From Reinekea thalattae (GTDB lineage Bacteria > Pseudomonadota > Gammaproteobacteria > Pseudomonadales > Natronospirillaceae), in the NCBI RefSeq assembly GCF_008041945.1, contig NZ_VKAD01000001.1:248001-312000 (forward strand): DNA of 64,000 nucleotides. Direction: 5' to 3'. Position numbers and translations under genes: made by a program. Position 1 is the stretch's first letter; the number at the start of each line of letters is the position of its first letter. Below are positions 1-64,000 of this stretch, piece by piece. A model generated the notes under the pieces. The model had not been told where the DNA came from, did not search any database, and saw only the letters and a program-made list of their open reading frames with translations.

Positions 1-900
1 GAATTGAAATCTATTCTTGATTGGACTCGATTTTCAGCCAGCCAAATGGAACGCCACGACTGTTTTTATGGTCACGGGTTTCAATCGCCTTGGCATGAAA
101 GCCAATTTTTGGTGTTGCGAACACTGAGCTTAGATTGGGATGTGCCTGACGTTGCATTGTCATCGTCGCTGCTTTTGAATGAGCAAGAAACCCTGTACTC
201 GCTGATTCGTAAGCGCTGCTTGGATAAAATCCCAACCGCCTATCTGTTAGAAGAGGCATGGTTTTGTGCTGAGCCGTTTCGAGTGACTCCAGATGTTTTA
301 ATCCCTCGGTCACCTATTGGCGAGCTAATCCAACAGGGTTTTGCGCCTTGGCTGGTAGAGCCGCCTAGCCAACTGTTAGATATGTGTACCGGTAGTGGCT
401 GCATTGGCATTGCCATGGCCAGAGCCTTTCCAGAGGCGCAAGTGGATGTCAGCGATATCAGTGAGTCGGCGTTAAATATTGCGATTGAAAATATCAGTGA
501 TAAGGATCTTGGTTTTCAGGTTGATGCCTATTTGAGCGATCTATTTGAGTCGATACCTGAAAAAAAATACGACCTAATTGTCACCAATCCTCCTTATGTC
601 GATACCGAAGATCTTTCAGATATGCCAGCTGAATTTACTCATGAGCCAATGCTCGGCTTAGCTGCAGGTGAGGATGGCCTAGATTTGGTTATCGATATTC
701 TTGCGCAAGCGCCAGACTATTTAACCTCGCAAGGTTGGTTGATTGGCGAAGTGGGTAACAGTGCGCTGGCGCTCATGAATCGATTCCCAGAGGTTGAATT
801 TCAGTGGCCTGAGTTTGAATTTGGCGGCCAAGGTGTTTTTGTTGTCTCCGCCGAAGAACTTTTAAAGCATCATGATCAGTTTGTCGCGGCACAACGTTGA
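1..900 (+). CDS. prmB: Ribosomal protein uL3 N5-glutamine methyltransferase PrmB (5'-truncated by window)
   Basis: SAM-dependent methyltransferase expected to methylate a glutamine of ribosomal protein uL3 (L3). The reading frame is open from base 1. The first visible residues align with about residue 15-20 of E. coli PrmB, so the true start lies upstream of the window. A TTG at 4 is in frame but is probably internal. Seen: the SAM-binding stretch LDMCTGSGCIGIAMA near residue 125, the glutamine-methylase NPPY motif near residue 195, and the PrmB-type sequence VLIPRSPIGELI near residue 100, which favours PrmB over PrmC. In many gammaproteobacteria prmB sits directly upstream of aroC, as it does here with a 104-base gap. 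Confidence 0.93.
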   Translation, partial: ELKSILDWTRFSASQMERHDCFYGHGFQSPWHESQFLVLRTLSLDWDVPDVALSSSLLLNEQETLYSLIRKRCLDKIPTAYLLEEAWFCAEPFRVTPDVLIPRSPIGELIQQGFAPWLVEPPSQLLDMCTGSGCIGIAMARAFPEAQVDVSDISESALNIAIENISDKDLGFQVDAYLSDLFESIPEKKYDLIVTNPPYVDTEDLSDMPAEFTHEPMLGLAAGEDGLDLVIDILAQAPDYLTSQGWLIGEVGNSALALMNRFPEVEFQWPEFEFGGQGVFVVSAEELLKHHDQFVAAQR

Positions 901-1004
901 GTGGTTTACTGTTAAAAATAGAACATCAAAAATTTTAAAGCATTAGCTGTTTTAAAATATACATAAGCAAAAGAATATAAAAAGTAATAGAGAGAATTAA
1001 GCGA

Positions 1005-2114
1005 ATGTCTGGAAATACCTACGGTCGATTATTTACCCTGACAACCTTTGGTGAAAGTCACGGTATTGCATTAGGCGCAGTTGTAGATGGTTGCCCGCCG
1101 GGCTTGAGCTTAACCGAAGCCGATTTACAGCAAGATCTGGATCGTCGTAAGCCAGGCACCAGTAAGCATACAACGCAGCGTAAAGAGCCTGACGCAATCA
1201 AAATTTTATCTGGTGTTTTTGAAGGCAAAACCACCGGAACGCCGATTGGTTTATTGATCGAAAATACCGATCAGCGCAGTAAAGATTACTCCAATATTCA
1301 AGATACCTATCGCCCAGCGCATGCTGACTATGGCTACGACCAAAAATATGGCTTCCGTGATTATCGTGGCGGTGGTCGCAGCTCGGCACGTGAAACGGCG
1401 ATGCGAGTTGCCGCTGGTGCGATTGCAAAAAAATACCTTAAAGAAGAATTTGGCGTCGAAATATTTGGCTATTTGAGTCAATTAGGGCCGATTCCTTTGG
1501 CGTTTAAAGATAAGAGCCAGATAGAGCAGAACGCATTTTTCTGCGCCGACCCAGATAAGGTGCAGCAGTTAGACGAGTACATGACCAATCTGAGAAAGCA
1601 GCAAGATTCGGTTGGCGCGCAAGTCTCTGTAGTCGCAACCGGTGTGATTCCTGGTTGGGGTGAACCTATTTTTGATCGCCTTGATGCTGAAGTGGCGCAT
1701 GCCATGATGAGTATTAATGCCGTTAAAGGTGTAGAGATCGGCGATGGTTTTGCCGTTGTTGAACAAAAGGGTACCGAGCATCGTGATGAGATGACCAGTG
1801 CTGGTTTTTTAACTAACCATGCCGGCGGCATTATTGGCGGTATCAGTACCGGCCAGGATATCTTGGTGAATATTGCGCTGAAGCCAACATCATCAATTAC
1901 CACACCTGGCCGCAGTATTAATCGCCAAGCAGAAAATATTGACGTTGTGACTAAAGGGCGTCATGACCCCTGTGTCGGTATTCGCGCGGTTCCTATCGCT
2001 GAGGCGATGTTGGCGCTGGTATTGATGGATCACTGTATGCGTCATCGAGCGCAAAACCAAGGCGTACAGCCACCCATCAAGCCTATAGCAGGCCAAGCGC
2101 CACAGCAGGGTTAA
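1005..2114 (+). CDS. aroC: Chorismate synthase
   Basis: Last step of the shikimate pathway: converts 5-enolpyruvylshikimate-3-phosphate to chorismate with reduced FMN. The 369-aa length is typical. Seen: N-terminal [18 protein letters not shown], the [20 protein letters not shown] segment near residues 106-125, and the C-terminal [18 protein letters not shown], all family signatures. The ATG at 1005 follows a purine-rich AGAGAG. The stop at 2112-2114 overlaps the stop of the convergent cation-efflux gene by a few bases, so the two genes share their 3' end and no separate terminator fits between them. Confidence 0.97.
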
Positions 2115-3232
2115 TCGGACATTGCCTGATAAATTCGGATTGAGCGAATCCACTCAATCCGGCTTTCTAATGCCTCGCAGCGTGATTTGATGCTGGTTAG
2201 TACGACGTCGCTGTCGTATTGCAGTTCAATTTCAATTTTATTTTTTGCGTAATGCAAGCCAAGCTGCTGATAACGGTCGATATCGCAAGCTTTCAGTAAG
2301 GCTTCAACTTCTTGGCGTTTAGGCTCGAGTCGAGTTTTTGACGGCAAGCTGTCGTTTTCAAAGTCGATGTGTAAAGTAACATCGGTCACTTCTGGGTGAT
2401 TCTCTCGAATCGCCTGAACCGCAAAATCATTTATCTGATGAGCTTCAGAAATCGATATCTTCGGCAATACCTGAATATGAGCGTCGATAATGACATCAGA
2501 ACCCATCAGCCGTGAGCGCAGTTGGTGAGCGTCTAAAATATCAGGTATGGATTCTAACGTTGCTGCATAAGAGGCAATTTTATCGGTTGGTACGCCTCGG
2601 TCTGTTAGGTCGAGTAGGGCGTTCCATGCCAGCTTGATGCCCATGTGGCCAATCACAATAGCCACTAAAATAGCTGAGATGTATTCCACTAGCGCAAAGC
2701 CAAATAATGAGCAGGCAATACCAATAAAGACGGCGACAGAAGACAGGCTATCGGTACGTGAATGCCAAGCGTTAGCCTCCAGTAAGCTGGAGCGACTGGC
2801 CTTGGCCCATCGGATGGTGTAGTGAAATAAGACTTCTTTGATAATGACAGAGACGCCTACGGTGATTAATGCCAGTAAGCTTGGCTCTAAGGTGTCGCCG
2901 TGAGCCAGTGCTGCAATGTTTTCAAAGCCAATGCTTAGCGCCGCGACAATTAAAGCAGTACCAATGATTGCCGTGCCAATAGTTTCGTATCGCGCGTGAC
3001 CATAGGCGTGGTCGTCGTCAGGGCCTTTTTGTGAGAATTTAGACAGGATTAAGGCAAATATGTCGGTTGCAAGGTCCGATAAGCTGTGTAGCCCATCTGC
3101 GATTAAACCAGGAGAGCGTGCCATGACGCCAACAGATAGCTTCAGTGCAGAAAGAAGGGCATCGACCAGAGTACATACCCAATTGACACGATTAATAATC
3201 TTATAGCGTTGTTGACTGTTGAGCTCGTTCAT
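2111..3232 (-). CDS. Cation diffusion facilitator (CDF) family efflux protein
   Basis: Predicted inner-membrane divalent metal/proton antiporter of the FieF/MamM-like CDF family. The 373 aa have several hydrophobic segments between about residues 20 and 200. HxxxD metal-site motifs occur in two of them: H49/D53 in [12 protein letters not shown] and H157/D161 in [11 protein letters not shown] cytoplasmic dimerisation-type domain follows (about 210-295, [11 protein letters not shown]). About 75 further C-terminal residues extend beyond the usual ~300-aa FieF length and look like a second small alpha/beta domain. The metal (Zn, Fe, Mn) cannot be read from sequence. Its stop overlaps that of aroC tail to tail. 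Confidence 0.88.
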
Positions 3233-3290
3233 AAGCGGCTAAACCTTGCTCTGACTACTGGACCCTGTACTGATTGCCTACTGGCGTTAA

Positions 3291-3947
3291 CTATTCAGGA
3301 ACATTTAAGTACTGATTAAAAATGGCGGCCTGAGTTCGATTAAAGATGCCAAGCTTACGGAAAATTTCTGAAACGTGTGTTTTGACGGTGGTTTCTTTAA
3401 TGCTGAGCTCATAAGCAATCTGCTTATTGAGATAGCCGCGGCTGATCAGGCTTAAGACATTTTGTTGCTGAGGTGTCAGTGATGAAAGCTTGCTCATGGC
3501 CTCGATATCATCGTCGACATCGGCCTGATCAATAACGCCTTCTAGGGCAAAGTATTGCTCGCCTTTTAAAAGACTATTGAGCGCTTCAACGAGGCTATCC
3601 AGTTCCATTGATTTGATCAGATAGCCGTTGGCTCCGGCCGATTTCACTTTACGCATGGTTTGGCTGGATTCATTGGCGGTTACTACGGCAACTGCGATTT
3701 CTGGGTGCTTTTCTCTTAGCTCGATTAAACCCATTAGGCCAACGCTATCTGGCATTTTTAGGTCTAGCAGAATCAGGTCGAGATCGCCTTGATCCGCAGC
3801 TTCAAGAGTACCTGCCATCGTTTGGGCTTCAGAGATTTGAATCTTGTAGTCGGTCTTAGATAGGGCTTCTGATAAGGCTTGTCGGAAAAGAGGGTGATCA
3901 TCGGCTACTAAAATATTAATTTGATTAGAAAATACACTTGAGTTCAT
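3291..3947 (-). CDS. NarL/FixJ-type two-component response regulator
   Basis: 218 aa. An N-terminal receiver domain (about 10-130) has the acidic pair in VADDHPLF and phospho-acceptor D62 in ILLDLKMPD. A C-terminal LuxR-type helix-turn-helix (about 150-212) reads LTPQQQNVLSLISRGYLNKQ. It is therefore a DNA-binding transcription factor controlled by phosphorylation. No cognate histidine kinase lies next to it; the nearest kinase in the window is at 46869-47960 and nothing links the two. It borders the flagellar island, but a role in motility is only a guess. Confidence 0.9.
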   Translation of the reverse strand: MNSSVFSNQINILVADDHPLFRQALSEALSKTDYKIQISEAQTMAGTLEAADQGDLDLILLDLKMPDSVGLMGLIELREKHPEIAVAVVTANESSQTMRKVKSAGANGYLIKSMELDSLVEALNSLLKGEQYFALEGVIDQADVDDDIEAMSKLSSLTPQQQNVLSLISRGYLNKQIAYELSIKETTVKTHVSEIFRKLGIFNRTQAAIFNQYLNVPE

Positions 3948-4258
3948 AAAGATTGCAGCCTGAATTAATCAATTGTGAATTGCAGTTTGTTGCCTCTGCA
4001 ATGTGGCTATAAGCCATTGTTTTATGGTTAGATTTTATATTTAAACAAAAATGCCTAATGAATGATAGCGTCTTTGTCCACCCACCTTTTAGGTGATTTG
4101 TTTTTTGCTGAGCATAGCCCGCTAGAGGCGCATGGTATAAGGCTTTACAAGGCGAGGGGAAGTTTTACTTTGCGTTGCACCGGTTTGTTTAGAATCGGTG
4201 TTTTTATAGGTGGTTGTCAGAACTTGAGGTGATGCAGTTTAAGAGAGAGCTGGGATCG
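3948..4258. other. 311-bp gene-free stretch between response regulator and flagellar-edge operon
   Basis: No open frame with coding character was seen. It contains an imperfect hairpin, CACCGGTTT / GAATCGGTG (4178-4200), followed on the plus strand by TTTTT. That looks like a terminator, but it faces the plus strand, where no gene ends nearby. The rest is AT-rich and presumably holds the response-regulator promoter (minus strand). Confidence 0.35.
4178..4205 (+). terminator. Possible plus-strand terminator hairpin with no matching upstream gene
   Basis: A nine-pair stem with two G-T pairs, a five-base loop and then five T on the plus strand. No plus-strand gene ends within 2 kb. For the minus-strand gene ending at 4259 the T-run is on the wrong side. 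It could end antisense transcription, or it may be chance. Confidence 0.3.
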
Positions 4259-5857
4259 TTAAATTATCTCGGCACTGAGCTTGGATTTTAATTCGCCATT
4301 TTCTTTTTCCAGCTTACTGGTCATTTTTAACAGGCTTTCCGTGTCACTCATGTATTGGCGTAGTAGTAATTGCATTTCTTCGACACTTTCATTCGGGAAG
4401 CTGGTCGAGTCGTCGCTGTGCATGCTGTCAGCGCCAGCCTGATTGGCATTTTCTAGCTGATCGGCAAGGCTGTTGACTTCCGATTCTAACTGTTCGATAA
4501 GTGTCTCAGATTCGGCTAAGAAGCCTTCTAGACGGCTAATCTGCTCCTGATGTTGCTGTACCAGCTCGTCACTGTTGCCGTCACCGCGCTGAATTTCCGC
4601 AATGATGTCTTTGAGTTTGCCGAGGCCGTCTTTTTGTCCTTCTTGGGTTGAGTTTAGGCTGCTAATCTTGTCGCTAGCGTTACTGGCATTGCTGCTTGCT
4701 AAATCGGATTCCAGTCGGCTGATATCGGCGAGCGATTTGGCCAGTTCGGATTCTAAAATAGCCACGCATTGTTCGCTTTCGCGAATGATCTGTTCCAGAG
4801 AGGCGAGCTGCTGCTCTTGGTCTTTAATAACGGCGTCAAGGTCTTCACCGGATTTGAGCTTTTCTATATTTTCCTTCATTGAACCGAGTGCTTCAGCTTG
4901 AGCGGCCTGCTGTGCTTGTAGTGGTGCGAGCATGCCGCTGGTATCGATCTCCTGGCCACTATTCGCTGCTGGTGAACTGTTGTTTGCGCTGAGTTGAACT
5001 TCGAGTAGCTCGGTGGTGGCGTTAAGGCCTTCGATCTGTTGCTCTAAATAGCTGATTTGCTTTTCTAGTAGCGCGATATATTCATCTTGTGAATCGCCTG
5101 CGTTGGCCTGTTGTAGCTCCAATTTTAGATTATTGATGGTGTCATTCAGGTCATTGTTCTTATATTTCAGCTCATACAGACGTTCATCGTAACTGTCGGT
5201 AAAGGCCGCATCCATTGATGAGCCATCTTGCGTTGCCTCTGGAGGGGTAAGTTTGGCGAGTTCGCCTTCAAGTTGGCGAATTCGAATCATCGCCTCATTG
5301 AGTTTGGCTTCAGACTCGCCTAAGTCTTTTTCCAGTTGTCCGGTATAGCGCTCACCTTCAGCGTTGGTTTTCTGGTTTTCAGTGGCCTGTTCAAATGCTG
5401 CAACTTGGCTATGCATGCGGCCAATGGCCTCGGAGGCAAATTCTTGCCACATGTTATCGCTGATGTTACCGGCGAGTAATTCTTGCTCAAGCTCCAGTAA
5501 GCGAATGCGCAGCCATTGCTCTGGTTGATTAAGCTCGATAGCGTTAGTTAAATCGTGTGGGTAGGCTTGTTTATGTTTTTCTAACTGACGAGCGATTTCA
5601 CCTTTTGGCGGCGGTCTACTGTCGTTAGAAAAGATATCACCAGTTGAATCGGGTAGTGGGCCTCGATTTTGCGCCCGCTCAAGAGCCGCTAGGTTCTGTT
5701 TTTCTTGTTGTCGTCGCAGTTTTTCATAACGCATTTCTTGCAGTAGGGCAGTTAATACTTTGCGCAGCCTGCTTTTATGAAATAAAAAGATATTAATAAT
5801 GATATAGACAACAAAGATCTCGCCAGTAATGAAGAGCGTGAGCGGATCAATATACAT
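4259..5857 (-). CDS. Membrane-anchored coiled-coil protein of the flgM-flgN operon (unknown function)
   Basis: 532 aa; I do not recognise a named family. One hydrophobic segment lies at about residues 8-28 (LFITGEIFVVYIIINIFLFH), followed by a basic stretch and then almost entirely heptad-like Q/E/L-rich coiled coil to the C terminus. This fits an inner-membrane anchor with a long cytoplasmic rod. An internal duplication is visible: residues about 324-385 and 412-475 share LxxLExxIxESExxIxxLESEL. The gene starts 3 nt after the flgN stop, so it is almost certainly cotranscribed with flgM-flgN. In Pseudomonas the corresponding place is occupied by a PilZ protein, so a flagellar role is plausible but inferred only from position. 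Confidence 0.75.
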   Translation of the reverse strand: MYIDPLTLFITGEIFVVYIIINIFLFHKSRLRKVLTALLQEMRYEKLRRQQEKQNLAALERAQNRGPLPDSTGDIFSNDSRPPPKGEIARQLEKHKQAYPHDLTNAIELNQPEQWLRIRLLELEQELLAGNISDNMWQEFASEAIGRMHSQVAAFEQATENQKTNAEGERYTGQLEKDLGESEAKLNEAMIRIRQLEGELAKLTPPEATQDGSSMDAAFTDSYDERLYELKYKNNDLNDTINNLKLELQQANAGDSQDEYIALLEKQISYLEQQIEGLNATTELLEVQLSANNSSPAANSGQEIDTSGMLAPLQAQQAAQAEALGSMKENIEKLKSGEDLDAVIKDQEQQLASLEQIIRESEQCVAILESELAKSLADISRLESDLASSNASNASDKISSLNSTQEGQKDGLGKLKDIIAEIQRGDGNSDELVQQHQEQISRLEGFLAESETLIEQLESEVNSLADQLENANQAGADSMHSDDSTSFPNESVEEMQLLLRQYMSDTESLLKMTSKLEKENGELKSKLSAEII

Positions 5858-5860
5858 AGT

Positions 5861-6346
5861 TTAGACCTGTTCAACCCAGCCGCGATTGGCGTAATTCGTT
5901 TGTTGGCCTTTTGCTGAATAGGTATCTGTTTGCCGGCCTAAATTATGCACAATCTGCTGCTTTATCTGATTTCTACGAATAAGTTCATTCAGTATAGCTT
6001 GGTTTGTTTTGTTTAGGGCTTGGTTCTTGATGAGTTGGTTTTTTAACTGGGTCCAGTCTTCAAGGATGGCATCTGCCGTCGGTACGCCAAGACGGTAGAG
6101 GTAGGCTCTGAGAGCGCTGTAGCTGGGCTCAATCTTGCTGGCTTCACAAAAACCAAGAATGGTGGTTTGCATACCAGCAAGCTGATTAATTAATAGCTCT
6201 TTTTGAGGGAGTAGAGCATTGATCTCTTCTCTATCTTTCGACGTCAGTTGTTTCTTCTCGTTGAAGAGTAGCTCCCCAAACTCACGTGCAATTAAGAGTG
6301 TTTCCTTTAGTACTTCCTGCAATTGGGTAAAATTTTGAGTAACCAT
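5861..6346 (-). CDS. flgN: Flagellar export chaperone FlgN
   Basis: About 161 aa, all-helical, matching the FlgN family, which protects FlgK and FlgL before export. Its FlgK client here is unusually large (1006 aa). Seen: N-terminal amphipathic helices (QLQEVLKETLLIAREFGELL) and the K/Q-rich helix with LLPQKELLINQL. A GTG in frame at 6352 is possible, but the ATG at 6346 has AAGG eight bases upstream and is preferred. The gene lies between flgM (55 nt upstream) and the coiled-coil gene (3 nt gap downstream), the classic flgM-flgN order. Confidence 0.85.
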   Translation of the reverse strand: MVTQNFTQLQEVLKETLLIAREFGELLFNEKKQLTSKDREEINALLPQKELLINQLAGMQTTILGFCEASKIEPSYSALRAYLYRLGVPTADAILEDWTQLKNQLIKNQALNKTNQAILNELIRRNQIKQQIVHNLGRQTDTYSAKGQQTNYANRGWVEQV

Positions 6347-6401
6347 AACCACTGCCTTTTTGGTGAGCTGCGCGGAGCACCTCGGCAGTGAATGTTAGCG
6401 G

Positions 6402-6710
6402 TTAAAGCTCATTCTCGAACTGACGAAATGCCGACGCGAGCTTGTCATAATTAATTTCATACTCGCCGTTCGTAATAGCATTTCGAATGTTGTCGACCTT
6501 TTCTTGGTTAACATCTGGCAGGCTTTGGATGCTGCTTTCAAGCGATTCCATCACGCGGCCACGATCCGAAAGTTCTACTACGTCACCAGAACTAGCAGGA
6601 TTTGTGCCATTGCCGCTTTTTGCCGTCAGCTCAGCTTCTGGAGCGCTTTGCTTTGCTGTTTTGTTAGCACCAACTTGAGTGGTGTTCGTGCTATTGATAT
6701 TAATTGCCAT
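6402..6710 (-). CDS. flgM: Anti-sigma-28 factor FlgM
   Basis: 102 aa. FlgM binds FliA (sigma-28) and is exported through the finished hook-basal body, which releases late gene expression. Seen: a disordered polar N-terminal half, a central VVELSDRGRVMESLESSIQS, and the C-terminal sigma-binding helices VDNIRNAITNGEYEINYDKL, typical of FlgM. The start ATG has AAGGA ten bases upstream. A near-perfect sigma-28 promoter lies 43 bases upstream, so FlgM is under feedback control by the sigma factor it inhibits. Confidence 0.95.
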   Translation of the reverse strand: MAININSTNTTQVGANKTAKQSAPEAELTAKSGNGTNPASSGDVVELSDRGRVMESLESSIQSLPDVNQEKVDNIRNAITNGEYEINYDKLASAFRQFENEL

Positions 6711-6752
6711 TGTGGATGATTCCTTTATGCAGAATAAACGTACCTAAGGTGT

Positions 6753-6779
6753 ATATCGGCAGTTTGTTAGTTTACTTTA
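6753..6779 (-). promoter_or_regulatory. Sigma-28 (FliA) promoter of flgM
   Basis: Read on the minus strand: TAAAGTAA (6779-6772), 11 bases, then GCCGATAT (6760-6753). The FliA consensus is TAAAGTTT-N11-GCCGATAA, so 13 or more of 16 positions agree with exact spacing. It is placed just upstream of flgM. Confidence 0.85.
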
Positions 6780-6832
6780 ACTTTTTTTTAAAAGCTTCTG
6801 TTTTCCGCTACAGCCCTTAAATATAGGGGGCT

Positions 6833-7639
6833 TTAATTAAAATCTTTTTGAGTGCTGACAACGCCTTTTTTCACCACCCAAGCTTTTAAGCGTGTATTCG
6901 ACTTGACGTTTTTGACCAGAATTTGGTCGCCATAGGAACCGTCTCTTAAGGCTTCTCCTGTCGAGGTGACGCGTAAACCGCCACTGCCAGAAATAATTGT
7001 CACCCAATCACCGCGATTTACTAAAAACGGAGGTTTTGCCATATAGGGGGTAATAATTTGGCCAATTTTTACCGTTCTTTGGACTTCGTAGTCGGTTAGG
7101 GCTTTCGGGTCGGTGAAATAGCCTGATCGCAATTTACTGGTCGGCATACGCTGAAGCGTTAAATCTGACGGCAACATAGGTTGGCCTCGACTGAGAGGCT
7201 TGGCTGTGACAACGACGTCTTTAAAAATCTCAATACTGACTGGAATGTAAACTTTCCAGAGAGGCTCATTACACGTCATCGATAGCGTGTTGTTGCCAGC
7301 ACTGGGTTTATCGCGCCATTCAAAATAGACTTTAGCAGGACAGCCATTATTAAGTACTGAATCTGGAGGGTAGTTAATAGTATACTGTCGGTCAGAATGA
7401 TCAGTATCAGGAAAGTTTTCAAAGAGTGATTCCAACACATAACTATCGATAGCCGCTTTATTGGCGTCTAATGCCGTATCGTTCGCCCAGCTCGGCAAAC
7501 TGAGCAACGACAAAAACGCAGCGCAACGCAAAATATTTGCACACAGAGGTAAACCCTTGCTCACAGCAGCCGATAAGGAATAAAAATGTCGGCTATTACG
7601 GTTGTTCATGTGAAATTGCCGTCTATGCTTAATTTTCAT
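6833..7639 (-). CDS. flgA: Flagellar P-ring assembly chaperone FlgA
   Basis: 268 aa, periplasmic, needed to assemble FlgI into the P ring. The hydrophobic segment LRCAAFLSLLSLPSWA (about 37-52) fits a Sec signal peptide, with cleavage after SWA. It is preceded by a long n-region, so the in-frame ATG at 7609 may be the real start. The C-terminal SAF-type domain (about 145-265) contains VVVTAKPLSRGQPMLPSDL, PFLVNRGDWVTIISGSGGLR and GEALRDGSYGDQILVKN, which are hallmark FlgA sequences. It is divergent from cheV, with flgM 122 nt downstream. Confidence 0.93.
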   Translation of the reverse strand: MKIKHRRQFHMNNRNSRHFYSLSAAVSKGLPLCANILRCAAFLSLLSLPSWANDTALDANKAAIDSYVLESLFENFPDTDHSDRQYTINYPPDSVLNNGCPAKVYFEWRDKPSAGNNTLSMTCNEPLWKVYIPVSIEIFKDVVVTAKPLSRGQPMLPSDLTLQRMPTSKLRSGYFTDPKALTDYEVQRTVKIGQIITPYMAKPPFLVNRGDWVTIISGSGGLRVTSTGEALRDGSYGDQILVKNVKSNTRLKAWVVKKGVVSTQKDFN

Positions 7640-7717
7640 ATTTAGTCAGTTTTTTGGCGTGTCTATGTAATTACCTAGGTTGTTGCAAATGCCATGCCTG
7701 AGTTACGGAGTGCTTTT

Positions 7718-8674
7718 ATGGCCGGTGTAATGGAAAGTGTAAACCAGCGAACTCAGCTGGTGGGTCAAAACCGTTTAGAGTTATTGCTCTTCCGTTTGGA
7801 AGGTCCGCAAATTTACGGAATTAATGTATTTAAAGTAAAAGAAGTATTGCAGTGTCCTAAATTGACTAACTTGCCACAGGCCAGTTCAGTAGTTCGCGGT
7901 GTGGCGCATATTCGCGAAGGCACGATTCCGATTCTTGATTTAAGTATGGCGACGGGTAATCAACCTATCCAGGACATTGAAAATCGATTTGTGATTATTA
8001 CGGAATACAATATTCGTGTTCAGGGCTTTTTGGTAAGCGGTGTCGAGCGCATCATTAATATGAATTGGGAAGACATTCAGCCGCCACCAAAAGGAACTGG
8101 CCACGAACATTATTTGACGGCGGTAACTAAATACGAAGATGAGCTAGTTGAAATTATTGATGTTGAGAAGATTCTTGCTGAAGTTTCTCCGTCAGACGAC
8201 AGCCTATCTGACGATATTATTACTGAGGAGGTTTCGGCGGCGGCTAAAAACATTGAAATTATGATTGCCGACGATTCAAAAATTGCACGTAAGCAGATAT
8301 CACGGACGCTTGAAAAAGTGGGCTATGTTGTACGTCAATTTAATGATGGTAAAGAAGCACACGATCACCTTGAAGAGTTAGTATCTCAAGGTATTAAACC
8401 ATCGCAAAAATACCCTATTTTAATATCTGATATTGAAATGCCGGAAATGGATGGATACACACTGACCGCAGAGATAAGAGCTAACCCACAACTGCAAGAT
8501 ATGTATGTTGTGCTACATACCTCTTTAAGTGGTGTCTTTAATAAGGCCATGGTGAGTAAGGTTGGCGCGGATGACTTTTTAGCGAAGTTTCAACCGGATG
8601 AACTGGGGAAATTGGTTATCGATCGCATTACCAGTCTAGGTTTGACAGCACCTCAAGAACAAACAGAAGAATAA
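7718..8674 (+). CDS. cheV: Chemotaxis coupling protein CheV
   Basis: 318 aa. An N-terminal CheW-like domain (about 10-155) couples receptors to CheA, and a C-terminal receiver domain (about 185-310) has phospho-acceptor D238 in ISDIEMPEMDGY. The start is placed at ATG 7718, which gives the conserved MAGVMESVNQRTQLVGQNRL seen in pseudomonad-type CheV. It has GGAG seven bases upstream, whereas the ATG at 7694 lacks a ribosome site. It is followed by cheR and then flgB, the usual cheV-cheR-flgBCD neighbourhood of polar-flagellate gammaproteobacteria. Confidence 0.95.
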   Translation: MAGVMESVNQRTQLVGQNRLELLLFRLEGPQIYGINVFKVKEVLQCPKLTNLPQASSVVRGVAHIREGTIPILDLSMATGNQPIQDIENRFVIITEYNIRVQGFLVSGVERIINMNWEDIQPPPKGTGHEHYLTAVTKYEDELVEIIDVEKILAEVSPSDDSLSDDIITEEVSAAAKNIEIMIADDSKIARKQISRTLEKVGYVVRQFNDGKEAHDHLEELVSQGIKPSQKYPILISDIEMPEMDGYTLTAEIRANPQLQDMYVVLHTSLSGVFNKAMVSKVGADDFLAKFQPDELGKLVIDRITSLGLTAPQEQTEE

Positions 8675-8746
8675 AATAAGATGATAATAACCAAAGCAGC
8701 ACAGCAAACAGCGAGCGCAATTGGCGATCAGGGAGAGAGTATCTGA

Positions 8747-9571
8747 ATGACGGACTTAACAGCCGGCTATGAAGAGTTTTGCGCCTATTTAGAAAAACAC
8801 AGCGGGATTTGTCTTGGCGCAAATAAACAATATCTGGTGACTAGTCGCCTGCGACGTATTATGGCAGACAATAATCTAGAAGATTTAAAAAGCCTATTAG
8901 ACAAAATTAGCTCATTTCAGCATCGAAACCTGAAAACAGAAGTCATTGATGCAATGACAACTAACGAAACTCTGTGGTTTAGGGATACGCATCCCTTTAG
9001 GATTTTAGAGGAAATGTTGCTGCCTGAGTTTTATGGCGAAAAGTCTTTACGCCAGTTGCGAATCTGGTCTGCGGCCTGTTCGACCGGACAAGAGCCTTAC
9101 TCAATGTCGATGATTATTAACGACTATAAAGAGCGTCATCGTATTGCTGGCATGGGTGAAAAGATCATTGCGACGGATATTTCGCCAACTGCTCTCGATC
9201 AGGCTAAGCAGGGTGAGTATCCGAGTTTGGCGATTGGTCGAGGGCTTGATCCCGCTCGCTTGAAGAAGCATTTTGCAGAAACCAGTGACGGTCGTTTTAA
9301 AGTCAATCCTAAAATTGCTGCGCCGGTTGAGTTTAAATTGTTAAACCTTCAAGACAACTATGCTGGTATGGGTAAGTTTGACATTATTTTTTGCCGTAAT
9401 GTGCTGATCTATTTTACCGCTGAGTTTAAGCAAGACATCTTAACTCGCATGCATGCTGCGCTGAATCCTGGCGGCTACCTGATGGTCGGCGCATCAGAGG
9501 CGGTGAATGGTCTTTCGGACTTGTACGAGATGGTTCATTGCCGTCCAGGTATTATTTACCGTAAAAAGTAA
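8747..9571 (+). CDS. cheR: Chemoreceptor glutamate methyltransferase CheR
   Basis: 274 aa. CheR methylates glutamates of chemoreceptors with SAM to adapt the chemotaxis response. An N-terminal helical CheR_N domain (about 8-65, with MTTNETLWFRD just after) precedes the SAM-binding fold (IWSAACSTGQEPYSM, about 105-119). FDIIFCRNVLIYF and NPGGYLMVGASE complete the family motifs. The ribosome site GGGAGAGAG lies seven bases upstream of ATG. The gene lies 72 nt after cheV and is probably cotranscribed. A long C-rich tandem array begins 45 nt downstream. Confidence 0.96.
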   Translation: MTDLTAGYEEFCAYLEKHSGICLGANKQYLVTSRLRRIMADNNLEDLKSLLDKISSFQHRNLKTEVIDAMTTNETLWFRDTHPFRILEEMLLPEFYGEKSLRQLRIWSAACSTGQEPYSMSMIINDYKERHRIAGMGEKIIATDISPTALDQAKQGEYPSLAIGRGLDPARLKKHFAETSDGRFKVNPKIAAPVEFKLLNLQDNYAGMGKFDIIFCRNVLIYFTAEFKQDILTRMHAALNPGGYLMVGASEAVNGLSDLYEMVHCRPGIIYRKK

Positions 9572-9615
9572 TGCTCTCGTAGTATTGATCGGCGCGGGTT
9601 AAGCCCACGCTGATC

Positions 9616-9820
9616 AAACTCCCAAACTCCCAAACTCCCAAACTCCCAAACTCCCAAACTCCCAGACTCCCAGACTCCCAGACTCCCAGACTCCAAACTC
9701 CAAACTCCAAACCCCAAACCTCAAACCTCAAACCTCAAACCTCAAACCTCAAACCTCAAACCTCAAACCTCAAACCTCAAACCTCAAACCTCAAACCTCA
9801 AACCTCAAACCTCAAACTCT
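9616..9820 (+). repeat. Composite octamer/heptamer tandem array upstream of flgB
   Basis: Units read in order: six AAACTCCC, three AGACTCCC, one AGACTCC, two AAACTCC, one AAACCCC, fourteen AAACCTC (9716-9813) and one AAACTCT. The period changes from 8 to 7 midway, so the array grew by successive expansion of variant units. The plus strand contains almost no G, and the minus strand has repeated GGG runs every eight bases. There are no spacers, so it is not a CRISPR. The array ends about 100 bp upstream of the sigma-54 site of flgB. The 9821-9922 stretch carries no gene and may hold the activator site. Confidence 0.95.
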
Positions 9821-9922
9821 GGTCGAGGCGGTAAGGAATGGCATTGCCGCTTTGCCGATAGCTGCCGCTATTTTAAAAGCCAAAACGTCATAAGTCTTTG
9901 ATTTTAAAGGTTTTATTTTTTT

Positions 9923-9936
9923 GGCATCGCTATTGC
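9923..9936 (+). promoter_or_regulatory. Sigma-54 promoter of flgBCDE
   Basis: TTGGCATCGCTATTGCAT has GG at 9923-9924 and GC at 9935-9936 separated by exactly ten bases, matching the sigma-54 consensus TGGCAC-N5-TTGC. Transcription would start near 9948, about 34 bases before flgB. Confidence 0.8.
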
Positions 9937-9981
9937 ATTATTCATGGAAAGACACTCAGAGCGGCAAATAGAGGATAGGTT

Positions 9982-10380
9982 ATGTCTGCATTAGGTTTTC
10001 AAAACTCGCTAGGTATTCACGACGATGCGTTGATGATTCGTTCAGATCGTTCGTCAATCTTAGCTAATAACCTGGCGAATACAGATACGCCGGGATACAA
10101 GGCCCGCGACATTGACTTTCTAGGTGTATTGCGTGGCGAAGTAAAGCGCCATAAGAGCCTAGGTACAGATTTGACTCATGACCGCCATATCGATGTGCCA
10201 GTACGAGAAAACTGGGAAGCGCTATACCGTAACCCAACGCAGCCGTCGATCGATGGCAATACGGTGGATGAAAACATCGAAAACAGTGAGTTCACCACTA
10301 ACGCTCTGTCCTATAACTCAAGCTTTGAATTTTTAAGTGGTAAGTTCAAAGGCTTAACCGGCGCGCTTCGAGGAGAATAA
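9982..10380 (+). CDS. flgB: Flagellar proximal rod protein FlgB
   Basis: 132 aa, a rod component of the basal body exported by the flagellar type III system. Seen: the rod/hook signature ILANNLANTDTPGYKARDIDF near residues 27-47 and the C-terminal rod helix. Length is normal for FlgB, in contrast to the hook and filament proteins further downstream. GAGGA lies six bases upstream of ATG. First gene of the sigma-54-driven flgBCDE unit, with 3 nt between it and flgC. Confidence 0.96.
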   Translation: MSALGFQNSLGIHDDALMIRSDRSSILANNLANTDTPGYKARDIDFLGVLRGEVKRHKSLGTDLTHDRHIDVPVRENWEALYRNPTQPSIDGNTVDENIENSEFTTNALSYNSSFEFLSGKFKGLTGALRGE

Positions 10381-10383
10381 TCG

Positions 10384-10824
10384 ATGAGCTTAGGTAACAT
10401 TTTTGATATTTCCGGCTCGGGCATGAATGCCCAATCTATCCGGTTAAATACCACGGCAAGTAACCTGGCAAACGCCCAGAGTGTCAGTTCGAGTATTGAT
10501 GAAACCTATCGTGCACGTAAGCCGATTTTTCAAAATATCCATACCGATATTTTGGATCGTTCGCTAGTACCGGTGGATTTAGAACACGATGTAGGTAAGG
10601 GCGTTAAGGTTGCCGCCATTGTCGAAAAAGATACGCCATTAGAAATGCGTTATGAGCCGTCCCATCCGTTTGCAAACGAAGAGGGTTATGTCTATTACCC
10701 GAACGTCAATGTGGTTGAAGAAATGGCCGATATGATGTCCGCTCAACGAAGCTTTACCATTAATGTTGAGGTGTTTAACACCGCCAAAACCTTAATGCAA
10801 AAAACACTTACTCTCGGTCAATAA
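10384..10824 (+). CDS. flgC: Flagellar proximal rod protein FlgC
   Basis: 146 aa, normal length. Rod subunit with N-terminal SGMNAQSIRLNTTASNLANA and the C-terminal VNVVEEMADMMSAQRSFTIN, both typical of FlgC. It starts 3 nt after flgB with GGAG eight bases upstream, so translation is probably coupled. Confidence 0.96.
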   Translation: MSLGNIFDISGSGMNAQSIRLNTTASNLANAQSVSSSIDETYRARKPIFQNIHTDILDRSLVPVDLEHDVGKGVKVAAIVEKDTPLEMRYEPSHPFANEEGYVYYPNVNVVEEMADMMSAQRSFTINVEVFNTAKTLMQKTLTLGQ

Positions 10825-10840
10825 TAAGGAGCAATGAAAA

Positions 10841-11596
10841 ATGACTGATATTACCGACAGCAGTATTTACGCTCTTTATGGCAACAGTGCTGCGACAAGT
10901 GCTGTTTCAACGACTAGCGAAGACAGTAACGAGTTAGGTCAGGATGAGTTCTTGCAGTTGATGATTACTCAGCTAGAAAACCAAGACCCGACAGACCCAT
11001 CTGAAGGTGCGGAATTTATTTCTGAATTGGCTCAGTTCACCACGGTAGAAAACTTGGAAGAGATAGCAACATCGATTGAATCGCTGTCCAGTTCTTTCCA
11101 ATCATCTCAAGCATTACAAGCCAGCTCTTTGGTCGGTGGCAACGTCACGATCGATGGTAATTCGACCAGTACGCTTTACTGGGGCGATATTGTCTATGGC
11201 ACCGCAGATGTGGTTTCTGGTGCCAGCGATTTATCGCTGCAAATCACCAATAGCGCAGGCGAGATGGTTGAAAACGTCGATCTAGGTTCCCAGTCGAGTG
11301 GAACCTTAAGCTTTAAATGGGATGGCGCTAACTTAGAAGTTAATGGCGAGTTAATGGATATTGACTACAGCCAATTCGAAACCGATGAAGACGGCAATAT
11401 TATTCCGCACGATGCCGGTGAATATACATTCTCTATCGTCGGTAGTTATAACGGTTCTTCAACCGCTATGGATGTCAATACATCTCAGTTTGTTGAGTCC
11501 GTGACCATTCTAGACGACGGTACGATTCAATTGAATTTAGATGACGGTTCGACGGCAACATCGTCCGAAATAGCATCGATAAACGAAACGGCCTAA
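10841..11596 (+). CDS. flgD: Hook-capping scaffold protein FlgD
   Basis: 251 aa. Temporary cap that guides FlgE assembly. Seen: N-terminal QDEFLQLMITQLENQDPTDP and FISELAQFTTVENLEEI (about 35-75), the signature of the FlgD export domain. A beta-rich C-terminal half contains the acidic FETDEDGNIIPHDAGEYTFS near residue 180. The stop codon lies inside the first unit of an 18-bp tandem repeat. Size is close to normal (about 225-250), although it caps a hook of 1432-aa subunits. Confidence 0.95.
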   Translation: MTDITDSSIYALYGNSAATSAVSTTSEDSNELGQDEFLQLMITQLENQDPTDPSEGAEFISELAQFTTVENLEEIATSIESLSSSFQSSQALQASSLVGGNVTIDGNSTSTLYWGDIVYGTADVVSGASDLSLQITNSAGEMVENVDLGSQSSGTLSFKWDGANLEVNGELMDIDYSQFETDEDGNIIPHDAGEYTFSIVGSYNGSSTAMDVNTSQFVESVTILDDGTIQLNLDDGSTATSSEIASINETA

Positions 11597-11671
11597 GGGC
11601 TATTAATGGCCTAAGGGCTATTAATGGCCTAAGGACTATTAATGGTCTAAGGACTATTAATGGTCTAAGGG
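11590..11671 (+). repeat. 18-bp tandem repeat covering the flgD stop codon
   Basis: Units GGCCTAAGGGCTATTAAT (twice), then two variants with one and two substitutions, then a partial unit. The first unit contains the flgD stop (TAA at 11594-11596), so the repeats continue the 3' end of the gene into the intergenic space. The minus-strand frame across it encodes only a repeated hexapeptide and is not considered a gene. Confidence 0.95.
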
Positions 11672-11773
11672 CACAGCAAGACAGCATTTTATTTTTTAAA
11701 TAGGGCGAGTTTGGTCGTCGTTTAAGAATACTGGCATCAGTGGCACGCCACAGCCTAAAAAGAGGAACGTGTT

Positions 11774-14700
11774 ATGAGTTTTAGCATTGGATTAAGCGGG
11801 GTTTCCGCGGCAAATACAGATTTAAGCGTAACAGGTAATAACATTGCTAACGCCAGTACGACCGGTTTTAAGTCGAGTCGTACCGAGTTTGGCGATGCCT
11901 ATACATCATCGCTCTTGGGTATGGGGCAAGATATTGTTGGCTCTGGTGTATCGGTGACCAATATTGGTCAAAAGTTTAACCAAGGCTCGATTACTCAAAC
12001 CGATTCGGCGTTAGACTTAGCTATCGATGGCGACGGCTTTTTTGTTACCGAATACGATAACGGTGAAATTACCTATACCCGCTCTGGTATTTTTGGCTTA
12101 GATGAAGATGGCTACGTAGTCTCTAATTCTGGCGCTACTCTGCAAGGCTATAGCGTTGCCAATGGTGAGATCGTCACTGGTGTATTAACTGATTTGCAGG
12201 TCGACAGTACACCTATCGCACCGCAACGTACGACCGATGTAGACATGGCGGTTGATATCCCATCGAATGCCGAAGTCTTAGTTTCTGAAGGCTCTATCAC
12301 AACAACCGATGGTCTTGCCGTTGGCGTTGTGCAAGCTGGTCCAGAAGAAGATACCGCAACGACGCTGAATTCGATCAGTTACCCAACAACAGCAGGAACG
12401 GCTTCTGAACTGGCGGGCGGTCCAATCACAGGCATTGTTTTTCCGTGGCAACCCACTACTGCTCAAGCCTCTATGACTCTCGATGTTAGTCTATATGGAG
12501 TCAATATTGACACTGATAGCTTTGCAGTAACGGCAAACATTCAGCCCTTCTCTGACGACACTGTTTACAATGACGTTAATGATATTGTTTCTGCGATCAA
12601 CTCAGCAATAGAGGGAAGTAGCGAGATTGCAGGGAAGATAGAAGCGTCAGTAAATGAGGTTGGTGGTATCAGCTTTCAAACCGTCGGAACTTATGCAACA
12701 GACGGCACTTCGATTGTGAGTGTGGACGATAATGTCGGTACACTTTCAAGTAGCAACTTTTTGAATTTTTCTGATTTTTCTTACACCTTGCAAGGCTCCA
12801 GTGAGACAGGTTTAGAAATTGTCAGCACGGCTACCTTTACAACGCTGACTAGTGGTCGGGAACTTTCAGGTGTTGATACTAGTTCTCCTTATTTAGACGC
12901 TTATATAGGTGAAACCATTGACTTTAATGTCAGTGTAGGTGGGACCATTGATAATATTAGTGTAACCATCCCACCAGGGGGGTTTACAGCGATAACTGAT
13001 TTAGTAACCGCATTAAACACTGAGTTTACAGCCGCTGGTGCCAACGTTACTGCTACTAACAGTGGTGATACCTTGGTCTTTACTTCTACTGTTGCAGGTG
13101 ACGTTGACCTCTACTTTTATACTGACACTTCATCAACAAGTGCCTTCGATGCTGAAGATTTAGGTTTTTTAACTTCTTCATCTTTTACGCCGACGACAGT
13201 GCAAGGTATTGATGTAAATGATACTTTGGTTCTTGATTATAACGGTACGACATCCGGCACAGATACATTCAATATTACTCCTGGCTCCTACGCAAATGCA
13301 GATGACTTGGTTACACATCTTAATTCTTTAGGCTCCACTGAGATTCAGTTCTATGCAATTGATGAAGTACTCTATGTCACTCGACTAGATACTGATACTA
13401 CCGCTTCTGTATCGGTAGATACGCTGCTCAGTACTAACCCAGGCTATTTTGGTTTAGATCCTGCTAGTGCTGAAGTTATTACGGCCCCAACGAGCGTAAC
13501 CCCTATTGCCGGTACAGACTTATTTGCTGACGATGGTTTTATAGATTTAAGTTCTTTCGATGGAGTAGCGACATCGATAGAAGGTAATACCACCGCTGGG
13601 ACGAGCTATAATAACTTTTCTGCTGGCACATATAGCGTCTATAGCGCAGCTAACCCTAATAGCTTAGGCGACATTGATACAATATTAGCTGGTGATGCCA
13701 GCCCTATTGAGTTCACTATTACTATTGGTTCTACAACTCACAGTATCAGCTATTCTCACTCAGGCGCAGGTACTTACGCCTCACAGGCGGCTTTTGCAGC
13801 GGATCTTGAAGCACAAATTGAAACGACTTTTGGTGCTGATTTAATAACGGTTGCGTTTGACGGAGATATTATTGAAATTACGTCTAATAATGTAGGTCCG
13901 GTTAATATAGAAATTTCTGATATCTCAGGCCACCTAACAAATATGGCGTTAACCGAAGATGCTAATCCTGATGCCTTTTTACAACCAGGCACTAATGATA
14001 TCGAAGCCAATAATGTATTAGAAATTACTATTGATGGTGGTAATGCAGAAAGTATTTCAATACCGGAAGATACCTATAGCATTGATGACCTTGTTGATGT
14101 AATTAACGAGCAGATTAACGCTAACGCTGTGCTCGCTAATGAGGTCGTGGTCACCGAAGAAAATGGTCGACTTGTATTCACCCGAACAGAGGTTGGTGAC
14201 TACCCGTTAGAACTTGAAATTACTGGTACCACCGAAGCGCTGGAAGCCTTTGGTTTGGATAGTCAAACAGAAACCGCTGGTGAAGACCCGATTGATCGTA
14301 GCCATAGCTTTACGATTAATTTAGATGTACCGGACCCTGATGAGGACGGCCGCTCTGGTTCGGTGACTATTTCGTTAGATGAAGTAATCTATTCGATTGA
14401 TCAGTTGGCGGCTTCGATCAACCGTGAGTTAGCCTCGGTGGAAGAGTCTGAATACATTGGTGTGCAAGCGGTTGTCGAAACTGATGAAGATGGTAATGAG
14501 TATTTAACTCTAGTGGCAACGGTCGAAGGTGAAGAGTCAACTATTTCCCTTACTAACATTACTGCAACGGGTGACGACTTAGATGTCAATGCGCTCTATG
14601 GCTTGTTGCAGGCTGATGAGTATGATTCAGACCTGTTAGAGATCGGTGAAGCCGCAACTGATAATGGCTACCCAGAACAGACTTTTGAGCTTTATAACGA

Positions 14701-16072
14701 AGCGGATGGCACCACTGAAACCATTGTGATTCCGGAAGCGTCGAGTGCCGCAGAAATTGCTGGTCAGCTGAGCGATTTAGCTGGAGTTACAGCGACAGCA
14801 GAAACCAATATGACCTTGGTTGCCAGCAGCTACATTAACAGCGGCGATATGGATCTTTATGTTAATGGCCAAGTGATTGAGTCCGATGATTTTGACGATA
14901 TCGTTGACGAAATTAACAGCTATAGCTTGACTACGCTGAATGGTATTACTGCCGCACTGGATGAAGAGACCGGCAATATTACCATCACATCGGCGACCGG
15001 TATCGACCTTAACGTCGGCATTGAATCGGATAACCCAACCGATTCTATTACTGTAGAAGGCACGGATGGCTATATCGATGTTACCTTGGGTGGTGATGAG
15101 AACGCTGAAACCTATGCCGTTGTTGGTGGCTCGGTGGAGATTATTCTCAACGAAGGCTTCAGTATGTCTGAGCCGGACCCACGTTTGACAGGTCTCTTTA
15201 ATGGCTTAACCGATGCTAGCTTTGAGCCTTACACCATTAATGAATTTGATCCGGATGATAGCGAAACCTACAACGAAACCTCGTCGATGACAGTGTACGA
15301 CTCTTTAGGTAACGACCATGAGATGCAGCTCTATTATGTGAAAAACGCAGCCGATGCTAGTGAGCTGAGTTCTTGGACAGTCTATGTTCGTATCGATGGC
15401 GAAGATGTCGGTGACCCTGATACATCGCTGGATTATCCAGAGAATTTAGAGCCGACCTATGCTTCGTTTGAGCTTTATTTCAATGCTGATGGTACCGTCA
15501 ACGAAGAAGATTCCGGTGAGTTTTTAATTACCAACTGGGATCCACTTGATCAGTATGGTGAGCCGACCGGTGCCTATACCTCGGTGAATATAGCCGAAGG
15601 TGCGTCAAGTATTATTGATAGAACTGATACAAACTCTAACTTCTCGATCTCATTCGGTGGTACCACCCAGTATGATCAAGACTTTTTCGCAGAAGTCGAA
15701 GGCCAAGACGGTTATGCGAGTGGTCAGCTTTCGGACCTTTACGTTGGTGAGGACGGTACTATTTACGCTACCTACACCAATGGCGAAACCGACCCAATTG
15801 GCCAGGTTGCCATTGCTAGCTTTACCAACAATGAAGGCCTAACACCTTCGGGCGATACTGAATGGGTTGAAAGTGTCGACTCCGGTGAACCGTCGATTGG
15901 CGTGCCTGGTACAGGAACATTAGGTACGCTTGTTTCGGCGGCATTGGAAGAATCGACCGTTGAGCTATCTGAAGAGCTGGTTAACCTGATTATTGCGCAA
16001 CGTAATTATCAAGCCAGTGCTAAGACGATTGAAACAGCTAACGAAGTAACGCAGACCATCATTAACCTCTAA
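11774..16072 (+). CDS. flgE: Giant flagellar hook protein FlgE (1432 aa)
   Basis: Hook subunit, usually about 400-450 aa. Both family ends are intact: N-terminal SFSIGLSGVSAANTDLSVTG and NNIANASTTGFKSSRTEFGD (1-50), and C-terminal VNLIIAQRNYQASAKTIETA. Between them lie about 950 extra residues. They form serial modules of about 80-130 residues starting near 381, 478, 645, 746, 844, 970 and 1025. The recurring pattern is F.I.idG...I.I..G.Y.s.ddL...IN......v.....L.f.s...G, similar to flagellin/hook IN-type modules. The protein is very acidic and no cysteine was seen. Residues about 970-1155 resemble FlgK 568-885. AGAGGAA lies just upstream of ATG. Two hairpins follow the stop. Confidence 0.93.
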   Translation: MSFSIGLSGVSAANTDLSVTGNNIANASTTGFKSSRTEFGDAYTSSLLGMGQDIVGSGVSVTNIGQKFNQGSITQTDSALDLAIDGDGFFVTEYDNGEITYTRSGIFGLDEDGYVVSNSGATLQGYSVANGEIVTGVLTDLQVDSTPIAPQRTTDVDMAVDIPSNAEVLVSEGSITTTDGLAVGVVQAGPEEDTATTLNSISYPTTAGTASELAGGPITGIVFPWQPTTAQASMTLDVSLYGVNIDTDSFAVTANIQPFSDDTVYNDVNDIVSAINSAIEGSSEIAGKIEASVNEVGGISFQTVGTYATDGTSIVSVDDNVGTLSSSNFLNFSDFSYTLQGSSETGLEIVSTATFTTLTSGRELSGVDTSSPYLDAYIGETIDFNVSVGGTIDNISVTIPPGGFTAITDLVTALNTEFTAAGANVTATNSGDTLVFTSTVAGDVDLYFYTDTSSTSAFDAEDLGFLTSSSFTPTTVQGIDVNDTLVLDYNGTTSGTDTFNITPGSYANADDLVTHLNSLGSTEIQFYAIDEVLYVTRLDTDTTASVSVDTLLSTNPGYFGLDPASAEVITAPTSVTPIAGTDLFADDGFIDLSSFDGVATSIEGNTTAGTSYNNFSAGTYSVYSAANPNSLGDIDTILAGDASPIEFTITIGSTTHSISYSHSGAGTYASQAAFAADLEAQIETTFGADLITVAFDGDIIEITSNNVGPVNIEISDISGHLTNMALTEDANPDAFLQPGTNDIEANNVLEITIDGGNAESISIPEDTYSIDDLVDVINEQINANAVLANEVVVTEENGRLVFTRTEVGDYPLELEITGTTEALEAFGLDSQTETAGEDPIDRSHSFTINLDVPDPDEDGRSGSVTISLDEVIYSIDQLAASINRELASVEESEYIGVQAVVETDEDGNEYLTLVATVEGEESTISLTNITATGDDLDVNALYGLLQADEYDSDLLEIGEAATDNGYPEQTFELYNEADGTTETIVIPEASSAAEIAGQLSDLAGVTATAETNMTLVASSYINSGDMDLYVNGQVIESDDFDDIVDEINSYSLTTLNGITAALDEETGNITITSATGIDLNVGIESDNPTDSITVEGTDGYIDVTLGGDENAETYAVVGGSVEIILNEGFSMSEPDPRLTGLFNGLTDASFEPYTINEFDPDDSETYNETSSMTVYDSLGNDHEMQLYYVKNAADASELSSWTVYVRIDGEDVGDPDTSLDYPENLEPTYASFELYFNADGTVNEEDSGEFLITNWDPLDQYGEPTGAYTSVNIAEGASSIIDRTDTNSNFSISFGGTTQYDQDFFAEVEGQDGYASGQLSDLYVGEDGTIYATYTNGETDPIGQVAIASFTNNEGLTPSGDTEWVESVDSGEPSIGVPGTGTLGTLVSAALEESTVELSEELVNLIIAQRNYQASAKTIETANEVTQTIINL

Positions 16073-16104
16073 CGGTTTATCGTAAGAGTTGATTGACTGA
16101 TCTA

Positions 16105-16139
16105 CAAAGCGAGTCGCTGCAGGCAGCGGATTCGCTTTG
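16105..16139 (+). terminator. Strong hairpin after flgE
   Basis: CAAAGCGA (16105-16112) pairs with TCGCTTTG (16132-16139), with an inner CGCTG/CAGCG stem, followed by a T-rich CTTTATTT. It lies 32 nt after the flgE stop and probably ends the flgBCDE transcript. Confidence 0.6.
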
Positions 16140-16242
16140 CTTTATTTAGTATCTTAGTTTGTTGTTAAGTGCTTCTATCAGGCTTATCGATTTAGGCAAA
16201 ATTAAAAGTGGTACATAATAAAAAGCGGCACGTAATTAAGAG

Positions 16243-16266
16243 CGGCAACCTCGTTGCCGTTTTTTT
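16243..16266 (+). terminator. Rho-independent terminator between flgE and flgF
   Basis: CGGCAAC-CTC-GTTGCCG followed by seven T. Classic intrinsic terminator upstream of the sigma-54 promoter of flgF. With the preceding hairpin it insulates flgBCDE from flgF-L. The rest of 16140-16400 shows no gene. Confidence 0.85.
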
Positions 16267-16408
16267 CATATGAATGGAAAGCGTTTGCCATCTTTCCTGA
16301 TCTGATGGTTGTTTGAGTGCTGTTTAGCTGTGACCTCCTGCTACAAAGATGCTCCTAGGCCTTTATCTATGTGCCCTCTGAATTAATTCCCTAGTAAATT
16401 TAAAAACT

Positions 16409-16422
16409 GGCACGTCTCTCGC
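16409..16422 (+). promoter_or_regulatory. Sigma-54 promoter of flgF operon
   Basis: CTGGCACGTCTCTCGCTT has GG at 16409-16410 and GC at 16421-16422 with ten bases between, and matches TGGCACG fully at -24. The predicted start is near 16433, which places the in-frame ATG at 16436 almost at the transcript end and supports 16472 as the flgF start. Confidence 0.85.
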
Positions 16423-16471
16423 TTAACTCTCTGTAATGACGAAAACCGTCAATCTAACTCAGGAGTTTGAA

Positions 16472-17215
16472 ATGGATCGTGCAGTCTATATCGCCATGAC
16501 CGGTGCCAAGAACAATATGTTTTCGCAGGCGTCTCATGCAAACAACCTTGCCAACTCAAGTACCTATGGTTTTAAGTCGGATTATGAGCAAGCCAGAGCG
16601 ATTCCGGTTTGGGGTGAACATCATCCATCGCGTGCTTTTGCAATGACCGAACGACCCGCTTCAGACTTTAACGACGGCGATCTAATACAAACCGATAACC
16701 CGCTCGATGTGGCGATTGCCGGTGATGGCTTCTTTGAAGTAATCGATGCTAATGGTCAGCCAGCTTATAACCGCCGTGGTGACTTTTCGGTAACGCCACT
16801 CGGTGAAGTCATTAACGGCTCCGGCCAATTAGTAATGGGCACGGGTGGCCCGATTACTTTGCCAGAATATGAGCGTCTAGAAATTGGTTACGATGGTGTT
16901 ATCAGTATTAAGCCCGCAGGTGCTGCTTCTGATCAGATGGTGATTGTTGATCAAATTAAAATGGTGAACCCAGATTTGCAAAATTTTGAAAAGGGCATCG
17001 ATGGTTTGTTTCGTCCAGTTGAAGGTGAACTGATTTTGGAGGCTGACGAAACACTGAGAGTCGTTTCAGGCTACATCGAAGGCTCTAATGTTAACCCTGT
17101 TGCTGAGCTTACCAATATGCTGGCGGTGAATCGCCAATACGAAACGCAAATTAAGATGATGAAGACCGCAGATGAAATGTCGGAATCATCGGCCAGTATT
17201 TTACCGATTAGTTAA
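16472..17215 (+). CDS. flgF: Flagellar proximal rod protein FlgF
   Basis: 247 aa, normal length. Seen: N-terminal MDRAVYIAMTGAKNNMFSQA, the rod signature HANNLANSSTYGFKSD, and C-terminal VNPVAELTNMLAVNRQYETQ. The start is ATG 16472, which has AGGAG seven bases upstream and gives the conserved MDRA start. The frame extends 12 codons further up, but that ATG lies at the predicted transcription start. It leads the flgFGHI unit. Confidence 0.95.
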   Translation: MDRAVYIAMTGAKNNMFSQASHANNLANSSTYGFKSDYEQARAIPVWGEHHPSRAFAMTERPASDFNDGDLIQTDNPLDVAIAGDGFFEVIDANGQPAYNRRGDFSVTPLGEVINGSGQLVMGTGGPITLPEYERLEIGYDGVISIKPAGAASDQMVIVDQIKMVNPDLQNFEKGIDGLFRPVEGELILEADETLRVVSGYIEGSNVNPVAELTNMLAVNRQYETQIKMMKTADEMSESSASILPIS

Positions 17216-17315
17216 TAGTTTGAGAGCTTTGTTTGCTAAAAATCTAGCGAATAAAGAATGAATTTAAATTGGCTGCAAGAGGCAGTCGGTTAAAAAAATA
17301 AAGAGGGCTTACGCC

Positions 17316-18101
17316 ATGATGAAAGCACTTTGGGTCGGTAAAACCGGCTTAGAAACTCAAGATACATCGCTATCGGTGATCTCGAACAACCTGGCTAACG
17401 CATCAACCACAGGCTTCAAAAAAGACCGTGCGGTTTTTGAAGATTTAATCTATCAGGTACAGCGACAGCCGGGCGGCCAAACTTCGCAAAACTCGCAACT
17501 ACCCAGTGGTTTGCAGTTAGGTAGTGGTGCTCGTGTTGTGGCAACACAAAAGCAATTTACTCAGGGTGATTTAGAAGTTACTGACCAAACGTTGGATTTG
17601 GCAATTAATGGCCGTGGCATGTTCCAAATTACATTACCGACAGGTGATCTCGCCTATACCCGTGACGGTACTTTCCAGATTGATTCGGAAGGTAACTTGG
17701 TGAACTCCAGTGGTTATTTGCTAGAGCCTAACATCGTTGTGCCGGATCAGACTGACACCATCACTATTGGTGTCGACGGTATTGTCACTGCGGTTTCTGA
17801 AGGTGAAACGCTAGGTGAAGTGATTGGTAATATTGAAATCGCTGATTTTATTAACTATGCCGGCTTGGAAGCCATTGGTAATAACATGTTCCAAGAGACT
17901 GATGCCAGTGGTGATCCTATTGTCGGTGATCCGAGCATCGACGGTTTTGGTTCGTTGATTCAAGGCGCTTTAGAGTCTTCAAATATTTCAATCGTAGAAG
18001 AGATGGTTGACATGATTGCGACTCAGCGTTCTTACGAAATGAATTCAAAAGTGATTAGCTCAGCAGACTCGATGCTTGGCTTTATTACCTCGAACTTATA
18101 A
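17316..18101 (+). CDS. flgG: Flagellar distal rod protein FlgG
   Basis: 261 aa, the usual FlgG length. Seen: ALWVGKTGLETQDTSLSVIS and NNLANASTTGFKKDRAVFED at the N terminus, and SNISIVEEMVDMIATQRSYE near the C terminus. The ATG at 17316 (another at 17319) follows GAGGG. The rod therefore is of ordinary size although the hook attached to it is greatly enlarged. Confidence 0.96.
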   Translation: MMKALWVGKTGLETQDTSLSVISNNLANASTTGFKKDRAVFEDLIYQVQRQPGGQTSQNSQLPSGLQLGSGARVVATQKQFTQGDLEVTDQTLDLAINGRGMFQITLPTGDLAYTRDGTFQIDSEGNLVNSSGYLLEPNIVVPDQTDTITIGVDGIVTAVSEGETLGEVIGNIEIADFINYAGLEAIGNNMFQETDASGDPIVGDPSIDGFGSLIQGALESSNISIVEEMVDMIATQRSYEMNSKVISSADSMLGFITSNL

Positions 18102-18127
18102 TAAAAATGAGTAAAGGGGAGCAGATA

Positions 18128-18817
18128 ATGAAAAAAAACTTGGTGATATTTTCAGTCATGTATGCGTTGTTACTGACTGGCTGCGGCAGCATGGAAGTTG
18201 CATCGCTACCGAGTTCAGAAAAACCAGGCGACCCTGAATATGCTCCAGTTCCGTCTGATTCATTATTGCCACCGCCAGGTGCCGGAGGTTCGTTATTTTC
18301 AGACGCTTACGGTTTAAGTTTGTATGGTGATAAAAAAGCTCGTCGCGTTGGCGATATCATCACCGTTCTTTTAGATGAAAGCACGCAAGGTTCTAAGTCT
18401 TCTGCGGCGTCATCGAGTAAAAGTTCCAGTGCAGAAATTACCGCACCGACCGTAGCCGGTTTTGGGCCCTTTAATTCATTGAGTGCGCAAGTTGAGGGTG
18501 GTCGAGATTTCAGTGGCTCAGGTGATGCAGACCAGTCTAACTCTTTGGTGGGTAATATCACGGTGACTGTTTCTGAAGTGCTGCCTAACGGTGTGCTTCG
18601 AGTGCGAGGCGAAAAGTGGATTACCTTGAATACCGGTGCAGAATTCATTCGTATTAAAGGCATGTTAAGGCCTGATGATATTAATTTAGACAATACAGTT
18701 TCTAGCCAAAAATTGGCCGATGCCCGTATTGCTTACAGCGGTTCAGGTGCTTTACAAAATGCCTCGAAGCAGGGCTGGTTATCGGCATTCTTTAATTCAC
18801 CATGGGTACCTTTTTAG
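18128..18817 (+). CDS. flgH: Flagellar L-ring lipoprotein FlgH
   Basis: 229 aa. Forms the outer-membrane bushing of the rod. A lipoprotein signal peptide is visible: MKKNLVIFSVMYALLLTGC with the lipid-attached cysteine at residue 19. The mature part has SLYGDKKARRVGDIITVLLD and LRVRGEKWITLNTGAEFIRI, family hallmarks. ATG 18128 is chosen because GGGGAG stands six bases upstream and it gives a proper signal peptide. An upstream in-frame ATG at 18107 adds seven charged residues. Confidence 0.96.
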   Translation: MKKNLVIFSVMYALLLTGCGSMEVASLPSSEKPGDPEYAPVPSDSLLPPPGAGGSLFSDAYGLSLYGDKKARRVGDIITVLLDESTQGSKSSAASSSKSSSAEITAPTVAGFGPFNSLSAQVEGGRDFSGSGDADQSNSLVGNITVTVSEVLPNGVLRVRGEKWITLNTGAEFIRIKGMLRPDDINLDNTVSSQKLADARIAYSGSGALQNASKQGWLSAFFNSPWVPF

Positions 18818-18862
18818 GCACGAATCAGCACTCAGACGCAGCGCTAAAATGAGATCATTATT

Positions 18863-19948
18863 ATGAAAAAACTGCTATTCATTATGTTAATTGGCCTATC
18901 TAATTTGGCCGTTGCCGATCGAATTAAAGATCTGGCTTCGGTGCAAGGTGTTCGCAGTAACGAGCTTATTGGTTACGGCTTAGTCGTTGGCTTAGATGGA
19001 ACGGGCGACAATGCCGATTTTACTGAGCAGACCTTCCGTAACATGATGGAACAGTTTGGAATCACCATTCCTGAAGGTGAAGACCCTGATATCGATAATG
19101 TTGCTGCCGTCAGTATTCATGCAACGTTACCGGCCTTTGCTAAACCAGGTCAGCAAATTGATATTACTGTATCGAGTCTCGGTAATGCCGATTCGTTGCG
19201 CGGAGGCAGTCTATTGTTAGCGCCATTACGCGGTGCCGATGGAAATATTTATGCCTTGGCTCAAGGCAGTGTCATCGTCAGCGGCTTTGGTGCTGAAGGT
19301 GAAGATGGCTCATCGATCAAAGTGAATATTCAAAGTGCAGGTCGAATACCAAATGGCGCAACGGTTGAGCGGTCAGTACCAACGTCCTTTTCTCAAGGTG
19401 ATCATCTAACCTTTAACCTACACCGTGCCGATTTTACAACTGCAAAACGCATGGCTGAAACCATTACCGATCTTTTAGGGCCAGATTCTGCTTATGCTCT
19501 TGATGCTACGTCGATTCGAGTGACAGCACCGCGCGATGCTAACCAACGAGTGAGCTTTTTAAGTGTGCTTGAAAATCTGGAAGTTACTCCGGGTGAAGAA
19601 TCTGCCAAGGTGATTATTAATTCCCGAACCGGAACCATTGTTGTAGGTCAGCATGTTGCTATTGATCCTGTTGCCATTACGCACGGAGATTTAACGGTCA
19701 CAATCGATAATAACCTCGAAGTGAATCAACCCGAAGGCTTCACCGCAGGTGAAACTGTCGTGGTACCGGACGCAGAAATTGACATCGAAGAAGAAGATCA
19801 ACCGATGTTCTTATTTGGCCCTGCGGTTACCTTGAATGACATTGTTAATGCCGTTAATGAAGTCGGTGCAGCGCCAGGTGATTTGATGGCAATTCTCGAA
19901 GCGCTAAAGTCTGCTGGTGCATTAAAAGCAGAACTGATCATTATATAA
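18863..19948 (+). CDS. flgI: Flagellar P-ring protein FlgI
   Basis: 361 aa, periplasmic ring around the rod, assembled with help of FlgA (6833-7639). Signal peptide [18 protein letters not shown], then [20 protein letters not shown], the family N terminus. [20 protein letters not shown] and the C-terminal [20 protein letters not shown] are also typical. It follows flgH by 45 nt. Confidence 0.97.
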
Positions 19949-19962
19949 AACCAACCATTACG

Positions 19963-19995
19963 CCGGTGGTTGATAGCATCTTATTGGCCCACCGG
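19963..19995 (+). other. Hairpin after flgI (weak terminator candidate)
   Basis: CCGGTGG (19963-19969) can pair with CCACCGG (19989-19995). No T-run follows directly; a TCTTTTTT stretch comes about 15 bases later. It may reduce read-through from flgI into flgJ, which has its own sigma-54 promoter. Confidence 0.35.
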
Positions 19996-20036
19996 TTGTG
20001 AGTAGCATTGTCTTTTTTGCAGGCGTTTATAAAACT

Positions 20037-20050
20037 GGCACGGCTCTGGC
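20037..20050 (+). promoter_or_regulatory. Sigma-54 promoter of flgJKL
   Basis: CTGGCACGGCTCTGGCTA has GG at 20037-20038 and GC at 20049-20050, ten bases apart, with a perfect TGGCACG -24 box. It separates flgJ-flgK-flgL from flgF-I. Confidence 0.8.
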
Positions 20051-20112
20051 TATATAAATAATAAGACCGATATTTTTGACGAATAGCGGCAATTTATTTC
20101 CGGAGGATGTTC

Positions 20113-21135
20113 ATGACAGCACAATTTGATGCCGCCTTTAATTACAACGATTTATCAGGCTTGAACTCGATAAAACAGGGCGCTCGTAAAGACGATCCTG
20201 AAGCATTAAAGGCTGTTGCGCAGCAGTTTGAATCAATGTTTATGGGCATGGTTTTAAAGAGTATGCGTGAGGCAAACGACGTCCTTCGATCAGATCTTCT
20301 CAATAGCAGCGAAACCGATTTTTATCGTCAAATGCATGATGAGCAGCTATCGCTGACGCTTTCTCAGCAAGGTGGTTTTGGTCTAGCAGACGTTATCTAT
20401 AAACAGTTAACAGATACCGGACGCGTCAAACTATCGGACATCGACTTAGAACCCTTTGAACAAAACCTAATGCAACGTAAGTCTGTTGAAAGCGAAGGCC
20501 AGTCAGAGTCTGACTTTATTGAAAGTTTAGGTATCCAGTTAAATAGCTCGTTGTTTGACGGCAGCCAAAACGACATAACTGAATCACCTAAGCAAGCAAG
20601 CGATGTGAGCAAGTCAGCTGGAGATGAAGTATCAAATATGGTGACGCCACTGTCGCAATATTTAAACTTCGACGGCCCTAAAGACTTTATTAAAAAAATG
20701 TTACCACTGGCTGAGAAAGCTGCAGATGCGATTGGTGTTTCAGCTAAAGTTTTGGTGGCCCAAGCGGCACTGGAAACAGGCTGGGGTGATAAGCAAATTA
20801 AGACAGAGTCGGGTGATTCGAGCTTTAACTTTTTTGGTATTAAAGCCAATCATAATTGGCAGGGCGAATCGGCTTCGACACTCACCACCGAATATATCGA
20901 TGGCCATGCTATTAAAATCAATGAGCCTTTTCGTGCCTACAGCGACCCACAACAATCATTCGATGATTATGCTCAATTTATAACGCAGCATGACCGCTAT
21001 AACTCGGCGGTTGAAAATGCAGATGACGATGCTAGTTACGTCACTGAATTACAAAATGCTGGCTATGCTACCGATCCTCAGTACGCAGAAAAAATAATTA
21101 CCATCGCCCAAAGCGATTGGTTCGATGAGTTTTAG
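20113..21135 (+). CDS. flgJ: Rod-binding protein and peptidoglycan hydrolase FlgJ
   Basis: 340 aa. The N-terminal rod-capping domain (about 25-105: ALKAVAQQFESMFMGMVLKS) is joined by a variable linker to a C-terminal GH73 muramidase domain (about 185-340). The catalytic glutamate is probably E221 in AALETGWGDK. The domain also has FNFFGIKANHNWQG and FRAYSDPQQSFDDYAQFI. It opens the cell wall for the rod. ATG 20113 has GGAGG six bases upstream; the ATG at 20107 is too close to the ribosome site. Confidence 0.95.
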   Translation: MTAQFDAAFNYNDLSGLNSIKQGARKDDPEALKAVAQQFESMFMGMVLKSMREANDVLRSDLLNSSETDFYRQMHDEQLSLTLSQQGGFGLADVIYKQLTDTGRVKLSDIDLEPFEQNLMQRKSVESEGQSESDFIESLGIQLNSSLFDGSQNDITESPKQASDVSKSAGDEVSNMVTPLSQYLNFDGPKDFIKKMLPLAEKAADAIGVSAKVLVAQAALETGWGDKQIKTESGDSSFNFFGIKANHNWQGESASTLTTEYIDGHAIKINEPFRAYSDPQQSFDDYAQFITQHDRYNSAVENADDDASYVTELQNAGYATDPQYAEKIITIAQSDWFDEF

Positions 21136-21145
21136 GAGTGTATAG

Positions 21146-24100
21146 ATGAGTCTGATAAATACTGCCATATCGGGCCTTAATGTCGCTCAAACTGCGCTAG
21201 AGGTAACCGGAAATAATATTTCTAATGCTGAGACAGAAGGCTACTCTAGGCAAGTGGTTGAGGTTTCATCATCCATTTCACTCTATACCGGCTCTGGTTA
21301 CATTGGTACTGGCGCAGACGTTGTTGATATTACTCGTATAACCGATGAATTTTTAACTGTTCAATTACGCTCGGATACTTCGGATTTTTTCGATCTTGAA
21401 ACCTACCGCGAATTAATTGAGCAAGTTGATACGCTAATTTCTACCGACTCTACTGGGTTACAATCCTCTATGGATCAGTTTTTTGCTGCCTTGCAAACGG
21501 CAGCAGAAAACCCTGCTTATATTCCATCAAGAGAAGTGCTAATCGGTGAGGCCGAAAGTTTGTCGGCTCAATTTAATATGGTTGCCGATTATCTCAACGA
21601 TATAGAAACGACTTTAGATAGCCAAATCGCCGCATCGGCAAAAGAAGTAAATTCTCTGGCAGAAACCATTGCGTTGTTGAACCAGCAAATTATGTCTTCA
21701 GCTGGTTCAGCAACAGGGTTAGATGCGAATGACCTACTCGATGCGCGTGACCAAGCGGTTTTAGAACTGAGCAGTTATATTGATGTCGATGTTGATGAAG
21801 TCGACGGCGGTTACAATATTTCTATTGGTAGTGGCCAGGCCTTAGTACTCGGTGTGACCTCCTATTCTATCGAGGCCACAGCCTCGGAGTCTGATCCAAC
21901 TCAGATGGGTATTACTTACGTTGGCGCGACCAGTCGAGTTGATATTACCGATGACATTAGTGGTGGCTCGATTGCCGGCATGATCGATTTTCGTGAGCAA
22001 TCTTTAGATAGCACCTACAACAGTATCGGTCAGCTAGCATTGACAATTTCTGAGGCGATTAACTCAACCCACACTTATGGTCTCGACTTGAATGGTGAAT
22101 GGGGTGGTGAATTCTTTAGTGAAATTAATAGCGATGATTTGGTTAGTAATCGAGTCACCAGCTTTTACACCAATACGTCGGCAAACGATAATTATTTTAG
22201 TGTCTATATTGAAGACACCAGTGCGCTGACTGGCAGCGATTACACGCTATCTGTTCCAGGACCTGGCACTACGCGTTACCAGATAACCGATGGCGATGGT
22301 AATGTTGTATTAGAAGGCGGTTTACAAAATGACTTCCCTCAAGAAATTGAATTTGATGGCTTGCGGCTAGTGATTGAAGATGGAAGTTTTGCTGAAGGCG
22401 ATGGCTTTACCATCAATCCTTACAGCGGCGCTGCAGAAAATATGACAACAGTGATCAGTGATCCTGAAGCAGTTGCGTTGGCTTATCCGATTCGTGCCAT
22501 TACAAACCTGAGTAATAACGGTTCTGGCGAAATAGACCAAGGTACTATGCTCAGTATCGATACTGAAACATTTTCAGTCGACGGTGAATTATCGCCACCG
22601 TTAGTGATCGTTTTTCATGATGAATACACCTACTCTGTATATGATAATACCGATGAAGGTAATCCGGTTTCACTTGAGCCGCCATTAGAATACTTAAGCT
22701 ATGTTCCCGGTACTACCAATACTATTTTTACCGATGATCCAGGTGAAACTCAGGTCAGCAGTTGGCGAGCTCGCTTGCCTTTTGATGCAACCACTGTCGA
22801 TCAGGGTGATACTGAAGATTTATATAACGGCATAAACCCGGAGCGTTTCGAGTTCTATTATACCGATAGCGAAACTGGTGAGGTCACCCTAATGGATGAT
22901 CTGTCGACTGAAAGCGGTGCCTCTGCGGCAGAAATAGCAAATGAGTTGAGTTTTATTGATGGTGTTGAGGCTCGCGCCTATACCGAAGTTCAGATGACCA
23001 ACTTCACCAATAATGGCACGACCTATGTACCAGACAATGAATTCGAGGTATGGATAAACGGCTTCAATATTACTAGCGAGGTGACTGCATCTTCGCAAAC
23101 AACCTATATGGATGGTTATCCAGAAGAAGTACCTGACGAAATGACGCCAGACTTTTTGGCCGATCGTATTAATAGCCATTATGAGCTTGTTGATTCGGGC
23201 ATTGTTGCTTATAGCGACGGTACTACGCTAACAATTGTCGATTCCAGCGGTGAAGATATTGTTATTGAGATGACCGGTGACAAGCCAGATGAAGTGCTTG
23301 TTGATGGTGTGCCGGACGTGATTGATCCAGGTGACTCTTTCCAACTTAGTACAGGGCAAACTTGGTCGATAGATCCTATTGTGGGCAATACCGATGGTTC
23401 GCTTAACAACAATACGGGCTATGATTTTACTGAGGAAGGCCCTTATGAATATGAGCTATATTTGCCGGATGGTCGCACGGGTTATATCACGCTAGATCAA
23501 AACTACTCTGATGCCGAAACGATGATTGCGGATATAGAGGATAAAATCACAGATTTACTGGATGATACATCCGTTGCTGAAGTTTCTATCGATGCCAGTG
23601 GCAATCTAAGCTATAAAACATTGATGACTATTTCTGGAACAGGTGATCCTACTCAGGTTGAAGCGGTCAGTATTGGTGGGCAAGTCGATATCACAATGGC
23701 TGATGGTATCTCGTTAGAAACTGACCCTGATATTGGTGGTATTTTCAATGGCATACCAGATGCGCAATCAACTTATTTTGGTTTCCAGTTTGAAATATCG
23801 GGTAATCCAGAAGCTGGAGATGAATTTAGTATTGAGTGGAATGAAGACGGTGTCTCAGATAACCGTAACGCGTTAGATTTAGTCAATCTAGAAACTGCAG
23901 AAATTGTTTATGGCACCACCACCATGGGTGAACTTTATAGCCTGACGGTTGAACGAGTCGGTGCGCAAACATCTTCGGTACAGGTATTGGCTAGTGCCTC
24001 TGAAGTGATTCTTGAAACAACGGCGGCTGAAGTACAGAGTATTCAAGGTGTTAACCTTGATGAAGAGGCCGCACTGTTGATTGAGTATCAAGCTTTATAC

Positions 24101-24166
24101 AGTGCAAATGCTAAAGTTATTTCGGTAGCGCAAGAACTGTTTGATACATTATTAGCAACATTTTAA
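21146..24166 (+). CDS. flgK: Enlarged hook-filament junction protein FlgK (1006 aa)
   Basis: HAP1, normally about 450-650 aa. Conserved ends: SLINTAISGLNVAQTALEVT and NNISNAETEGYSRQVVEVSS at the N terminus, LIEYQALYSANAKVISVAQE at the C terminus. The central region (roughly 300-900) is enlarged and rich in D, E, S, T and G. No cysteine was seen. Residues 568-885 contain a stretch like that of FlgE: FEFYY...GASAAEIANELSFIDGV, FEVWINGFNI, then GGIFNGIPDAQS at 864. GGAG lies seven bases upstream of ATG, 10 nt after flgJ. FlgN (5861-6346) should be its chaperone. Confidence 0.94.
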   Translation: MSLINTAISGLNVAQTALEVTGNNISNAETEGYSRQVVEVSSSISLYTGSGYIGTGADVVDITRITDEFLTVQLRSDTSDFFDLETYRELIEQVDTLISTDSTGLQSSMDQFFAALQTAAENPAYIPSREVLIGEAESLSAQFNMVADYLNDIETTLDSQIAASAKEVNSLAETIALLNQQIMSSAGSATGLDANDLLDARDQAVLELSSYIDVDVDEVDGGYNISIGSGQALVLGVTSYSIEATASESDPTQMGITYVGATSRVDITDDISGGSIAGMIDFREQSLDSTYNSIGQLALTISEAINSTHTYGLDLNGEWGGEFFSEINSDDLVSNRVTSFYTNTSANDNYFSVYIEDTSALTGSDYTLSVPGPGTTRYQITDGDGNVVLEGGLQNDFPQEIEFDGLRLVIEDGSFAEGDGFTINPYSGAAENMTTVISDPEAVALAYPIRAITNLSNNGSGEIDQGTMLSIDTETFSVDGELSPPLVIVFHDEYTYSVYDNTDEGNPVSLEPPLEYLSYVPGTTNTIFTDDPGETQVSSWRARLPFDATTVDQGDTEDLYNGINPERFEFYYTDSETGEVTLMDDLSTESGASAAEIANELSFIDGVEARAYTEVQMTNFTNNGTTYVPDNEFEVWINGFNITSEVTASSQTTYMDGYPEEVPDEMTPDFLADRINSHYELVDSGIVAYSDGTTLTIVDSSGEDIVIEMTGDKPDEVLVDGVPDVIDPGDSFQLSTGQTWSIDPIVGNTDGSLNNNTGYDFTEEGPYEYELYLPDGRTGYITLDQNYSDAETMIADIEDKITDLLDDTSVAEVSIDASGNLSYKTLMTISGTGDPTQVEAVSIGGQVDITMADGISLETDPDIGGIFNGIPDAQSTYFGFQFEISGNPEAGDEFSIEWNEDGVSDNRNALDLVNLETAEIVYGTTTMGELYSLTVERVGAQTSSVQVLASASEVILETTAAEVQSIQGVNLDEEAALLIEYQALYSANAKVISVAQELFDTLLATF

Positions 24167-24303
24167 TTTTAACTACTAAAGCAGAATATTTATCAACTAG
24201 GTGTTGTTCTCAGTAGCGCAGGTTCTTAATAACACAGTTTTTAGTAATACATATTCTTAATAGTTAATGCTCTTAGAAACAAACGCTCTATAAGGAGCCC
24301 GTT

Positions 24304-25542
24304 ATGGCTGATCGTATTTCAACATCCTGGAGTTATAGCCAGCCGATTAGTGATATGTTGAGTTTGCAGGTACAGGTGAACGAAACTTACTCCAAAATTA
24401 GTTCTGGTAAAGAGGTTCAAACCGCCTCTGATGATCCTGTGGCTATGGCGCGTATCCTTCAGCTGGATCAAGACATTAACCAGATGGAACAATATCAAGA
24501 AAACATAGATATGTTGGAGGCTCGGCTAGAAATTGAAGACGCAGCCTTGTCTGGCGTTGCCGATGTGTTGCAAGGTATTCGTGAGTTGGTTGTGCAAGCA
24601 GGTAATGAAGGGGTTTACGAAGACACAGAGCTTCAGGCTATAGCCGATGAGATTCAGCAGTATCTATATTCGTTAGTCGACTTAGCTAACAGTAAGGATG
24701 GTGGTGGTGAGTATTTGTTTTCTGGTTTTCAGGGTGATGACATGGCGTTTGTCGAATCCCCAGGCGGTGGTTACAGTTATCAAGGAGATGATGGTGTCCG
24801 AGAAATTAAAATCAGTGACAGCGTAACGCTCGATGCTAGTGATGCTGGCTCGGAAGTTTTTTTGGATATCGATTCTGCCAGTACATCCTTTTATTCTTTT
24901 GCCAGCGATCAAAATACTGGCAGTGGAATTATCACGCAGGGTATTACTGTTGATCAAGAAGCGCTTGATGAGTTTTACCCGGATGATTTTTATATTGAAT
25001 TTAACAATGAATATGAATTGGATCCGCCTAATACCAACTATACCGTTTATCGCGTTTCTGACGGTCGAATAATGGAAGGTCTTGAGAACGTCGAATATTA
25101 TGAGGGCCAAGATATCGTGGTCGGTGGTATGAGTGTTGAGATTACAGGTGATCCTTACGCAGGCGATCAGTTTATTGTTGAATCATCACAGACTCAAAGT
25201 ATGTTCGTTTCGATCGAAAAAATAATTTACGCCATTGAAAATTATTCTGATAACACTGAGCTGTATGCAGCTGCCATTGCAGATGGCTTAGATAATATGG
25301 ACTATATTATTGATAACGTTTCAACGGTTAGAGCCAGTATTGGTTCACGCTTAAATACAGCAGACAATGTTGATAACCAGATGGCGGATAATATTTTAGC
25401 CTCACAAGAAATCCGTTCAGATCTTGAGGATTTAGATTACGCCGAGGCTGTGAGTAATTTGCAATATCAGGAATTTGTTTTGCAGGCAGTTCAACAAACC
25501 TATTCAACAATTTCTCAATTGAGCCTGTTTGATTACATCTAA
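24304..25542 (+). CDS. flgL: Hook-filament junction protein FlgL
   Basis: 412 aa, HAP3. N-terminal flagellin-like helix with SKISSGKEVQTASDDPVAMA, then VLQGIRELVVQAGNEGVYED and GGGEYLFSGFQGD. C-terminal LQYQEFVLQAVQQTYSTISQ. Length is near normal (300-420), unlike FlgE, FlgK, FliC and FliD. AAGGAG is upstream of ATG. The 137 nt before it hold loosely repeated TTCTTAATA-like units but no promoter that I can identify. Confidence 0.94.
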   Translation: MADRISTSWSYSQPISDMLSLQVQVNETYSKISSGKEVQTASDDPVAMARILQLDQDINQMEQYQENIDMLEARLEIEDAALSGVADVLQGIRELVVQAGNEGVYEDTELQAIADEIQQYLYSLVDLANSKDGGGEYLFSGFQGDDMAFVESPGGGYSYQGDDGVREIKISDSVTLDASDAGSEVFLDIDSASTSFYSFASDQNTGSGIITQGITVDQEALDEFYPDDFYIEFNNEYELDPPNTNYTVYRVSDGRIMEGLENVEYYEGQDIVVGGMSVEITGDPYAGDQFIVESSQTQSMFVSIEKIIYAIENYSDNTELYAAAIADGLDNMDYIIDNVSTVRASIGSRLNTADNVDNQMADNILASQEIRSDLEDLDYAEAVSNLQYQEFVLQAVQQTYSTISQLSLFDYI

Positions 25543-25558
25543 TGATTCGGTTACTTCC

Positions 25559-25581
25559 CCAGTAGAGTAGAGCTCTACTGG
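25559..25581. terminator. Inverted repeat between flgL and a convergent small gene
   Basis: A perfect nine-base stem CCAGTAGAG / CTCTACTGG with a five-base loop, 16 nt after the flgL stop and overlapping the 3' end of the convergent gene. There is no strong T-run on either side, so it may be a weak two-way terminator. Confidence 0.45.
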
Positions 25582-25880
25582 TCGCCTTCTTGCTTGAACT
25601 TACCTGCTTGTTTTTCTTTTGTATAACTCAATTCACCAATCTTTAATTGTTGTTGTAGTTTATTTTTTTGCTCACTAAATAGTGCGTTATTTTTATCAAT
25701 TATGTCTTGCCAACTGTCAGCATATTGACTTAACACCTTAACGTTTTTTGTGTTTGCGTCGCTACGTTCAACTAAGTCCTGTAGTTTTTCTTGCCACTGC
25801 TGTAGTGCCTTGGGTAGCCTCTCGGTTTTTAGCCAAAGTGCTTTAAATTCTTTATCTAGTTTATCCAGTTCGTGTTTCAT
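25575..25880 (-). CDS. Small helical protein of unknown function, convergent to flgL
   Basis: 101 aa, no recognised family. Sequence is highly charged and helical (KHELDKLDKEFKALWLKTER, LQQWQEKLQDLVERSDA), without signal peptide or membrane segment. Size and composition resemble cytoplasmic export chaperones such as FliT or FlgN, and no fliS or fliT is present in this window. The resemblance is only general. The ribosome site is weak (GTGAGCC). It may be a flagellar chaperone or an unrelated gene. Confidence 0.5.
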   Translation of the reverse strand: MKHELDKLDKEFKALWLKTERLPKALQQWQEKLQDLVERSDANTKNVKVLSQYADSWQDIIDKNNALFSEQKNKLQQQLKIGELSYTKEKQAGKFKQEGDQ

Positions 25881-26187
25881 TAATGGCTCACATTAGAGTT
25901 ATATAGCTAAAATGGTTGTAGGTATAAGAGTTATAGGTAAATAAATTCTGTTACTTGAGTTTACCATCCTATTTAAAAGTTACTACGATATTGGCTTTAT
26001 ATTTCGTCGTGACGATCAACGTTCATTGAGTGTCTATCAAAGTTTTAATATGAATGAGAATCGCTTGATAGTGAGAGTAATTATTGTTGACATCTATCGT
26101 ATTTTTTATTAGCAACCTGCAAAAGTTGTATTGTTTTTCGGTAGCTATTCGCCTACCTTGTGATGCAAATAAATAAGGAGATGCGCC
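25881..26187. other. 307-bp intergenic region upstream of bacterioferritin genes
   Basis: AT-rich, no convincing gene. It should hold the promoter of the plus-strand bacterioferritin pair. The stretch ATGAATGAGAATCGCTTGA near 26050-26068 partly matches a Fur box (AATGA-AATC core), but the match is weak. Confidence 0.35.
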
Positions 26188-26664
26188 ATGAAGGGTGATC
26201 GCCAAGTATTGGTTGAATTAAATAAAATATTAAAGAATGAGCTGACGTCGATTAACCAGTTTTTTTTACACGCACGCATGTATAACAACTGGGGTTTTGA
26301 GGTTTTAAATGAAAAGGCTTATAAAAAATCGATTAAAGATATGAAACAGTCTGATGAAATCATTAATCGTATTTTGTTCTTAGAGGGTCTGCCAAATTTA
26401 CAAGACCTAGGTAAGTTGCACATTGGCGAGCATACCGAAGAGATGATCGAGTGTGATAGCCAAATACAGTTGGCGCAAATTGCTCAGTTAAAAGACTCCA
26501 TTAAAGTTTGTGAAGATTTAAAAGACTTTACCTCTCGTGAGCTGTTAAAAAGTATTTTAGCCTATGAGGAAGACTATCTCGATTGGTTGGAAACTCAACA
26601 ACATCTCATTGAAACGCTAAGCATTGAGAAATACTTACAGTCACAAATTCACGATGATGACTAA
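26188..26664 (+). CDS. bfr: Bacterioferritin subunit, haem-binding type with degenerate ferroxidase site
   Basis: 158 aa, iron-storage cage subunit. Aligned to E. coli Bfr without gaps through residue 130, it keeps E18, haem ligand M52 and E127. It has D51 for E51, Q54 for H54, Q94 for E94 and Y130 for H130. The di-iron centre is therefore likely non-functional while haem binding is kept. LFLEGLPNLQDLGKLHIGE confirms the family. It precedes a second subunit with the opposite pattern by 49 nt, so mixed 24-mers are expected. AAGGAG is upstream of ATG. Confidence 0.93.
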   Translation: MKGDRQVLVELNKILKNELTSINQFFLHARMYNNWGFEVLNEKAYKKSIKDMKQSDEIINRILFLEGLPNLQDLGKLHIGEHTEEMIECDSQIQLAQIAQLKDSIKVCEDLKDFTSRELLKSILAYEEDYLDWLETQQHLIETLSIEKYLQSQIHDDD

Positions 26665-26713
26665 TATTTCTAATATTACACATCGCTTTGTTAAAGAATC
26701 ATAGGAGCACAGT

Positions 26714-27181
26714 ATGAAGGGTAATCAAAAAATCATTGATGCATTAAATAGTTTGTTAGCACTAGAACTTACAGCGATGGATCAATACTTTATTCACAGT
26801 GAAATGTATGCCGATTGGGGTATCACAAAACTCTATGAACGCATTGCGCATGAATTTGACGATGAAAAAAGCCATGCTAAAGCGTTGATTGAACGGATGC
26901 TGTTTTTGGAAGGCGTACCAGATATGGCAGGGCGAGCGCCATTGCGTATTGGTAAGGATGTTCCAGCCATGCTCGATGCCGATTTGCAGGTAGAATATGA
27001 AGTACAAAAGGTGCTGGTAGAAACAATGGCGCTATGCGAACAAGAAAAAGACTTCCATACACGGCATATATTGCAAACCTTACTGGAAGATACCGAGGTT
27101 GATCACGCCTGGTGGCTGGAACAGCAACTTGGTTTAATCAAGCGTATTGGCTTAGAAAACTACATTCAGTCGCAGCTTTAA
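26714..27181 (+). CDS. bfr: Bacterioferritin subunit, ferroxidase type lacking the haem methionine
   Basis: 155 aa. Ferroxidase ligands are present: E18, E51, H54, E94 and an ExxH pair (E128/H131, shifted by a one-residue insertion). Position 52, the haem-ligating Met in classic Bfr, is Lys. It complements the preceding subunit, as in the two-subunit bacterioferritins known from Neisseria, Magnetospirillum and Pseudomonas. An intrinsic terminator follows 49 nt after the stop. AGGAG lies ahead of ATG. Confidence 0.93.
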   Translation: MKGNQKIIDALNSLLALELTAMDQYFIHSEMYADWGITKLYERIAHEFDDEKSHAKALIERMLFLEGVPDMAGRAPLRIGKDVPAMLDADLQVEYEVQKVLVETMALCEQEKDFHTRHILQTLLEDTEVDHAWWLEQQLGLIKRIGLENYIQSQL

Positions 27182-27230
27182 CGGCTCGTGTTAGCCAATA
27201 AGCGCATTAGTTTGTTTCATAAAATCGATT

Positions 27231-27257
27231 AAAGCAGGCTTGATGTCTGCTTTTTTT
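27231..27257 (+). terminator. Rho-independent terminator of the bacterioferritin pair
   Basis: AAAGCAG and CTGCTTT form a seven-pair stem with a nine-base loop, continuing into a run of T (27251-27257). Confidence 0.85.
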
Positions 27258-27280
27258 GTGGGTTTAGCTCGAATCGAAGT

Positions 27281-27322
27281 AAAAGCAATGATTCTTATCA
27301 ATAAATGAGAATCATTGCTTTT
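27281..27322. promoter_or_regulatory. 18-bp inverted repeat, likely Fur site upstream of bfd
   Basis: AAAAGCAATGATTCTTAT (27281-27298) and ATGAGAATCATTGCTTTT (27305-27322) are inverted copies with one mismatch around a six-base centre. They contain AATGAGAATCATT, close to the Fur core AATGATAATCATT. A second Fur-like stretch (GAGAATGACTATTATTC) starts near 27332. Bfd is iron-starvation induced in other bacteria, so Fur repression is expected. Confidence 0.65.
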
Positions 27323-27393
27323 AATGTGTTGTGAGAATGACTATTATTCTTTTTGTTAGCTTTTAATGAAATGAATAATAGGGCGTTCTTAAA

Positions 27394-27609
27394 ATGTATG
27401 TTTGTTTATGCTTAGGTATCACCGACCAAGATATTCGCCAGTCGATAGCAGATGGCGCCAGTTCGGTTAAGCAGGTGCGTGAACAGCTTGGCGCCGGCTC
27501 TCAGTGCGGTAAGTGTGCAATGCATACTCGTCAGCTGGTTCGAGATGAACTGGAACTGTTGAAACAGAGCACTGCATCAGAAACTCAATTGTTTTATGAA
27601 GCTTCTTAA
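27394..27609 (+). CDS. bfd: Bacterioferritin-associated [2Fe-2S] ferredoxin Bfd
   Basis: 71 aa. Donates electrons to bacterioferritin haem to release stored iron. The four cluster cysteines are C4, C6, C38 and C41 (MYVCLCLGIT and GSQCGKCAMH), the spacing of Bfd. It sits next to the two bacterioferritin genes but behind its own iron-box-like palindrome, so storage and release may be regulated separately. No clear ribosome site was seen. Confidence 0.93.
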   Translation: MYVCLCLGITDQDIRQSIADGASSVKQVREQLGAGSQCGKCAMHTRQLVRDELELLKQSTASETQLFYEAS

Positions 27610-27670
27610 TCTTTTAAGTCATAGTCATTGCATTCCGGGTTGCTTAGTTGGTCTGAGTTGTAAAATTAAG

Positions 27671-27694
27671 TCGCCATTTCGCCATTTCGCCATT
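27671..27694 (+). repeat. Three tandem TCGCCATT octamers
   Basis: Three consecutive copies of TCGCCATT between bfd and fliC. A small array 66 bp before the larger GCACACC array. Confidence 0.85.
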
Positions 27695-27760
27695 CATTAT
27701 AGTCGCCTAGCTTCACCAAAACTGTTTGTATCTATTTATAGTTAAGTCTTATTGTCTGCC

Positions 27761-27858
27761 GCACACCGCACACCGCACACCGCACACCGCACACCGCACA
27801 CCGCACACCGCACACCGCACACCGCACACCGCACACCGCACACCGCACACCGCACACC
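27761..27858 (+). repeat. Heptamer array, 14 copies of GCACACC, upstream of fliC
   Basis: Fourteen identical seven-base units with no spacers. The array ends about 52 bp before the sigma-28 -35 box of fliC. The frame across it encodes only repeated His-Arg-Thr-Pro peptides and is not a gene. Copy-number variation is likely because all units are identical. Confidence 0.97.
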
Positions 27859-27910
27859 CACCGCATGCTGTGAAGGTTATATATTTTTGGTTTTTTATTC
27901 CAAAAAACTA

Positions 27911-27938
27911 TAAAAGGTTTTTCAATATCGGCCGTTAT
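27911..27938 (+). promoter_or_regulatory. Sigma-28 promoter of fliC
   Basis: TAAAAGG (from 27911) and GCCGTTAT (27931-27938) resemble the FliA boxes, with spacing one base longer than the optimum. Predicted start is near 27945, giving a leader of about 68 nt. Confidence 0.65.
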
Positions 27939-28012
27939 AAATATTGTGAATCAATAACGTCGCTGGTTCGGGTCGCAATAGGGTGGCACTGTAAGGCGAA
28001 GGAGAAAAGAAT

Positions 28013-30250
28013 ATGGCTTTAGTTATTAATACCAATATGGCCTCGCTTAACGCTCAACGTAACTTGAGCTCTTCTCAAAGCGAGTACAATACATCTTTGC
28101 AACGTTTGTCTTCTGGTCTACGTATTAACAGTGCGAAAGACGATGCAGCAGGTCTTGCAATTTCTGCAAAATTTGAATCTCAAATTACCGGTCTTGATCA
28201 GGCGGTACGTAACGCAGGCGACGGTGTATCGCTAGCGCAAACAGCAGAAGGTGCCTTGGGTACCATGACCGATAACCTTCAGCGTATCCGTGAACTAGCG
28301 GTTCAGTCTTCTAACTCAACCAACTCAGAAGAAAACCGAGTGGCGTTGCAGGCAGAGGTTGAGCAGTTGATGTCGGAAATTACTCGTACAGCTGAAGAGA
28401 CTAACTTTAACGGTCAAAACCTACTAGACGGTAGCTTTAATGGTATTTTCCAGATAGGTGCTGATGCAGGCCAAACTGTAGAAATTAGCATTTCAGAATT
28501 GACGGCGAGCAAGTTAGGCGCCTCTAGTCAGGCTGGTGTTTCAGCGTTAGGTAATGAAAATGCATTATCTAATGGTGACCTTGTCATCAATGGTGAACAG
28601 ATTCGCTCGTCTACAGGTTCTGATGATAACTTGTCTTATGCCAATGCTGCTGCTAGTGGTATCGCTAAGGCTGCAGCTATCAATGAATATGCAGAAGAGA
28701 CCGGCGTAACAGCAACTGTTGATGAAAATGTCATGGTTGGTTCAGGAATGGCTGACCTAGCGACTGATGGTACGGCTGGAGCTGATGCTACTGCTGTTAT
28801 TGCCATTAATGGTGTGGATATCACCATTCAAGGTACGGATAACTCTGATGAAACGGACCGAGCGGCGACGCGTAGCTCTGTTGTTGCATCTATCAATGCC
28901 TTTGCTGAACAAACAGGTGTGACGGCATCAGACGGTGGCGATGAAGGTGGTATCGTGCTAACTGCAGCCGATGGTCGTAATATTGTACTGGAAGATGGTA
29001 CAGGTAACGCCGTAAATGATTTGACTGTGTATGGTCTTCAGGATGGAGATACAGCAGCTACTTCCGCAGGTGCTGATGCGGATGGTGACGGAGTAGATGA
29101 TAGTGGTGTTGCTTCCTATGCTGGTTACACGCTGACTGCTGAAAATGCTTCGACAGATATTGTAATCACCGGCGGTAATGGTACTGGCAGTGGTGATCTT
29201 TCTAACTCTGGCTTAACAGAAGGTACCTACACAGCTCAAAATGCTTATGTCACCTCGACATCTCAGGCTGTTGCTTTTGATACAGATATTGCTACTACTG
29301 AAGCGTTGGCAGCAGAGAAGGCGTTAGATGATGGTGATTTGGTCATTGAGGGTGTAACTATCAGGGCCTCTAGCGCAACTGATGATACCGCTTCCTATAC
29401 AGGTGCGGCTTCTTCAGATGCCTCAGCTTCAGGTATTGCTATCGCGGCAGCTATTAATGATGCTTCAGATGATACTGGTGTTACGGCAACGGTTAACGCA
29501 ACTGAGTTTACTGGTGCGTATGATGCGACTACTGCACTAGCTGGTACGGCAGGTGATACATCTGTGCTTACTCTTAATGGTATTGATATTACGTTAACCG
29601 ATTCAGGTGATTACGATACTAACTTGACCAATGTAGCTGATGCGATTAATCAATATGTTGGTCAAACAGGTGTCACAGCAACGAATAACGGTAAAACTAT
29701 TACGTTAACTGCAGAAGATGGGCGTAATATCTCTACCGAGCTGGTTGGTACGTCAACCGGAGTTCAGTTAGGCCTATCGGGTGTGTCTGAGGTAACTGGT
29801 GAAGCAAATACGACCTACTCTACGGTTACACTAAATGCTGCTTCTGCTATTGATATTGAGTATGGCTCTAACGGTATTGATGGTGTTACTGACTCTGGTT
29901 TTGCAGTGGGTAGTTTTGGTGGCGGTGAAGATGGTACCTTCCTAGAAGATATTGATATTTCTACCTTCGAGGGTGCTCAAGATGCGATTGTTGCCATCGA
30001 TAATGCATTAGAAACAGTAACATCGCAGCAGGCAGAACTTGGTGCAATTCAGAACCGTTTTGAATCAACAGTAACTAACCTTGAAGTAACGCAAGAGAAC
30101 TTGACGGCTGCGCAATCTGCAATTCAGGATGCTGACTTTGCAGAAGAAACAGCAGCGATGTCTCGTGCTTCGGTTCTGCAGCAAGCGGGTATTTCGGTAC
30201 TATCGCAAGCGAACTCAAGTGCCGAGCAAGTGTTGTCACTATTGGGTTAA
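28013..30250 (+). CDS. fliC: Large flagellin FliC (745 aa)
   Basis: Filament subunit. Typical D0/D1 ends: [40 protein letters not shown], and C-terminal [20 protein letters not shown] plus [19 protein letters not shown]. The surface region (about 170-640) is far larger than in a 280-500 aa flagellin. It holds an internal duplication: residues 184-330 and 437-580 share GDLVIxGxxIRxS, ASGIAxAAAIN, TGVTATV, LxxNGxDIT and LTAxDGRNI. The motif DADGDGVDD (355-363), like a calcium-binding acidic loop, lies between the copies. AAGGAG is eight bases upstream of ATG. No cysteine was seen. Confidence 0.96.
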
Positions 30251-30264
30251 TAGCAACTCTGTTA

Positions 30265-30326
30265 AAGCAGCTTGATGCCAACCTGTTTGGCTATCTAATA
30301 GCAGTAGTATGGGTATCAAGCGGCTT
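30265..30326 (+). other. Extended stem-loop between fliC and flaG
   Basis: AAGCAGCTTGATGCC (30265-30279) pairs with GGTATCAAGCGGCTT (30312-30326) at 13 of 15 positions, enclosing a smaller GCCAA/TTGGC hairpin. No T-run follows, so it is more likely an RNA stability or processing element than a full terminator. It could keep fliC mRNA more abundant than flaG. Confidence 0.5.
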
Positions 30327-30374
30327 GTTGTTAACGGAATTGATTGATAAGCCTAACAGTGAACGGAGGTGGAT

Positions 30375-30800
30375 ATGAATGAAATAAGTGTGCCGCAGCA
30401 AATAAAAAGCAGTACGCCGAAAGCATCCGCGCCGAACACGCAAGCTGATGGAGTGAGTAGTGGGGGTTCCACACCTCCAGCAGTAAGCAATGCGGATAAC
30501 CACGCAGTTGGAGTTGAAGACGGTTTAAGCTTAGCAGTAAACGAGCAAAACAAACCTGAGTCACAACAAAAGGAACAGGAGCAGCTAGCTGCTGCAGTTG
30601 CAAAGTTGAATGATTACGTGCAATCACATGAACGTAAGCTCGACTTTCAGATGGACCAAGATTCAGGTGAAACGGTAGTCACGGTATATGACGCAAACTC
30701 AGAAGAGGTTATTCGCCAAATACCAAACGAAGAGGCTTTGGAGTTAGCTCAGCGATTAAATCAGCAAGAGCCGATCACTCTATTTAGTGCTAATGTTTAA
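30375..30800 (+). CDS. flaG: FlaG family protein
   Basis: 141 aa. FlaG proteins affect filament length and usually sit between flagellin and fliD, as here. A disordered S/P/A-rich first half is followed by the FlaG domain (about 70-135): VAKLNDYVQSHERKLDFQMD and VTVYDANSEEVIRQIPNEEA. ATG 30375 has GGAGG five bases upstream; an in-frame GTG at 30369 overlaps the ribosome site and is rejected. Confidence 0.92.
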   Translation: MNEISVPQQIKSSTPKASAPNTQADGVSSGGSTPPAVSNADNHAVGVEDGLSLAVNEQNKPESQQKEQEQLAAAVAKLNDYVQSHERKLDFQMDQDSGETVVTVYDANSEEVIRQIPNEEALELAQRLNQQEPITLFSANV

Positions 30801-30825
30801 GCTTGCATTTAAAGCTTTTACTGTC

Positions 30826-30851
30826 AAAACCCAGCTTAGCTGGGTTTTTTT
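30826..30851 (+). terminator. Rho-independent terminator after flaG
   Basis: AAAACCCAGC-TTA-GCTGGGTTTT perfect stem followed by T. It is flanked by two copies of GCTTTTACTGTCAAAA (30814-30829 and 30884-30899). Confidence 0.93.
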
Positions 30852-30883
30852 ATGCCTGTAATTTTTACTATGTATGAACTAAG

Positions 30884-30899
30884 GCTTTTACTGTCAAAA
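30884..30899 (+). repeat. Second copy of a 16-bp direct repeat around the flaG terminator
   Basis: GCTTTTACTGTCAAAA occurs at 30814-30829 and again at 30884-30899, 70 bp apart, bracketing the terminator. This looks like a partial duplication of the terminator upstream arm. Confidence 0.8.
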
Positions 30900-30972
30900 G
30901 CGAAGCGTTTTAAAAATAAAGTGTATTTTTATTTTGGTAACAAGTCGTTACAAAGCTTCCATGAAATCTACT

Positions 30973-30999
30973 TAAAGTTTTTGACATATCGGCCGCTAT
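30973..30999 (+). promoter_or_regulatory. Sigma-28 promoter of fliD
   Basis: TAAAGTTT (30973-30980), 11 bases, GCCGCTAT (30992-30999). The -35 box is a perfect FliA match with exact spacing. It lies 127 bp before the fliD start, so fliD has its own late promoter separate from fliC-flaG. Confidence 0.85.
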
Positions 31000-31126
31000 A
31001 GAAACTAGCCGGTTTTGTATCTATTGGCTTAAGCTTTGCATTTGATTAGTGTTAGCAAGTAACTGTTTAATACAGACTATTGCAGTATTAAGTTTCTTTA
31101 ATTGATGAGTTGTTCAGGGTGAGCAT

Positions 31127-34100
31127 ATGGCTAGTGTATCGTCGCTTGGTATTGGTTCTGGGACCTTAACGTCCGATTTAGTGGAGAGCTTAGTTTCCGC
31201 TACTCGAGCGGACGCTGATCTCCGCTTAGCCTCCGATGAAGCGGAAAATGAGGCAGAAATTTCCGCTTGGTCTGAACTGCGAAACTACCTTGAAGACTTA
31301 CAGTCGGCCGCGTCTGCACTATCAAATTCTAATACGATTGATAGTACAACTGCCACGTCTTCGGATGAAGATGTCCTTACAGCAACAACAACGGCCGCAG
31401 CCGAAGCAGGAACCTATCGATTTGAAATAGATCAGGTTGCTACAGCTCATACCTTAGCTAGCCAAAGCTATGACAGTGTTGATGCAGTTGTTGGTACTGG
31501 TGTTTTAACTTTTAGCTTTGGTACGACAACCTTTGCAACAGATGATAGCTATCTTGCCTTCGAGCAGGATGCTGATACGGTTTCTACGCAAATTACAATT
31601 GACTCTAGTAACAACACGCTCGGAGATATTCGTGACGCCATAAACGATGCAGAATTCGGTGTAACGGCATCGATAGTTTATGACGGGAATGGTTATCGAC
31701 TTTTGATGACTAGTGATGAAACCGGCGAAGAGAGCTCAATGGAAATCACTGTTTCAGGTGATTCTGGATTACAAGCACTGGCTTACAACAGTGCCCAGAA
31801 TGATGAATCAGTCAATATGATGCAGACTCAGGCTGCGGAAGATGCATTACTTACTGTTAACGGGTTGTCTATTTCCAGTGCTAGTAATCAATTATCAGAA
31901 GTGATCACTGGCGTTACCATTGATCTAATTGATGCTAAAAGCAGTGCAGTAACATTGAAAATTTCGCAAGATACCGATGAGATTGCCGACAAAATTCAGA
32001 CATTCGTTGATGCTTATAATGAATACGCTGGTCTTTACGACATTCTAACCGAATATTCTGTTAGTGAGGATGACGAGACTATTTCTGAAAATGGTATTTT
32101 GATTGGTGATAACACCCTTCGTACTATTGATGATGCAGTACAAGATATTTTAAGTACTGTCTTAGATGGGCTAGAAAGTGCTACCTATACCTCTTTAGTA
32201 TCACTAGGCATAGAGACAGATCAAAATAATGACTTCATGTTAACTTTTGATAGCAGTACTTTTAATGAGGCTATGGAAGAAGCTTCAGATTCTGTTATTG
32301 GTCTTCTATCCAGTGCAGAAACAGCTACCAGCAGCCAGGTAAGTATATTGTTAACGGGTACTGATACACAGCCGGGAACATACAATGTCGATATCACTCA
32401 GCCTGCTACACAAGGCTATTACCAAGGATTGTCTACTGATGCGCTGGCTTTTGCATCGGATGTGGTAATTTCTGATATTAATGATCAATTTAGTATCACC
32501 TTAAACGGAGATACAGAAGTGATTAGTCTTGAGCAGGGGTCATACTCAAGTGGTGATGAGCTGGCTCAAATGATCCAGACATCTATTAACACTCAATATA
32601 CTAGTGATAGCGTTTCTGTTGAGTTTGATGAAGATAATCTTAGGTTCGCTATAACATCCACAAAATTTGGTAGTGAGTCGGAAGTCGTTATTAATAGTGT
32701 TGATACTATATTAGCAAGTACGCTTGGTATTGCATCGACAGGGTCTGGTGAATATCAAGGAGCTTATTTTGGTTCCTTGGGGGATACTTCCTTTTCTGCT
32801 ATCAGTGATGCCGCGGTCCTTACTGTAGATGAAGAAGATGGTATTGATTTTAATTTAAATCCGGTCAGCTTCGATATTGCATTGACTGGGACGACTGCAG
32901 ATGGCACATACACAATTAACCTAGATGAAGATTGGGCTGATGACATCGATTCAAATGGTGAAATAACTAACGATCGTGATCGTGACGATGTACTAACTTA
33001 TATACAAAGTGAATTAAATGATGCCGGTCTTGCAGGCATTGTGACCGCAGAGTTTAACGATAGTGATCGGTTGGTATTTTATACAGAGCCAGGTGCAGGA
33101 ACTCAGACACTAGATATTTCGAATATTTCGGTCACCGGTAGTGATTACTTAGGCTTGGTTGATAGTTCTAACACGAGCGGTTATACGGTTTCTGGTGCCA
33201 GTTTCGATCTTTCTTATTCTAACCGGGTGGGTGATGTTGACTCGGCTGCGAGTATTGTCGTTCCAGATGGAACTTACGAGACGGCAGAGGACCTAGCCCA
33301 AGCAATACAGGATGCAATTAACGCTGATGCAAATGTTTCTTCAAGTGCTTATGGAGCAACGACAGAGAGAGGCTCGCGTAGTCTTTATACTGCAGTGGAT
33401 TTTGCTTCCGATCCAGCCCAGTTTGTTATGGCAGTCAACGGTCAGGAAGTAACCGTCACAGTCGACACTAATGGTGCTGATAACATTAATAGTATTCAAG
33501 ATGCGATAGATGCTGCTCTAACGGCTGCAGGCATTTCAGAGACAGTTAGTGCAAGCTTAGACAGTAATGGTTTAGTGCTAACAACAGACTCTACTGGGTC
33601 GAGTGAAACACTGGAGATATTATCTGACGGTGCAGGTGCGACAACAAGTTCTGGATCAATTGACTTATCGTCATCTGTTATCGATTTTGCTACAAATCCT
33701 GCAGCGTTCTCTATAGAAGTCGGTGGTTATGATTTTGATATTGAAGTTGACTCAAATGGGCTGACTGGTGATACAGATGAAGAAACAAATCTTAATGCAA
33801 TACAGAATGCACTAAATTCTGCACTAGCTTCTGCTGGTGGTGGCGGAGTATTTAGTGCTGGTGATGTTGAGGCTAAGTTAGACGAAAACGGTTATCTTTA
33901 TTTTGAAACTATTTCTCAACAAGGCGAACAGACAGAATCAACCTTCGGTGCCGATGCCACAATTCAAATTACATCAGTTGATGCAACTAATAATTCACTA
34001 GGATTGACTGCCGAAGCTTCACCTAATATTAATGGTTATGACAGCTTTGGCTTGAGCTTGGGTTTATATTACGGATTCGATTCCGGTGCTACGGTAACTT

Positions 34101-35047
34101 ATAAACAGAATGATGAAGGAGAAGGTGGATTTTCAATCTCCTTTGATAATGATACGGATGTAACCCTCAGTAATATATCAACTGAGGCAACTGCATTATT
34201 GGGCTTTTCTACTACTAATTACAGTGGATCTGAAAATCAAATCGGTCAGGATGTTGCGGGTACTATTAATGGAGTGGAGGCTATCGGTAATGGTCAGTTT
34301 TTGACTGCAGCCGAAGGTAATGAGTCTGCAACAAATGGTTACTTATTAGGCTTTTCTGCAGCAGATTTTAGTGAAGCGGTTATTATTGATAGCTCTAATA
34401 ATAAATTTACCATTGAAGTTGATGGTGTAGAGTCTAATGAAATCGAAATAACGCCGGGTGCTTATGCTAGTGCTGATGATTTGATGGCAGAAATAGAGGA
34501 ACAAATTAATAGCGACTCGAACATTTACTTAGCAGACCTCGGTGTTGAACTTCAGTACGATGCTGATAATGCAATTTTTGGTATTTTTTCAGAATCTACG
34601 GGCTCTGAGTCTTCTATATCTATTACAGATATTAATAGCGGGCTAGTTGATATCTTAGGAATGGCTGAATCGACTCAGGGGGTTGATGGTTCTGAAGCCT
34701 CAGGAGAGGTTGATGACGCGGCAGGTCTAATGCTCAAAGTAACCGCTACTTCAGCTGGGTATTATGGTAGTGTCACTTATGTCGAAGGGATTTTTGCTAA
34801 TTTAGATGGCTATTTTGATGATATCTTAGGTTCTAATGGTCTAGTAACCTACAAGGAAACTGTGCTCGAAGAAGAAGCGACAGAGATTGATACGGAAATG
34901 AATGATCTAGATGATGAAATGGAAACTTATGCGGCAAGGTTATCTGATCAATTTATATACTACGATTCAGTTATTGCGGAGTTAAATAGCTGGGGCCAAT
35001 ACATTACCTCTCTATTTGCTGCTTTAACCAGTAACGATGACGAATAG
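31127..35047 (+). CDS. fliD: Giant filament cap protein FliD (1306 aa)
   Basis: HAP2 cap, usually 450-700 aa. The N-terminal domain (MASVSSLGIGSGTLTSDLVE to about residue 110, GTYRFEIDQVATAHTLASQS) and the C-terminal domain (LDGYFDDILGSNGLVTYKET, then a helix with QFIYYDSVIAELNSWGQYI) match FliD. The long middle has serial modules starting near 455, 582, 692, 763, 858 and 1092 with the pattern F.I..nG....v......G......i..AIn.al...g. An acidic loop DIDSNGEITND lies at 606-616, similar to calcium-binding loops. The protein is very acidic and no cysteine was seen. It follows its own sigma-28 promoter. Confidence 0.92.
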   Translation: MASVSSLGIGSGTLTSDLVESLVSATRADADLRLASDEAENEAEISAWSELRNYLEDLQSAASALSNSNTIDSTTATSSDEDVLTATTTAAAEAGTYRFEIDQVATAHTLASQSYDSVDAVVGTGVLTFSFGTTTFATDDSYLAFEQDADTVSTQITIDSSNNTLGDIRDAINDAEFGVTASIVYDGNGYRLLMTSDETGEESSMEITVSGDSGLQALAYNSAQNDESVNMMQTQAAEDALLTVNGLSISSASNQLSEVITGVTIDLIDAKSSAVTLKISQDTDEIADKIQTFVDAYNEYAGLYDILTEYSVSEDDETISENGILIGDNTLRTIDDAVQDILSTVLDGLESATYTSLVSLGIETDQNNDFMLTFDSSTFNEAMEEASDSVIGLLSSAETATSSQVSILLTGTDTQPGTYNVDITQPATQGYYQGLSTDALAFASDVVISDINDQFSITLNGDTEVISLEQGSYSSGDELAQMIQTSINTQYTSDSVSVEFDEDNLRFAITSTKFGSESEVVINSVDTILASTLGIASTGSGEYQGAYFGSLGDTSFSAISDAAVLTVDEEDGIDFNLNPVSFDIALTGTTADGTYTINLDEDWADDIDSNGEITNDRDRDDVLTYIQSELNDAGLAGIVTAEFNDSDRLVFYTEPGAGTQTLDISNISVTGSDYLGLVDSSNTSGYTVSGASFDLSYSNRVGDVDSAASIVVPDGTYETAEDLAQAIQDAINADANVSSSAYGATTERGSRSLYTAVDFASDPAQFVMAVNGQEVTVTVDTNGADNINSIQDAIDAALTAAGISETVSASLDSNGLVLTTDSTGSSETLEILSDGAGATTSSGSIDLSSSVIDFATNPAAFSIEVGGYDFDIEVDSNGLTGDTDEETNLNAIQNALNSALASAGGGGVFSAGDVEAKLDENGYLYFETISQQGEQTESTFGADATIQITSVDATNNSLGLTAEASPNINGYDSFGLSLGLYYGFDSGATVTYKQNDEGEGGFSISFDNDTDVTLSNISTEATALLGFSTTNYSGSENQIGQDVAGTINGVEAIGNGQFLTAAEGNESATNGYLLGFSAADFSEAVIIDSSNNKFTIEVDGVESNEIEITPGAYASADDLMAEIEEQINSDSNIYLADLGVELQYDADNAIFGIFSESTGSESSISITDINSGLVDILGMAESTQGVDGSEASGEVDDAAGLMLKVTATSAGYYGSVTYVEGIFANLDGYFDDILGSNGLVTYKETVLEEEATEIDTEMNDLDDEMETYAARLSDQFIYYDSVIAELNSWGQYITSLFAALTSNDDE

Positions 35048-35077
35048 AACGGAGTTTGTTTTATAACCTAACTGAAA

Positions 35078-35114
35078 AAACGCTAACTATTTTATTGAAA
35101 ATGTATTAGCGTTT
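35078..35114 (+). terminator. Possible terminator hairpin after fliD
   Basis: AAACGCTAA (35078-35086) and TTAGCGTTT (35106-35114) form a perfect nine-pair stem with a 19-base loop. Only a short T-run follows, so efficiency is uncertain. Confidence 0.5.
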
Positions 35115-35131
35115 CGAGCTTCAACAGGTGT

Positions 35132-36130
35132 GTGGAGCTCGCGTTGTTTTTGTTTATCATTAGCGTTGTTATTTTATTTGGGTTTTTGCTTGGCCCCAGA
35201 GCCAATGTTCGCTTAGGTCGATACCAGCTAGTACTCGACACGAAATTAAATACCCAAGAACGAAACCAACCTGATTTACTAGCACTGCTGGCCGATCAGG
35301 TTGCGACCCAAGAGCGGCAATATCCATCGCTCATTTCTGGCACTGAAAAGCTAGTGCAATTCCACAATCCTGAGAAGCCTACTAAAACAGAGCATGTTGT
35401 TTTGTATTTGCATGGTTTTTCTGCCTGTCGGCAAGAAATATCCCCCGTGGCTGAAAATATAGCTGCGCAACTGCAAGCTAATTTTTTTGCCACTCGGCTC
35501 ACCGGTCACGGTATGAATGCGGAGCAGTTAGCACAGGCAACCGCTGATGATTGGTTACAGGATGCAATCGAAGCTTGGCAGCTTGCAACGCAACTTGGAC
35601 AAAAGGTCGTGATTATTGCCACTTCTACGGGCGCAAGTTTAGCGACTTGGTTAGCGCAGCAGCACAGTGTTGCGGAACAATCACACAGCCTAATTTTGGT
35701 TTCGCCTAATTTTCGACCTAACCATTGGGCGATGAATGTCTTTTTATGGCCATGGGCCAAATTCTGGCTGCCGCTATTAGTGGGGCGAAAGAAGGGGCGT
35801 GCACCGCAAGATAAAATTGCAGCCCGTTATTGGACGGCACCTTATCCGACGAGTTCTTTGTGCCATGTGGCTGCATTGGCTAAAGCGGCGTGTCAATCTG
35901 ATGTCGCGTCAATACAAACACCGACTCTGTTTATTTATTGTGACGATGATAAAACGGTGGACTCTCGTGTCACTGATCAAGTGATTAAACGCTGGGGCTC
36001 CAAGCGAATTAGGTGTTTATCTGAGCAGGCTGTTGAGGGAACGACCAATCATGTCATTGTCGGCGATCTCGCACGGCCAGAAAGTAATCACCGTATTACA
36101 GAAGAAATTCTTCGATTTATTCACGGGTAA
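35132..36130 (+). CDS. Membrane-anchored alpha/beta hydrolase (carboxylesterase/lipase-like)
   Basis: About 332 aa. One N-terminal hydrophobic segment (LFLFIISVVILFGFLLG) is followed by an alpha/beta-hydrolase fold: oxyanion-type LYLHGFSACRQE, nucleophile motif ATSTGA (Ala instead of the first Gly of GxSxG), a late acidic segment IYCDDDKTVDS and a His in TNHVIVGD. Substrate is unknown. The start is uncertain: GTG 35132 or, better placed after GGAG, TTG 35144. It follows fliD, where many species have fliS/fliT, but nothing in the sequence ties it to the flagellum. Confidence 0.8.
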   Translation: MELALFLFIISVVILFGFLLGPRANVRLGRYQLVLDTKLNTQERNQPDLLALLADQVATQERQYPSLISGTEKLVQFHNPEKPTKTEHVVLYLHGFSACRQEISPVAENIAAQLQANFFATRLTGHGMNAEQLAQATADDWLQDAIEAWQLATQLGQKVVIIATSTGASLATWLAQQHSVAEQSHSLILVSPNFRPNHWAMNVFLWPWAKFWLPLLVGRKKGRAPQDKIAARYWTAPYPTSSLCHVAALAKAACQSDVASIQTPTLFIYCDDDKTVDSRVTDQVIKRWGSKRIRCLSEQAVEGTTNHVIVGDLARPESNHRITEEILRFIHG

Positions 36131-36262
36131 GTCGTTGTCGATTTAATAAGTCGTTGCGGCTTGAATAAATCTAGAGCGCTATGAGTATTTTTATTTATAT
36201 AAACCCGACCTAGCTCAATTTCCTGTTAATTATTTTTGTTAAAATCCGCGCCCGCCGTGTCG

Positions 36263-36315
36263 GCCAAGCAAATAACTTGGCTAATCGGTGCTATTTAGCA
36301 AAATCTCAATTGGCC
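36263..36315 (+). promoter_or_regulatory. trhP leader with two mutually exclusive pairings
   Basis: GCCAAG (36263-36268) pairs with CTTGGC (36276-36281). The overlapping GGCCAA (36262-36267) can instead pair with TTGGCC (36310-36315), which lies just before the ribosome site. This is compatible with a switchable 5' leader but could be chance; no known riboswitch class was recognised. A sigma-70-like -10 (TAAAAT) lies at about 36240. Confidence 0.3.
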
Positions 36316-36326
36316 TAGGTAATGAA

Positions 36327-37688
36327 ATGACTTTTACACCAGAACTCTTGTCTCCCGCGGGCACTCTCAGAAACATGCGTTATGCCTTTGCTTATGGTGC
36401 CGATGCTGTTTATGCCGGTCAGCCTCGCTATTCATTACGTGTTCGTAATAATGACTTTACGCTAGCCAATTTAGAAACCGGTATTAATGAAGCCCGAGCG
36501 CAGGGTAAGCGACTTTATGTTGCCAGCAACATTGCGCCGCACAATTCAAAAATAAAAACCTATATGCGTGATATCGAGCCGGTGATCGAGATGCAACCGG
36601 ATGCGTTGATCATGTCTGACCCTGGTTTAATTATGTTGGTGCGCGAGCGCTTTCCAGATCAGGAAATTCATCTTTCTGTGCAGGCTAATGTCGTCAATTA
36701 CGCTGCCGCACAGTTTTGGTATAAACAGGGTATTAAGCGAATTATTTTATCGCGAGAATTGTCGCTGGAAGAAATTCAAGAGATTCGTGAAAACTGCCCA
36801 GGCCTAGAGATTGAAACCTTTGTACACGGTGCTTTGTGTATTGCCTATTCTGGTCGCTGCTTGCTGAGTGGTTATATTAATAAGCGGGACCCGAATCAGG
36901 GAACCTGCACTAACACTTGCCGCTGGAAGTACAATGCTCACGAGGCTGAAGAAGACGCCAGTGGCGATTTTGTACCTAAAGACGCCAAGATATGGACACC
37001 GCCAGAAAATAAAATTGCCAGTGATGCTCCGACATTAGGTCAAGGCCAGCCAACCGACGAAATCTTTTTGTTAGAAGAAGAAGGTCGACCAGGAACCTAT
37101 ATGCCAGCCTATGAAGACGAGCATGGCACCTACATTATGAATTCAAAAGACCTTCGTGCCATTCAGCATGTTGAGACATTGACAAAAATGGGCGTGCATA
37201 GCCTAAAAATTGAAGGCCGCACTAAAAGTCATTATTACGTCGCACGAACAGCGCAAGCTTATCGCCAAGCAATTGATGACGCCGTCGCCGGTAAAAGTTT
37301 TGATAAAGGCCTAATGAATACCTTAGAGAATTTAGCTCACCGCGGTTATACCGAAGGCTTTTACCGACGCCATGTTCATGATGAATACCAGAACTATGAA
37401 ATTGGTCGTTCCGTGGGTGTGCACCAACAGTTTGTTGCCGAAGTTATTGGCCGTGATGGTGACGCGCTACATTTAAGGTCGAAAAATAAATTTTCAGTTG
37501 GTGACTCAGTCGAGCTGATGACGCCAGAAGGGAATGCGACTTTTAATATTGAACATATTCGAAACTTGAAAAAGCAGCAGGATTTAACCGAAGTGCCCGG
37601 CGGTGATTACGAAGTAAAAATTCAGGTGCCAGAAGCATTGGCAAAATCCGCTGAGCAGTATGGCTTGTTGATGCGTAATTTAGGTTAA
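36327..37688 (+). CDS. trhP: tRNA 5-hydroxyuridine synthase TrhP (peptidase U32 family, YegQ)
   Basis: 453 aa, the same length as E. coli YegQ. TrhP hydroxylates U34 of certain tRNAs in a prephenate-dependent way, as a first step to cmo5U. Seen: ELLSPAGTLRNMRYAFAYGA, the cysteine-containing FVHGALCIAYSGRCLLSGYI with TCTNTCRW, and HSLKIEGRTKSHYYVARTAQ. ATG 36327 gives the conserved MTFTPELLSPAG start; an upstream in-frame ATG at 36288 would add 13 residues. Prephenate derives from chorismate made by AroC (1005-2114). Confidence 0.94.
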   Translation: MTFTPELLSPAGTLRNMRYAFAYGADAVYAGQPRYSLRVRNNDFTLANLETGINEARAQGKRLYVASNIAPHNSKIKTYMRDIEPVIEMQPDALIMSDPGLIMLVRERFPDQEIHLSVQANVVNYAAAQFWYKQGIKRIILSRELSLEEIQEIRENCPGLEIETFVHGALCIAYSGRCLLSGYINKRDPNQGTCTNTCRWKYNAHEAEEDASGDFVPKDAKIWTPPENKIASDAPTLGQGQPTDEIFLLEEEGRPGTYMPAYEDEHGTYIMNSKDLRAIQHVETLTKMGVHSLKIEGRTKSHYYVARTAQAYRQAIDDAVAGKSFDKGLMNTLENLAHRGYTEGFYRRHVHDEYQNYEIGRSVGVHQQFVAEVIGRDGDALHLRSKNKFSVGDSVELMTPEGNATFNIEHIRNLKKQQDLTEVPGGDYEVKIQVPEALAKSAEQYGLLMRNLG

Positions 37689-37790
37689 GCACTATGAGCT
37701 AAAGCTTAGGAATAAAAGATTAAGAGTCAAAGATTAAAAGCCAGTTAGGCTGAAGTCAAAAAAATGAAATGAGCTGGATTAGACAGCAAC

Positions 37791-37817
37791 AAAAAAGGAG
37801 CCAATGGCTCCTTTTTT
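37791..37817. terminator. Bidirectional intrinsic terminator after trhP
   Basis: AAAAAAGGAGCC-AAT-GGCTCCTTTTTT, a perfect 12-pair stem with T on both outgoing strands. It lies between trhP and the convergent minus-strand gene ending at 37869. Confidence 0.93.
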
Positions 37818-37868
37818 ATTTTTTAAATTAACGAACATGTTCCTAAACAGATAAAGGCCTAACTAAGT

Positions 37869-38303
37869 TTAAAAACGTACGCCAACGGAGACATAGTTTG
37901 AGGTTGGGTGAGTCCCAACTTCAACAAAAACTAAGCTTTTATTCACATCGACATTGGCACCGATTTCGGCACCGATATCAAATACAGCGTCGTCTGCAAT
38001 GCCAATAGCCGGACCGGCACTGACATAGATACTGATACCTTTATCGATTGGGAACAACAGGCCAGCACTGGCGTCTGCGCCTGCGACAAATTCATCGTTA
38101 TAGCCTGCGCCAACTTCTAGCTCGCCATAGGTGTATAAACCTTTGGAGCGTAAAAAGGTTACATGCAGTGGATAACCTTTAGCGGCAGTCACTCCGAGTC
38201 CGCCGTATGAAGAAAGCGCTAATTCAAGGCCACCTTTGCCGCCAGCAAAGCTGAGTGATGAAAGGAATAGCGTTGTTAATGCCATCATCAAGGTTTTTTT
38301 CAT
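37869..38303 (-). CDS. Small exported beta-barrel-like protein
   Basis: 144 aa from ATG 38303. A Sec signal peptide MKKTLMMALTTLFLSSLSFA is visible. The mature part alternates glycine and aromatic residues (GGLELALSSYGGLGVTAAKG, LYTYGELEVGAGYN, SIYVSAGPAIGIAD) and ends in VRF, a typical outer-membrane barrel terminus. No family was recognised. The frame extends 12 codons upstream into the galM 3' end, but the internal ATG gives a proper signal peptide. Confidence 0.75.
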   Translation of the reverse strand: MKKTLMMALTTLFLSSLSFAGGKGGLELALSSYGGLGVTAAKGYPLHVTFLRSKGLYTYGELEVGAGYNDEFVAGADASAGLLFPIDKGISIYVSAGPAIGIADDAVFDIGAEIGANVDVNKSLVFVEVGTHPTSNYVSVGVRF

Positions 38304-38319
38304 TAGGGAATACATCCAT

Positions 38320-39369
38320 CTATAAAAATGAGTATTCAATTATAGCTGAGTAGCCGTTGCGTTCGTCAATAATACATTGGGGAAAGTGTGTATGGTTTGG
38401 CGAATTAATCCAATAGCCTGGCTCAAAACAGAAGGCTCCATGGCGGTTGTAGCGGTGTGAGGCGTCGATAGCAGTATCTTGTAAAAAATTTGCGCTATAA
38501 AACTGCATTCCTGGTAGGTCGGATTTGCAGACCAATTCTCGATTTGAGCGTGACGATTTAGCGCGTGCCATGGTGATCAGTCTTTTGCTTGAGTCGAAGC
38601 AGTAGCAGTGATCGTAACCTTGAAAGGGTTTTAATAAGGGGTCGGTTAACTCGGTCAGTGGCTGTTTAATGTTACGCCATTGAGAAAAGTCTAACAGGCT
38701 TTCGGCGCGGTTGACGATTTCGCCGGTTGGGATGCAGAGGTCATCGGTACTTAAAACATCGGTACTTTCAATTTGGAATGCGTGATGGTCCAAATTACCA
38801 TAGTCGTGGCCATCTAAATTAAAGTAACTGTGGTTGGTTAGGTTAACGATTGTTTTTCTATCGGTCGTGGCGCTGTATTGGAATTGCACACAATTGGACT
38901 CTGTTAGCCGTATTTTGACTTCAAAGTCGACATTACCAGGATAGCCAGATTCACCGTGTTGGCTACGGCAATGAAAGGTCAGCGTTGGTATTTGTTGTGC
39001 GTCCAGTTCAATATGACTTTGCCAGATTTTTTTTGCCAAACTGGTGCTGCCACCGTGAAGGTGGTGGCCAGCTAAGTTTCGCTCCAGCTGTACTAATTCA
39101 CCATCTAACATAAATTGCCCATGCGCGATGCGGTTCGCGTAGCGGCCAACGGTAGCGCCTAAAAAAGCCGATTGCTCTATAAAAGCCTGTGCCGTGTTAC
39201 AACCGAGAACCAAGTTTGGTTCATCGGCTGCTAACTTAAATTCTATCCATGCCGCACCAAGATTATAGAAGCAGGCTTGTGCGCCAAGACTGTTTGTTAA
39301 TTGATATTTTTTTAATGTTTGGCCGTTGTTAAGTGTGCAAATATCGCGTTCAGAAATGCTCGCAACCAT
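38320..39369 (-). CDS. galM: Aldose 1-epimerase (galactose mutarotase)
   Basis: 349 aa. Interconverts alpha and beta anomers of aldoses. Seen: GATVGRYANRIAHGQFMLDG, catalytic His H180 in LTNHSYFNLDG, and the likely catalytic glutamate E316 in FCFEPGYWINSPNH. The latter reads EPGYWINSPNH where E. coli has ETQHFPDSPNH, a variant. AAGGA lies eight bases upstream of ATG. No other galactose genes lie nearby. Confidence 0.92.
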   Translation of the reverse strand: MVASISERDICTLNNGQTLKKYQLTNSLGAQACFYNLGAAWIEFKLAADEPNLVLGCNTAQAFIEQSAFLGATVGRYANRIAHGQFMLDGELVQLERNLAGHHLHGGSTSLAKKIWQSHIELDAQQIPTLTFHCRSQHGESGYPGNVDFEVKIRLTESNCVQFQYSATTDRKTIVNLTNHSYFNLDGHDYGNLDHHAFQIESTDVLSTDDLCIPTGEIVNRAESLLDFSQWRNIKQPLTELTDPLLKPFQGYDHCYCFDSSKRLITMARAKSSRSNRELVCKSDLPGMQFYSANFLQDTAIDASHRYNRHGAFCFEPGYWINSPNHTHFPQCIIDERNGYSAIIEYSFL

Positions 39370-39530
39370 CGCGTTGTTCCTTTGTTTTATTATTATAGTT
39401 TGCTTAGTTTAGCAAAAAATGTTCGTTCATAAACGATTTAACTGACTTACAAAGCGCTATACAGATTGATATTATGGGGTTGATTTTAACCATCTTTTCT
39501 TTATTGCGATTAACGGTTCATTAACTATGA

Positions 39531-40328
39531 ATGACTTCTATGATCGGTGTCTTTGATTCTGGTCTGGGCGGGTTGACCGTCTTGACGCAATTAAAAATTC
39601 ACTACCCAAAGCTTTCTTTGCTTTATGTTGCTGACCAGCATTATTCGCCTTACGGCAATAAGCCTGCTGAGCTTATTGTTCAACGTTGCAGAAGCATTAC
39701 TCAATGGCTAGTTGATCAGGGTTGCAGCGTTATTGTGGTGGCCTGTAATACCGCAACGGCATTGGCGATTGAATTATTGCGTGAAGAGTTTGATCTGCCC
39801 ATTGTTGGCGTTGAGCCTGGTGTTAAGCCTGCGGCGCTAAGTTCTCAATGTAAAAAAATAGCGGTATTGGCGACAGAGAATACTGTCAGTTCGCAACGAT
39901 ACAGTGAGCTGTTGAGTCGGTTTTTACCAAGTGTCACGGTGGTTAGTCAGCGTTGTGTCGGCTTGGCCGACGCCATTGAGCATTCTAGTGAACAGCTGCC
40001 ACGTTTAATAAAAAAATACTGTCAGCCGCTAGTCGCTGAAGGTGTTGATCACATAGTGTTAGGTTGCACGCACTACCCATTAATTACAGATCAAATTCTC
40101 ACAGCTCTAGGCAAGCCGGTGGCTATCGTTGATACCGGTCGAGCCGTAGCGAATTATGCTTTTCATTGCTATCAGCAGTTGGGCATTCAACCTCGGATCG
40201 CTGAAACAGCGATATACACAACTTCAGCCGCTGAGCAGTGTAAAGCGATGTTGTTGAATTATGAGCTGTTGCAGCCGCTGCGGAATGTGCCAGTGTATGC
40301 ACTGGCGCACTCGGAGCTGACTTGTTGA
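39531..40328 (+). CDS. murI: Glutamate racemase
   Basis: 265 aa. Supplies D-glutamate for peptidoglycan. Seen: GVFDSGLGGLTVL with the catalytic-site Asp and Ser, the two catalytic cysteines C72 in VACNTATA and C179 in LGCTHYPL, and YSPYGNKP. Two in-frame ATGs (39531, 39540) precede the conserved start and neither has a clear ribosome site. Divergent from galM and convergent with gcvR. Confidence 0.95.
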   Translation: MTSMIGVFDSGLGGLTVLTQLKIHYPKLSLLYVADQHYSPYGNKPAELIVQRCRSITQWLVDQGCSVIVVACNTATALAIELLREEFDLPIVGVEPGVKPAALSSQCKKIAVLATENTVSSQRYSELLSRFLPSVTVVSQRCVGLADAIEHSSEQLPRLIKKYCQPLVAEGVDHIVLGCTHYPLITDQILTALGKPVAIVDTGRAVANYAFHCYQQLGIQPRIAETAIYTTSAAEQCKAMLLNYELLQPLRNVPVYALAHSELTC

Positions 40329-40369
40329 TTGGCTGTGAATTAGCGAAAAATTGGATTAGCTAATCAGCG

Positions 40370-40885
40370 CTATCGCTGATCAGTATCGACCATTAGGTCG
40401 GGTGACAACGCCTCTAAAGCATCTGTTATCTGTATCAGGTTTTGCTCATCCTGTAGCGTAAACTTGATCAGTGCCTTAAATAGATTACCGCCACTCATCG
40501 ATGCGGGTTCGATTTCAGTTTTTATATCAATTAGGTTTGCGCCAATGCTTGCCAGTACGTTGGTAACCTGCCGAACAATACCAGGCCGGTCGTTACCGAC
40601 CACCTCAACAACCTGAATGGTTAGGTTACTCAACGTGTCATCGGCAACGGAGTCTGCTGCTTCAACCTGTATTGACAAGCCCTCTTGCTTTAGCGGCAGT
40701 AACGCAGTTTGCAGTGCGGCAGCCTCGTTGGTTGCCACCTGAACACGAACGATGCCGGCAAATTTACCGGCCATGCGCGCCAAACGGCTTTCTAGCCAAT
40801 TGCCTTGATGTTGTTCGATAACGGCTGCCAACTTTTCGGTAATTCCCGGTTTGTCATCGGCCAAAATGGTTAAAATAAGTTCCAT
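40370..40885 (-). CDS. gcvR: Glycine cleavage system regulator GcvR-like (two ACT domains)
   Basis: 171 aa. Two ACT domains: residues 1-75 (ILTILADDKPGITEKLAAVI) and about 88-165 (IQVVEVVGNDRPGIVRQVTN). In E. coli GcvR blocks the activator GcvA when glycine is low. The position directly downstream of gcvP (45 nt) on the same strand supports a regulatory link to glycine cleavage. No gcvA gene is in the window. GGAG lies eight bases upstream of ATG. Confidence 0.88.
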   Translation of the reverse strand: MELILTILADDKPGITEKLAAVIEQHQGNWLESRLARMAGKFAGIVRVQVATNEAAALQTALLPLKQEGLSIQVEAADSVADDTLSNLTIQVVEVVGNDRPGIVRQVTNVLASIGANLIDIKTEIEPASMSGGNLFKALIKFTLQDEQNLIQITDALEALSPDLMVDTDQR

Positions 40886-40930
40886 GAAATTGTCTCCATT
40901 ATGAGTTATCGAACGGGTTGTCAGTCGCTC

Positions 40931-43813
40931 TTATTCTTGTTCTTGGTAGCTGCTGGTATCTGGGCAAGAGCAGAATAGATTTCTATCGCCCCAAGCATCA
41001 TCAATACGATTCACGCTTGGCCAGAATTTATTTTCTGCCACCCAAGTTAATGGGAATACCGCCTGCTCACGGCTGTAACTGCGTTGCCAGTCGTTGAGTA
41101 AGTCAGCTTGGCTGTGCGGCGCATTGACTAATGGATTATCTTGTAATGACCAGCTGCCGTTTTCGACCTGCTGAATTTCTTGGTAAATGGTTGTCATCGC
41201 TTCAATGAATCGATCTAACTCTTCTTTTGACTCCGACTCGGTCGGCTCAATCATAAAGGTGCCCGGCACTGGGAATGACATGGTCGGCGCATGGAAGCCA
41301 AAGTCCATTAAGCGTTTGGCAATATCAACTTCGCTAATGCCGGTTGCCGCCTTTAATGGCCGCAAATCAATGATGCATTCATGAGCAACGTAGCCATTGG
41401 CATCGGTGTATAAAATAGGGAAGCAGGGCGCGAGTTTTTTCGCCACATAGTTAGCGTTTAGAATCGCCACCTGACTGGCTTCTTTTAGACCGTTTGCGCC
41501 TAGTAATCGAATGTACATCCATGAGATTGGTAAGATCGATGCGCTGCCGTAAGGTGCTGCAGAAACCGCCCCCATTAATGGGTTACCCTCTTTTATTTGC
41601 GCAACCGAATGGTTCGGCAAGTGAGGCTTTAAGTGACTCACAACACCGATAGGGCCCATACCAGGACCACCACCGCCGTGCGGAATGGCAAAAGTTTTGT
41701 GTAGATTCATATGCGCGACATCGGCACCGATATCGGCAGGGCGGCTTAAACCGACTTGGGCATTAAGGTTGGCGCCGTCCATATAAACTTGGCCGCCGTG
41801 TTGATGAATCACTTGGCAGACTTCTTTGATACCGGCTTCATAAACACCGTAGGTCGATGGGTAAGTCACCATCATACAGCTGAGGTTATCGCCGGCTTTT
41901 TCTGCTTTGGCTTTTAAATCATCAATATCAATATTGCCTTGCTCATCGGTATTCACGACAACCACTTTTAGCCCCATCATCTGTGCTGAGGCAGGGTTTG
42001 TGCCGTGAGCAGACTGAGGGATTAGGCAGATATCACGATTCGCTTCACCATTAGCTTCTTGGTATTTTCGGATAGCTAATAAGCCAGCGTACTCACCCTG
42101 CGCTCCTGAGTTAGGCTGCAAGCTCACCGCATCGAAACCGGTAATGGCTTCTAACATCTGTTGCAGCTCTGCGAGTAATTTTTGATAGCCTTGGGTTTGT
42201 TCACTTGGCGCAAATGGGTGGATGCGGCCAAAGGTTTCCCAAGTAACGGGCATCATCTGAGCGGTAGCGTTCAGCTTCATGGTGCACGAACCTAGAGCGA
42301 TCATGCTGTGGTTCAATGCTAAGTCTTTATTTTCGAGTTTTTTCAGATAGCGCAGCATATTGGTTTCGCTTTGGTAGCTGTTGAAAACCGGATGCGTTAA
42401 GTAAGCGCTTTTACGTTCTAAATTTTCTGGCACAAAGGTGGTGTTTTTGCTGCCAATCTGTTGGTCGAGGCTGGATAAGCTTAAGCCGTGATCACTGCCT
42501 AAAATGACATCAAATAGCTGTTCAATGTCTGCGCTCGTTGTGGTTTCGTTGATAGAAATACCAACTAGATTGTCGCTAAAGCGAAGGTTTACTTGAGCGG
42601 CTGTTGCGCGCAGCTTTATGTCTTCAAGTTGCGGTGAAGTAAAACTGATGGTGTCGAAAAAGTGCGTATTACTGACGTAAACACCTCGCGACTCTAAGCC
42701 TTCTGCCAAGATGCCTGTCAGGTGGTGGATGCGTTTTGCAATCTGACGAATACCGTCTGCACCATGATAAACAGCATAGAAACCAGCCATGTTCGCTAGC
42801 AACACCTGTGACGTACAGATATTCGATGTCGCCTTTTCGCGACGAATATGTTGCTCGCGAGTTTGTAGCGCCATGCGATAAGCTGGCTTGTCGGCACTGT
42901 CTTTGGATAAGCCAATAATACGGCCTGGAATGGCTCGTTTGTAATCTTCACGAGTAGCAAAGAAGGCCGCGTGTGGTCCGCCAAAGCCCATTGGAATACC
43001 AAAGCGTTGACTGCTACCAAGCACGATATCGGCGTTCATTTCACCCGGTGCTTTGAGTAAGCAAAGTGCCATTAGATCGGTAGCGACAATGGCCAGTGCA
43101 TTGTGTTCGTGCAGCGCGTCGATAAAGGGCTGCGGGTTGCTGAGCTGACCGTTTGAACCTGGGTATTGAATGAAGGCAGCAAAGACATCGTCGGCGGCTA
43201 AGTTCACCAGATCATCAACGACTAATTCAAACTCAAAATATTCGGCACGCGTTCTTAATACATCAATGGTTTGTGGATGCGTGTTTTTATCGACAAAGAA
43301 GCGATTTGATTTGTTCCGCTTGACGCATCGCTTTGCCATGGCCATCGCTTCTGCCGCCGCGGTGGCTTCATCCAACAAGGAGGCATTGGCAATATCCATG
43401 GCGGTTAAATCAAGGATCACCTGCTGAAAGTTCATTAACGCTTCTAGTCGACCTTGCGCAATCTCTGGCTGGTACGGCGTATAGGCGGTATACCAGCCCG
43501 GGTTTTCTAACACATTACGCTGAATAACAGTCGGCACTTCGGTGTCGTAATAACCCATACCGATATAACTTTTGGCAACGATATTTTGCTGCGCCAAGCT
43601 TTTTAAATAGCTTAACGATTCGGTTTCAGTGGTGGCATTGTTTAAGGCTAACGGCTGATTAAATTGAATGTTCTCTGGGACGATCTTATTGCTGAGTTGA
43701 TCTAAGCTTTCGGCGTCAACCGCAGCCAGCAACTCTTTCTGCTGTTGTTTGTTGGGGCCAATGTGGCGGCTGATAAAGGCGTTCGAATTTTCATAGTTTG
43801 ATAATGAAGTCAT
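40931..43813 (-). CDS. gcvP: Glycine dehydrogenase (decarboxylating), P-protein
   Basis: 960 aa. PLP enzyme that decarboxylates glycine and passes aminomethyl to the lipoyl arm of GcvH. The predicted PLP lysine is K706 in [14 protein letters not shown], the same number as in E. coli, which supports the ATG at 43813 ([20 protein letters not shown]). The open frame upstream adds 38 unconserved residues. Both halves (N- and C-terminal aminotransferase-like domains) are present in one chain. Confidence 0.96.
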
Positions 43814-43874
43814 GTATATCTCAGCAATTAGTATCGTTGGGTTAGCAGTTCGTTCAGTGTTAACTTGAAAGCAT

Positions 43875-43908
43875 GTCAGCATCAGAGTAAGCCTAAGCTG
43901 ATGCTGGC
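43875..43908 (-). other. Hairpin in the gcvP leader
   Basis: GTCAGCATCAG (43875-43885) pairs with CTGATGCTGGC (43898-43908) over 11 positions with one wobble. It lies in the gcvP 5' leader, about 65 nt before the start. The adjoining T-run (43910-43915) is on the plus strand and precedes the hairpin on the gcvP transcript. Confidence 0.5.
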
Positions 43909-43925
43909 ATTTTTTACGGCTTAGC

Positions 43926-43957
43926 AAAAATAAAAGGCCTGCACTTTGAGACCTTTT
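43926..43957 (-). terminator. Intrinsic terminator between gcvH and gcvP
   Basis: On the minus strand AAAAGGTCT-CAAAGTGC-AGGCCTTTT with one G-T pair, then ATTTTTG. It would end part of the gcvT-gcvH transcript before gcvP, so gcvP expression may need read-through or its own promoter. Confidence 0.65.
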
Positions 43958-44022
43958 ATGATGTCCATCTTAAATCAACGTACGCGAAACAACTTTAAGA
44001 TTGCTTTGTTCGCGTTAGCTGT

Positions 44023-44076
44023 TAATTACTCTTATTTTTTAGTTACTTTTATTTTCCTAGTTACTCTTATTCTTCA
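44023..44076 (-). repeat. 18-bp degenerate tandem repeat covering the gcvH stop
   Basis: Three consecutive 18-base units (plus strand TAATTACTCTTATTTTTT, AGTTACTTTTATTTTCCT, AGTTACTCTTATTCTTCA). The last contains the final codons and the stop of gcvH (stop at 44067-44069). Same unit length and position relative to the stop as at flgD. Confidence 0.75.
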
Positions 44077-44456
44077 GAGCACTGGTCGGCGTAAGAGTCA
44101 GCATCCATTAGGTCGTTAACCTCTTCAGGGTCAGACATTTGGATTTTAAACAGCCAGCCATCTTCGTAAGCGTCTTCGTTAACCTGCTCAGGATTATCTT
44201 CGAGGTTAGAATTCACTTCGGTGATAACACCGGTTACCGGTGTGTAAATATCAGAGGCGGCTTTTACAGACTCAACCACAGCAACAGGGTCGCCTGCATT
44301 GAATTCAGCACCTTCTTCCGGTAGTTCAACAAAAACCACATCGCCCAGTTTGTCTTGGGCGTAATCACTGATGCCAATCACGACCACGTCACCGGCTTCT
44401 TCTCTTAGCCATTCGTGAGAGATGGCGTACTTCAGATCGGCTGGAATATTACTCAT
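44067..44456 (-). CDS. gcvH: Glycine cleavage system H protein
   Basis: 129 aa. Lipoyl carrier shuttling aminomethyl between GcvP, GcvT and lipoamide dehydrogenase. The lipoylated lysine is K65 in AVVESVKAASDIYTPV. LKYAISHEWLREE and EDAYEDGWLFKIQ are family hallmarks. AAGGA seven bases upstream of ATG. It lies 75 nt after gcvT. Confidence 0.97.
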   Translation of the reverse strand: MSNIPADLKYAISHEWLREEAGDVVVIGISDYAQDKLGDVVFVELPEEGAEFNAGDPVAVVESVKAASDIYTPVTGVITEVNSNLEDNPEQVNEDAYEDGWLFKIQMSDPEEVNDLMDADSYADQCSEE

Positions 44457-44531
44457 GAAAAAATCCTTAGATAACCTGTTAATAATTGAGATTGTTAATA
44501 ATGCTTGAGAGTTAATTAGATTAGTCGTTAA

Positions 44532-45620
44532 TTAAAACTGCTTTTTACCCATTCTGACAAAGGGTAGTGAAATTACCGTTGCAGGCAACTTCTTACCTCG
44601 AATATCGACCCAACATTGTTCGTCAATGTTGTTATCCACCCGAGCTATCGCAATAGATTGGTTAAGTGTCGGTGAAAAGCTACCGCTGGTCAATTCGCCG
44701 ACCAGTGTTGTTTCATCACTGGCGTAAACCTTTTGCTCAGCACGCATAACGCCTTTCGCATCAAGCACTAGTCCAACCAATTTTTGCTGATTCGCTTGGT
44801 TTTTGATAGCTGTCAGTGCTTGGCGGCCAATAAAGTCACGTTCTTCTGGTTGCCAAGCAACAGTCCAGGCCATAGCAGACTCTAACGGGTGGTTCTGTTC
44901 GGTCATGTCATTGCCGTATAGGTTCATGCCGGCTTCTAAACGCAAGGTATCGCGTGCGCCTAAGCCGCAAGGCTGAACACCTGCGTCTAGCAAAGCCTGC
45001 CAAGCCGCTGTTGCCTGTTCTGCTGGCAGCATGATTTCTAAACCGTCTTCACCGGTATAGCCGGTGCGAGCAATAAACCAGTCGTCTATTGGCAAGCCTT
45101 GGAAAGGCGAGAGCTGGCTAATGAGCTCTGACTGAGTGTCATTAAAAGCCTGCTGGCTACGTTCAAGAGCGTTGGGGCCTTGCACTGCGATCATGGCAAG
45201 CTCTGGGCGTTCCTGTATCTGAACATCAAAGTTAGCGCCATGCTGATTAAACCAAGCGAGGTCTTTTTCGCGTGTTGCGCAGTTGACCACGGTGCGATAA
45301 CCGAGGTCGGTCTTATAAACAATCAGGTCGTCCAATATGCCTGCCTGTTCATTCAGTAGAGCGGTATAAAGCGCCTTGCCGTCGCTTTTTAATCGCGCCA
45401 CATCGTTAGCTAACAGGTAGCGCAAAAAGTCACTTGCTTGAGGCCCTTCAACGTCAACGATGGTCATATGAGAAACATCGAACATACCTGCGGATTCACG
45501 CACATAGGTGTGTTCAGTTTTTTGCGAGCCATAATTTATCGGCATTTGCCAGCCACTAAAATCGACCATTTTGCCGCCAGATTTTAAGTGCGCTTCATAA
45601 AGTGGGGTTTTGTTAGCCAT
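44532..45620 (-). CDS. gcvT: Aminomethyltransferase, T-protein of glycine cleavage
   Basis: 362 aa. Transfers the aminomethyl group to tetrahydrofolate, releasing ammonia and 5,10-methylene-THF. Seen: [53 protein letters not shown], and the C-terminal [20 protein letters not shown]. First gene of gcvT-gcvH-gcvP-gcvR. AAGG is very close to the ATG. Confidence 0.96.
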
Positions 45621-45647
45621 AAGCCTTGAATCATTAATTGGATGAAC

Positions 45648-45674
45648 CGTTCCCAGCGCGTCGCAAAGGGAACG
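45648..45674 (-). other. Hairpin in the gcvT leader
   Basis: CGTTCCC (45648-45654) pairs with GGGAACG (45668-45674) in the 5' leader of gcvT. No glycine riboswitch core was recognised here. The T-run precedes the hairpin on the gcvT transcript, so it is not a terminator. Confidence 0.5.
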
Positions 45675-45760
45675 AAAAAATGAGGAGGGCAGGCTATCTT
45701 ATTCTGAGTGTTTTACCAAGTAGGAAATGGCAGGAAAGCCAAGCAGAATCAATTGTTGAC

Positions 45761-45988
45761 CTATTGGCCAATTTTTGTGGTATCTACAGAAGTTATAGGT
45801 TTGGTTGAAACATAAATCCGTTCAGCCTTCATTGCTTTGATCAGTGCCAGCGACGATTTTTGGGCAACGTCGGTGGTAAGGTTGGTCAGCTGAGTCAAGT
45901 TTAAGCACTGTGAGTTTAAGTCACTGAATGCAAATTCGATCAGTTCTTCTTTGCTGAGTAGATTTTTACCAAGAATAATAGCCGTCAT
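45761..45988 (-). CDS. Small protein of unknown function upstream of gcvT
   Basis: 75 aa, no recognised family. It begins MTAIILGKNLLSKEELIEFA and has a helical middle (LNLTQLTNLTTDVAQKSSLA) without signal peptide, cysteine pairs or membrane segment. GGGG stands about 11 bases upstream of ATG. It is on the same strand as gcvT, 140 nt ahead. It could be a short functional protein or a chance frame; codon use looks ordinary. Confidence 0.4.
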   Translation of the reverse strand: MTAIILGKNLLSKEELIEFAFSDLNSQCLNLTQLTNLTTDVAQKSSLALIKAMKAERIYVSTKPITSVDTTKIGQ

Positions 45989-46129
45989 GAGCTATTGCCC
46001 CTTCTAAATGAATGTATGTTGGTGACAATTTAGTTATCGACCAGACACCGATTTGGTTTAGCGCTGTACGCCTTTTTCTTGATAAAAATTAATGGCTGAT
46101 TGTTTTATCTGCTCTTTTGTTTATGAAGA

Positions 46130-46219
46130 AAACCTGTTTGCCTGAGCGGCCATCCAGTGCCATTAGCTTAAACCGCTTGATGGTTGGCCGCTCGCTTGAC
46201 CGTTCAGCAAAGCAGGTTT
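46130..46219 (-). terminator. Long imperfect palindrome downstream of the cobalamin adenosyltransferase gene
   Basis: Arms: AAACCTGTTTGC (46130-46141) with GCAAAGCAGGTTT (46207-46219), and inside them GAGCGGCCA (46144-46152) with TGGCCGCTC (46185-46193). It begins 8 nt after the stop at 46227 on the minus strand and ends in a T-rich GGTTTTCTTC, so it can terminate that transcript. Its 90-bp size is larger than a simple terminator and resembles a palindromic intergenic element. Confidence 0.65.
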
Positions 46220-46226
46220 GTTTGGA

Positions 46227-46784
46227 TTAGCGTTTATGGCGTGATTGCCAAAGTACTTCATCACCGCCAGCTTCGATAACTAAGTAGCGTGCTAAGACGA
46301 ACAGGTAATCTGAAAGCCGGTTTAAATAGCCCTGAGCAATAAGGTGCGGCGCCTGTTCTTGTTGATTGAATGCAACGATGGATCGTTCTGCACGGCGACA
46401 AATTGAGCGAGCCATATGGGTGTGAGCGGCGGCTAGATTCCCGCCCGGTAAAATGAAATTTTCCAGCGGTGGAATATCCTGATTGAGTCGGTCTATTTCT
46501 TGTTCTAGATCAGTGATTAATTGCTCGGTCAGTAACTCATAACCGGGCATGGCCAGTTCGCCACCCAAATCAAATAGATCATGCTGGCGCTGAATTAGCG
46601 CTGAGTGAGCAGGATGTGTTTGGGCTAGGGTTTCGCAAATCACGCCAATACAACTATTCAGTTCATCGATATCGCCAATGGCATGAATGCGTAAGCTTGC
46701 TTTAGATATACGTTCGTTTGTACCGAGTCCAGTGTCACCCTTGTCACCGGTTCGGGTGTAAATTTTTGAAAGGCGAAAGCCCAT
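46227..46784 (-). CDS. Cob(I)alamin adenosyltransferase, PduO type
   Basis: 185 aa. Transfers adenosyl from ATP to cob(I)alamin to make coenzyme B12. Seen: N-terminal ATP-binding KIYTRTGDKGDTGLGTNERI, the helix SICRRAERSIVAF and C-terminal YLNRLSDYLFVLARYLVIEA, typical of PduO-type enzymes. No B12-dependent enzyme is nearby in the window. AAGGAATAAAAAA precedes ATG. Confidence 0.93.
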   Translation of the reverse strand: MGFRLSKIYTRTGDKGDTGLGTNERISKASLRIHAIGDIDELNSCIGVICETLAQTHPAHSALIQRQHDLFDLGGELAMPGYELLTEQLITDLEQEIDRLNQDIPPLENFILPGGNLAAAHTHMARSICRRAERSIVAFNQQEQAPHLIAQGYLNRLSDYLFVLARYLVIEAGGDEVLWQSRHKR

Positions 46785-46868
46785 TTTTTTATTCCTTAAA
46801 CTGTTAAATTTAGAAGGCTATTTTAAAGTCTGTCTAAGCACGATCTTAGAGGCTGGACAGATTTGTGT

Positions 46869-47960
46869 TTAGTTATTTGTTAGCGGCAGCTTAATGCTCA
46901 AACAGGAGCCAACGCCTTGTTTAGAGGTAACGCTTAGCTTGCCTTGATGATGTTGACTGACAATTTGCTGGCATAAAGCCAAGCCAATGCCGTGTCCGCT
47001 CGCTTTGGTGGTGAAGGATGGTTCAAATAGCCGTTGTTGTGTTGCTTCGTCCATTCCCATGCCGTTGTCGCTAACGCTGATTAAACATTGTTTATCTCTG
47101 GTTGTTTTCTGCTCAAGCAGAATATCTGCTTGCAGGATATCTTGTACGCATTGGCGACGCTCTTCGATCGCATCTAAAGCATTATCGATTAAATTTATCA
47201 GCACCTGTTGCAGTTCGATAAAAATACCGCTGATTTTTTCATTGGGGTTGGCGATGTCGGTTTTAATGTTGATCGGTAAACATGCCGACAGTTGTTGGTA
47301 GCGAGGCGTCAGGTACGTCATTGCTAGGCTGCGCTCGATCAGCTCTGCAACAGTAAAAACCTGCTGTGGTGCGGCATTGGTTTGGCTGAACTGCAATAAG
47401 TTTTGGCTAAGCTCAGAAGCGCGCAGGGCTGACTGCTCTATCTGGTTTAAGAATTCAAAAATATCACGCTGTGTTAAGTAGTTTTTGAGTTGGTTGAGAT
47501 CAATATTCAACTCAGCTGCCAGCGTTTGATTAGCGGCCAGCGGCTCACCTAGACGGCGATTAATATTTTGTACGTTCTGTTGAATAACGCTCAGCGGGTT
47601 GTTGATGTCGTGAGCGACGCCGCTGGTCAGTGTTGCGATAAGCTCTTTACGTTGTTTTGCCAGCTCGGTCGCAGGGTCTTGATCCGACTCAGACTCAGAG
47701 TCATCTTTGTGATGTTCTGTATCACTATCAGAAGCGGAATGCCCCAATTGCATTGCATGGCTCTGCCGTCTTGATAGCCCAGCCAGCACCAACAGTGAGA
47801 TAAACACCAACAGTAGACAGAGTTTAATAACCACTAAGCCATCTTGTTGCCATACTAAAAGCCCTGCTAGCCCGCTACAGGTGAGCGATAACAGCCACAG
47901 TAGCTTGTGTACCGTTTTAATCCGTTGATCGCGACTGTTGTCATTCATAGACATTGCCAT
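46869..47960 (-). CDS. Membrane sensor histidine kinase
   Basis: 363 aa. Two hydrophobic segments (about 18-36 and 42-62) with only a few residues between them, so almost no periplasmic sensor. An acidic/serine-rich linker follows (73-98). Dimerisation box SGVAHDINNPLSV with phospho-His H117; ATPase boxes LINLIDNALDAI (N), SDNGMGMDE (G1), FEPSFTTKASGHGIGLAL (F and G2). No response regulator is adjacent, so it is an orphan kinase. Three in-frame ATGs lie within five codons. Confidence 0.9.
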   Translation of the reverse strand: MAMSMNDNSRDQRIKTVHKLLWLLSLTCSGLAGLLVWQQDGLVVIKLCLLLVFISLLVLAGLSRRQSHAMQLGHSASDSDTEHHKDDSESESDQDPATELAKQRKELIATLTSGVAHDINNPLSVIQQNVQNINRRLGEPLAANQTLAAELNIDLNQLKNYLTQRDIFEFLNQIEQSALRASELSQNLLQFSQTNAAPQQVFTVAELIERSLAMTYLTPRYQQLSACLPINIKTDIANPNEKISGIFIELQQVLINLIDNALDAIEERRQCVQDILQADILLEQKTTRDKQCLISVSDNGMGMDEATQQRLFEPSFTTKASGHGIGLALCQQIVSQHHQGKLSVTSKQGVGSCLSIKLPLTNN

Positions 47961-47996
47961 TGTTAGTTAGGTCAGTAGAGCTAGATAAATAGATAT

Positions 47997-48956
47997 TTAA
48001 GCGTCTGTCTGACTGTGCTGAATAATGCGCTGATACCAGCGGCTTATAAAGGGTGTTGCAAAGCCAGTCTGCCTAGCCTGTTCTAATAAAAAACCAAGAA
48101 TAAAGTCGATCTCGGTTTTACGAGCTTGTCGAACGTCTTCGGCCATCGATGAGCGGTTGTTGGCCGTCAGTTGTGCCAGTGAGCGGACAAATGCTACAGC
48201 ATCGGCTGGCGGCTTGATATCTTGCTGGCGCATCAGGTGAGTAACTTCTTGGCAAATACCGGCTACATCGGCAGTGAACTCAGGCGCAAGCACATCGCCA
48301 TTATTGCATTGTGCGTAGGCGGTGATCGGGTTGATGACGCTGTTGGCTAATAGCTTATGCCATAACACCTGCTGAATGTTGGGGTTGGCGGTTAGGCCTA
48401 AAAACGGCGTTGTTTGCGAACAGTCATCGATAAGCTGTTTCACCAGCGTTGGTAATGGTTGAGGTGTCGGGTAGCCAATTTGAGTTTGCCCGAGCGCGGT
48501 CTGGCAAAACACGTGACTGCTTTGTTTAACGGCACCGCAGGTAGTTGCTCCCCAAAGTACGCGCTCGGCAAATTCATCACTGAGGGCTTGCTGTGGTCCC
48601 ATACCATTATGCAATAGGATGGCAATCGCTTTAGGGTGTTGCTGAAGCAATTGCTGCGTCATCCTGTGGCTATGAAAGGCCTTACAGCAGACCCAGATAA
48701 TATCTATCGATAGGTTCGGTATCGAGGTGTGCGCTTGCCACTTTAGAGTTGTTAAGGATGGCTGCAAGGATTGTTGCTTTGCCTCGGCTGGTGAGTCTGA
48801 ATGATTAATAAGCTGCTCAGCCAGCTCTAGGTCGGGTCGATGTGCATAAGCATAGCAATTGTAGTGCTCTTGAAATTGAGCGCATACCAGCGAGCCAATA
48901 GCACCAGGGCCGACGATGAGCATGTTGAGTCGTGATTTGTTCAAAATGGAAGTCAT
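47997..48956 (-). CDS. panE: 2-dehydropantoate 2-reductase (ketopantoate reductase)
   Basis: 319 aa. NADPH-dependent step of pantothenate synthesis. N-terminal Rossmann motif MLIVGPGAIGSLVCAQF, catalytic-type lysine in LWHKLLANSVINPITAYAQC, and C-terminal NNRSSMAEDVRQARKTEID, the substrate-binding signature. The annotation as PanE rests on these motifs; related reductases share the fold. Confidence 0.88.
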   Translation of the reverse strand: MTSILNKSRLNMLIVGPGAIGSLVCAQFQEHYNCYAYAHRPDLELAEQLINHSDSPAEAKQQSLQPSLTTLKWQAHTSIPNLSIDIIWVCCKAFHSHRMTQQLLQQHPKAIAILLHNGMGPQQALSDEFAERVLWGATTCGAVKQSSHVFCQTALGQTQIGYPTPQPLPTLVKQLIDDCSQTTPFLGLTANPNIQQVLWHKLLANSVINPITAYAQCNNGDVLAPEFTADVAGICQEVTHLMRQQDIKPPADAVAFVRSLAQLTANNRSSMAEDVRQARKTEIDFILGFLLEQARQTGFATPFISRWYQRIIQHSQTDA

Positions 48957-49350
48957 AGAGCTTGCGTGATTCGGTTAGAGTCGATGAGTCGCGATGATGG
49001 CATTGCCGGTTCTACTGGGCAAGTCTGATTAGGAATTGATCAATTTTAGCTTGGAGGGCGATGAGTGACGCTGAGTCCAAAAAAATGCGTAATAAATTTA
49101 AAAAAAGACTGTTGAAATGGACTTAACCGCCCCCACTTATTCGCTGCAATGATGTTACGGCCCAGTACTTTAAGTGCTATCAACCACTTTGTGTAATTAC
49201 CAAGCACTTCGTGTATTAAATAGTGCTTTAAGTCTAAATAAGAGTACCTTGAAAATAAGAATCGCTTGAATCTTATTCAGGACTCTTCAAAGACAACTGG
49301 CGGTAACGAACTATATATAACAGTCCCAACATTTTTTAGGAGGCTTATTC
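48957..49350. other. 394-bp regulatory region upstream of groES
   Basis: No gene. CTTGAAA at 49248-49254 and CTTGAA at 49265-49270 resemble the sigma-32 -35 box, but no CCCCAT-type -10 was found at the right distance. No CIRCE palindrome. Two related 16-bp stretches (CACTTTGTGTAATTA and CACTTCGTGTATTAA) occur about 28 bp apart near 49185-49220. Function is presumably heat-shock control of groESL. Confidence 0.4.
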
Positions 49351-49638
49351 ATGAATATTCGCCCTTTGCAGGATCGCGTTGTTGTTCGTCGCAAAGAAGA
49401 GGAAGAAACGACAGCTGGCGGCATCTTGCTTCCCGGCTCTGCCAAAGAAAAACCATCACAGGGTGAGGTTTTAGCGGTTGGTAATGGTCGTGTATTAGAT
49501 AATGGTGATGTTCGCCCAGTAGATGTGAAAGTCGGTGATACGGTTGTATTTGGTCAGTACGCTGGCAATACCGTAAAGATTGACGGTGAAGAGCTGTTGA
49601 TCATGAGTGAAGGCGACATCTTTGGTGTTATTGAATAA
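49351..49638 (+). CDS. groES: Co-chaperonin GroES
   Basis: 95 aa. Lid of the GroEL folding chamber. Seen: [20 protein letters not shown], the mobile-loop region [20 protein letters not shown] and [24 protein letters not shown] stands seven bases upstream of ATG. It precedes groEL by 35 nt in the standard operon. Confidence 0.98.
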
Positions 49639-49652
49639 TTTCTGAAATTTGA

Positions 49653-51317
<1,665 letters not shown>

Positions 51318-51338
51318 GCCTTTTCCTCGCTGTATTTT

Positions 51339-51364
51339 AAAAGCCCGCATTTGCGGGCTTTTTT
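51339..51364 (+). terminator. Rho-independent terminator after groEL
   Basis: AAAAGCCCGC-ATTT-GCGGGCTTTT with further T; perfect ten-pair stem. Confidence 0.95.
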
Positions 51365-51535
51365 GTGCCTGAAAGAAAGCTATGCTCTACTAAACCCTGT
51401 GGCCAAAAGGCAGAAACAGCTGTTCAATATGGCGGTTTTTTATTAACCTGCCTGCCTTAGTGTTAGAGTCATTCAGGCTTAGAATAGAAAAATCACTTTA
51501 CTAAAAAGATGTGCTTAAAAAGTAGCCATGTATTC

Positions 51536-52273
51536 ATGAAATTTTTCAATATAAAACTCGTCATTATTTTTGTTGCCAGCTACTTGCTAGTGTTAGTTGT
51601 GACAGCACCGATTCAATGGTGGCTGCCTAAGATTATTCAGCCTGCTCCGTCAACCGGTATTCTGCTACAAAACCCGCAAGGTAATATCTGGCAGGGGCAA
51701 GTCCATGTGCTTAGCCGAGAAGTTCAGCCTGTTACAGTGAGCTGGGATCTGTCGCCCTATAAATTAATCCTGTTACAGGCCGCCGTCGACTTCAGCCTTT
51801 CAGGTCAGGATATAGCGTTAACCGGAAAGGCTTCTTTTAGTCCGTTAGGTATGCGTTTACGGCAACTGAGCGGTTATGCGGATGAGCCATTTGTTGCGCC
51901 ACTGATGCAGCAATATAAAACACAGGTCACGGGCCGTTTAACGGTCCAGCAATTAGCTTTTAATCTCGGCTGGAATCATTCTATTGGCGATTTAGAAGGA
52001 CAGTTGGTTTGGTCGGGCGGTAATGCGCAGATGTCGGTTAACCGGCGTCAGCAGACTTATCAGGTGCCAATGATGATGCTTAATTTACAAGGCGATTCTG
52101 ACGGTTGGCTCGGGCAGGTTTTAGGCAGTCAGCAGCAGTCGTTTATGACGCTATCTTTAACGCCAGAAGGGCGTGCTAGCATTTCGGTAAAGCGCCTACT
52201 TGCTGAGGCTCTTTCAATTCAGCTTCCTGGTTCCACTGAGTCAATTTTAGACTTTTCGCAGCAGGTTTTTTAA
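51536..52273 (+). CDS. gspN: Type II secretion system protein N
   Basis: About 245 aa. Inner-membrane protein accessory to the type II secretion machine. One N-terminal hydrophobic segment (VIIFVASYLLVLVVTAPIQW), then a periplasmic part with GNIWQGQVHVLSREVQPVTV and SWDLSPYKLILLQAAVDFSL, typical of GspN. ATG 51536 puts the membrane segment in the usual place; an upstream ATG at 51509 adds nine residues. Neither has a strong ribosome site. The stop abuts the gspC start. Confidence 0.85.
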   Translation: MKFFNIKLVIIFVASYLLVLVVTAPIQWWLPKIIQPAPSTGILLQNPQGNIWQGQVHVLSREVQPVTVSWDLSPYKLILLQAAVDFSLSGQDIALTGKASFSPLGMRLRQLSGYADEPFVAPLMQQYKTQVTGRLTVQQLAFNLGWNHSIGDLEGQLVWSGGNAQMSVNRRQQTYQVPMMMLNLQGDSDGWLGQVLGSQQQSFMTLSLTPEGRASISVKRLLAEALSIQLPGSTESILDFSQQVF

Positions 52274-53206
52274 GTGAAGGTAAAACGATTACTGCAGTTT
52301 GCAGAGCTTAAATTACAATCTTGGGGTGTGGCGCTGTTGCTCATCACCAGTGCTTGGCTGCTCGCAAAAATTACTTGGCTTGTTATCGCCCCAATGCCCG
52401 GCGTTACTGTACCAAGCCTTGTTGCGTCTGATACACAAGCGAGTTCATCAGCTGGCTCTAGCGCAAATTCCCAGTGGCGAGAATGGGCACAGGCCATTAA
52501 TCAGCGTGCTTTTTTTGGTGAGCCTGAAGCACAGCAAGTTACCGATGCTAGCTCGCAGATTGATGCGCCAGAGACACGCTTAAAGCTTTCGTTATTGGCT
52601 ATTCTCGCCGCCAGCGACCGCGGTGGTTTTGCCATCATTGGGCAATCGTCTTCTTCTGGCAAGGTGTTTCAGGTCGGCGATAACCTCTTTGGTCAGGCGG
52701 TATTGTCGGCGGTATACAGTGATCGAGTAATTATTGAACGTGGCGGCGTTATGGAAACGCTCTACTTTGAAAAAACCAACAGCTCTTCGCTCGCAACGCC
52801 GGTGCCTGAACGGCCGGTAATCGATTCGAATGCCGAGTCATTACAGCAGGCGTTGACCAGCGCTAACCAAGCCATTGCTCAAGGAGCAGATGTTACGCTA
52901 CAAACTCAGGGGGTCCTGGGTTATGTTGAACAGGCGATAAATGAAGATCCTCAAGCTTTACTGAATGAGCTGGGCTTAGAGGTAACCGATCAGGGTTATC
53001 AGGTATCACGCCGTGCTCGGCAGTTACTAATGGTTGGTTTGCGGCCTGGCGATATTATTACGGCGGTAAATAACACGCCAGTGGGTAATATTTCTCAAGA
53101 TCAACAACTGCTTAACCAGCTAATGAGCACGGGTGGACAGGTGTCGATAGAAATTACTCGAGGCTCCAGAACATTAACGATTCATCAAGAAATACCGGCA
53201 CGTTAA
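52274..53206 (+). CDS. gspC: Type II secretion system protein C
   Basis: 310 aa. Connects the inner-membrane platform to the secretin GspD. One membrane segment at about 17-38 (WGVALLLITSAWLLAKITWL), a homology-region domain (about 95-165: LKLSLLAILAASDRGGFAII) and a C-terminal PDZ-like domain (about 215-308: GLRPGDIITAVNNTPVGNIS). GTG start directly after the gspN stop, so translation is coupled. Confidence 0.9.
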   Translation: MKVKRLLQFAELKLQSWGVALLLITSAWLLAKITWLVIAPMPGVTVPSLVASDTQASSSAGSSANSQWREWAQAINQRAFFGEPEAQQVTDASSQIDAPETRLKLSLLAILAASDRGGFAIIGQSSSSGKVFQVGDNLFGQAVLSAVYSDRVIIERGGVMETLYFEKTNSSSLATPVPERPVIDSNAESLQQALTSANQAIAQGADVTLQTQGVLGYVEQAINEDPQALLNELGLEVTDQGYQVSRRARQLLMVGLRPGDIITAVNNTPVGNISQDQQLLNQLMSTGGQVSIEITRGSRTLTIHQEIPAR

Positions 53207-53216
53207 GGAATATAGA

Positions 53217-55139
53217 ATGACGGTTCGAAAAGCACTTAAATTACTACTACTCATGCCAGTATTGTTTATGGCTGCAATGTCGATTGCTGCCGATGATGAA
53301 CGATTCACGCTCAATTTGCAGAATGCAGACATCAAAGAGGTGGTTGACCTTGTTGCTAAGGTGACGGGTAAAACCTTTATTATCGATCCGAGAGTACGCG
53401 GTAATGTTACGGTCATTTCCGATAAGGAAATGACTCAAGCGCAAATATATGAAACCTTTTTAGCGACATTAGAAGTTTATGGTTTCTCTGCAGCCGAAAG
53501 TGGTGATGTCGTCAAGATTATCGCCCAGTCAGACATAAAATCAGCGGGTTTGGGTGTCGATCTTGATGGCTCTGTCGTTGGTGAAGAAATCGTCACTCGC
53601 GTCTTTGCTATTGAAAATGTTAATGCCACTGAATTGGTGCCAATTTTACGGCCATTGGTAGCTAAGTACGGGCATTTAGCCGGAGTCGCTTCAGCTAATG
53701 TTCTTATCATCGCTGATCGTGGTGCTAACTTGGAGCGAATTGCCGATATCATCGAGTTGTTGGATCGTGCCGGCAGTGAGGAGATTGAAGTCGTTGAACT
53801 GCAATATAGCTATGTCAGTTCTATGATCACCCTGTTAGAAAGTATTGCGCCAAGAACACTGACCACCGGTAACGATCGTGCGCCAAGTACGCTCGGTGTG
53901 CATCTGGTTGGCGATGAGCGCAGTAACCGTATTATTGTGAAAGGCGATGTAGAGTCGCGTAGCCAAATTATTGAGTTAATTAAAAAGCTCGATACGCCGG
54001 TTCGGGAGCAGGGGTCGTCTTATAAAGTTATCTTCTTGAATTACGCCGATGCAGCACAGATGGCACAAATATTAGAAGGGGTGTCATCCAGTTCGGTCGT
54101 TTCTGGCGCTGTTGAACAGGTTAATTATCAGCAGGTGCCGGTTTCGATTTTGGCGGACGAAAATCAGAATGCCTTGATTATCAAGGCGTCACCGATTGAA
54201 TTACGCCAGTTGGAAAACCTGATCTCACAATTGGATATTGCTCGCGAGCAGGTATTGATCGAAGCGGCAATTGTTGAAATCAGTGGTTCTAGCGATGATG
54301 CTTTAGGCGTGCAATGGCTAACTAATCCTGAAAATACCTTTGAAAACGGATCGCCGTTTTTCTCTTCATCCAGCGATGTTGCAGGCAATTCGATCAGTAA
54401 CATAGCTTCGTCGGTTGGTAGTGCAGACAGCGCTTTAGGTGCTCTTGCGGGGGTTCCAACAGGTACGACCTTGGCTCTCGCTGATAAATCCTTGTCGATT
54501 ATGTCGATTATCGAAGCGTTGGACTCACGTACTAATACTAATCTGTTGTCGACACCCAGTGTTATGACCTTGGATAACACCGAAGCCTTTATTACCGTTG
54601 GTAGCGAGGTGCCGTTTGTAACCGGTGGTAGCGGCACGGATGATGATCCCTATACGATTGAGCGAGAGGACGTCGGTACCACCTTGACCGTGATACCGCA
54701 TGTCCAAAAGGACGGTACTATCCGTTTAGAGGTGGATCAGTCGGTCGAGTCTATTCTTGGTGATGTTGTTTCGGGTGCTGTCGATATCATTACCAGTAAA
54801 AAAGAAATCAAGACAGAAATTCTGGTCGAAGATAGCCAAATTGTTGTACTAGGCGGACTGATCTCTGACGAGTTGGTGGAATATGAGTCTGGCATTCCGG
54901 TGCTCAGTCGCATTCCGCTGATCGGTTGGCTGTTTAAATCAACCTCGACCAGCAAGACTAAGAGCAACCTAGTGGTGATTATGCGTCCGACGATCGTTAA
55001 AGATAATTTGAGCGAATACCGTCGAAAACGTCTCGATGGGCTTTGGGAGTTGCGCATCGGTGGTGACTCGTCATTGCAGCAGCCGGATGCTGAATCTCTC
55101 TATGATGGCAGTTTCCTCGAAGGGATTATCTCTGAATAG
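53217..55139 (+). CDS. gspD: Type II secretion secretin GspD
   Basis: 640 aa. Outer-membrane pore. Signal peptide (LKLLLLMPVLFMAAMSIAAD), N0-N3 domains (FTLNLQNADIKEVVDLVAKV, VFAIENVNATELVPILRPLV, VELQYSYVSSMITLLESIAP), then the secretin domain (about 335-600: LIEAAIVEISGSSDDALGVQ, TLTVIPHVQKDGTIRLEVDQ). The operon stops after gspD: gspE to gspM do not follow, so the rest of the machine must be encoded elsewhere. Confidence 0.96.
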   Translation: MTVRKALKLLLLMPVLFMAAMSIAADDERFTLNLQNADIKEVVDLVAKVTGKTFIIDPRVRGNVTVISDKEMTQAQIYETFLATLEVYGFSAAESGDVVKIIAQSDIKSAGLGVDLDGSVVGEEIVTRVFAIENVNATELVPILRPLVAKYGHLAGVASANVLIIADRGANLERIADIIELLDRAGSEEIEVVELQYSYVSSMITLLESIAPRTLTTGNDRAPSTLGVHLVGDERSNRIIVKGDVESRSQIIELIKKLDTPVREQGSSYKVIFLNYADAAQMAQILEGVSSSSVVSGAVEQVNYQQVPVSILADENQNALIIKASPIELRQLENLISQLDIAREQVLIEAAIVEISGSSDDALGVQWLTNPENTFENGSPFFSSSSDVAGNSISNIASSVGSADSALGALAGVPTGTTLALADKSLSIMSIIEALDSRTNTNLLSTPSVMTLDNTEAFITVGSEVPFVTGGSGTDDDPYTIEREDVGTTLTVIPHVQKDGTIRLEVDQSVESILGDVVSGAVDIITSKKEIKTEILVEDSQIVVLGGLISDELVEYESGIPVLSRIPLIGWLFKSTSTSKTKSNLVVIMRPTIVKDNLSEYRRKRLDGLWELRIGGDSSLQQPDAESLYDGSFLEGIISE

Positions 55140-55578
55140 CTTGGCCACTGAATAATCTGACGGTAGCCAATCAATAATGCTATTAAATTAAATAAATAGC
55201 TCGGTGTGAGTGCCCATGTAGAACCCCTTTAATAATAGGTTCTAGGTCGCTCTAACCGACTATATTTAACGCTGTTCGCGGCCTATTATTGCCACTATTG
55301 AAATACAGTACACGAATACTGTCACCTTTAAATTATAAGAAACACGCTTTTTATCGATTATTATCATATGCATCTTAGTTTTGCTGTGTATTATTAGCAG
55401 CTGTGATTTTTATTTAAGAGTCAAATTTTTGACCACTGGGTCGATGTGTAATAACAATCGGCTGGGTGAGTACCGACTGACCGAGTATCTATAGATTCGA
55501 GTGCCTATGAATTAGAACCCATAGGCTAGGCTCGAGTGCCTATAGGTTCAAGTCAGTCCTCAATTGTTGGAGTTAACC
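55140..55578 (+). other. 439-bp region between gspD and ppc with short repeats and hairpins
   Basis: No gene seen. Two stem-loops: TAGAACC/GGTTCTA (55219-55225 with 55238-55244) and GAACCCATAGGC/GCCTATAGGTTC (55515-55526 with 55538-55549, one mismatch), neither followed by T. CGAGTGCCTAT occurs twice near 55498 and 55533. The second hairpin lies in the ppc leader. Confidence 0.5.
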
Positions 55579-58194
55579 ATGACATTAATACCGGATACCC
55601 TGCGCTCACACGTGCGCCTACTAGGGGATTTACTCGGGGATACTGTTCTAGAGAACCATGGACCAGAGTTGTTTCGTAAGATCGAAGAAATTCGTCTGTT
55701 AGGTAAGACGGCGTATAACGATCGTAACAGCGATGTGCAACCGCTTAGAACCGCATTGGCGAATCTTGAAGACAAAGATATTTTGCCTATTGCGCGTTCA
55801 TTTAACCAATTCTTGAACCTAGCCAATATTGCAGAGCAAACCTATTTCTCAAGCGCTGAAGCTGCTCAACGTGATGTTTTAGAAGAAGCCGTTGAAGAGT
55901 TAACCGAGGAGTTGGGCAAAGATCAGGTCAGTGAAGCGCTGAGCAAAATGAAGATCGAGCTAGTCTTAACTGCTCACCCAACTGAAGTATCGCGTCGGAC
56001 TCTGATCCGTAAATACGAGAAAGTCTCAAACGCATTGCGTGATTTGGGCCGAACCGACTTGTTCCCTTATGAAGTCGATAAGGTTAAAGGCCAGCTACGT
56101 ACCACCGTTGATGAAATTTGGTACACCGATGAAGTACGTGAAACACGTCCATCGGCAGTTGATGAAGCTAAATGGGGCTTTGCTGTTATTGAGAATTCAC
56201 TTTGGGAAGCAGTGCCTGATTTTATGCGTGAGTTCGATGCCATTGCACGCCGAAAAATTGGCCAAGGTTTACCACTCGATGCTAGCCCGTTCCATTTTTA
56301 TTCTTGGATGGGCGGTGACAGAGACGGCAACCCGAACGTCGATCACAAGGTTACTAAAGAAGTGATTTTATTGGGTCGCTGGATGGCGGCCGAGCTGTAT
56401 CTCGCCGATATCGACGAGCTAAAGACCAGCCTCAGTATGCAATCTGCCAGCGATGAGTTTAGAGACAGCTGGGGTAAGGGTTCAAAAACACCTTATCGTG
56501 AGTGCATGCATACCATTCGTGATCGATTAATTTTGACTCAGTCGCGAGTACATGCGCGCCTTAATGGCTTGCCCGTGCCTGAAGGTCGACCTATTTTAAC
56601 GAAACAAGAATTGCTCGAGCCATTGGTTGCTTGTCACGATGAGTTAATGGCCCAAGGCCTTACCCGAGTGGCGAACGGTGCACTGCTGGATACTATCCGT
56701 CGCGTACATTGTTTTGGTGTAAACCTTGCTCCATTGGATATCCGTCAGGACAGCGAGCGTCATGTTAAGGCGATCGATGAACTGACTAATTACCTTGAGT
56801 TTGGTTCGTATGAAAGCTGGGATGAAGACGCACGTCAGGCATTCCTATATGAGCAGCTGCAAAGTAAACGTCCACTGATTCCTAGAAATTGGACGCCATC
56901 AGCAGATACCCAAGAGGTGTTAGATACCTGTGCCGTGATCGCCAGCGAGCCACCAGAAGCGCTGTCACATTACATTATCTCAATGGCTCAGCAGCCATCG
57001 GATGTGTTATCGGTTGCATTACTGCTGAAAGAAAGCGGTGTCTCTTGGAATATGCCCATTGTGCCGCTATTCGAGACCTTAGATGACTTAGATCGAGCAC
57101 CAAAGGTGATGTCTCAGTTATGGCAGAACGAATGGTATCGTAACTACTCTGACAATAATCAGACAGTGATGATTGGTTATTCCGACTCCGCTAAAGATGC
57201 CGGTAAAATTACAGCAACGTGGGCTCAATACCGTGCTCAGGAGTCGTTGGTGGAGCTGTCTCATCAGCATGATATTACCTTGATGCTGTTCCACGGTCGT
57301 GGTGGCACCATTGGTCGCGGGGGCGGCCCAGTAGAAAAATCCATGGCGTCGCAACCGCCGGGTTCTGTTCCGGGGCAAATCAGGGTGACAGAGCAGGGCG
57401 AAATGATTCGCTATAAGTTTGGCCAGCCACGTGTTGCGATTCGCAGCTTGGCCATCTATTTGGCAGCAACGTTGAGAGCGACATTGCAGCCGAATCCAGC
57501 ACCTAAACAAGAATGGCGCGATCTGATCGCGGCCATGTCCGATCATAGTTTGGCAATGTACCGTCAGGTTGTCCGTGAAGATGAGCGTTTTGTGCCTTAT
57601 TTCCGCTCATTGACGCCAGAGCAAGAGCTCGGAAAACTGGCCTTGGGCAGCCGACCGGCTAAGCGTAAGGCAACCGGTGGTGTTGAAAGTTTGCGTGCTA
57701 TTCCTTGGGTATTCGCTTGGATGCAGGTGCGACTGAATTTACCTGCTTGGTTAGGCGCAACTCAGGCGCTTGAGCATGCGGTTAAGAATGATGTCGACAC
57801 GCTTAAAGAAATGATGACCGAATGGCCGTTCTTTGCCGCCTATATCGATCTACTAGAAATGGTCGTGGGTAAGGCAGAAGGCTCGATTGCCGCCTATTAC
57901 GAAGAACAGCTGGTAGACGAGCAATATAAGAGTCTTGGTGAGCAACTACGTGATGATCTTTCTCGTTGCCAAGCGTTGCTCAATGAGCTGAAAGATCAGC
58001 AGGTATTGTTGCAATCTGATCCATTATTGCTGCAGTCGTTGCAAGTGAGAGCGCCATACACCGACCCACTAAACTATTTGCAAGCTGAACTGCTAAAACG
58101 TGAGCGTAAAGCAGGCCAAATAGCGCCAGAACTTGAACAGGCGTTAAAGGTTACCATGGCAGGTATTTCAGCGGGTATGCGCAATACAGGGTAA
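55579..58194 (+). CDS. ppc: Phosphoenolpyruvate carboxylase
   Basis: 871 aa. Anaplerotic formation of oxaloacetate from PEP and bicarbonate. Seen: catalytic His H133 in LTAHPTEVSRRT, FYSWMGGDRDGNPNVD, LAPLDIRQDSERH, the glycine-rich MLFHGRGGTIGRGGGP, and the C-terminal ISAGMRNTG, all family hallmarks. ATG 55579 with GGAG six bases upstream is chosen; an in-frame TTG lies at 55564. Confidence 0.97.
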   Translation: MTLIPDTLRSHVRLLGDLLGDTVLENHGPELFRKIEEIRLLGKTAYNDRNSDVQPLRTALANLEDKDILPIARSFNQFLNLANIAEQTYFSSAEAAQRDVLEEAVEELTEELGKDQVSEALSKMKIELVLTAHPTEVSRRTLIRKYEKVSNALRDLGRTDLFPYEVDKVKGQLRTTVDEIWYTDEVRETRPSAVDEAKWGFAVIENSLWEAVPDFMREFDAIARRKIGQGLPLDASPFHFYSWMGGDRDGNPNVDHKVTKEVILLGRWMAAELYLADIDELKTSLSMQSASDEFRDSWGKGSKTPYRECMHTIRDRLILTQSRVHARLNGLPVPEGRPILTKQELLEPLVACHDELMAQGLTRVANGALLDTIRRVHCFGVNLAPLDIRQDSERHVKAIDELTNYLEFGSYESWDEDARQAFLYEQLQSKRPLIPRNWTPSADTQEVLDTCAVIASEPPEALSHYIISMAQQPSDVLSVALLLKESGVSWNMPIVPLFETLDDLDRAPKVMSQLWQNEWYRNYSDNNQTVMIGYSDSAKDAGKITATWAQYRAQESLVELSHQHDITLMLFHGRGGTIGRGGGPVEKSMASQPPGSVPGQIRVTEQGEMIRYKFGQPRVAIRSLAIYLAATLRATLQPNPAPKQEWRDLIAAMSDHSLAMYRQVVREDERFVPYFRSLTPEQELGKLALGSRPAKRKATGGVESLRAIPWVFAWMQVRLNLPAWLGATQALEHAVKNDVDTLKEMMTEWPFFAAYIDLLEMVVGKAEGSIAAYYEEQLVDEQYKSLGEQLRDDLSRCQALLNELKDQQVLLQSDPLLLQSLQVRAPYTDPLNYLQAELLKRERKAGQIAPELEQALKVTMAGISAGMRNTG

Positions 58195-58321
58195 AGATTA
58201 AGCGTTTTATTCGGTTGTAACTTGTAAGGGGCGCAGGTAAAGTAGCGCCCCTTCATACGTTAAGGGTCTGTGTGATGTTGGTAAAATCAGACAAAATGGT
58301 CCTAACGTGGTAATAAAATAG

Positions 58322-58987
<666 letters not shown>

Positions 58988-59028
58988 GCGCCCCGTGAAA
59001 ACCCATCGGGGACTAATCGAAATCAATG

Positions 59029-59052
59029 AAGCGCCTTATGGCGCTTTTTTTT
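59029..59052 (+). terminator. Rho-independent terminator after adk
   Basis: AAGCGCC-TTAT-GGCGCTT followed by six more T. Confidence 0.93.
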
Positions 59053-59180
59053 CGCCTGATTTTTAGTGATGAAAAGTGTACACTTATCAAAAAATAAGCT
59101 CAGCGTGAATTGCTGAGCGCAGATAAACCCAACGCAGATACATTAACGCCGAAAGAATAACGGCGGTTAAGGCAGTGATC

Positions 59181-59417
59181 ATGAAAGCGAAAGCGTCACA
59201 AACAGATGAGGCTCAACAGGACTGTTGTGGGCGAGGTGGTGTCAGGCCTGGTTGTGGCCGAAAGCCAGGAGTTAAAACGCACCCAGTTAGGTTGCCGCAG
59301 TGGTTGTTGTCGGAACTGGAAGCGCGTGGAGATATAAAACAAGGCATTATCGAAGCCTGCGTTCGCCACTATAATCTTGATTGGCCGAAAGATGCTGAGG
59401 GCCATACAAGTGACTAA
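59181..59417 (+). CDS. Small protein with possible ribbon-helix-helix fold, coupled to ABC exporter genes
   Basis: 78 aa. A glycine/arginine-rich segment GRGGVRPGCGRKPGVKT (about 17-33), similar to the GGARPGAGRKP stretches of small phage and plasmid DNA-binding proteins, precedes a short strand HPVRLP and two predicted helices (QWLLSELEARG, IKQGIIEACVRHYNL). This layout fits a ribbon-helix-helix DNA-binding protein, but I have no family match. ATG 59181 has AAGG eight bases upstream. The end overlaps the first ABC gene by 8 nt, so it could be its local regulator. Confidence 0.6.
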   Translation: MKAKASQTDEAQQDCCGRGGVRPGCGRKPGVKTHPVRLPQWLLSELEARGDIKQGIIEACVRHYNLDWPKDAEGHTSD

Positions 59418-61173
59418 AATTGGCTTTATCCTGCATTATCTAAAACTTAATCGATTGTCTTATAGTCTGGCGGTTTTATTTATTTTTTTAGTGAATTGGC
59501 TGCAAGTTCAGATTCCACTCTATATTCAACGAGCCATCGACCTGATCGATGATCCAACCGAAGCCGGTCATGGTCAGTTGACTCATTACGTCACGGTCGT
59601 GGTGTTAATGGCCACGGCAATGATCGTTGTGCGAATTTTGTCGCGGGTTTATGCGTTTAATCCTGGGCGAATTACAGAAGCGGCAGTAAAAAATAAATTG
59701 CTTTATCAGCTAAACCGATTGCCTCATAGTTTTCATCAGGGCTTTGCCTCAGGGCAATTAATCTCGGTGATGAATAACGACATGCATGGCGTTCGATTGT
59801 TTTTTGGTGTCGGTGTTTTACAGTTTTTTAATGTCTTTTTTGCTTTGTCGTTAACGCCGGTTTGGATGTGGCAAATATCACCTGCTTTAACACTCTATTC
59901 CGTTATTCCTATTTTGTTTGGCTTTGTGATTTTTCGTATTGGCTTCAAACGCATGAAAGATCTACACCGCGAACATCTAAGTCGTTTGCAAAGTCTATCG
60001 AAGCATTTGATGAACTTATTATCCGGCATTGATTTATTAAAAAATTCCAACATGAGTGATTGGGCTCAACAGGAAGTCGGTCGGTTAAATCAGCAGTTAT
60101 TAGAATGCCGAATTAAGATGGCGCGAATCCAAACCTTTATTATTCCGGTGCTGGAATACACCAATAACCTAATGAAAATTCTTATTTTAGGCTTGGGTGG
60201 CTATCTCTTATTACAGCAGCAATTAAGTTTGGGTGAAATCACCGCCTTTCTGTCTTATTCCGTTATGCTGGCGTTTCCATTGACACAGTTGGGCCGCATT
60301 GCAACGGTCTATCAGCGCGGCATGGTGAGCATCAGTCGTGTGCAAGAAATACTCAATGCTGAAATTCCAAAAACAGAATTTAATCGGTTAAGTCCGCCGC
60401 AGCTAGAGCTTGCTCAACAAGCCAGTTTGTCGGTCAGGCACTTAACATTCTGTTATCCCGGTAGTGATGAGCCGGTGCTGAAAGATATTAGTTTTGATAT
60501 TCCAGCAGGCAAAAAAGTTGGCATTCTAGGTGGTGTAGGTTCTGGAAAAACAACGCTGGTGAATTGCTTAAGTCATCACTTCGACATTCCAGAAGGTTCG
60601 GTTTATTGGGGCGATATTGATATAGCGACTATTTCTCGCAATGATATTCGGCGTTTTATGCGTACTGTTACGCAAGACCCCTATCTCTTTTCTAATAGCA
60701 TTGAGAATAATATTCGCTTTGGTCAAAACCATGTTGAGATTACCGATGCCGATATTGATCAGGTGTTAGAACTTAGCCAGTTTGCAGAAGATGTGTCACG
60801 CTTCCAAAAGGGTAAGCAAACCGTTGTTGGAGAAAAGGGCGTCATGCTATCGGGTGGTCAAAAACAACGGTTAAGTATGGCTAGAGCACTGTTAACGCCG
60901 ACTAATTTATTGATATTGGATAATGTACTTTCGGCGGTCGATTACGAAACTGAGCGAAAAATTTTAAAACACATCTTCCGACGTTTAGGTCAGCAATCCA
61001 TTCTGTTGGTGTCGCATCGAGTCAGTGCCTTGGAATATATGGATGAAATTATCGTACTCGATCAAGGGCGAATTATTGCTCAGGGTAGTCATCAGCAACT
61101 GCTAGAAACGAATAGCTACTACCAAAAAACTTGGCGCTTACAACAAAACAGTAAGGAGGCCAGTCTTGCTTAA
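59410..61173 (+). CDS. ABC exporter half-transporter with degenerate nucleotide site (MdlA-like)
   Basis: 587 aa. Six-helix membrane domain (about 1-310) and ATPase domain (about 335-580). Walker A GGVGSGKTTLV, signature LSGGQKQRLSMA, Walker B LLILDNVLSAVD, H-loop VSHRVSAL. The catalytic Glu after Walker B is Asn (D504-N505), so this site probably hydrolyses ATP poorly. The GTG at 59410 with GAGGG upstream and overlap to the preceding gene is the likely start. It overlaps the next gene by 8 nt, so the two probably form a heterodimer. Substrate unknown. Confidence 0.88.
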   Translation: MTKIGFILHYLKLNRLSYSLAVLFIFLVNWLQVQIPLYIQRAIDLIDDPTEAGHGQLTHYVTVVVLMATAMIVVRILSRVYAFNPGRITEAAVKNKLLYQLNRLPHSFHQGFASGQLISVMNNDMHGVRLFFGVGVLQFFNVFFALSLTPVWMWQISPALTLYSVIPILFGFVIFRIGFKRMKDLHREHLSRLQSLSKHLMNLLSGIDLLKNSNMSDWAQQEVGRLNQQLLECRIKMARIQTFIIPVLEYTNNLMKILILGLGGYLLLQQQLSLGEITAFLSYSVMLAFPLTQLGRIATVYQRGMVSISRVQEILNAEIPKTEFNRLSPPQLELAQQASLSVRHLTFCYPGSDEPVLKDISFDIPAGKKVGILGGVGSGKTTLVNCLSHHFDIPEGSVYWGDIDIATISRNDIRRFMRTVTQDPYLFSNSIENNIRFGQNHVEITDADIDQVLELSQFAEDVSRFQKGKQTVVGEKGVMLSGGQKQRLSMARALLTPTNLLILDNVLSAVDYETERKILKHIFRRLGQQSILLVSHRVSALEYMDEIIVLDQGRIIAQGSHQQLLETNSYYQKTWRLQQNSKEASLA

Positions 61174-62947
61174 AGCAAAGGACATACAGCACCTTAAGCA
61201 TTTTTTTAAATATGCTAAGGCATATCGAGTTACTGCATGGATTGGCATCTTGATGTTGCCGTTGTCGATCATTACAAACCTATTGTTTCCTTGGTTAATT
61301 ATTCAGGTTATTGATGATCAATTAGCGCAAAATAAAATCGAAGGCCTTTGGCTTAATATCGGTTTGCTCTGTTTAGTCTTGGCGCTGAACTATCTCTTTG
61401 AATCGCTTTATTCTTATAACTTAAAAAGAACAGGTCAATTAACCGTTGCCGACATGAGAACGGCGCTTTTTAATCGAGTGATTCATTTACCTCGTCGTTA
61501 TTTCGATAACACACCATCGGGCGTTACCTTGACTCGCTTAACCAGCGATTTAGAAGCCATAGGCGAGTCTTTTGTGCAGTCTGTTGTTGGGCTGGTTAAA
61601 GACTCATTAATTACCATTTCTCTATTGGTGATGATGTTCGTTATTGATTGGCGTCTGGCCAGTATTGTGCTGTGCGTTATTCCTCCGGTGATGTATTTGA
61701 CCATCTATGTGCGTAATCGATTACGTGCGCTGTATCGTATTACTCGCTCGGTAATGGCGCGCAGCACCGGCTTTCTGCAAGAAGTTTTATTGGGCTTTAA
61801 AACCGTTCAGCTGTATCGAGCCGAACAAGAAGTAGAGGAGGTTTATGGTGCTTACACGGATGAGTTTTTACGAGCACAAATAAAGGTCAATAAATACGAT
61901 TCGATCCTGTTCGCAGTAATTTCCGGCATTACCTCAATCACGGTCGCGTTAATGATATGGTATGGATCAGGGCAGGTATTGCAGCAGGGTTTAACGCTCG
62001 GTGTATTGATTGCGTTTATCAATATGTTGGAAAAGCTTTTTTCACCGATTAAAGATTTTACTTCTCAAATAGCGACGATTCAGAGTTCTTTTGCTTCGTT
62101 GGATCATGTTGAAGAACTGTTTACGGAGCCTCTAGATGAGGCGGATCGCTTAATGATTTTAAGCGCGGGCGTAAGTAAGAAGCTCGAACAGTTCGATAGT
62201 TTAGAATTTAAAAATGTCAGCTTTCGCTATACCGAACAATTGCCTTATGTGCTTAAAGAAGTTTCTTTTTGCTTAAATAAGGGGCAGCAAATTGCGCTGG
62301 TTGGCGCGACAGGTTCGGGTAAGTCGACGATATTACGGCTCATCGCGCAAATTTATTCCGGCTATGAAGGAAGCATCCTATTAAATGGTGTCGAGCTTTC
62401 TTCGATACCGACAAATCAAATAAATCATATCTTTTCACTGATGAGACAGGATGCGTTTTTATTTGAAGAGTCGGTTCGCTTTAATATTGCGCTGGGTAAG
62501 CAGGATATGACTGATAAAGAGATCAAGGCTGCAGCTGAATATGTTTTTGCCGATCAGTTTATTGAACAGTTACCGAACGGTTACGATTTTAAATTAGATA
62601 AGAACGGCTCGAATTTATCCTCTGGGCAAGCTCAGCTGATTTCTTTTGCAAGAGCAGTCGCGCAAAAGGGGCAGGTTTTTATGCTGGATGAAGCCACTAG
62701 CTCGGTTGACTCAATGACTGAAAACCTGATTCAAAAGGCAGTGAAGCGCTTATTTGATGGCAAAACGGTAATTGCGATTGCACATAGACTCAGCACCATT
62801 CGGCATTCGGATGAAATACTGGTGTTTGATCAGGGACGTATTGTTGAACGCGGAACTCATGAGCAATTATTGACTCTTAATGCTGTCTATTGGCAACTGT
62901 TAAATAGCGATACAACACAGGCTGAACCGCTGAGTATTGCACAGTAA
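61166..62947 (+). CDS. ABC exporter half-transporter with canonical nucleotide site (MdlB-like)
   Basis: 593 aa. Membrane domain (about 1-320) and ATPase domain (about 350-585). Walker A GATGSGKSTIL, signature LSSGQAQLISFA, Walker B VFMLDEATSSVD with catalytic E509, H-loop IAHRLSTIRH. It starts at TTG 61166 six bases after a perfect AAGGAGG inside the end of the previous gene. With its partner it resembles the E. coli MdlA/MdlB multidrug-type exporter. Confidence 0.9.
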   Translation: MLKAKDIQHLKHFFKYAKAYRVTAWIGILMLPLSIITNLLFPWLIIQVIDDQLAQNKIEGLWLNIGLLCLVLALNYLFESLYSYNLKRTGQLTVADMRTALFNRVIHLPRRYFDNTPSGVTLTRLTSDLEAIGESFVQSVVGLVKDSLITISLLVMMFVIDWRLASIVLCVIPPVMYLTIYVRNRLRALYRITRSVMARSTGFLQEVLLGFKTVQLYRAEQEVEEVYGAYTDEFLRAQIKVNKYDSILFAVISGITSITVALMIWYGSGQVLQQGLTLGVLIAFINMLEKLFSPIKDFTSQIATIQSSFASLDHVEELFTEPLDEADRLMILSAGVSKKLEQFDSLEFKNVSFRYTEQLPYVLKEVSFCLNKGQQIALVGATGSGKSTILRLIAQIYSGYEGSILLNGVELSSIPTNQINHIFSLMRQDAFLFEESVRFNIALGKQDMTDKEIKAAAEYVFADQFIEQLPNGYDFKLDKNGSNLSSGQAQLISFARAVAQKGQVFMLDEATSSVDSMTENLIQKAVKRLFDGKTVIAIAHRLSTIRHSDEILVFDQGRIVERGTHEQLLTLNAVYWQLLNSDTTQAEPLSIAQ

Positions 62948-62967
62948 ATTAAAAGAGGGCTAGGTAT

Positions 62968-63288
62968 TTGAATTTCGTATTATCGGATGTCGTACTGTTA
63001 GCAATGTTAATTATTGCAGGTGCTTTGTGGTGGCACGGCCAGGGTATTAAGGCATTTGCTTTACGCAGAGTACGGCAATACTGCCAAGAGCATGATTTGC
63101 AATTATTGGATGAGAGCTTAGTGCTTAAGCGATTATGGTTGGCGCGTGGTGCTGATGGCTTATTGAAGGTTAGACGGCGCTACGGCTTTGAATTTACCTC
63201 AACAGGCGAGTTTCGCTATCGTGGTGCGGTCGTCATATTGGGTTATCAGGTCGATGCGATGGATTTAGATTCCCATCATTTGGTTTAA
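62968..63288 (+). CDS. DUF3301-like small membrane protein
   Basis: 106 aa. One N-terminal hydrophobic helix (SDVVLLAMLIIAGALWWHGQ), then a basic region (LRRVRQYCQEHDLQLLDESL, VLKRLWLARGADGLLKVRRR) and a beta-rich end (FEFTSTGEFRYRGAVVILGY). This arrangement fits the DUF3301 family of unknown function. TTG start after AGGTA; follows the ABC genes by 20 nt and may be cotranscribed. Confidence 0.75.
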   Translation: MNFVLSDVVLLAMLIIAGALWWHGQGIKAFALRRVRQYCQEHDLQLLDESLVLKRLWLARGADGLLKVRRRYGFEFTSTGEFRYRGAVVILGYQVDAMDLDSHHLV

Positions 63289-63304
63289 AGTTTTTTGATG
63301 ACAA

Positions 63305-63330
63305 AAAAAGGAGCCTAAGGGCTCCTTTTT
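63305..63330. terminator. Bidirectional terminator between DUF3301 gene and pyruvate kinase gene
   Basis: AAAAAGGAGCC-TAAG-GGCTCCTTTTT, T-runs on both strands, between convergent genes. Nearly the same stem as the terminator at 37791-37817. Confidence 0.93.
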
Positions 63331-63360
63331 ATTGGCTAACTTAATGTGCGCGAGGCAACA

Positions 63361-64000
63361 TTAGTCGATGCACTGTACTGACATAGTGTTAGTTGATTGA
63401 TGCATTGCACCAGCAACCACTAAGATTGAGTCGCCAGATTTTGCTACGCCATATTCAACGGCTTTTGCTTTGGCTTTTTCATAAATTGAATCGCTGTCAG
63501 CAAAAGGTTCTACAACAGAGGTGGTAACACCTTTTGTTAAACATAACTGCTGTGATGTTTTGGTATCTGTTGTAAGAGCAAGGATAGGTGCTTTAGGGAA
63601 GTACTTACGTACGGCCTTAACTGACTTACCTTCAACAGTAGCTACAACGATAGCTGCAACATTTAGTTCTTTAGCTGTTTGAGCCGCTGCTTTCGCGACT
63701 GCTTCAGTAACACGTAGTGCGCCTTTCTCTTCAGGTAATTTCACTTCGATCTGCTTCATTGCGGAATCTGTACGTTCACAGATTTGCGCCATGATTTTAA
63801 CAGTCTCAGTCGGGTACTTACCTTTAGCTGACTCACCTGAAAGCATAACTGCATCGGTGCCATCTAGAATTGCGTTGGCAACGTCGCCGGCTTCTGCACG
63901 TGTTGGACGTGGGTTCTTGATCATTGAATCAAGCATTTGAGTCGCAGTGATCACAGGCTTACGTGCTAGTACACAGGCTTTGATCATCATTTTCTGAGCA
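63361..64000 (-). CDS. pyk: Pyruvate kinase, C-terminal part (5' end beyond window)
   Basis: About 213 codons visible; the frame stays open to base 64000, so the N-terminal half lies outside. Seen: [60 protein letters not shown] and the C-terminal allosteric-type domain ([40 protein letters not shown]). It converts PEP and ADP to pyruvate and ATP. It resembles PykF more than PykA. Confidence 0.95.

What the first reader, a model, noticed from the sequence alone, without database searches (positions are those of the whole stretch)
11774..35047. Enlargement of hook, junction, flagellin and cap in one flagellum
FlgE (1432 aa), FlgK (1006), FliC (745) and FliD (1306) all keep the conserved ends of their families but have much larger central regions than usual. 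FlgB, FlgC, FlgF, FlgG and FlgL are of ordinary size. Large flagellins forming thick filaments are known in marine gammaproteobacteria such as Bermanella. Here the hook and cap are enlarged even more than the flagellin, which suggests that the whole exposed axis grew together, perhaps to keep surface packing compatible or to carry a common coat. The inserts are acidic, Thr/Ser/Gly-rich and seem cysteine-free.
Basis: partly seen in the sequence, partly recalled or inferred. Interest (0 to 1): 0.85.

Follow-up and report, generated by a model that had tools for sequence, protein, structure and literature searches.

The report
Flagellar hook and cap share modules
In a marine bacterium and its family, the flagellar hook, junction and cap proteins are about one and a half to three times their usual size because they carry repeated surface modules, one of them of the same kind as flagellin's own outer domain, so the outer layer of the flagellum seems to be built from interchangeable parts.

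The parts
11774..16072 (+). flgE, hook protein, 1432 aa
   Evidence: Pfam FlgE_D2, Flg_bbr_C, D1 and rod domains
12227..15235 (+). insert in FlgE, residues 152-1154
   Evidence: profile alignment with ordinary FlgE leaves this stretch unmatched
12437..14608 (+). six kind-A modules in FlgE (residues 222-325, 372-473, 474-570, 620-735, 738-838, 839-945)
   Evidence: profile repeats and cross-matches to FliD with reversed controls; predicted strand-strand-helix-strand-strand units at the same places
14636..15058 (+). kind-B module in FlgE, residues 955-1095, flagellin outer-domain type
21146..24166 (+). flgK, junction protein, 1006 aa
   Evidence: Pfam FlgK_D1 and ends
22634..23785 (+). insert in FlgK, about residues 497-880
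   Evidence: low-confidence zone in alignment with ordinary FlgK
22808..23293 (+). kind-B module in FlgK, residues 555-716
23408..23695 (+). kind-A module in FlgK, residues 755-850
   Evidence: matches FliD and FlgE modules; predicted strand-strand-helix-strand-strand
24304..25542 (+). flgL, second junction protein, 412 aa, not enlarged
28013..30250 (+). fliC, flagellin, 745 aa
   Evidence: Pfam Flagellin_N, Flagellin_C, Flagellin_IN
28550..29812 (+). tandem outer-domain repeats in FliC, residues 180-345 and 435-600 (kind B)
   Evidence: repeat E 1.6e-37, matches to FlgK and FlgE kind B
30369..30800 (+). flaG, 143 aa
   Evidence: Pfam FlaG
31127..35047 (+). fliD, filament cap, 1306 aa
   Evidence: Pfam FliD_N, split FliD_C
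32318..34783 (+). insert in FliD, residues 398-1219, between ordinary residues 387 and 388
32414..34696 (+). kind-A modules in FliD (residues 430-545, 560-685, 686-785, 756-845, 850-970, 1080-1190; third and fourth overlap)

Best explanation
A flagellum whose hook, junction and cap have gained an extra outer shell. The extra mass is a chain of small domains of two kinds that flagella already use elsewhere: kind A, related to the D2 domain of FliD, multiplied inside FlgE and FliD (one also in FlgK); and kind B, the flagellin-type outer domain, present in FlgK and FlgE together. Shown: sizes, insert positions, module kinship, conservation, joint length change of FlgE, FlgK and FliD, co-presence of kind B in hook and junction. 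Inferred: the modules face outwards, widen the structure, and add side contacts that stiffen hook and junction and give the cap a broader head. FlgE and FlgK are coupled because they touch at the hook-junction border. FlgL, not enlarged in this family, may be the adaptor that lets the filament follow only loosely. Inferred order: flagellin outer domain first, then FlgK, then FlgE, then A-arrays in FlgE and FliD.
For: Family-wide sizes; contrasts, and partial r 0.57 for FlgE-FlgK and 0.42 for FliD-FlgE; large FliD always with large FlgK, 28 of 28, and large FlgE with large FlgK, 29 of 30; insert identity within Reinekea like that of the ends for FliD (58 vs 58 and 38%) and FlgK (59 vs 51 and 64%); module kinship between genes with reversed and shuffled controls; kind B in both FlgE and FlgK in 27 of 92, neither in 62, FlgK only in 3, FlgE only in 0, reversed database 0 of 367; fold match to FliC D2/D3. 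Precedent: C. jejuni FlgE extra domains widen the hook when placed in Salmonella FlgE (PMC5069557, passages) and their loss makes most flagella break (PMC5097172, passages).
Against: The C. jejuni hook domains sit inside D2, here the insert lies at the D1/D2 border, and the Salmonella strain with the added domains swims less well, so the analogy is loose. Models are of low overall confidence (mean pLDDT 53.8 and 52.4, pTM 0.25 and 0.31), so how the modules pack is unknown; FliD was not modelled. Contrasts agree in sign in only 48 to 60 of 90 to 100 cases, so the correlations rest on the larger changes. FliD-FlgK has partial r 0.10. 23 of the 27 co-presence cases are one clade, and the genomes read in full were mostly picked for large proteins. 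Seven genomes enlarge FlgE without FliD. FlgE-FliC and FliD-FliC insert matches are weak (E 0.0025 and 0.008). FlgL is itself enlarged in other lines of the order (594-769 aa), which limits the adaptor idea.
Confidence: 0.55

Rival explanations
1. Whole-axis growth driven by the flagellin: the filament became thick and all parts followed to keep packing compatible.
For: Family means correlate for all pairs, Spearman 0.67-0.91; large FliC goes with large FlgK in 40 of 43; rank contrasts with FliC 0.31-0.35; kind B is a flagellin-type domain.
Against: Contrasts by amount with FliC 0.14-0.17 and partial r 0.03-0.08; within the family FliC varies 748-1248 at constant FliD and FlgK; a 1247-aa flagellin with ordinary partners.
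Confidence: 0.2
2. Adhesive or ligand-binding outer domains, with motility mechanics secondary.
For: The cryo-EM paper on the C. jejuni cap postulates that its extra FliD domain may be related to heparin binding (PMC7316729, passages); insert conservation.
Against: No adhesin or enzyme family among matches over the Pfam cut-off in the window proteins; fixed length and shared modules in hook, junction and cap point to structure; Foldseek matches to collagen-binding proteins were weak (E 0.004 and 0.13).
Confidence: 0.15
3. Near-neutral accumulation of duplicated surface domains tolerated because they face outwards.
For: FlgE insert varies in length and is less conserved than its ends (47 vs 71 and 68%).
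Against: FliD and FlgK inserts are about as conserved as the ends and the proteins nearly constant in size over 18 genomes, SD 11 and 8 aa.
Confidence: 0.1

Closest known systems
Giant flagellins with tandem DE regions in Oceanospirillales (Thomson 2018, PMC6248924; parts 1-3 of 4 read)
   Same: Marine gammaproteobacteria of a related group; FliC here has a tandem outer-domain repeat, and the long FliC relatives carry extra sequence between the repeats
   Different: That paper treats flagellin only and asks in its discussion whether other components are correspondingly large; here FliC is only 745 aa and hook, junction and cap carry most of the enlargement
Campylobacter jejuni FlgE with D3 and D4 (PMC5069557, PMC5097172; passages)
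   Same: Hook protein enlarged by inserted outer domains
Campylobacter jejuni FliD D4 (PMC7316729, PMC12221982; passages)
   Same: Cap protein with an extra domain inserted in the D1 helix bundle
   Different: One domain against an 822-aa chain; kinship of D4 and these modules not shown

Membership tests
Giant flagellins (Thomson) | flagellin longer than 1000 aa | tested here: not met
   745 aa; relatives up to 1248
Giant flagellins (Thomson) | two tandem DE regions | tested here: inconclusive
   tandem repeat 180-345 / 435-600, E 1.6e-37; the published DE model itself was not used
FlgE hook protein | rod, D1, D2 and C-terminal domains | tested here: met
FlgK junction protein | FlgK D1 and terminal domains | tested here: met
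FliD cap protein | FliD_N and FliD_C | tested here: met
   FliD_C split by the insert
C. jejuni-type enlarged hook | extra domains inserted inside D2 | tested here: not met
   insert between ordinary residues 151 and 171, ahead of the D2 match at 1152-1314
C. jejuni-type enlarged hook | wider hook | not testable with these tools
   needs electron microscopy

The most novel reading that the evidence does not exclude
Flagellin's outer domain was captured by the junction protein and then the hook protein, and FliD-type domains spread through hook and cap, so one outer shell made of interchangeable modules runs along the flagellum except at FlgL. Surface modules would then move between axial genes as a general way in which flagella evolve.
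Probability: 0.5. Interest if true: 0.75.

Novelty: new variant of a known kind. Interest (0 to 1): 0.6.

Why it matters
It bears directly on a question left open in print in 2018, whether the other parts of flagella with giant flagellins are enlarged too (PMC6248924). In this order hook and junction enlarge together, the cap with them in the largest group, and the filament only loosely. It points to named genera, Reinekea and Saccharospirillum, in which hook diameter, strength and cap size can be measured, and offers a test of whether outer domains move between the axial genes.

Full report
What is there. The window holds a flagellar cluster with flgB to flgL, then two ferritin-like genes, fliC, flaG and fliD. 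FlgE has 1432 aa, FlgK 1006, FliC 745 and FliD 1306; Pfam finds the family ends in each, and FliD_C is split by an insert. Profile alignment with two ordinary members of the order puts the extra stretches at FlgE 152-1154 (1003 aa) and FliD 398-1219 (822 aa, between ordinary residues 387 and 388), and in FlgK at about 497-880. Rod proteins and FlgL are ordinary. The genome belongs with Reinekea: four genomes that the tool places in the same genus have contigs of the same length as named Reinekea records.

It is a family trait. Lengths here are open frames, slightly longer than the proteins. In the 22 genomes of the family, FliD was found in 19 and is 1293-1340 in 18 of them (804 on a short contig), FlgK in 21 at 1005-1032, FlgE in 20 at 1222-1593 except one 855 on a short contig; FliC is 748-1248 in the 18 genomes tabulated. 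In a sample of 170 genomes across the phylum, 107 have FliD and only this genome exceeds 1000 aa; the next is 915. In the sample of the order a second family (f37, four genomes) and one further genome (f9) share the large set. FliD and FlgK inserts are about as conserved as the family ends: within Reinekea 58% against 58 and 38% in FliD, 59% against 51 and 64% in FlgK; the FlgE insert (47% against 71 and 68%) and FliC middle (53% against 78 and 73%) are looser.

Do the sizes move together? In 110 genomes of 33 families, family means correlate for every pair (Spearman 0.67-0.91); inside families FlgE-FlgK stands out (Pearson of log residuals 0.80; others -0.06 to 0.40). Independent contrasts on a tree of the first 400 or so residues of FlgK give FlgE-FlgK 0.69, FliD-FlgE 0.60, FliD-FlgK 0.48, and 0.14-0.17 for the pairs with FliC, not significant; without the three largest products the first three are 0.58, 0.38 and 0.33. 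Partial correlations are 0.57 for FlgE-FlgK, 0.42 for FliD-FlgE, 0.10 for FliD-FlgK and 0.03-0.08 with FliC. Against a clean split, rank correlations of contrasts are 0.30-0.39 for all six pairs, the FliC pairs included (0.31-0.35), and signs agree in only 48 to 60 of 90 to 100 contrasts, so the result rests on the larger changes. Large FliD never occurs without large FlgK (28 of 28) and large FlgE almost never (29 of 30), whereas large FlgK occurs without large FlgE in 19 and without large FliD in 20. Exceptions to a flagellin-led story are a 1247-aa flagellin with FlgE 476, FlgK 668, FliD 497, and FlgE 975 with FlgK 985 beside flagellins of at most 336 aa and FliD 480. Seven genomes have a large hook with an ordinary cap, some with FlgE_D2 itself split, so enlargement arose more than once and in different places. 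Limits: the tree is of one of the four genes, the thresholds (FlgE and FliD 800, FlgK 850, FliC 700) were chosen by me, and rows were left out as told under Tried and rejected.

What the inserts are made of. Profile-to-profile comparison finds repeats inside FlgE, FliD and FliC (E 1e-26, 3e-26, 5e-32; none in FlgK; self-reversed controls no lower than 0.0024) and kinship between genes: FlgE-FlgK E 4e-12, FlgE-FliD 3e-12, FlgK-FliC 9e-6, FlgK-FliD 2e-4, FlgE-FliC 0.0025, FliD-FliC 0.008; reversed and shuffled controls between genes never fell below 0.04. With 21 module profiles, 66 of 210 pairs beat the lowest of 210 reversed controls (one, D3-D4, overlaps by construction). Two kinds result. 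Kind A: six in FlgE, about six in FliD plus FliD's own D2, one in FlgK. Kind B: one in FlgE, one in FlgK, two in FliC. They are not sharply apart (one A-B pair at 4.9e-5). Flagellin_IN, a Pfam motif of flagellin and FliD, is found weakly in three of ten FlgE fragments and in five of nine FliDs, in the window's FliD within its native D2.

Hook and junction share the flagellin-type domain. Among 92 genomes or loci with both genes (30 genomes, mostly picked for large proteins, and 62 named loci), kind B is in both in 27, in neither in 62, in FlgK only in 3 (two of them weak; in the third, Pseudomaricurvus, FlgE reached E 0.036), in FlgE only in 0; the reversed database gives 0 of 367. The 27 come from seven families of the order, 23 from one clade. 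Flagellins of bacteria with ordinary hooks carry the domain (for example Psychromonas, E 4.7e-11), which with the FlgK-only cases suggests flagellin, then FlgK, then FlgE (inference). The FlgK copies form one group; the FlgE copies group with flagellin copies among them.

Mechanism, inferred. Extra domains on the surface should widen hook and junction and add side contacts. Placing the C. jejuni FlgE extra domains in Salmonella FlgE gives a bulkier working hook, though the strain swims less well (PMC5069557), and their removal in C. jejuni leaves more than 90% of cells with flagellar stubs (PMC5097172). The cap has been seen bound to the junction before filament growth (PMC12221982), but the partial correlations tie the cap to the hook more than to FlgK, which fits the shared kind-A modules. 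FlgL stays at 408-423 aa in 23 of the 24 large-hook genomes whose FlgL was read and may be the adaptor that frees the filament; elsewhere in the order FlgL is enlarged too (656 in G034; 594, 768 and 769 in genes beside flgK in G054, G041 and G038).

Against what is known. Giant flagellins and thick filaments are described (PMC6248924, parts 1-3 of 4 read), with FliD and FlgK not mentioned. In the rows listed by eight searches of the held library I saw no description of the enlarged hook, junction or cap in this group; most hits were not opened, and subscription papers are mostly not held.

Noticed in passing
26188-27181: Two adjacent ferritin-like (PF00210) genes lie between flgL and fliC.
   Followed up: no
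L002:1429-2274 (own genome C1:1694893): A 281-aa flagellin-like gene without outer domain, far from the cluster; similar short flagellin-like genes outside the cluster stand in many genomes of the family.
   Followed up: partly
own genome C1:468007-468354 (L343): fliS lies outside the window, about 185 kb from fliD.
   Followed up: no
10841-35047: Exposed axial proteins of this species are unusually acidic (FlgD, FlgE, FlgK, FlgL, FliD net negative 15-17 per 100 aa; family means 6-9 for the last four, FlgD not compared), rod proteins less so.
   Followed up: partly
L236 (G034), L062: Another lineage has FlgE 1162, FlgK 1151 and FlgL 656 aa with a 454-aa FliD, and the FlgE D2 domain itself split: a separate enlargement.
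   Followed up: partly
G054, G041, G038: FlgL genes of 594, 768 and 769 aa beside flgK: the second junction protein is enlarged in some other lines of the order.
   Followed up: no
G068: A 1247-aa flagellin beside ordinary hook, junction and cap.
   Followed up: no
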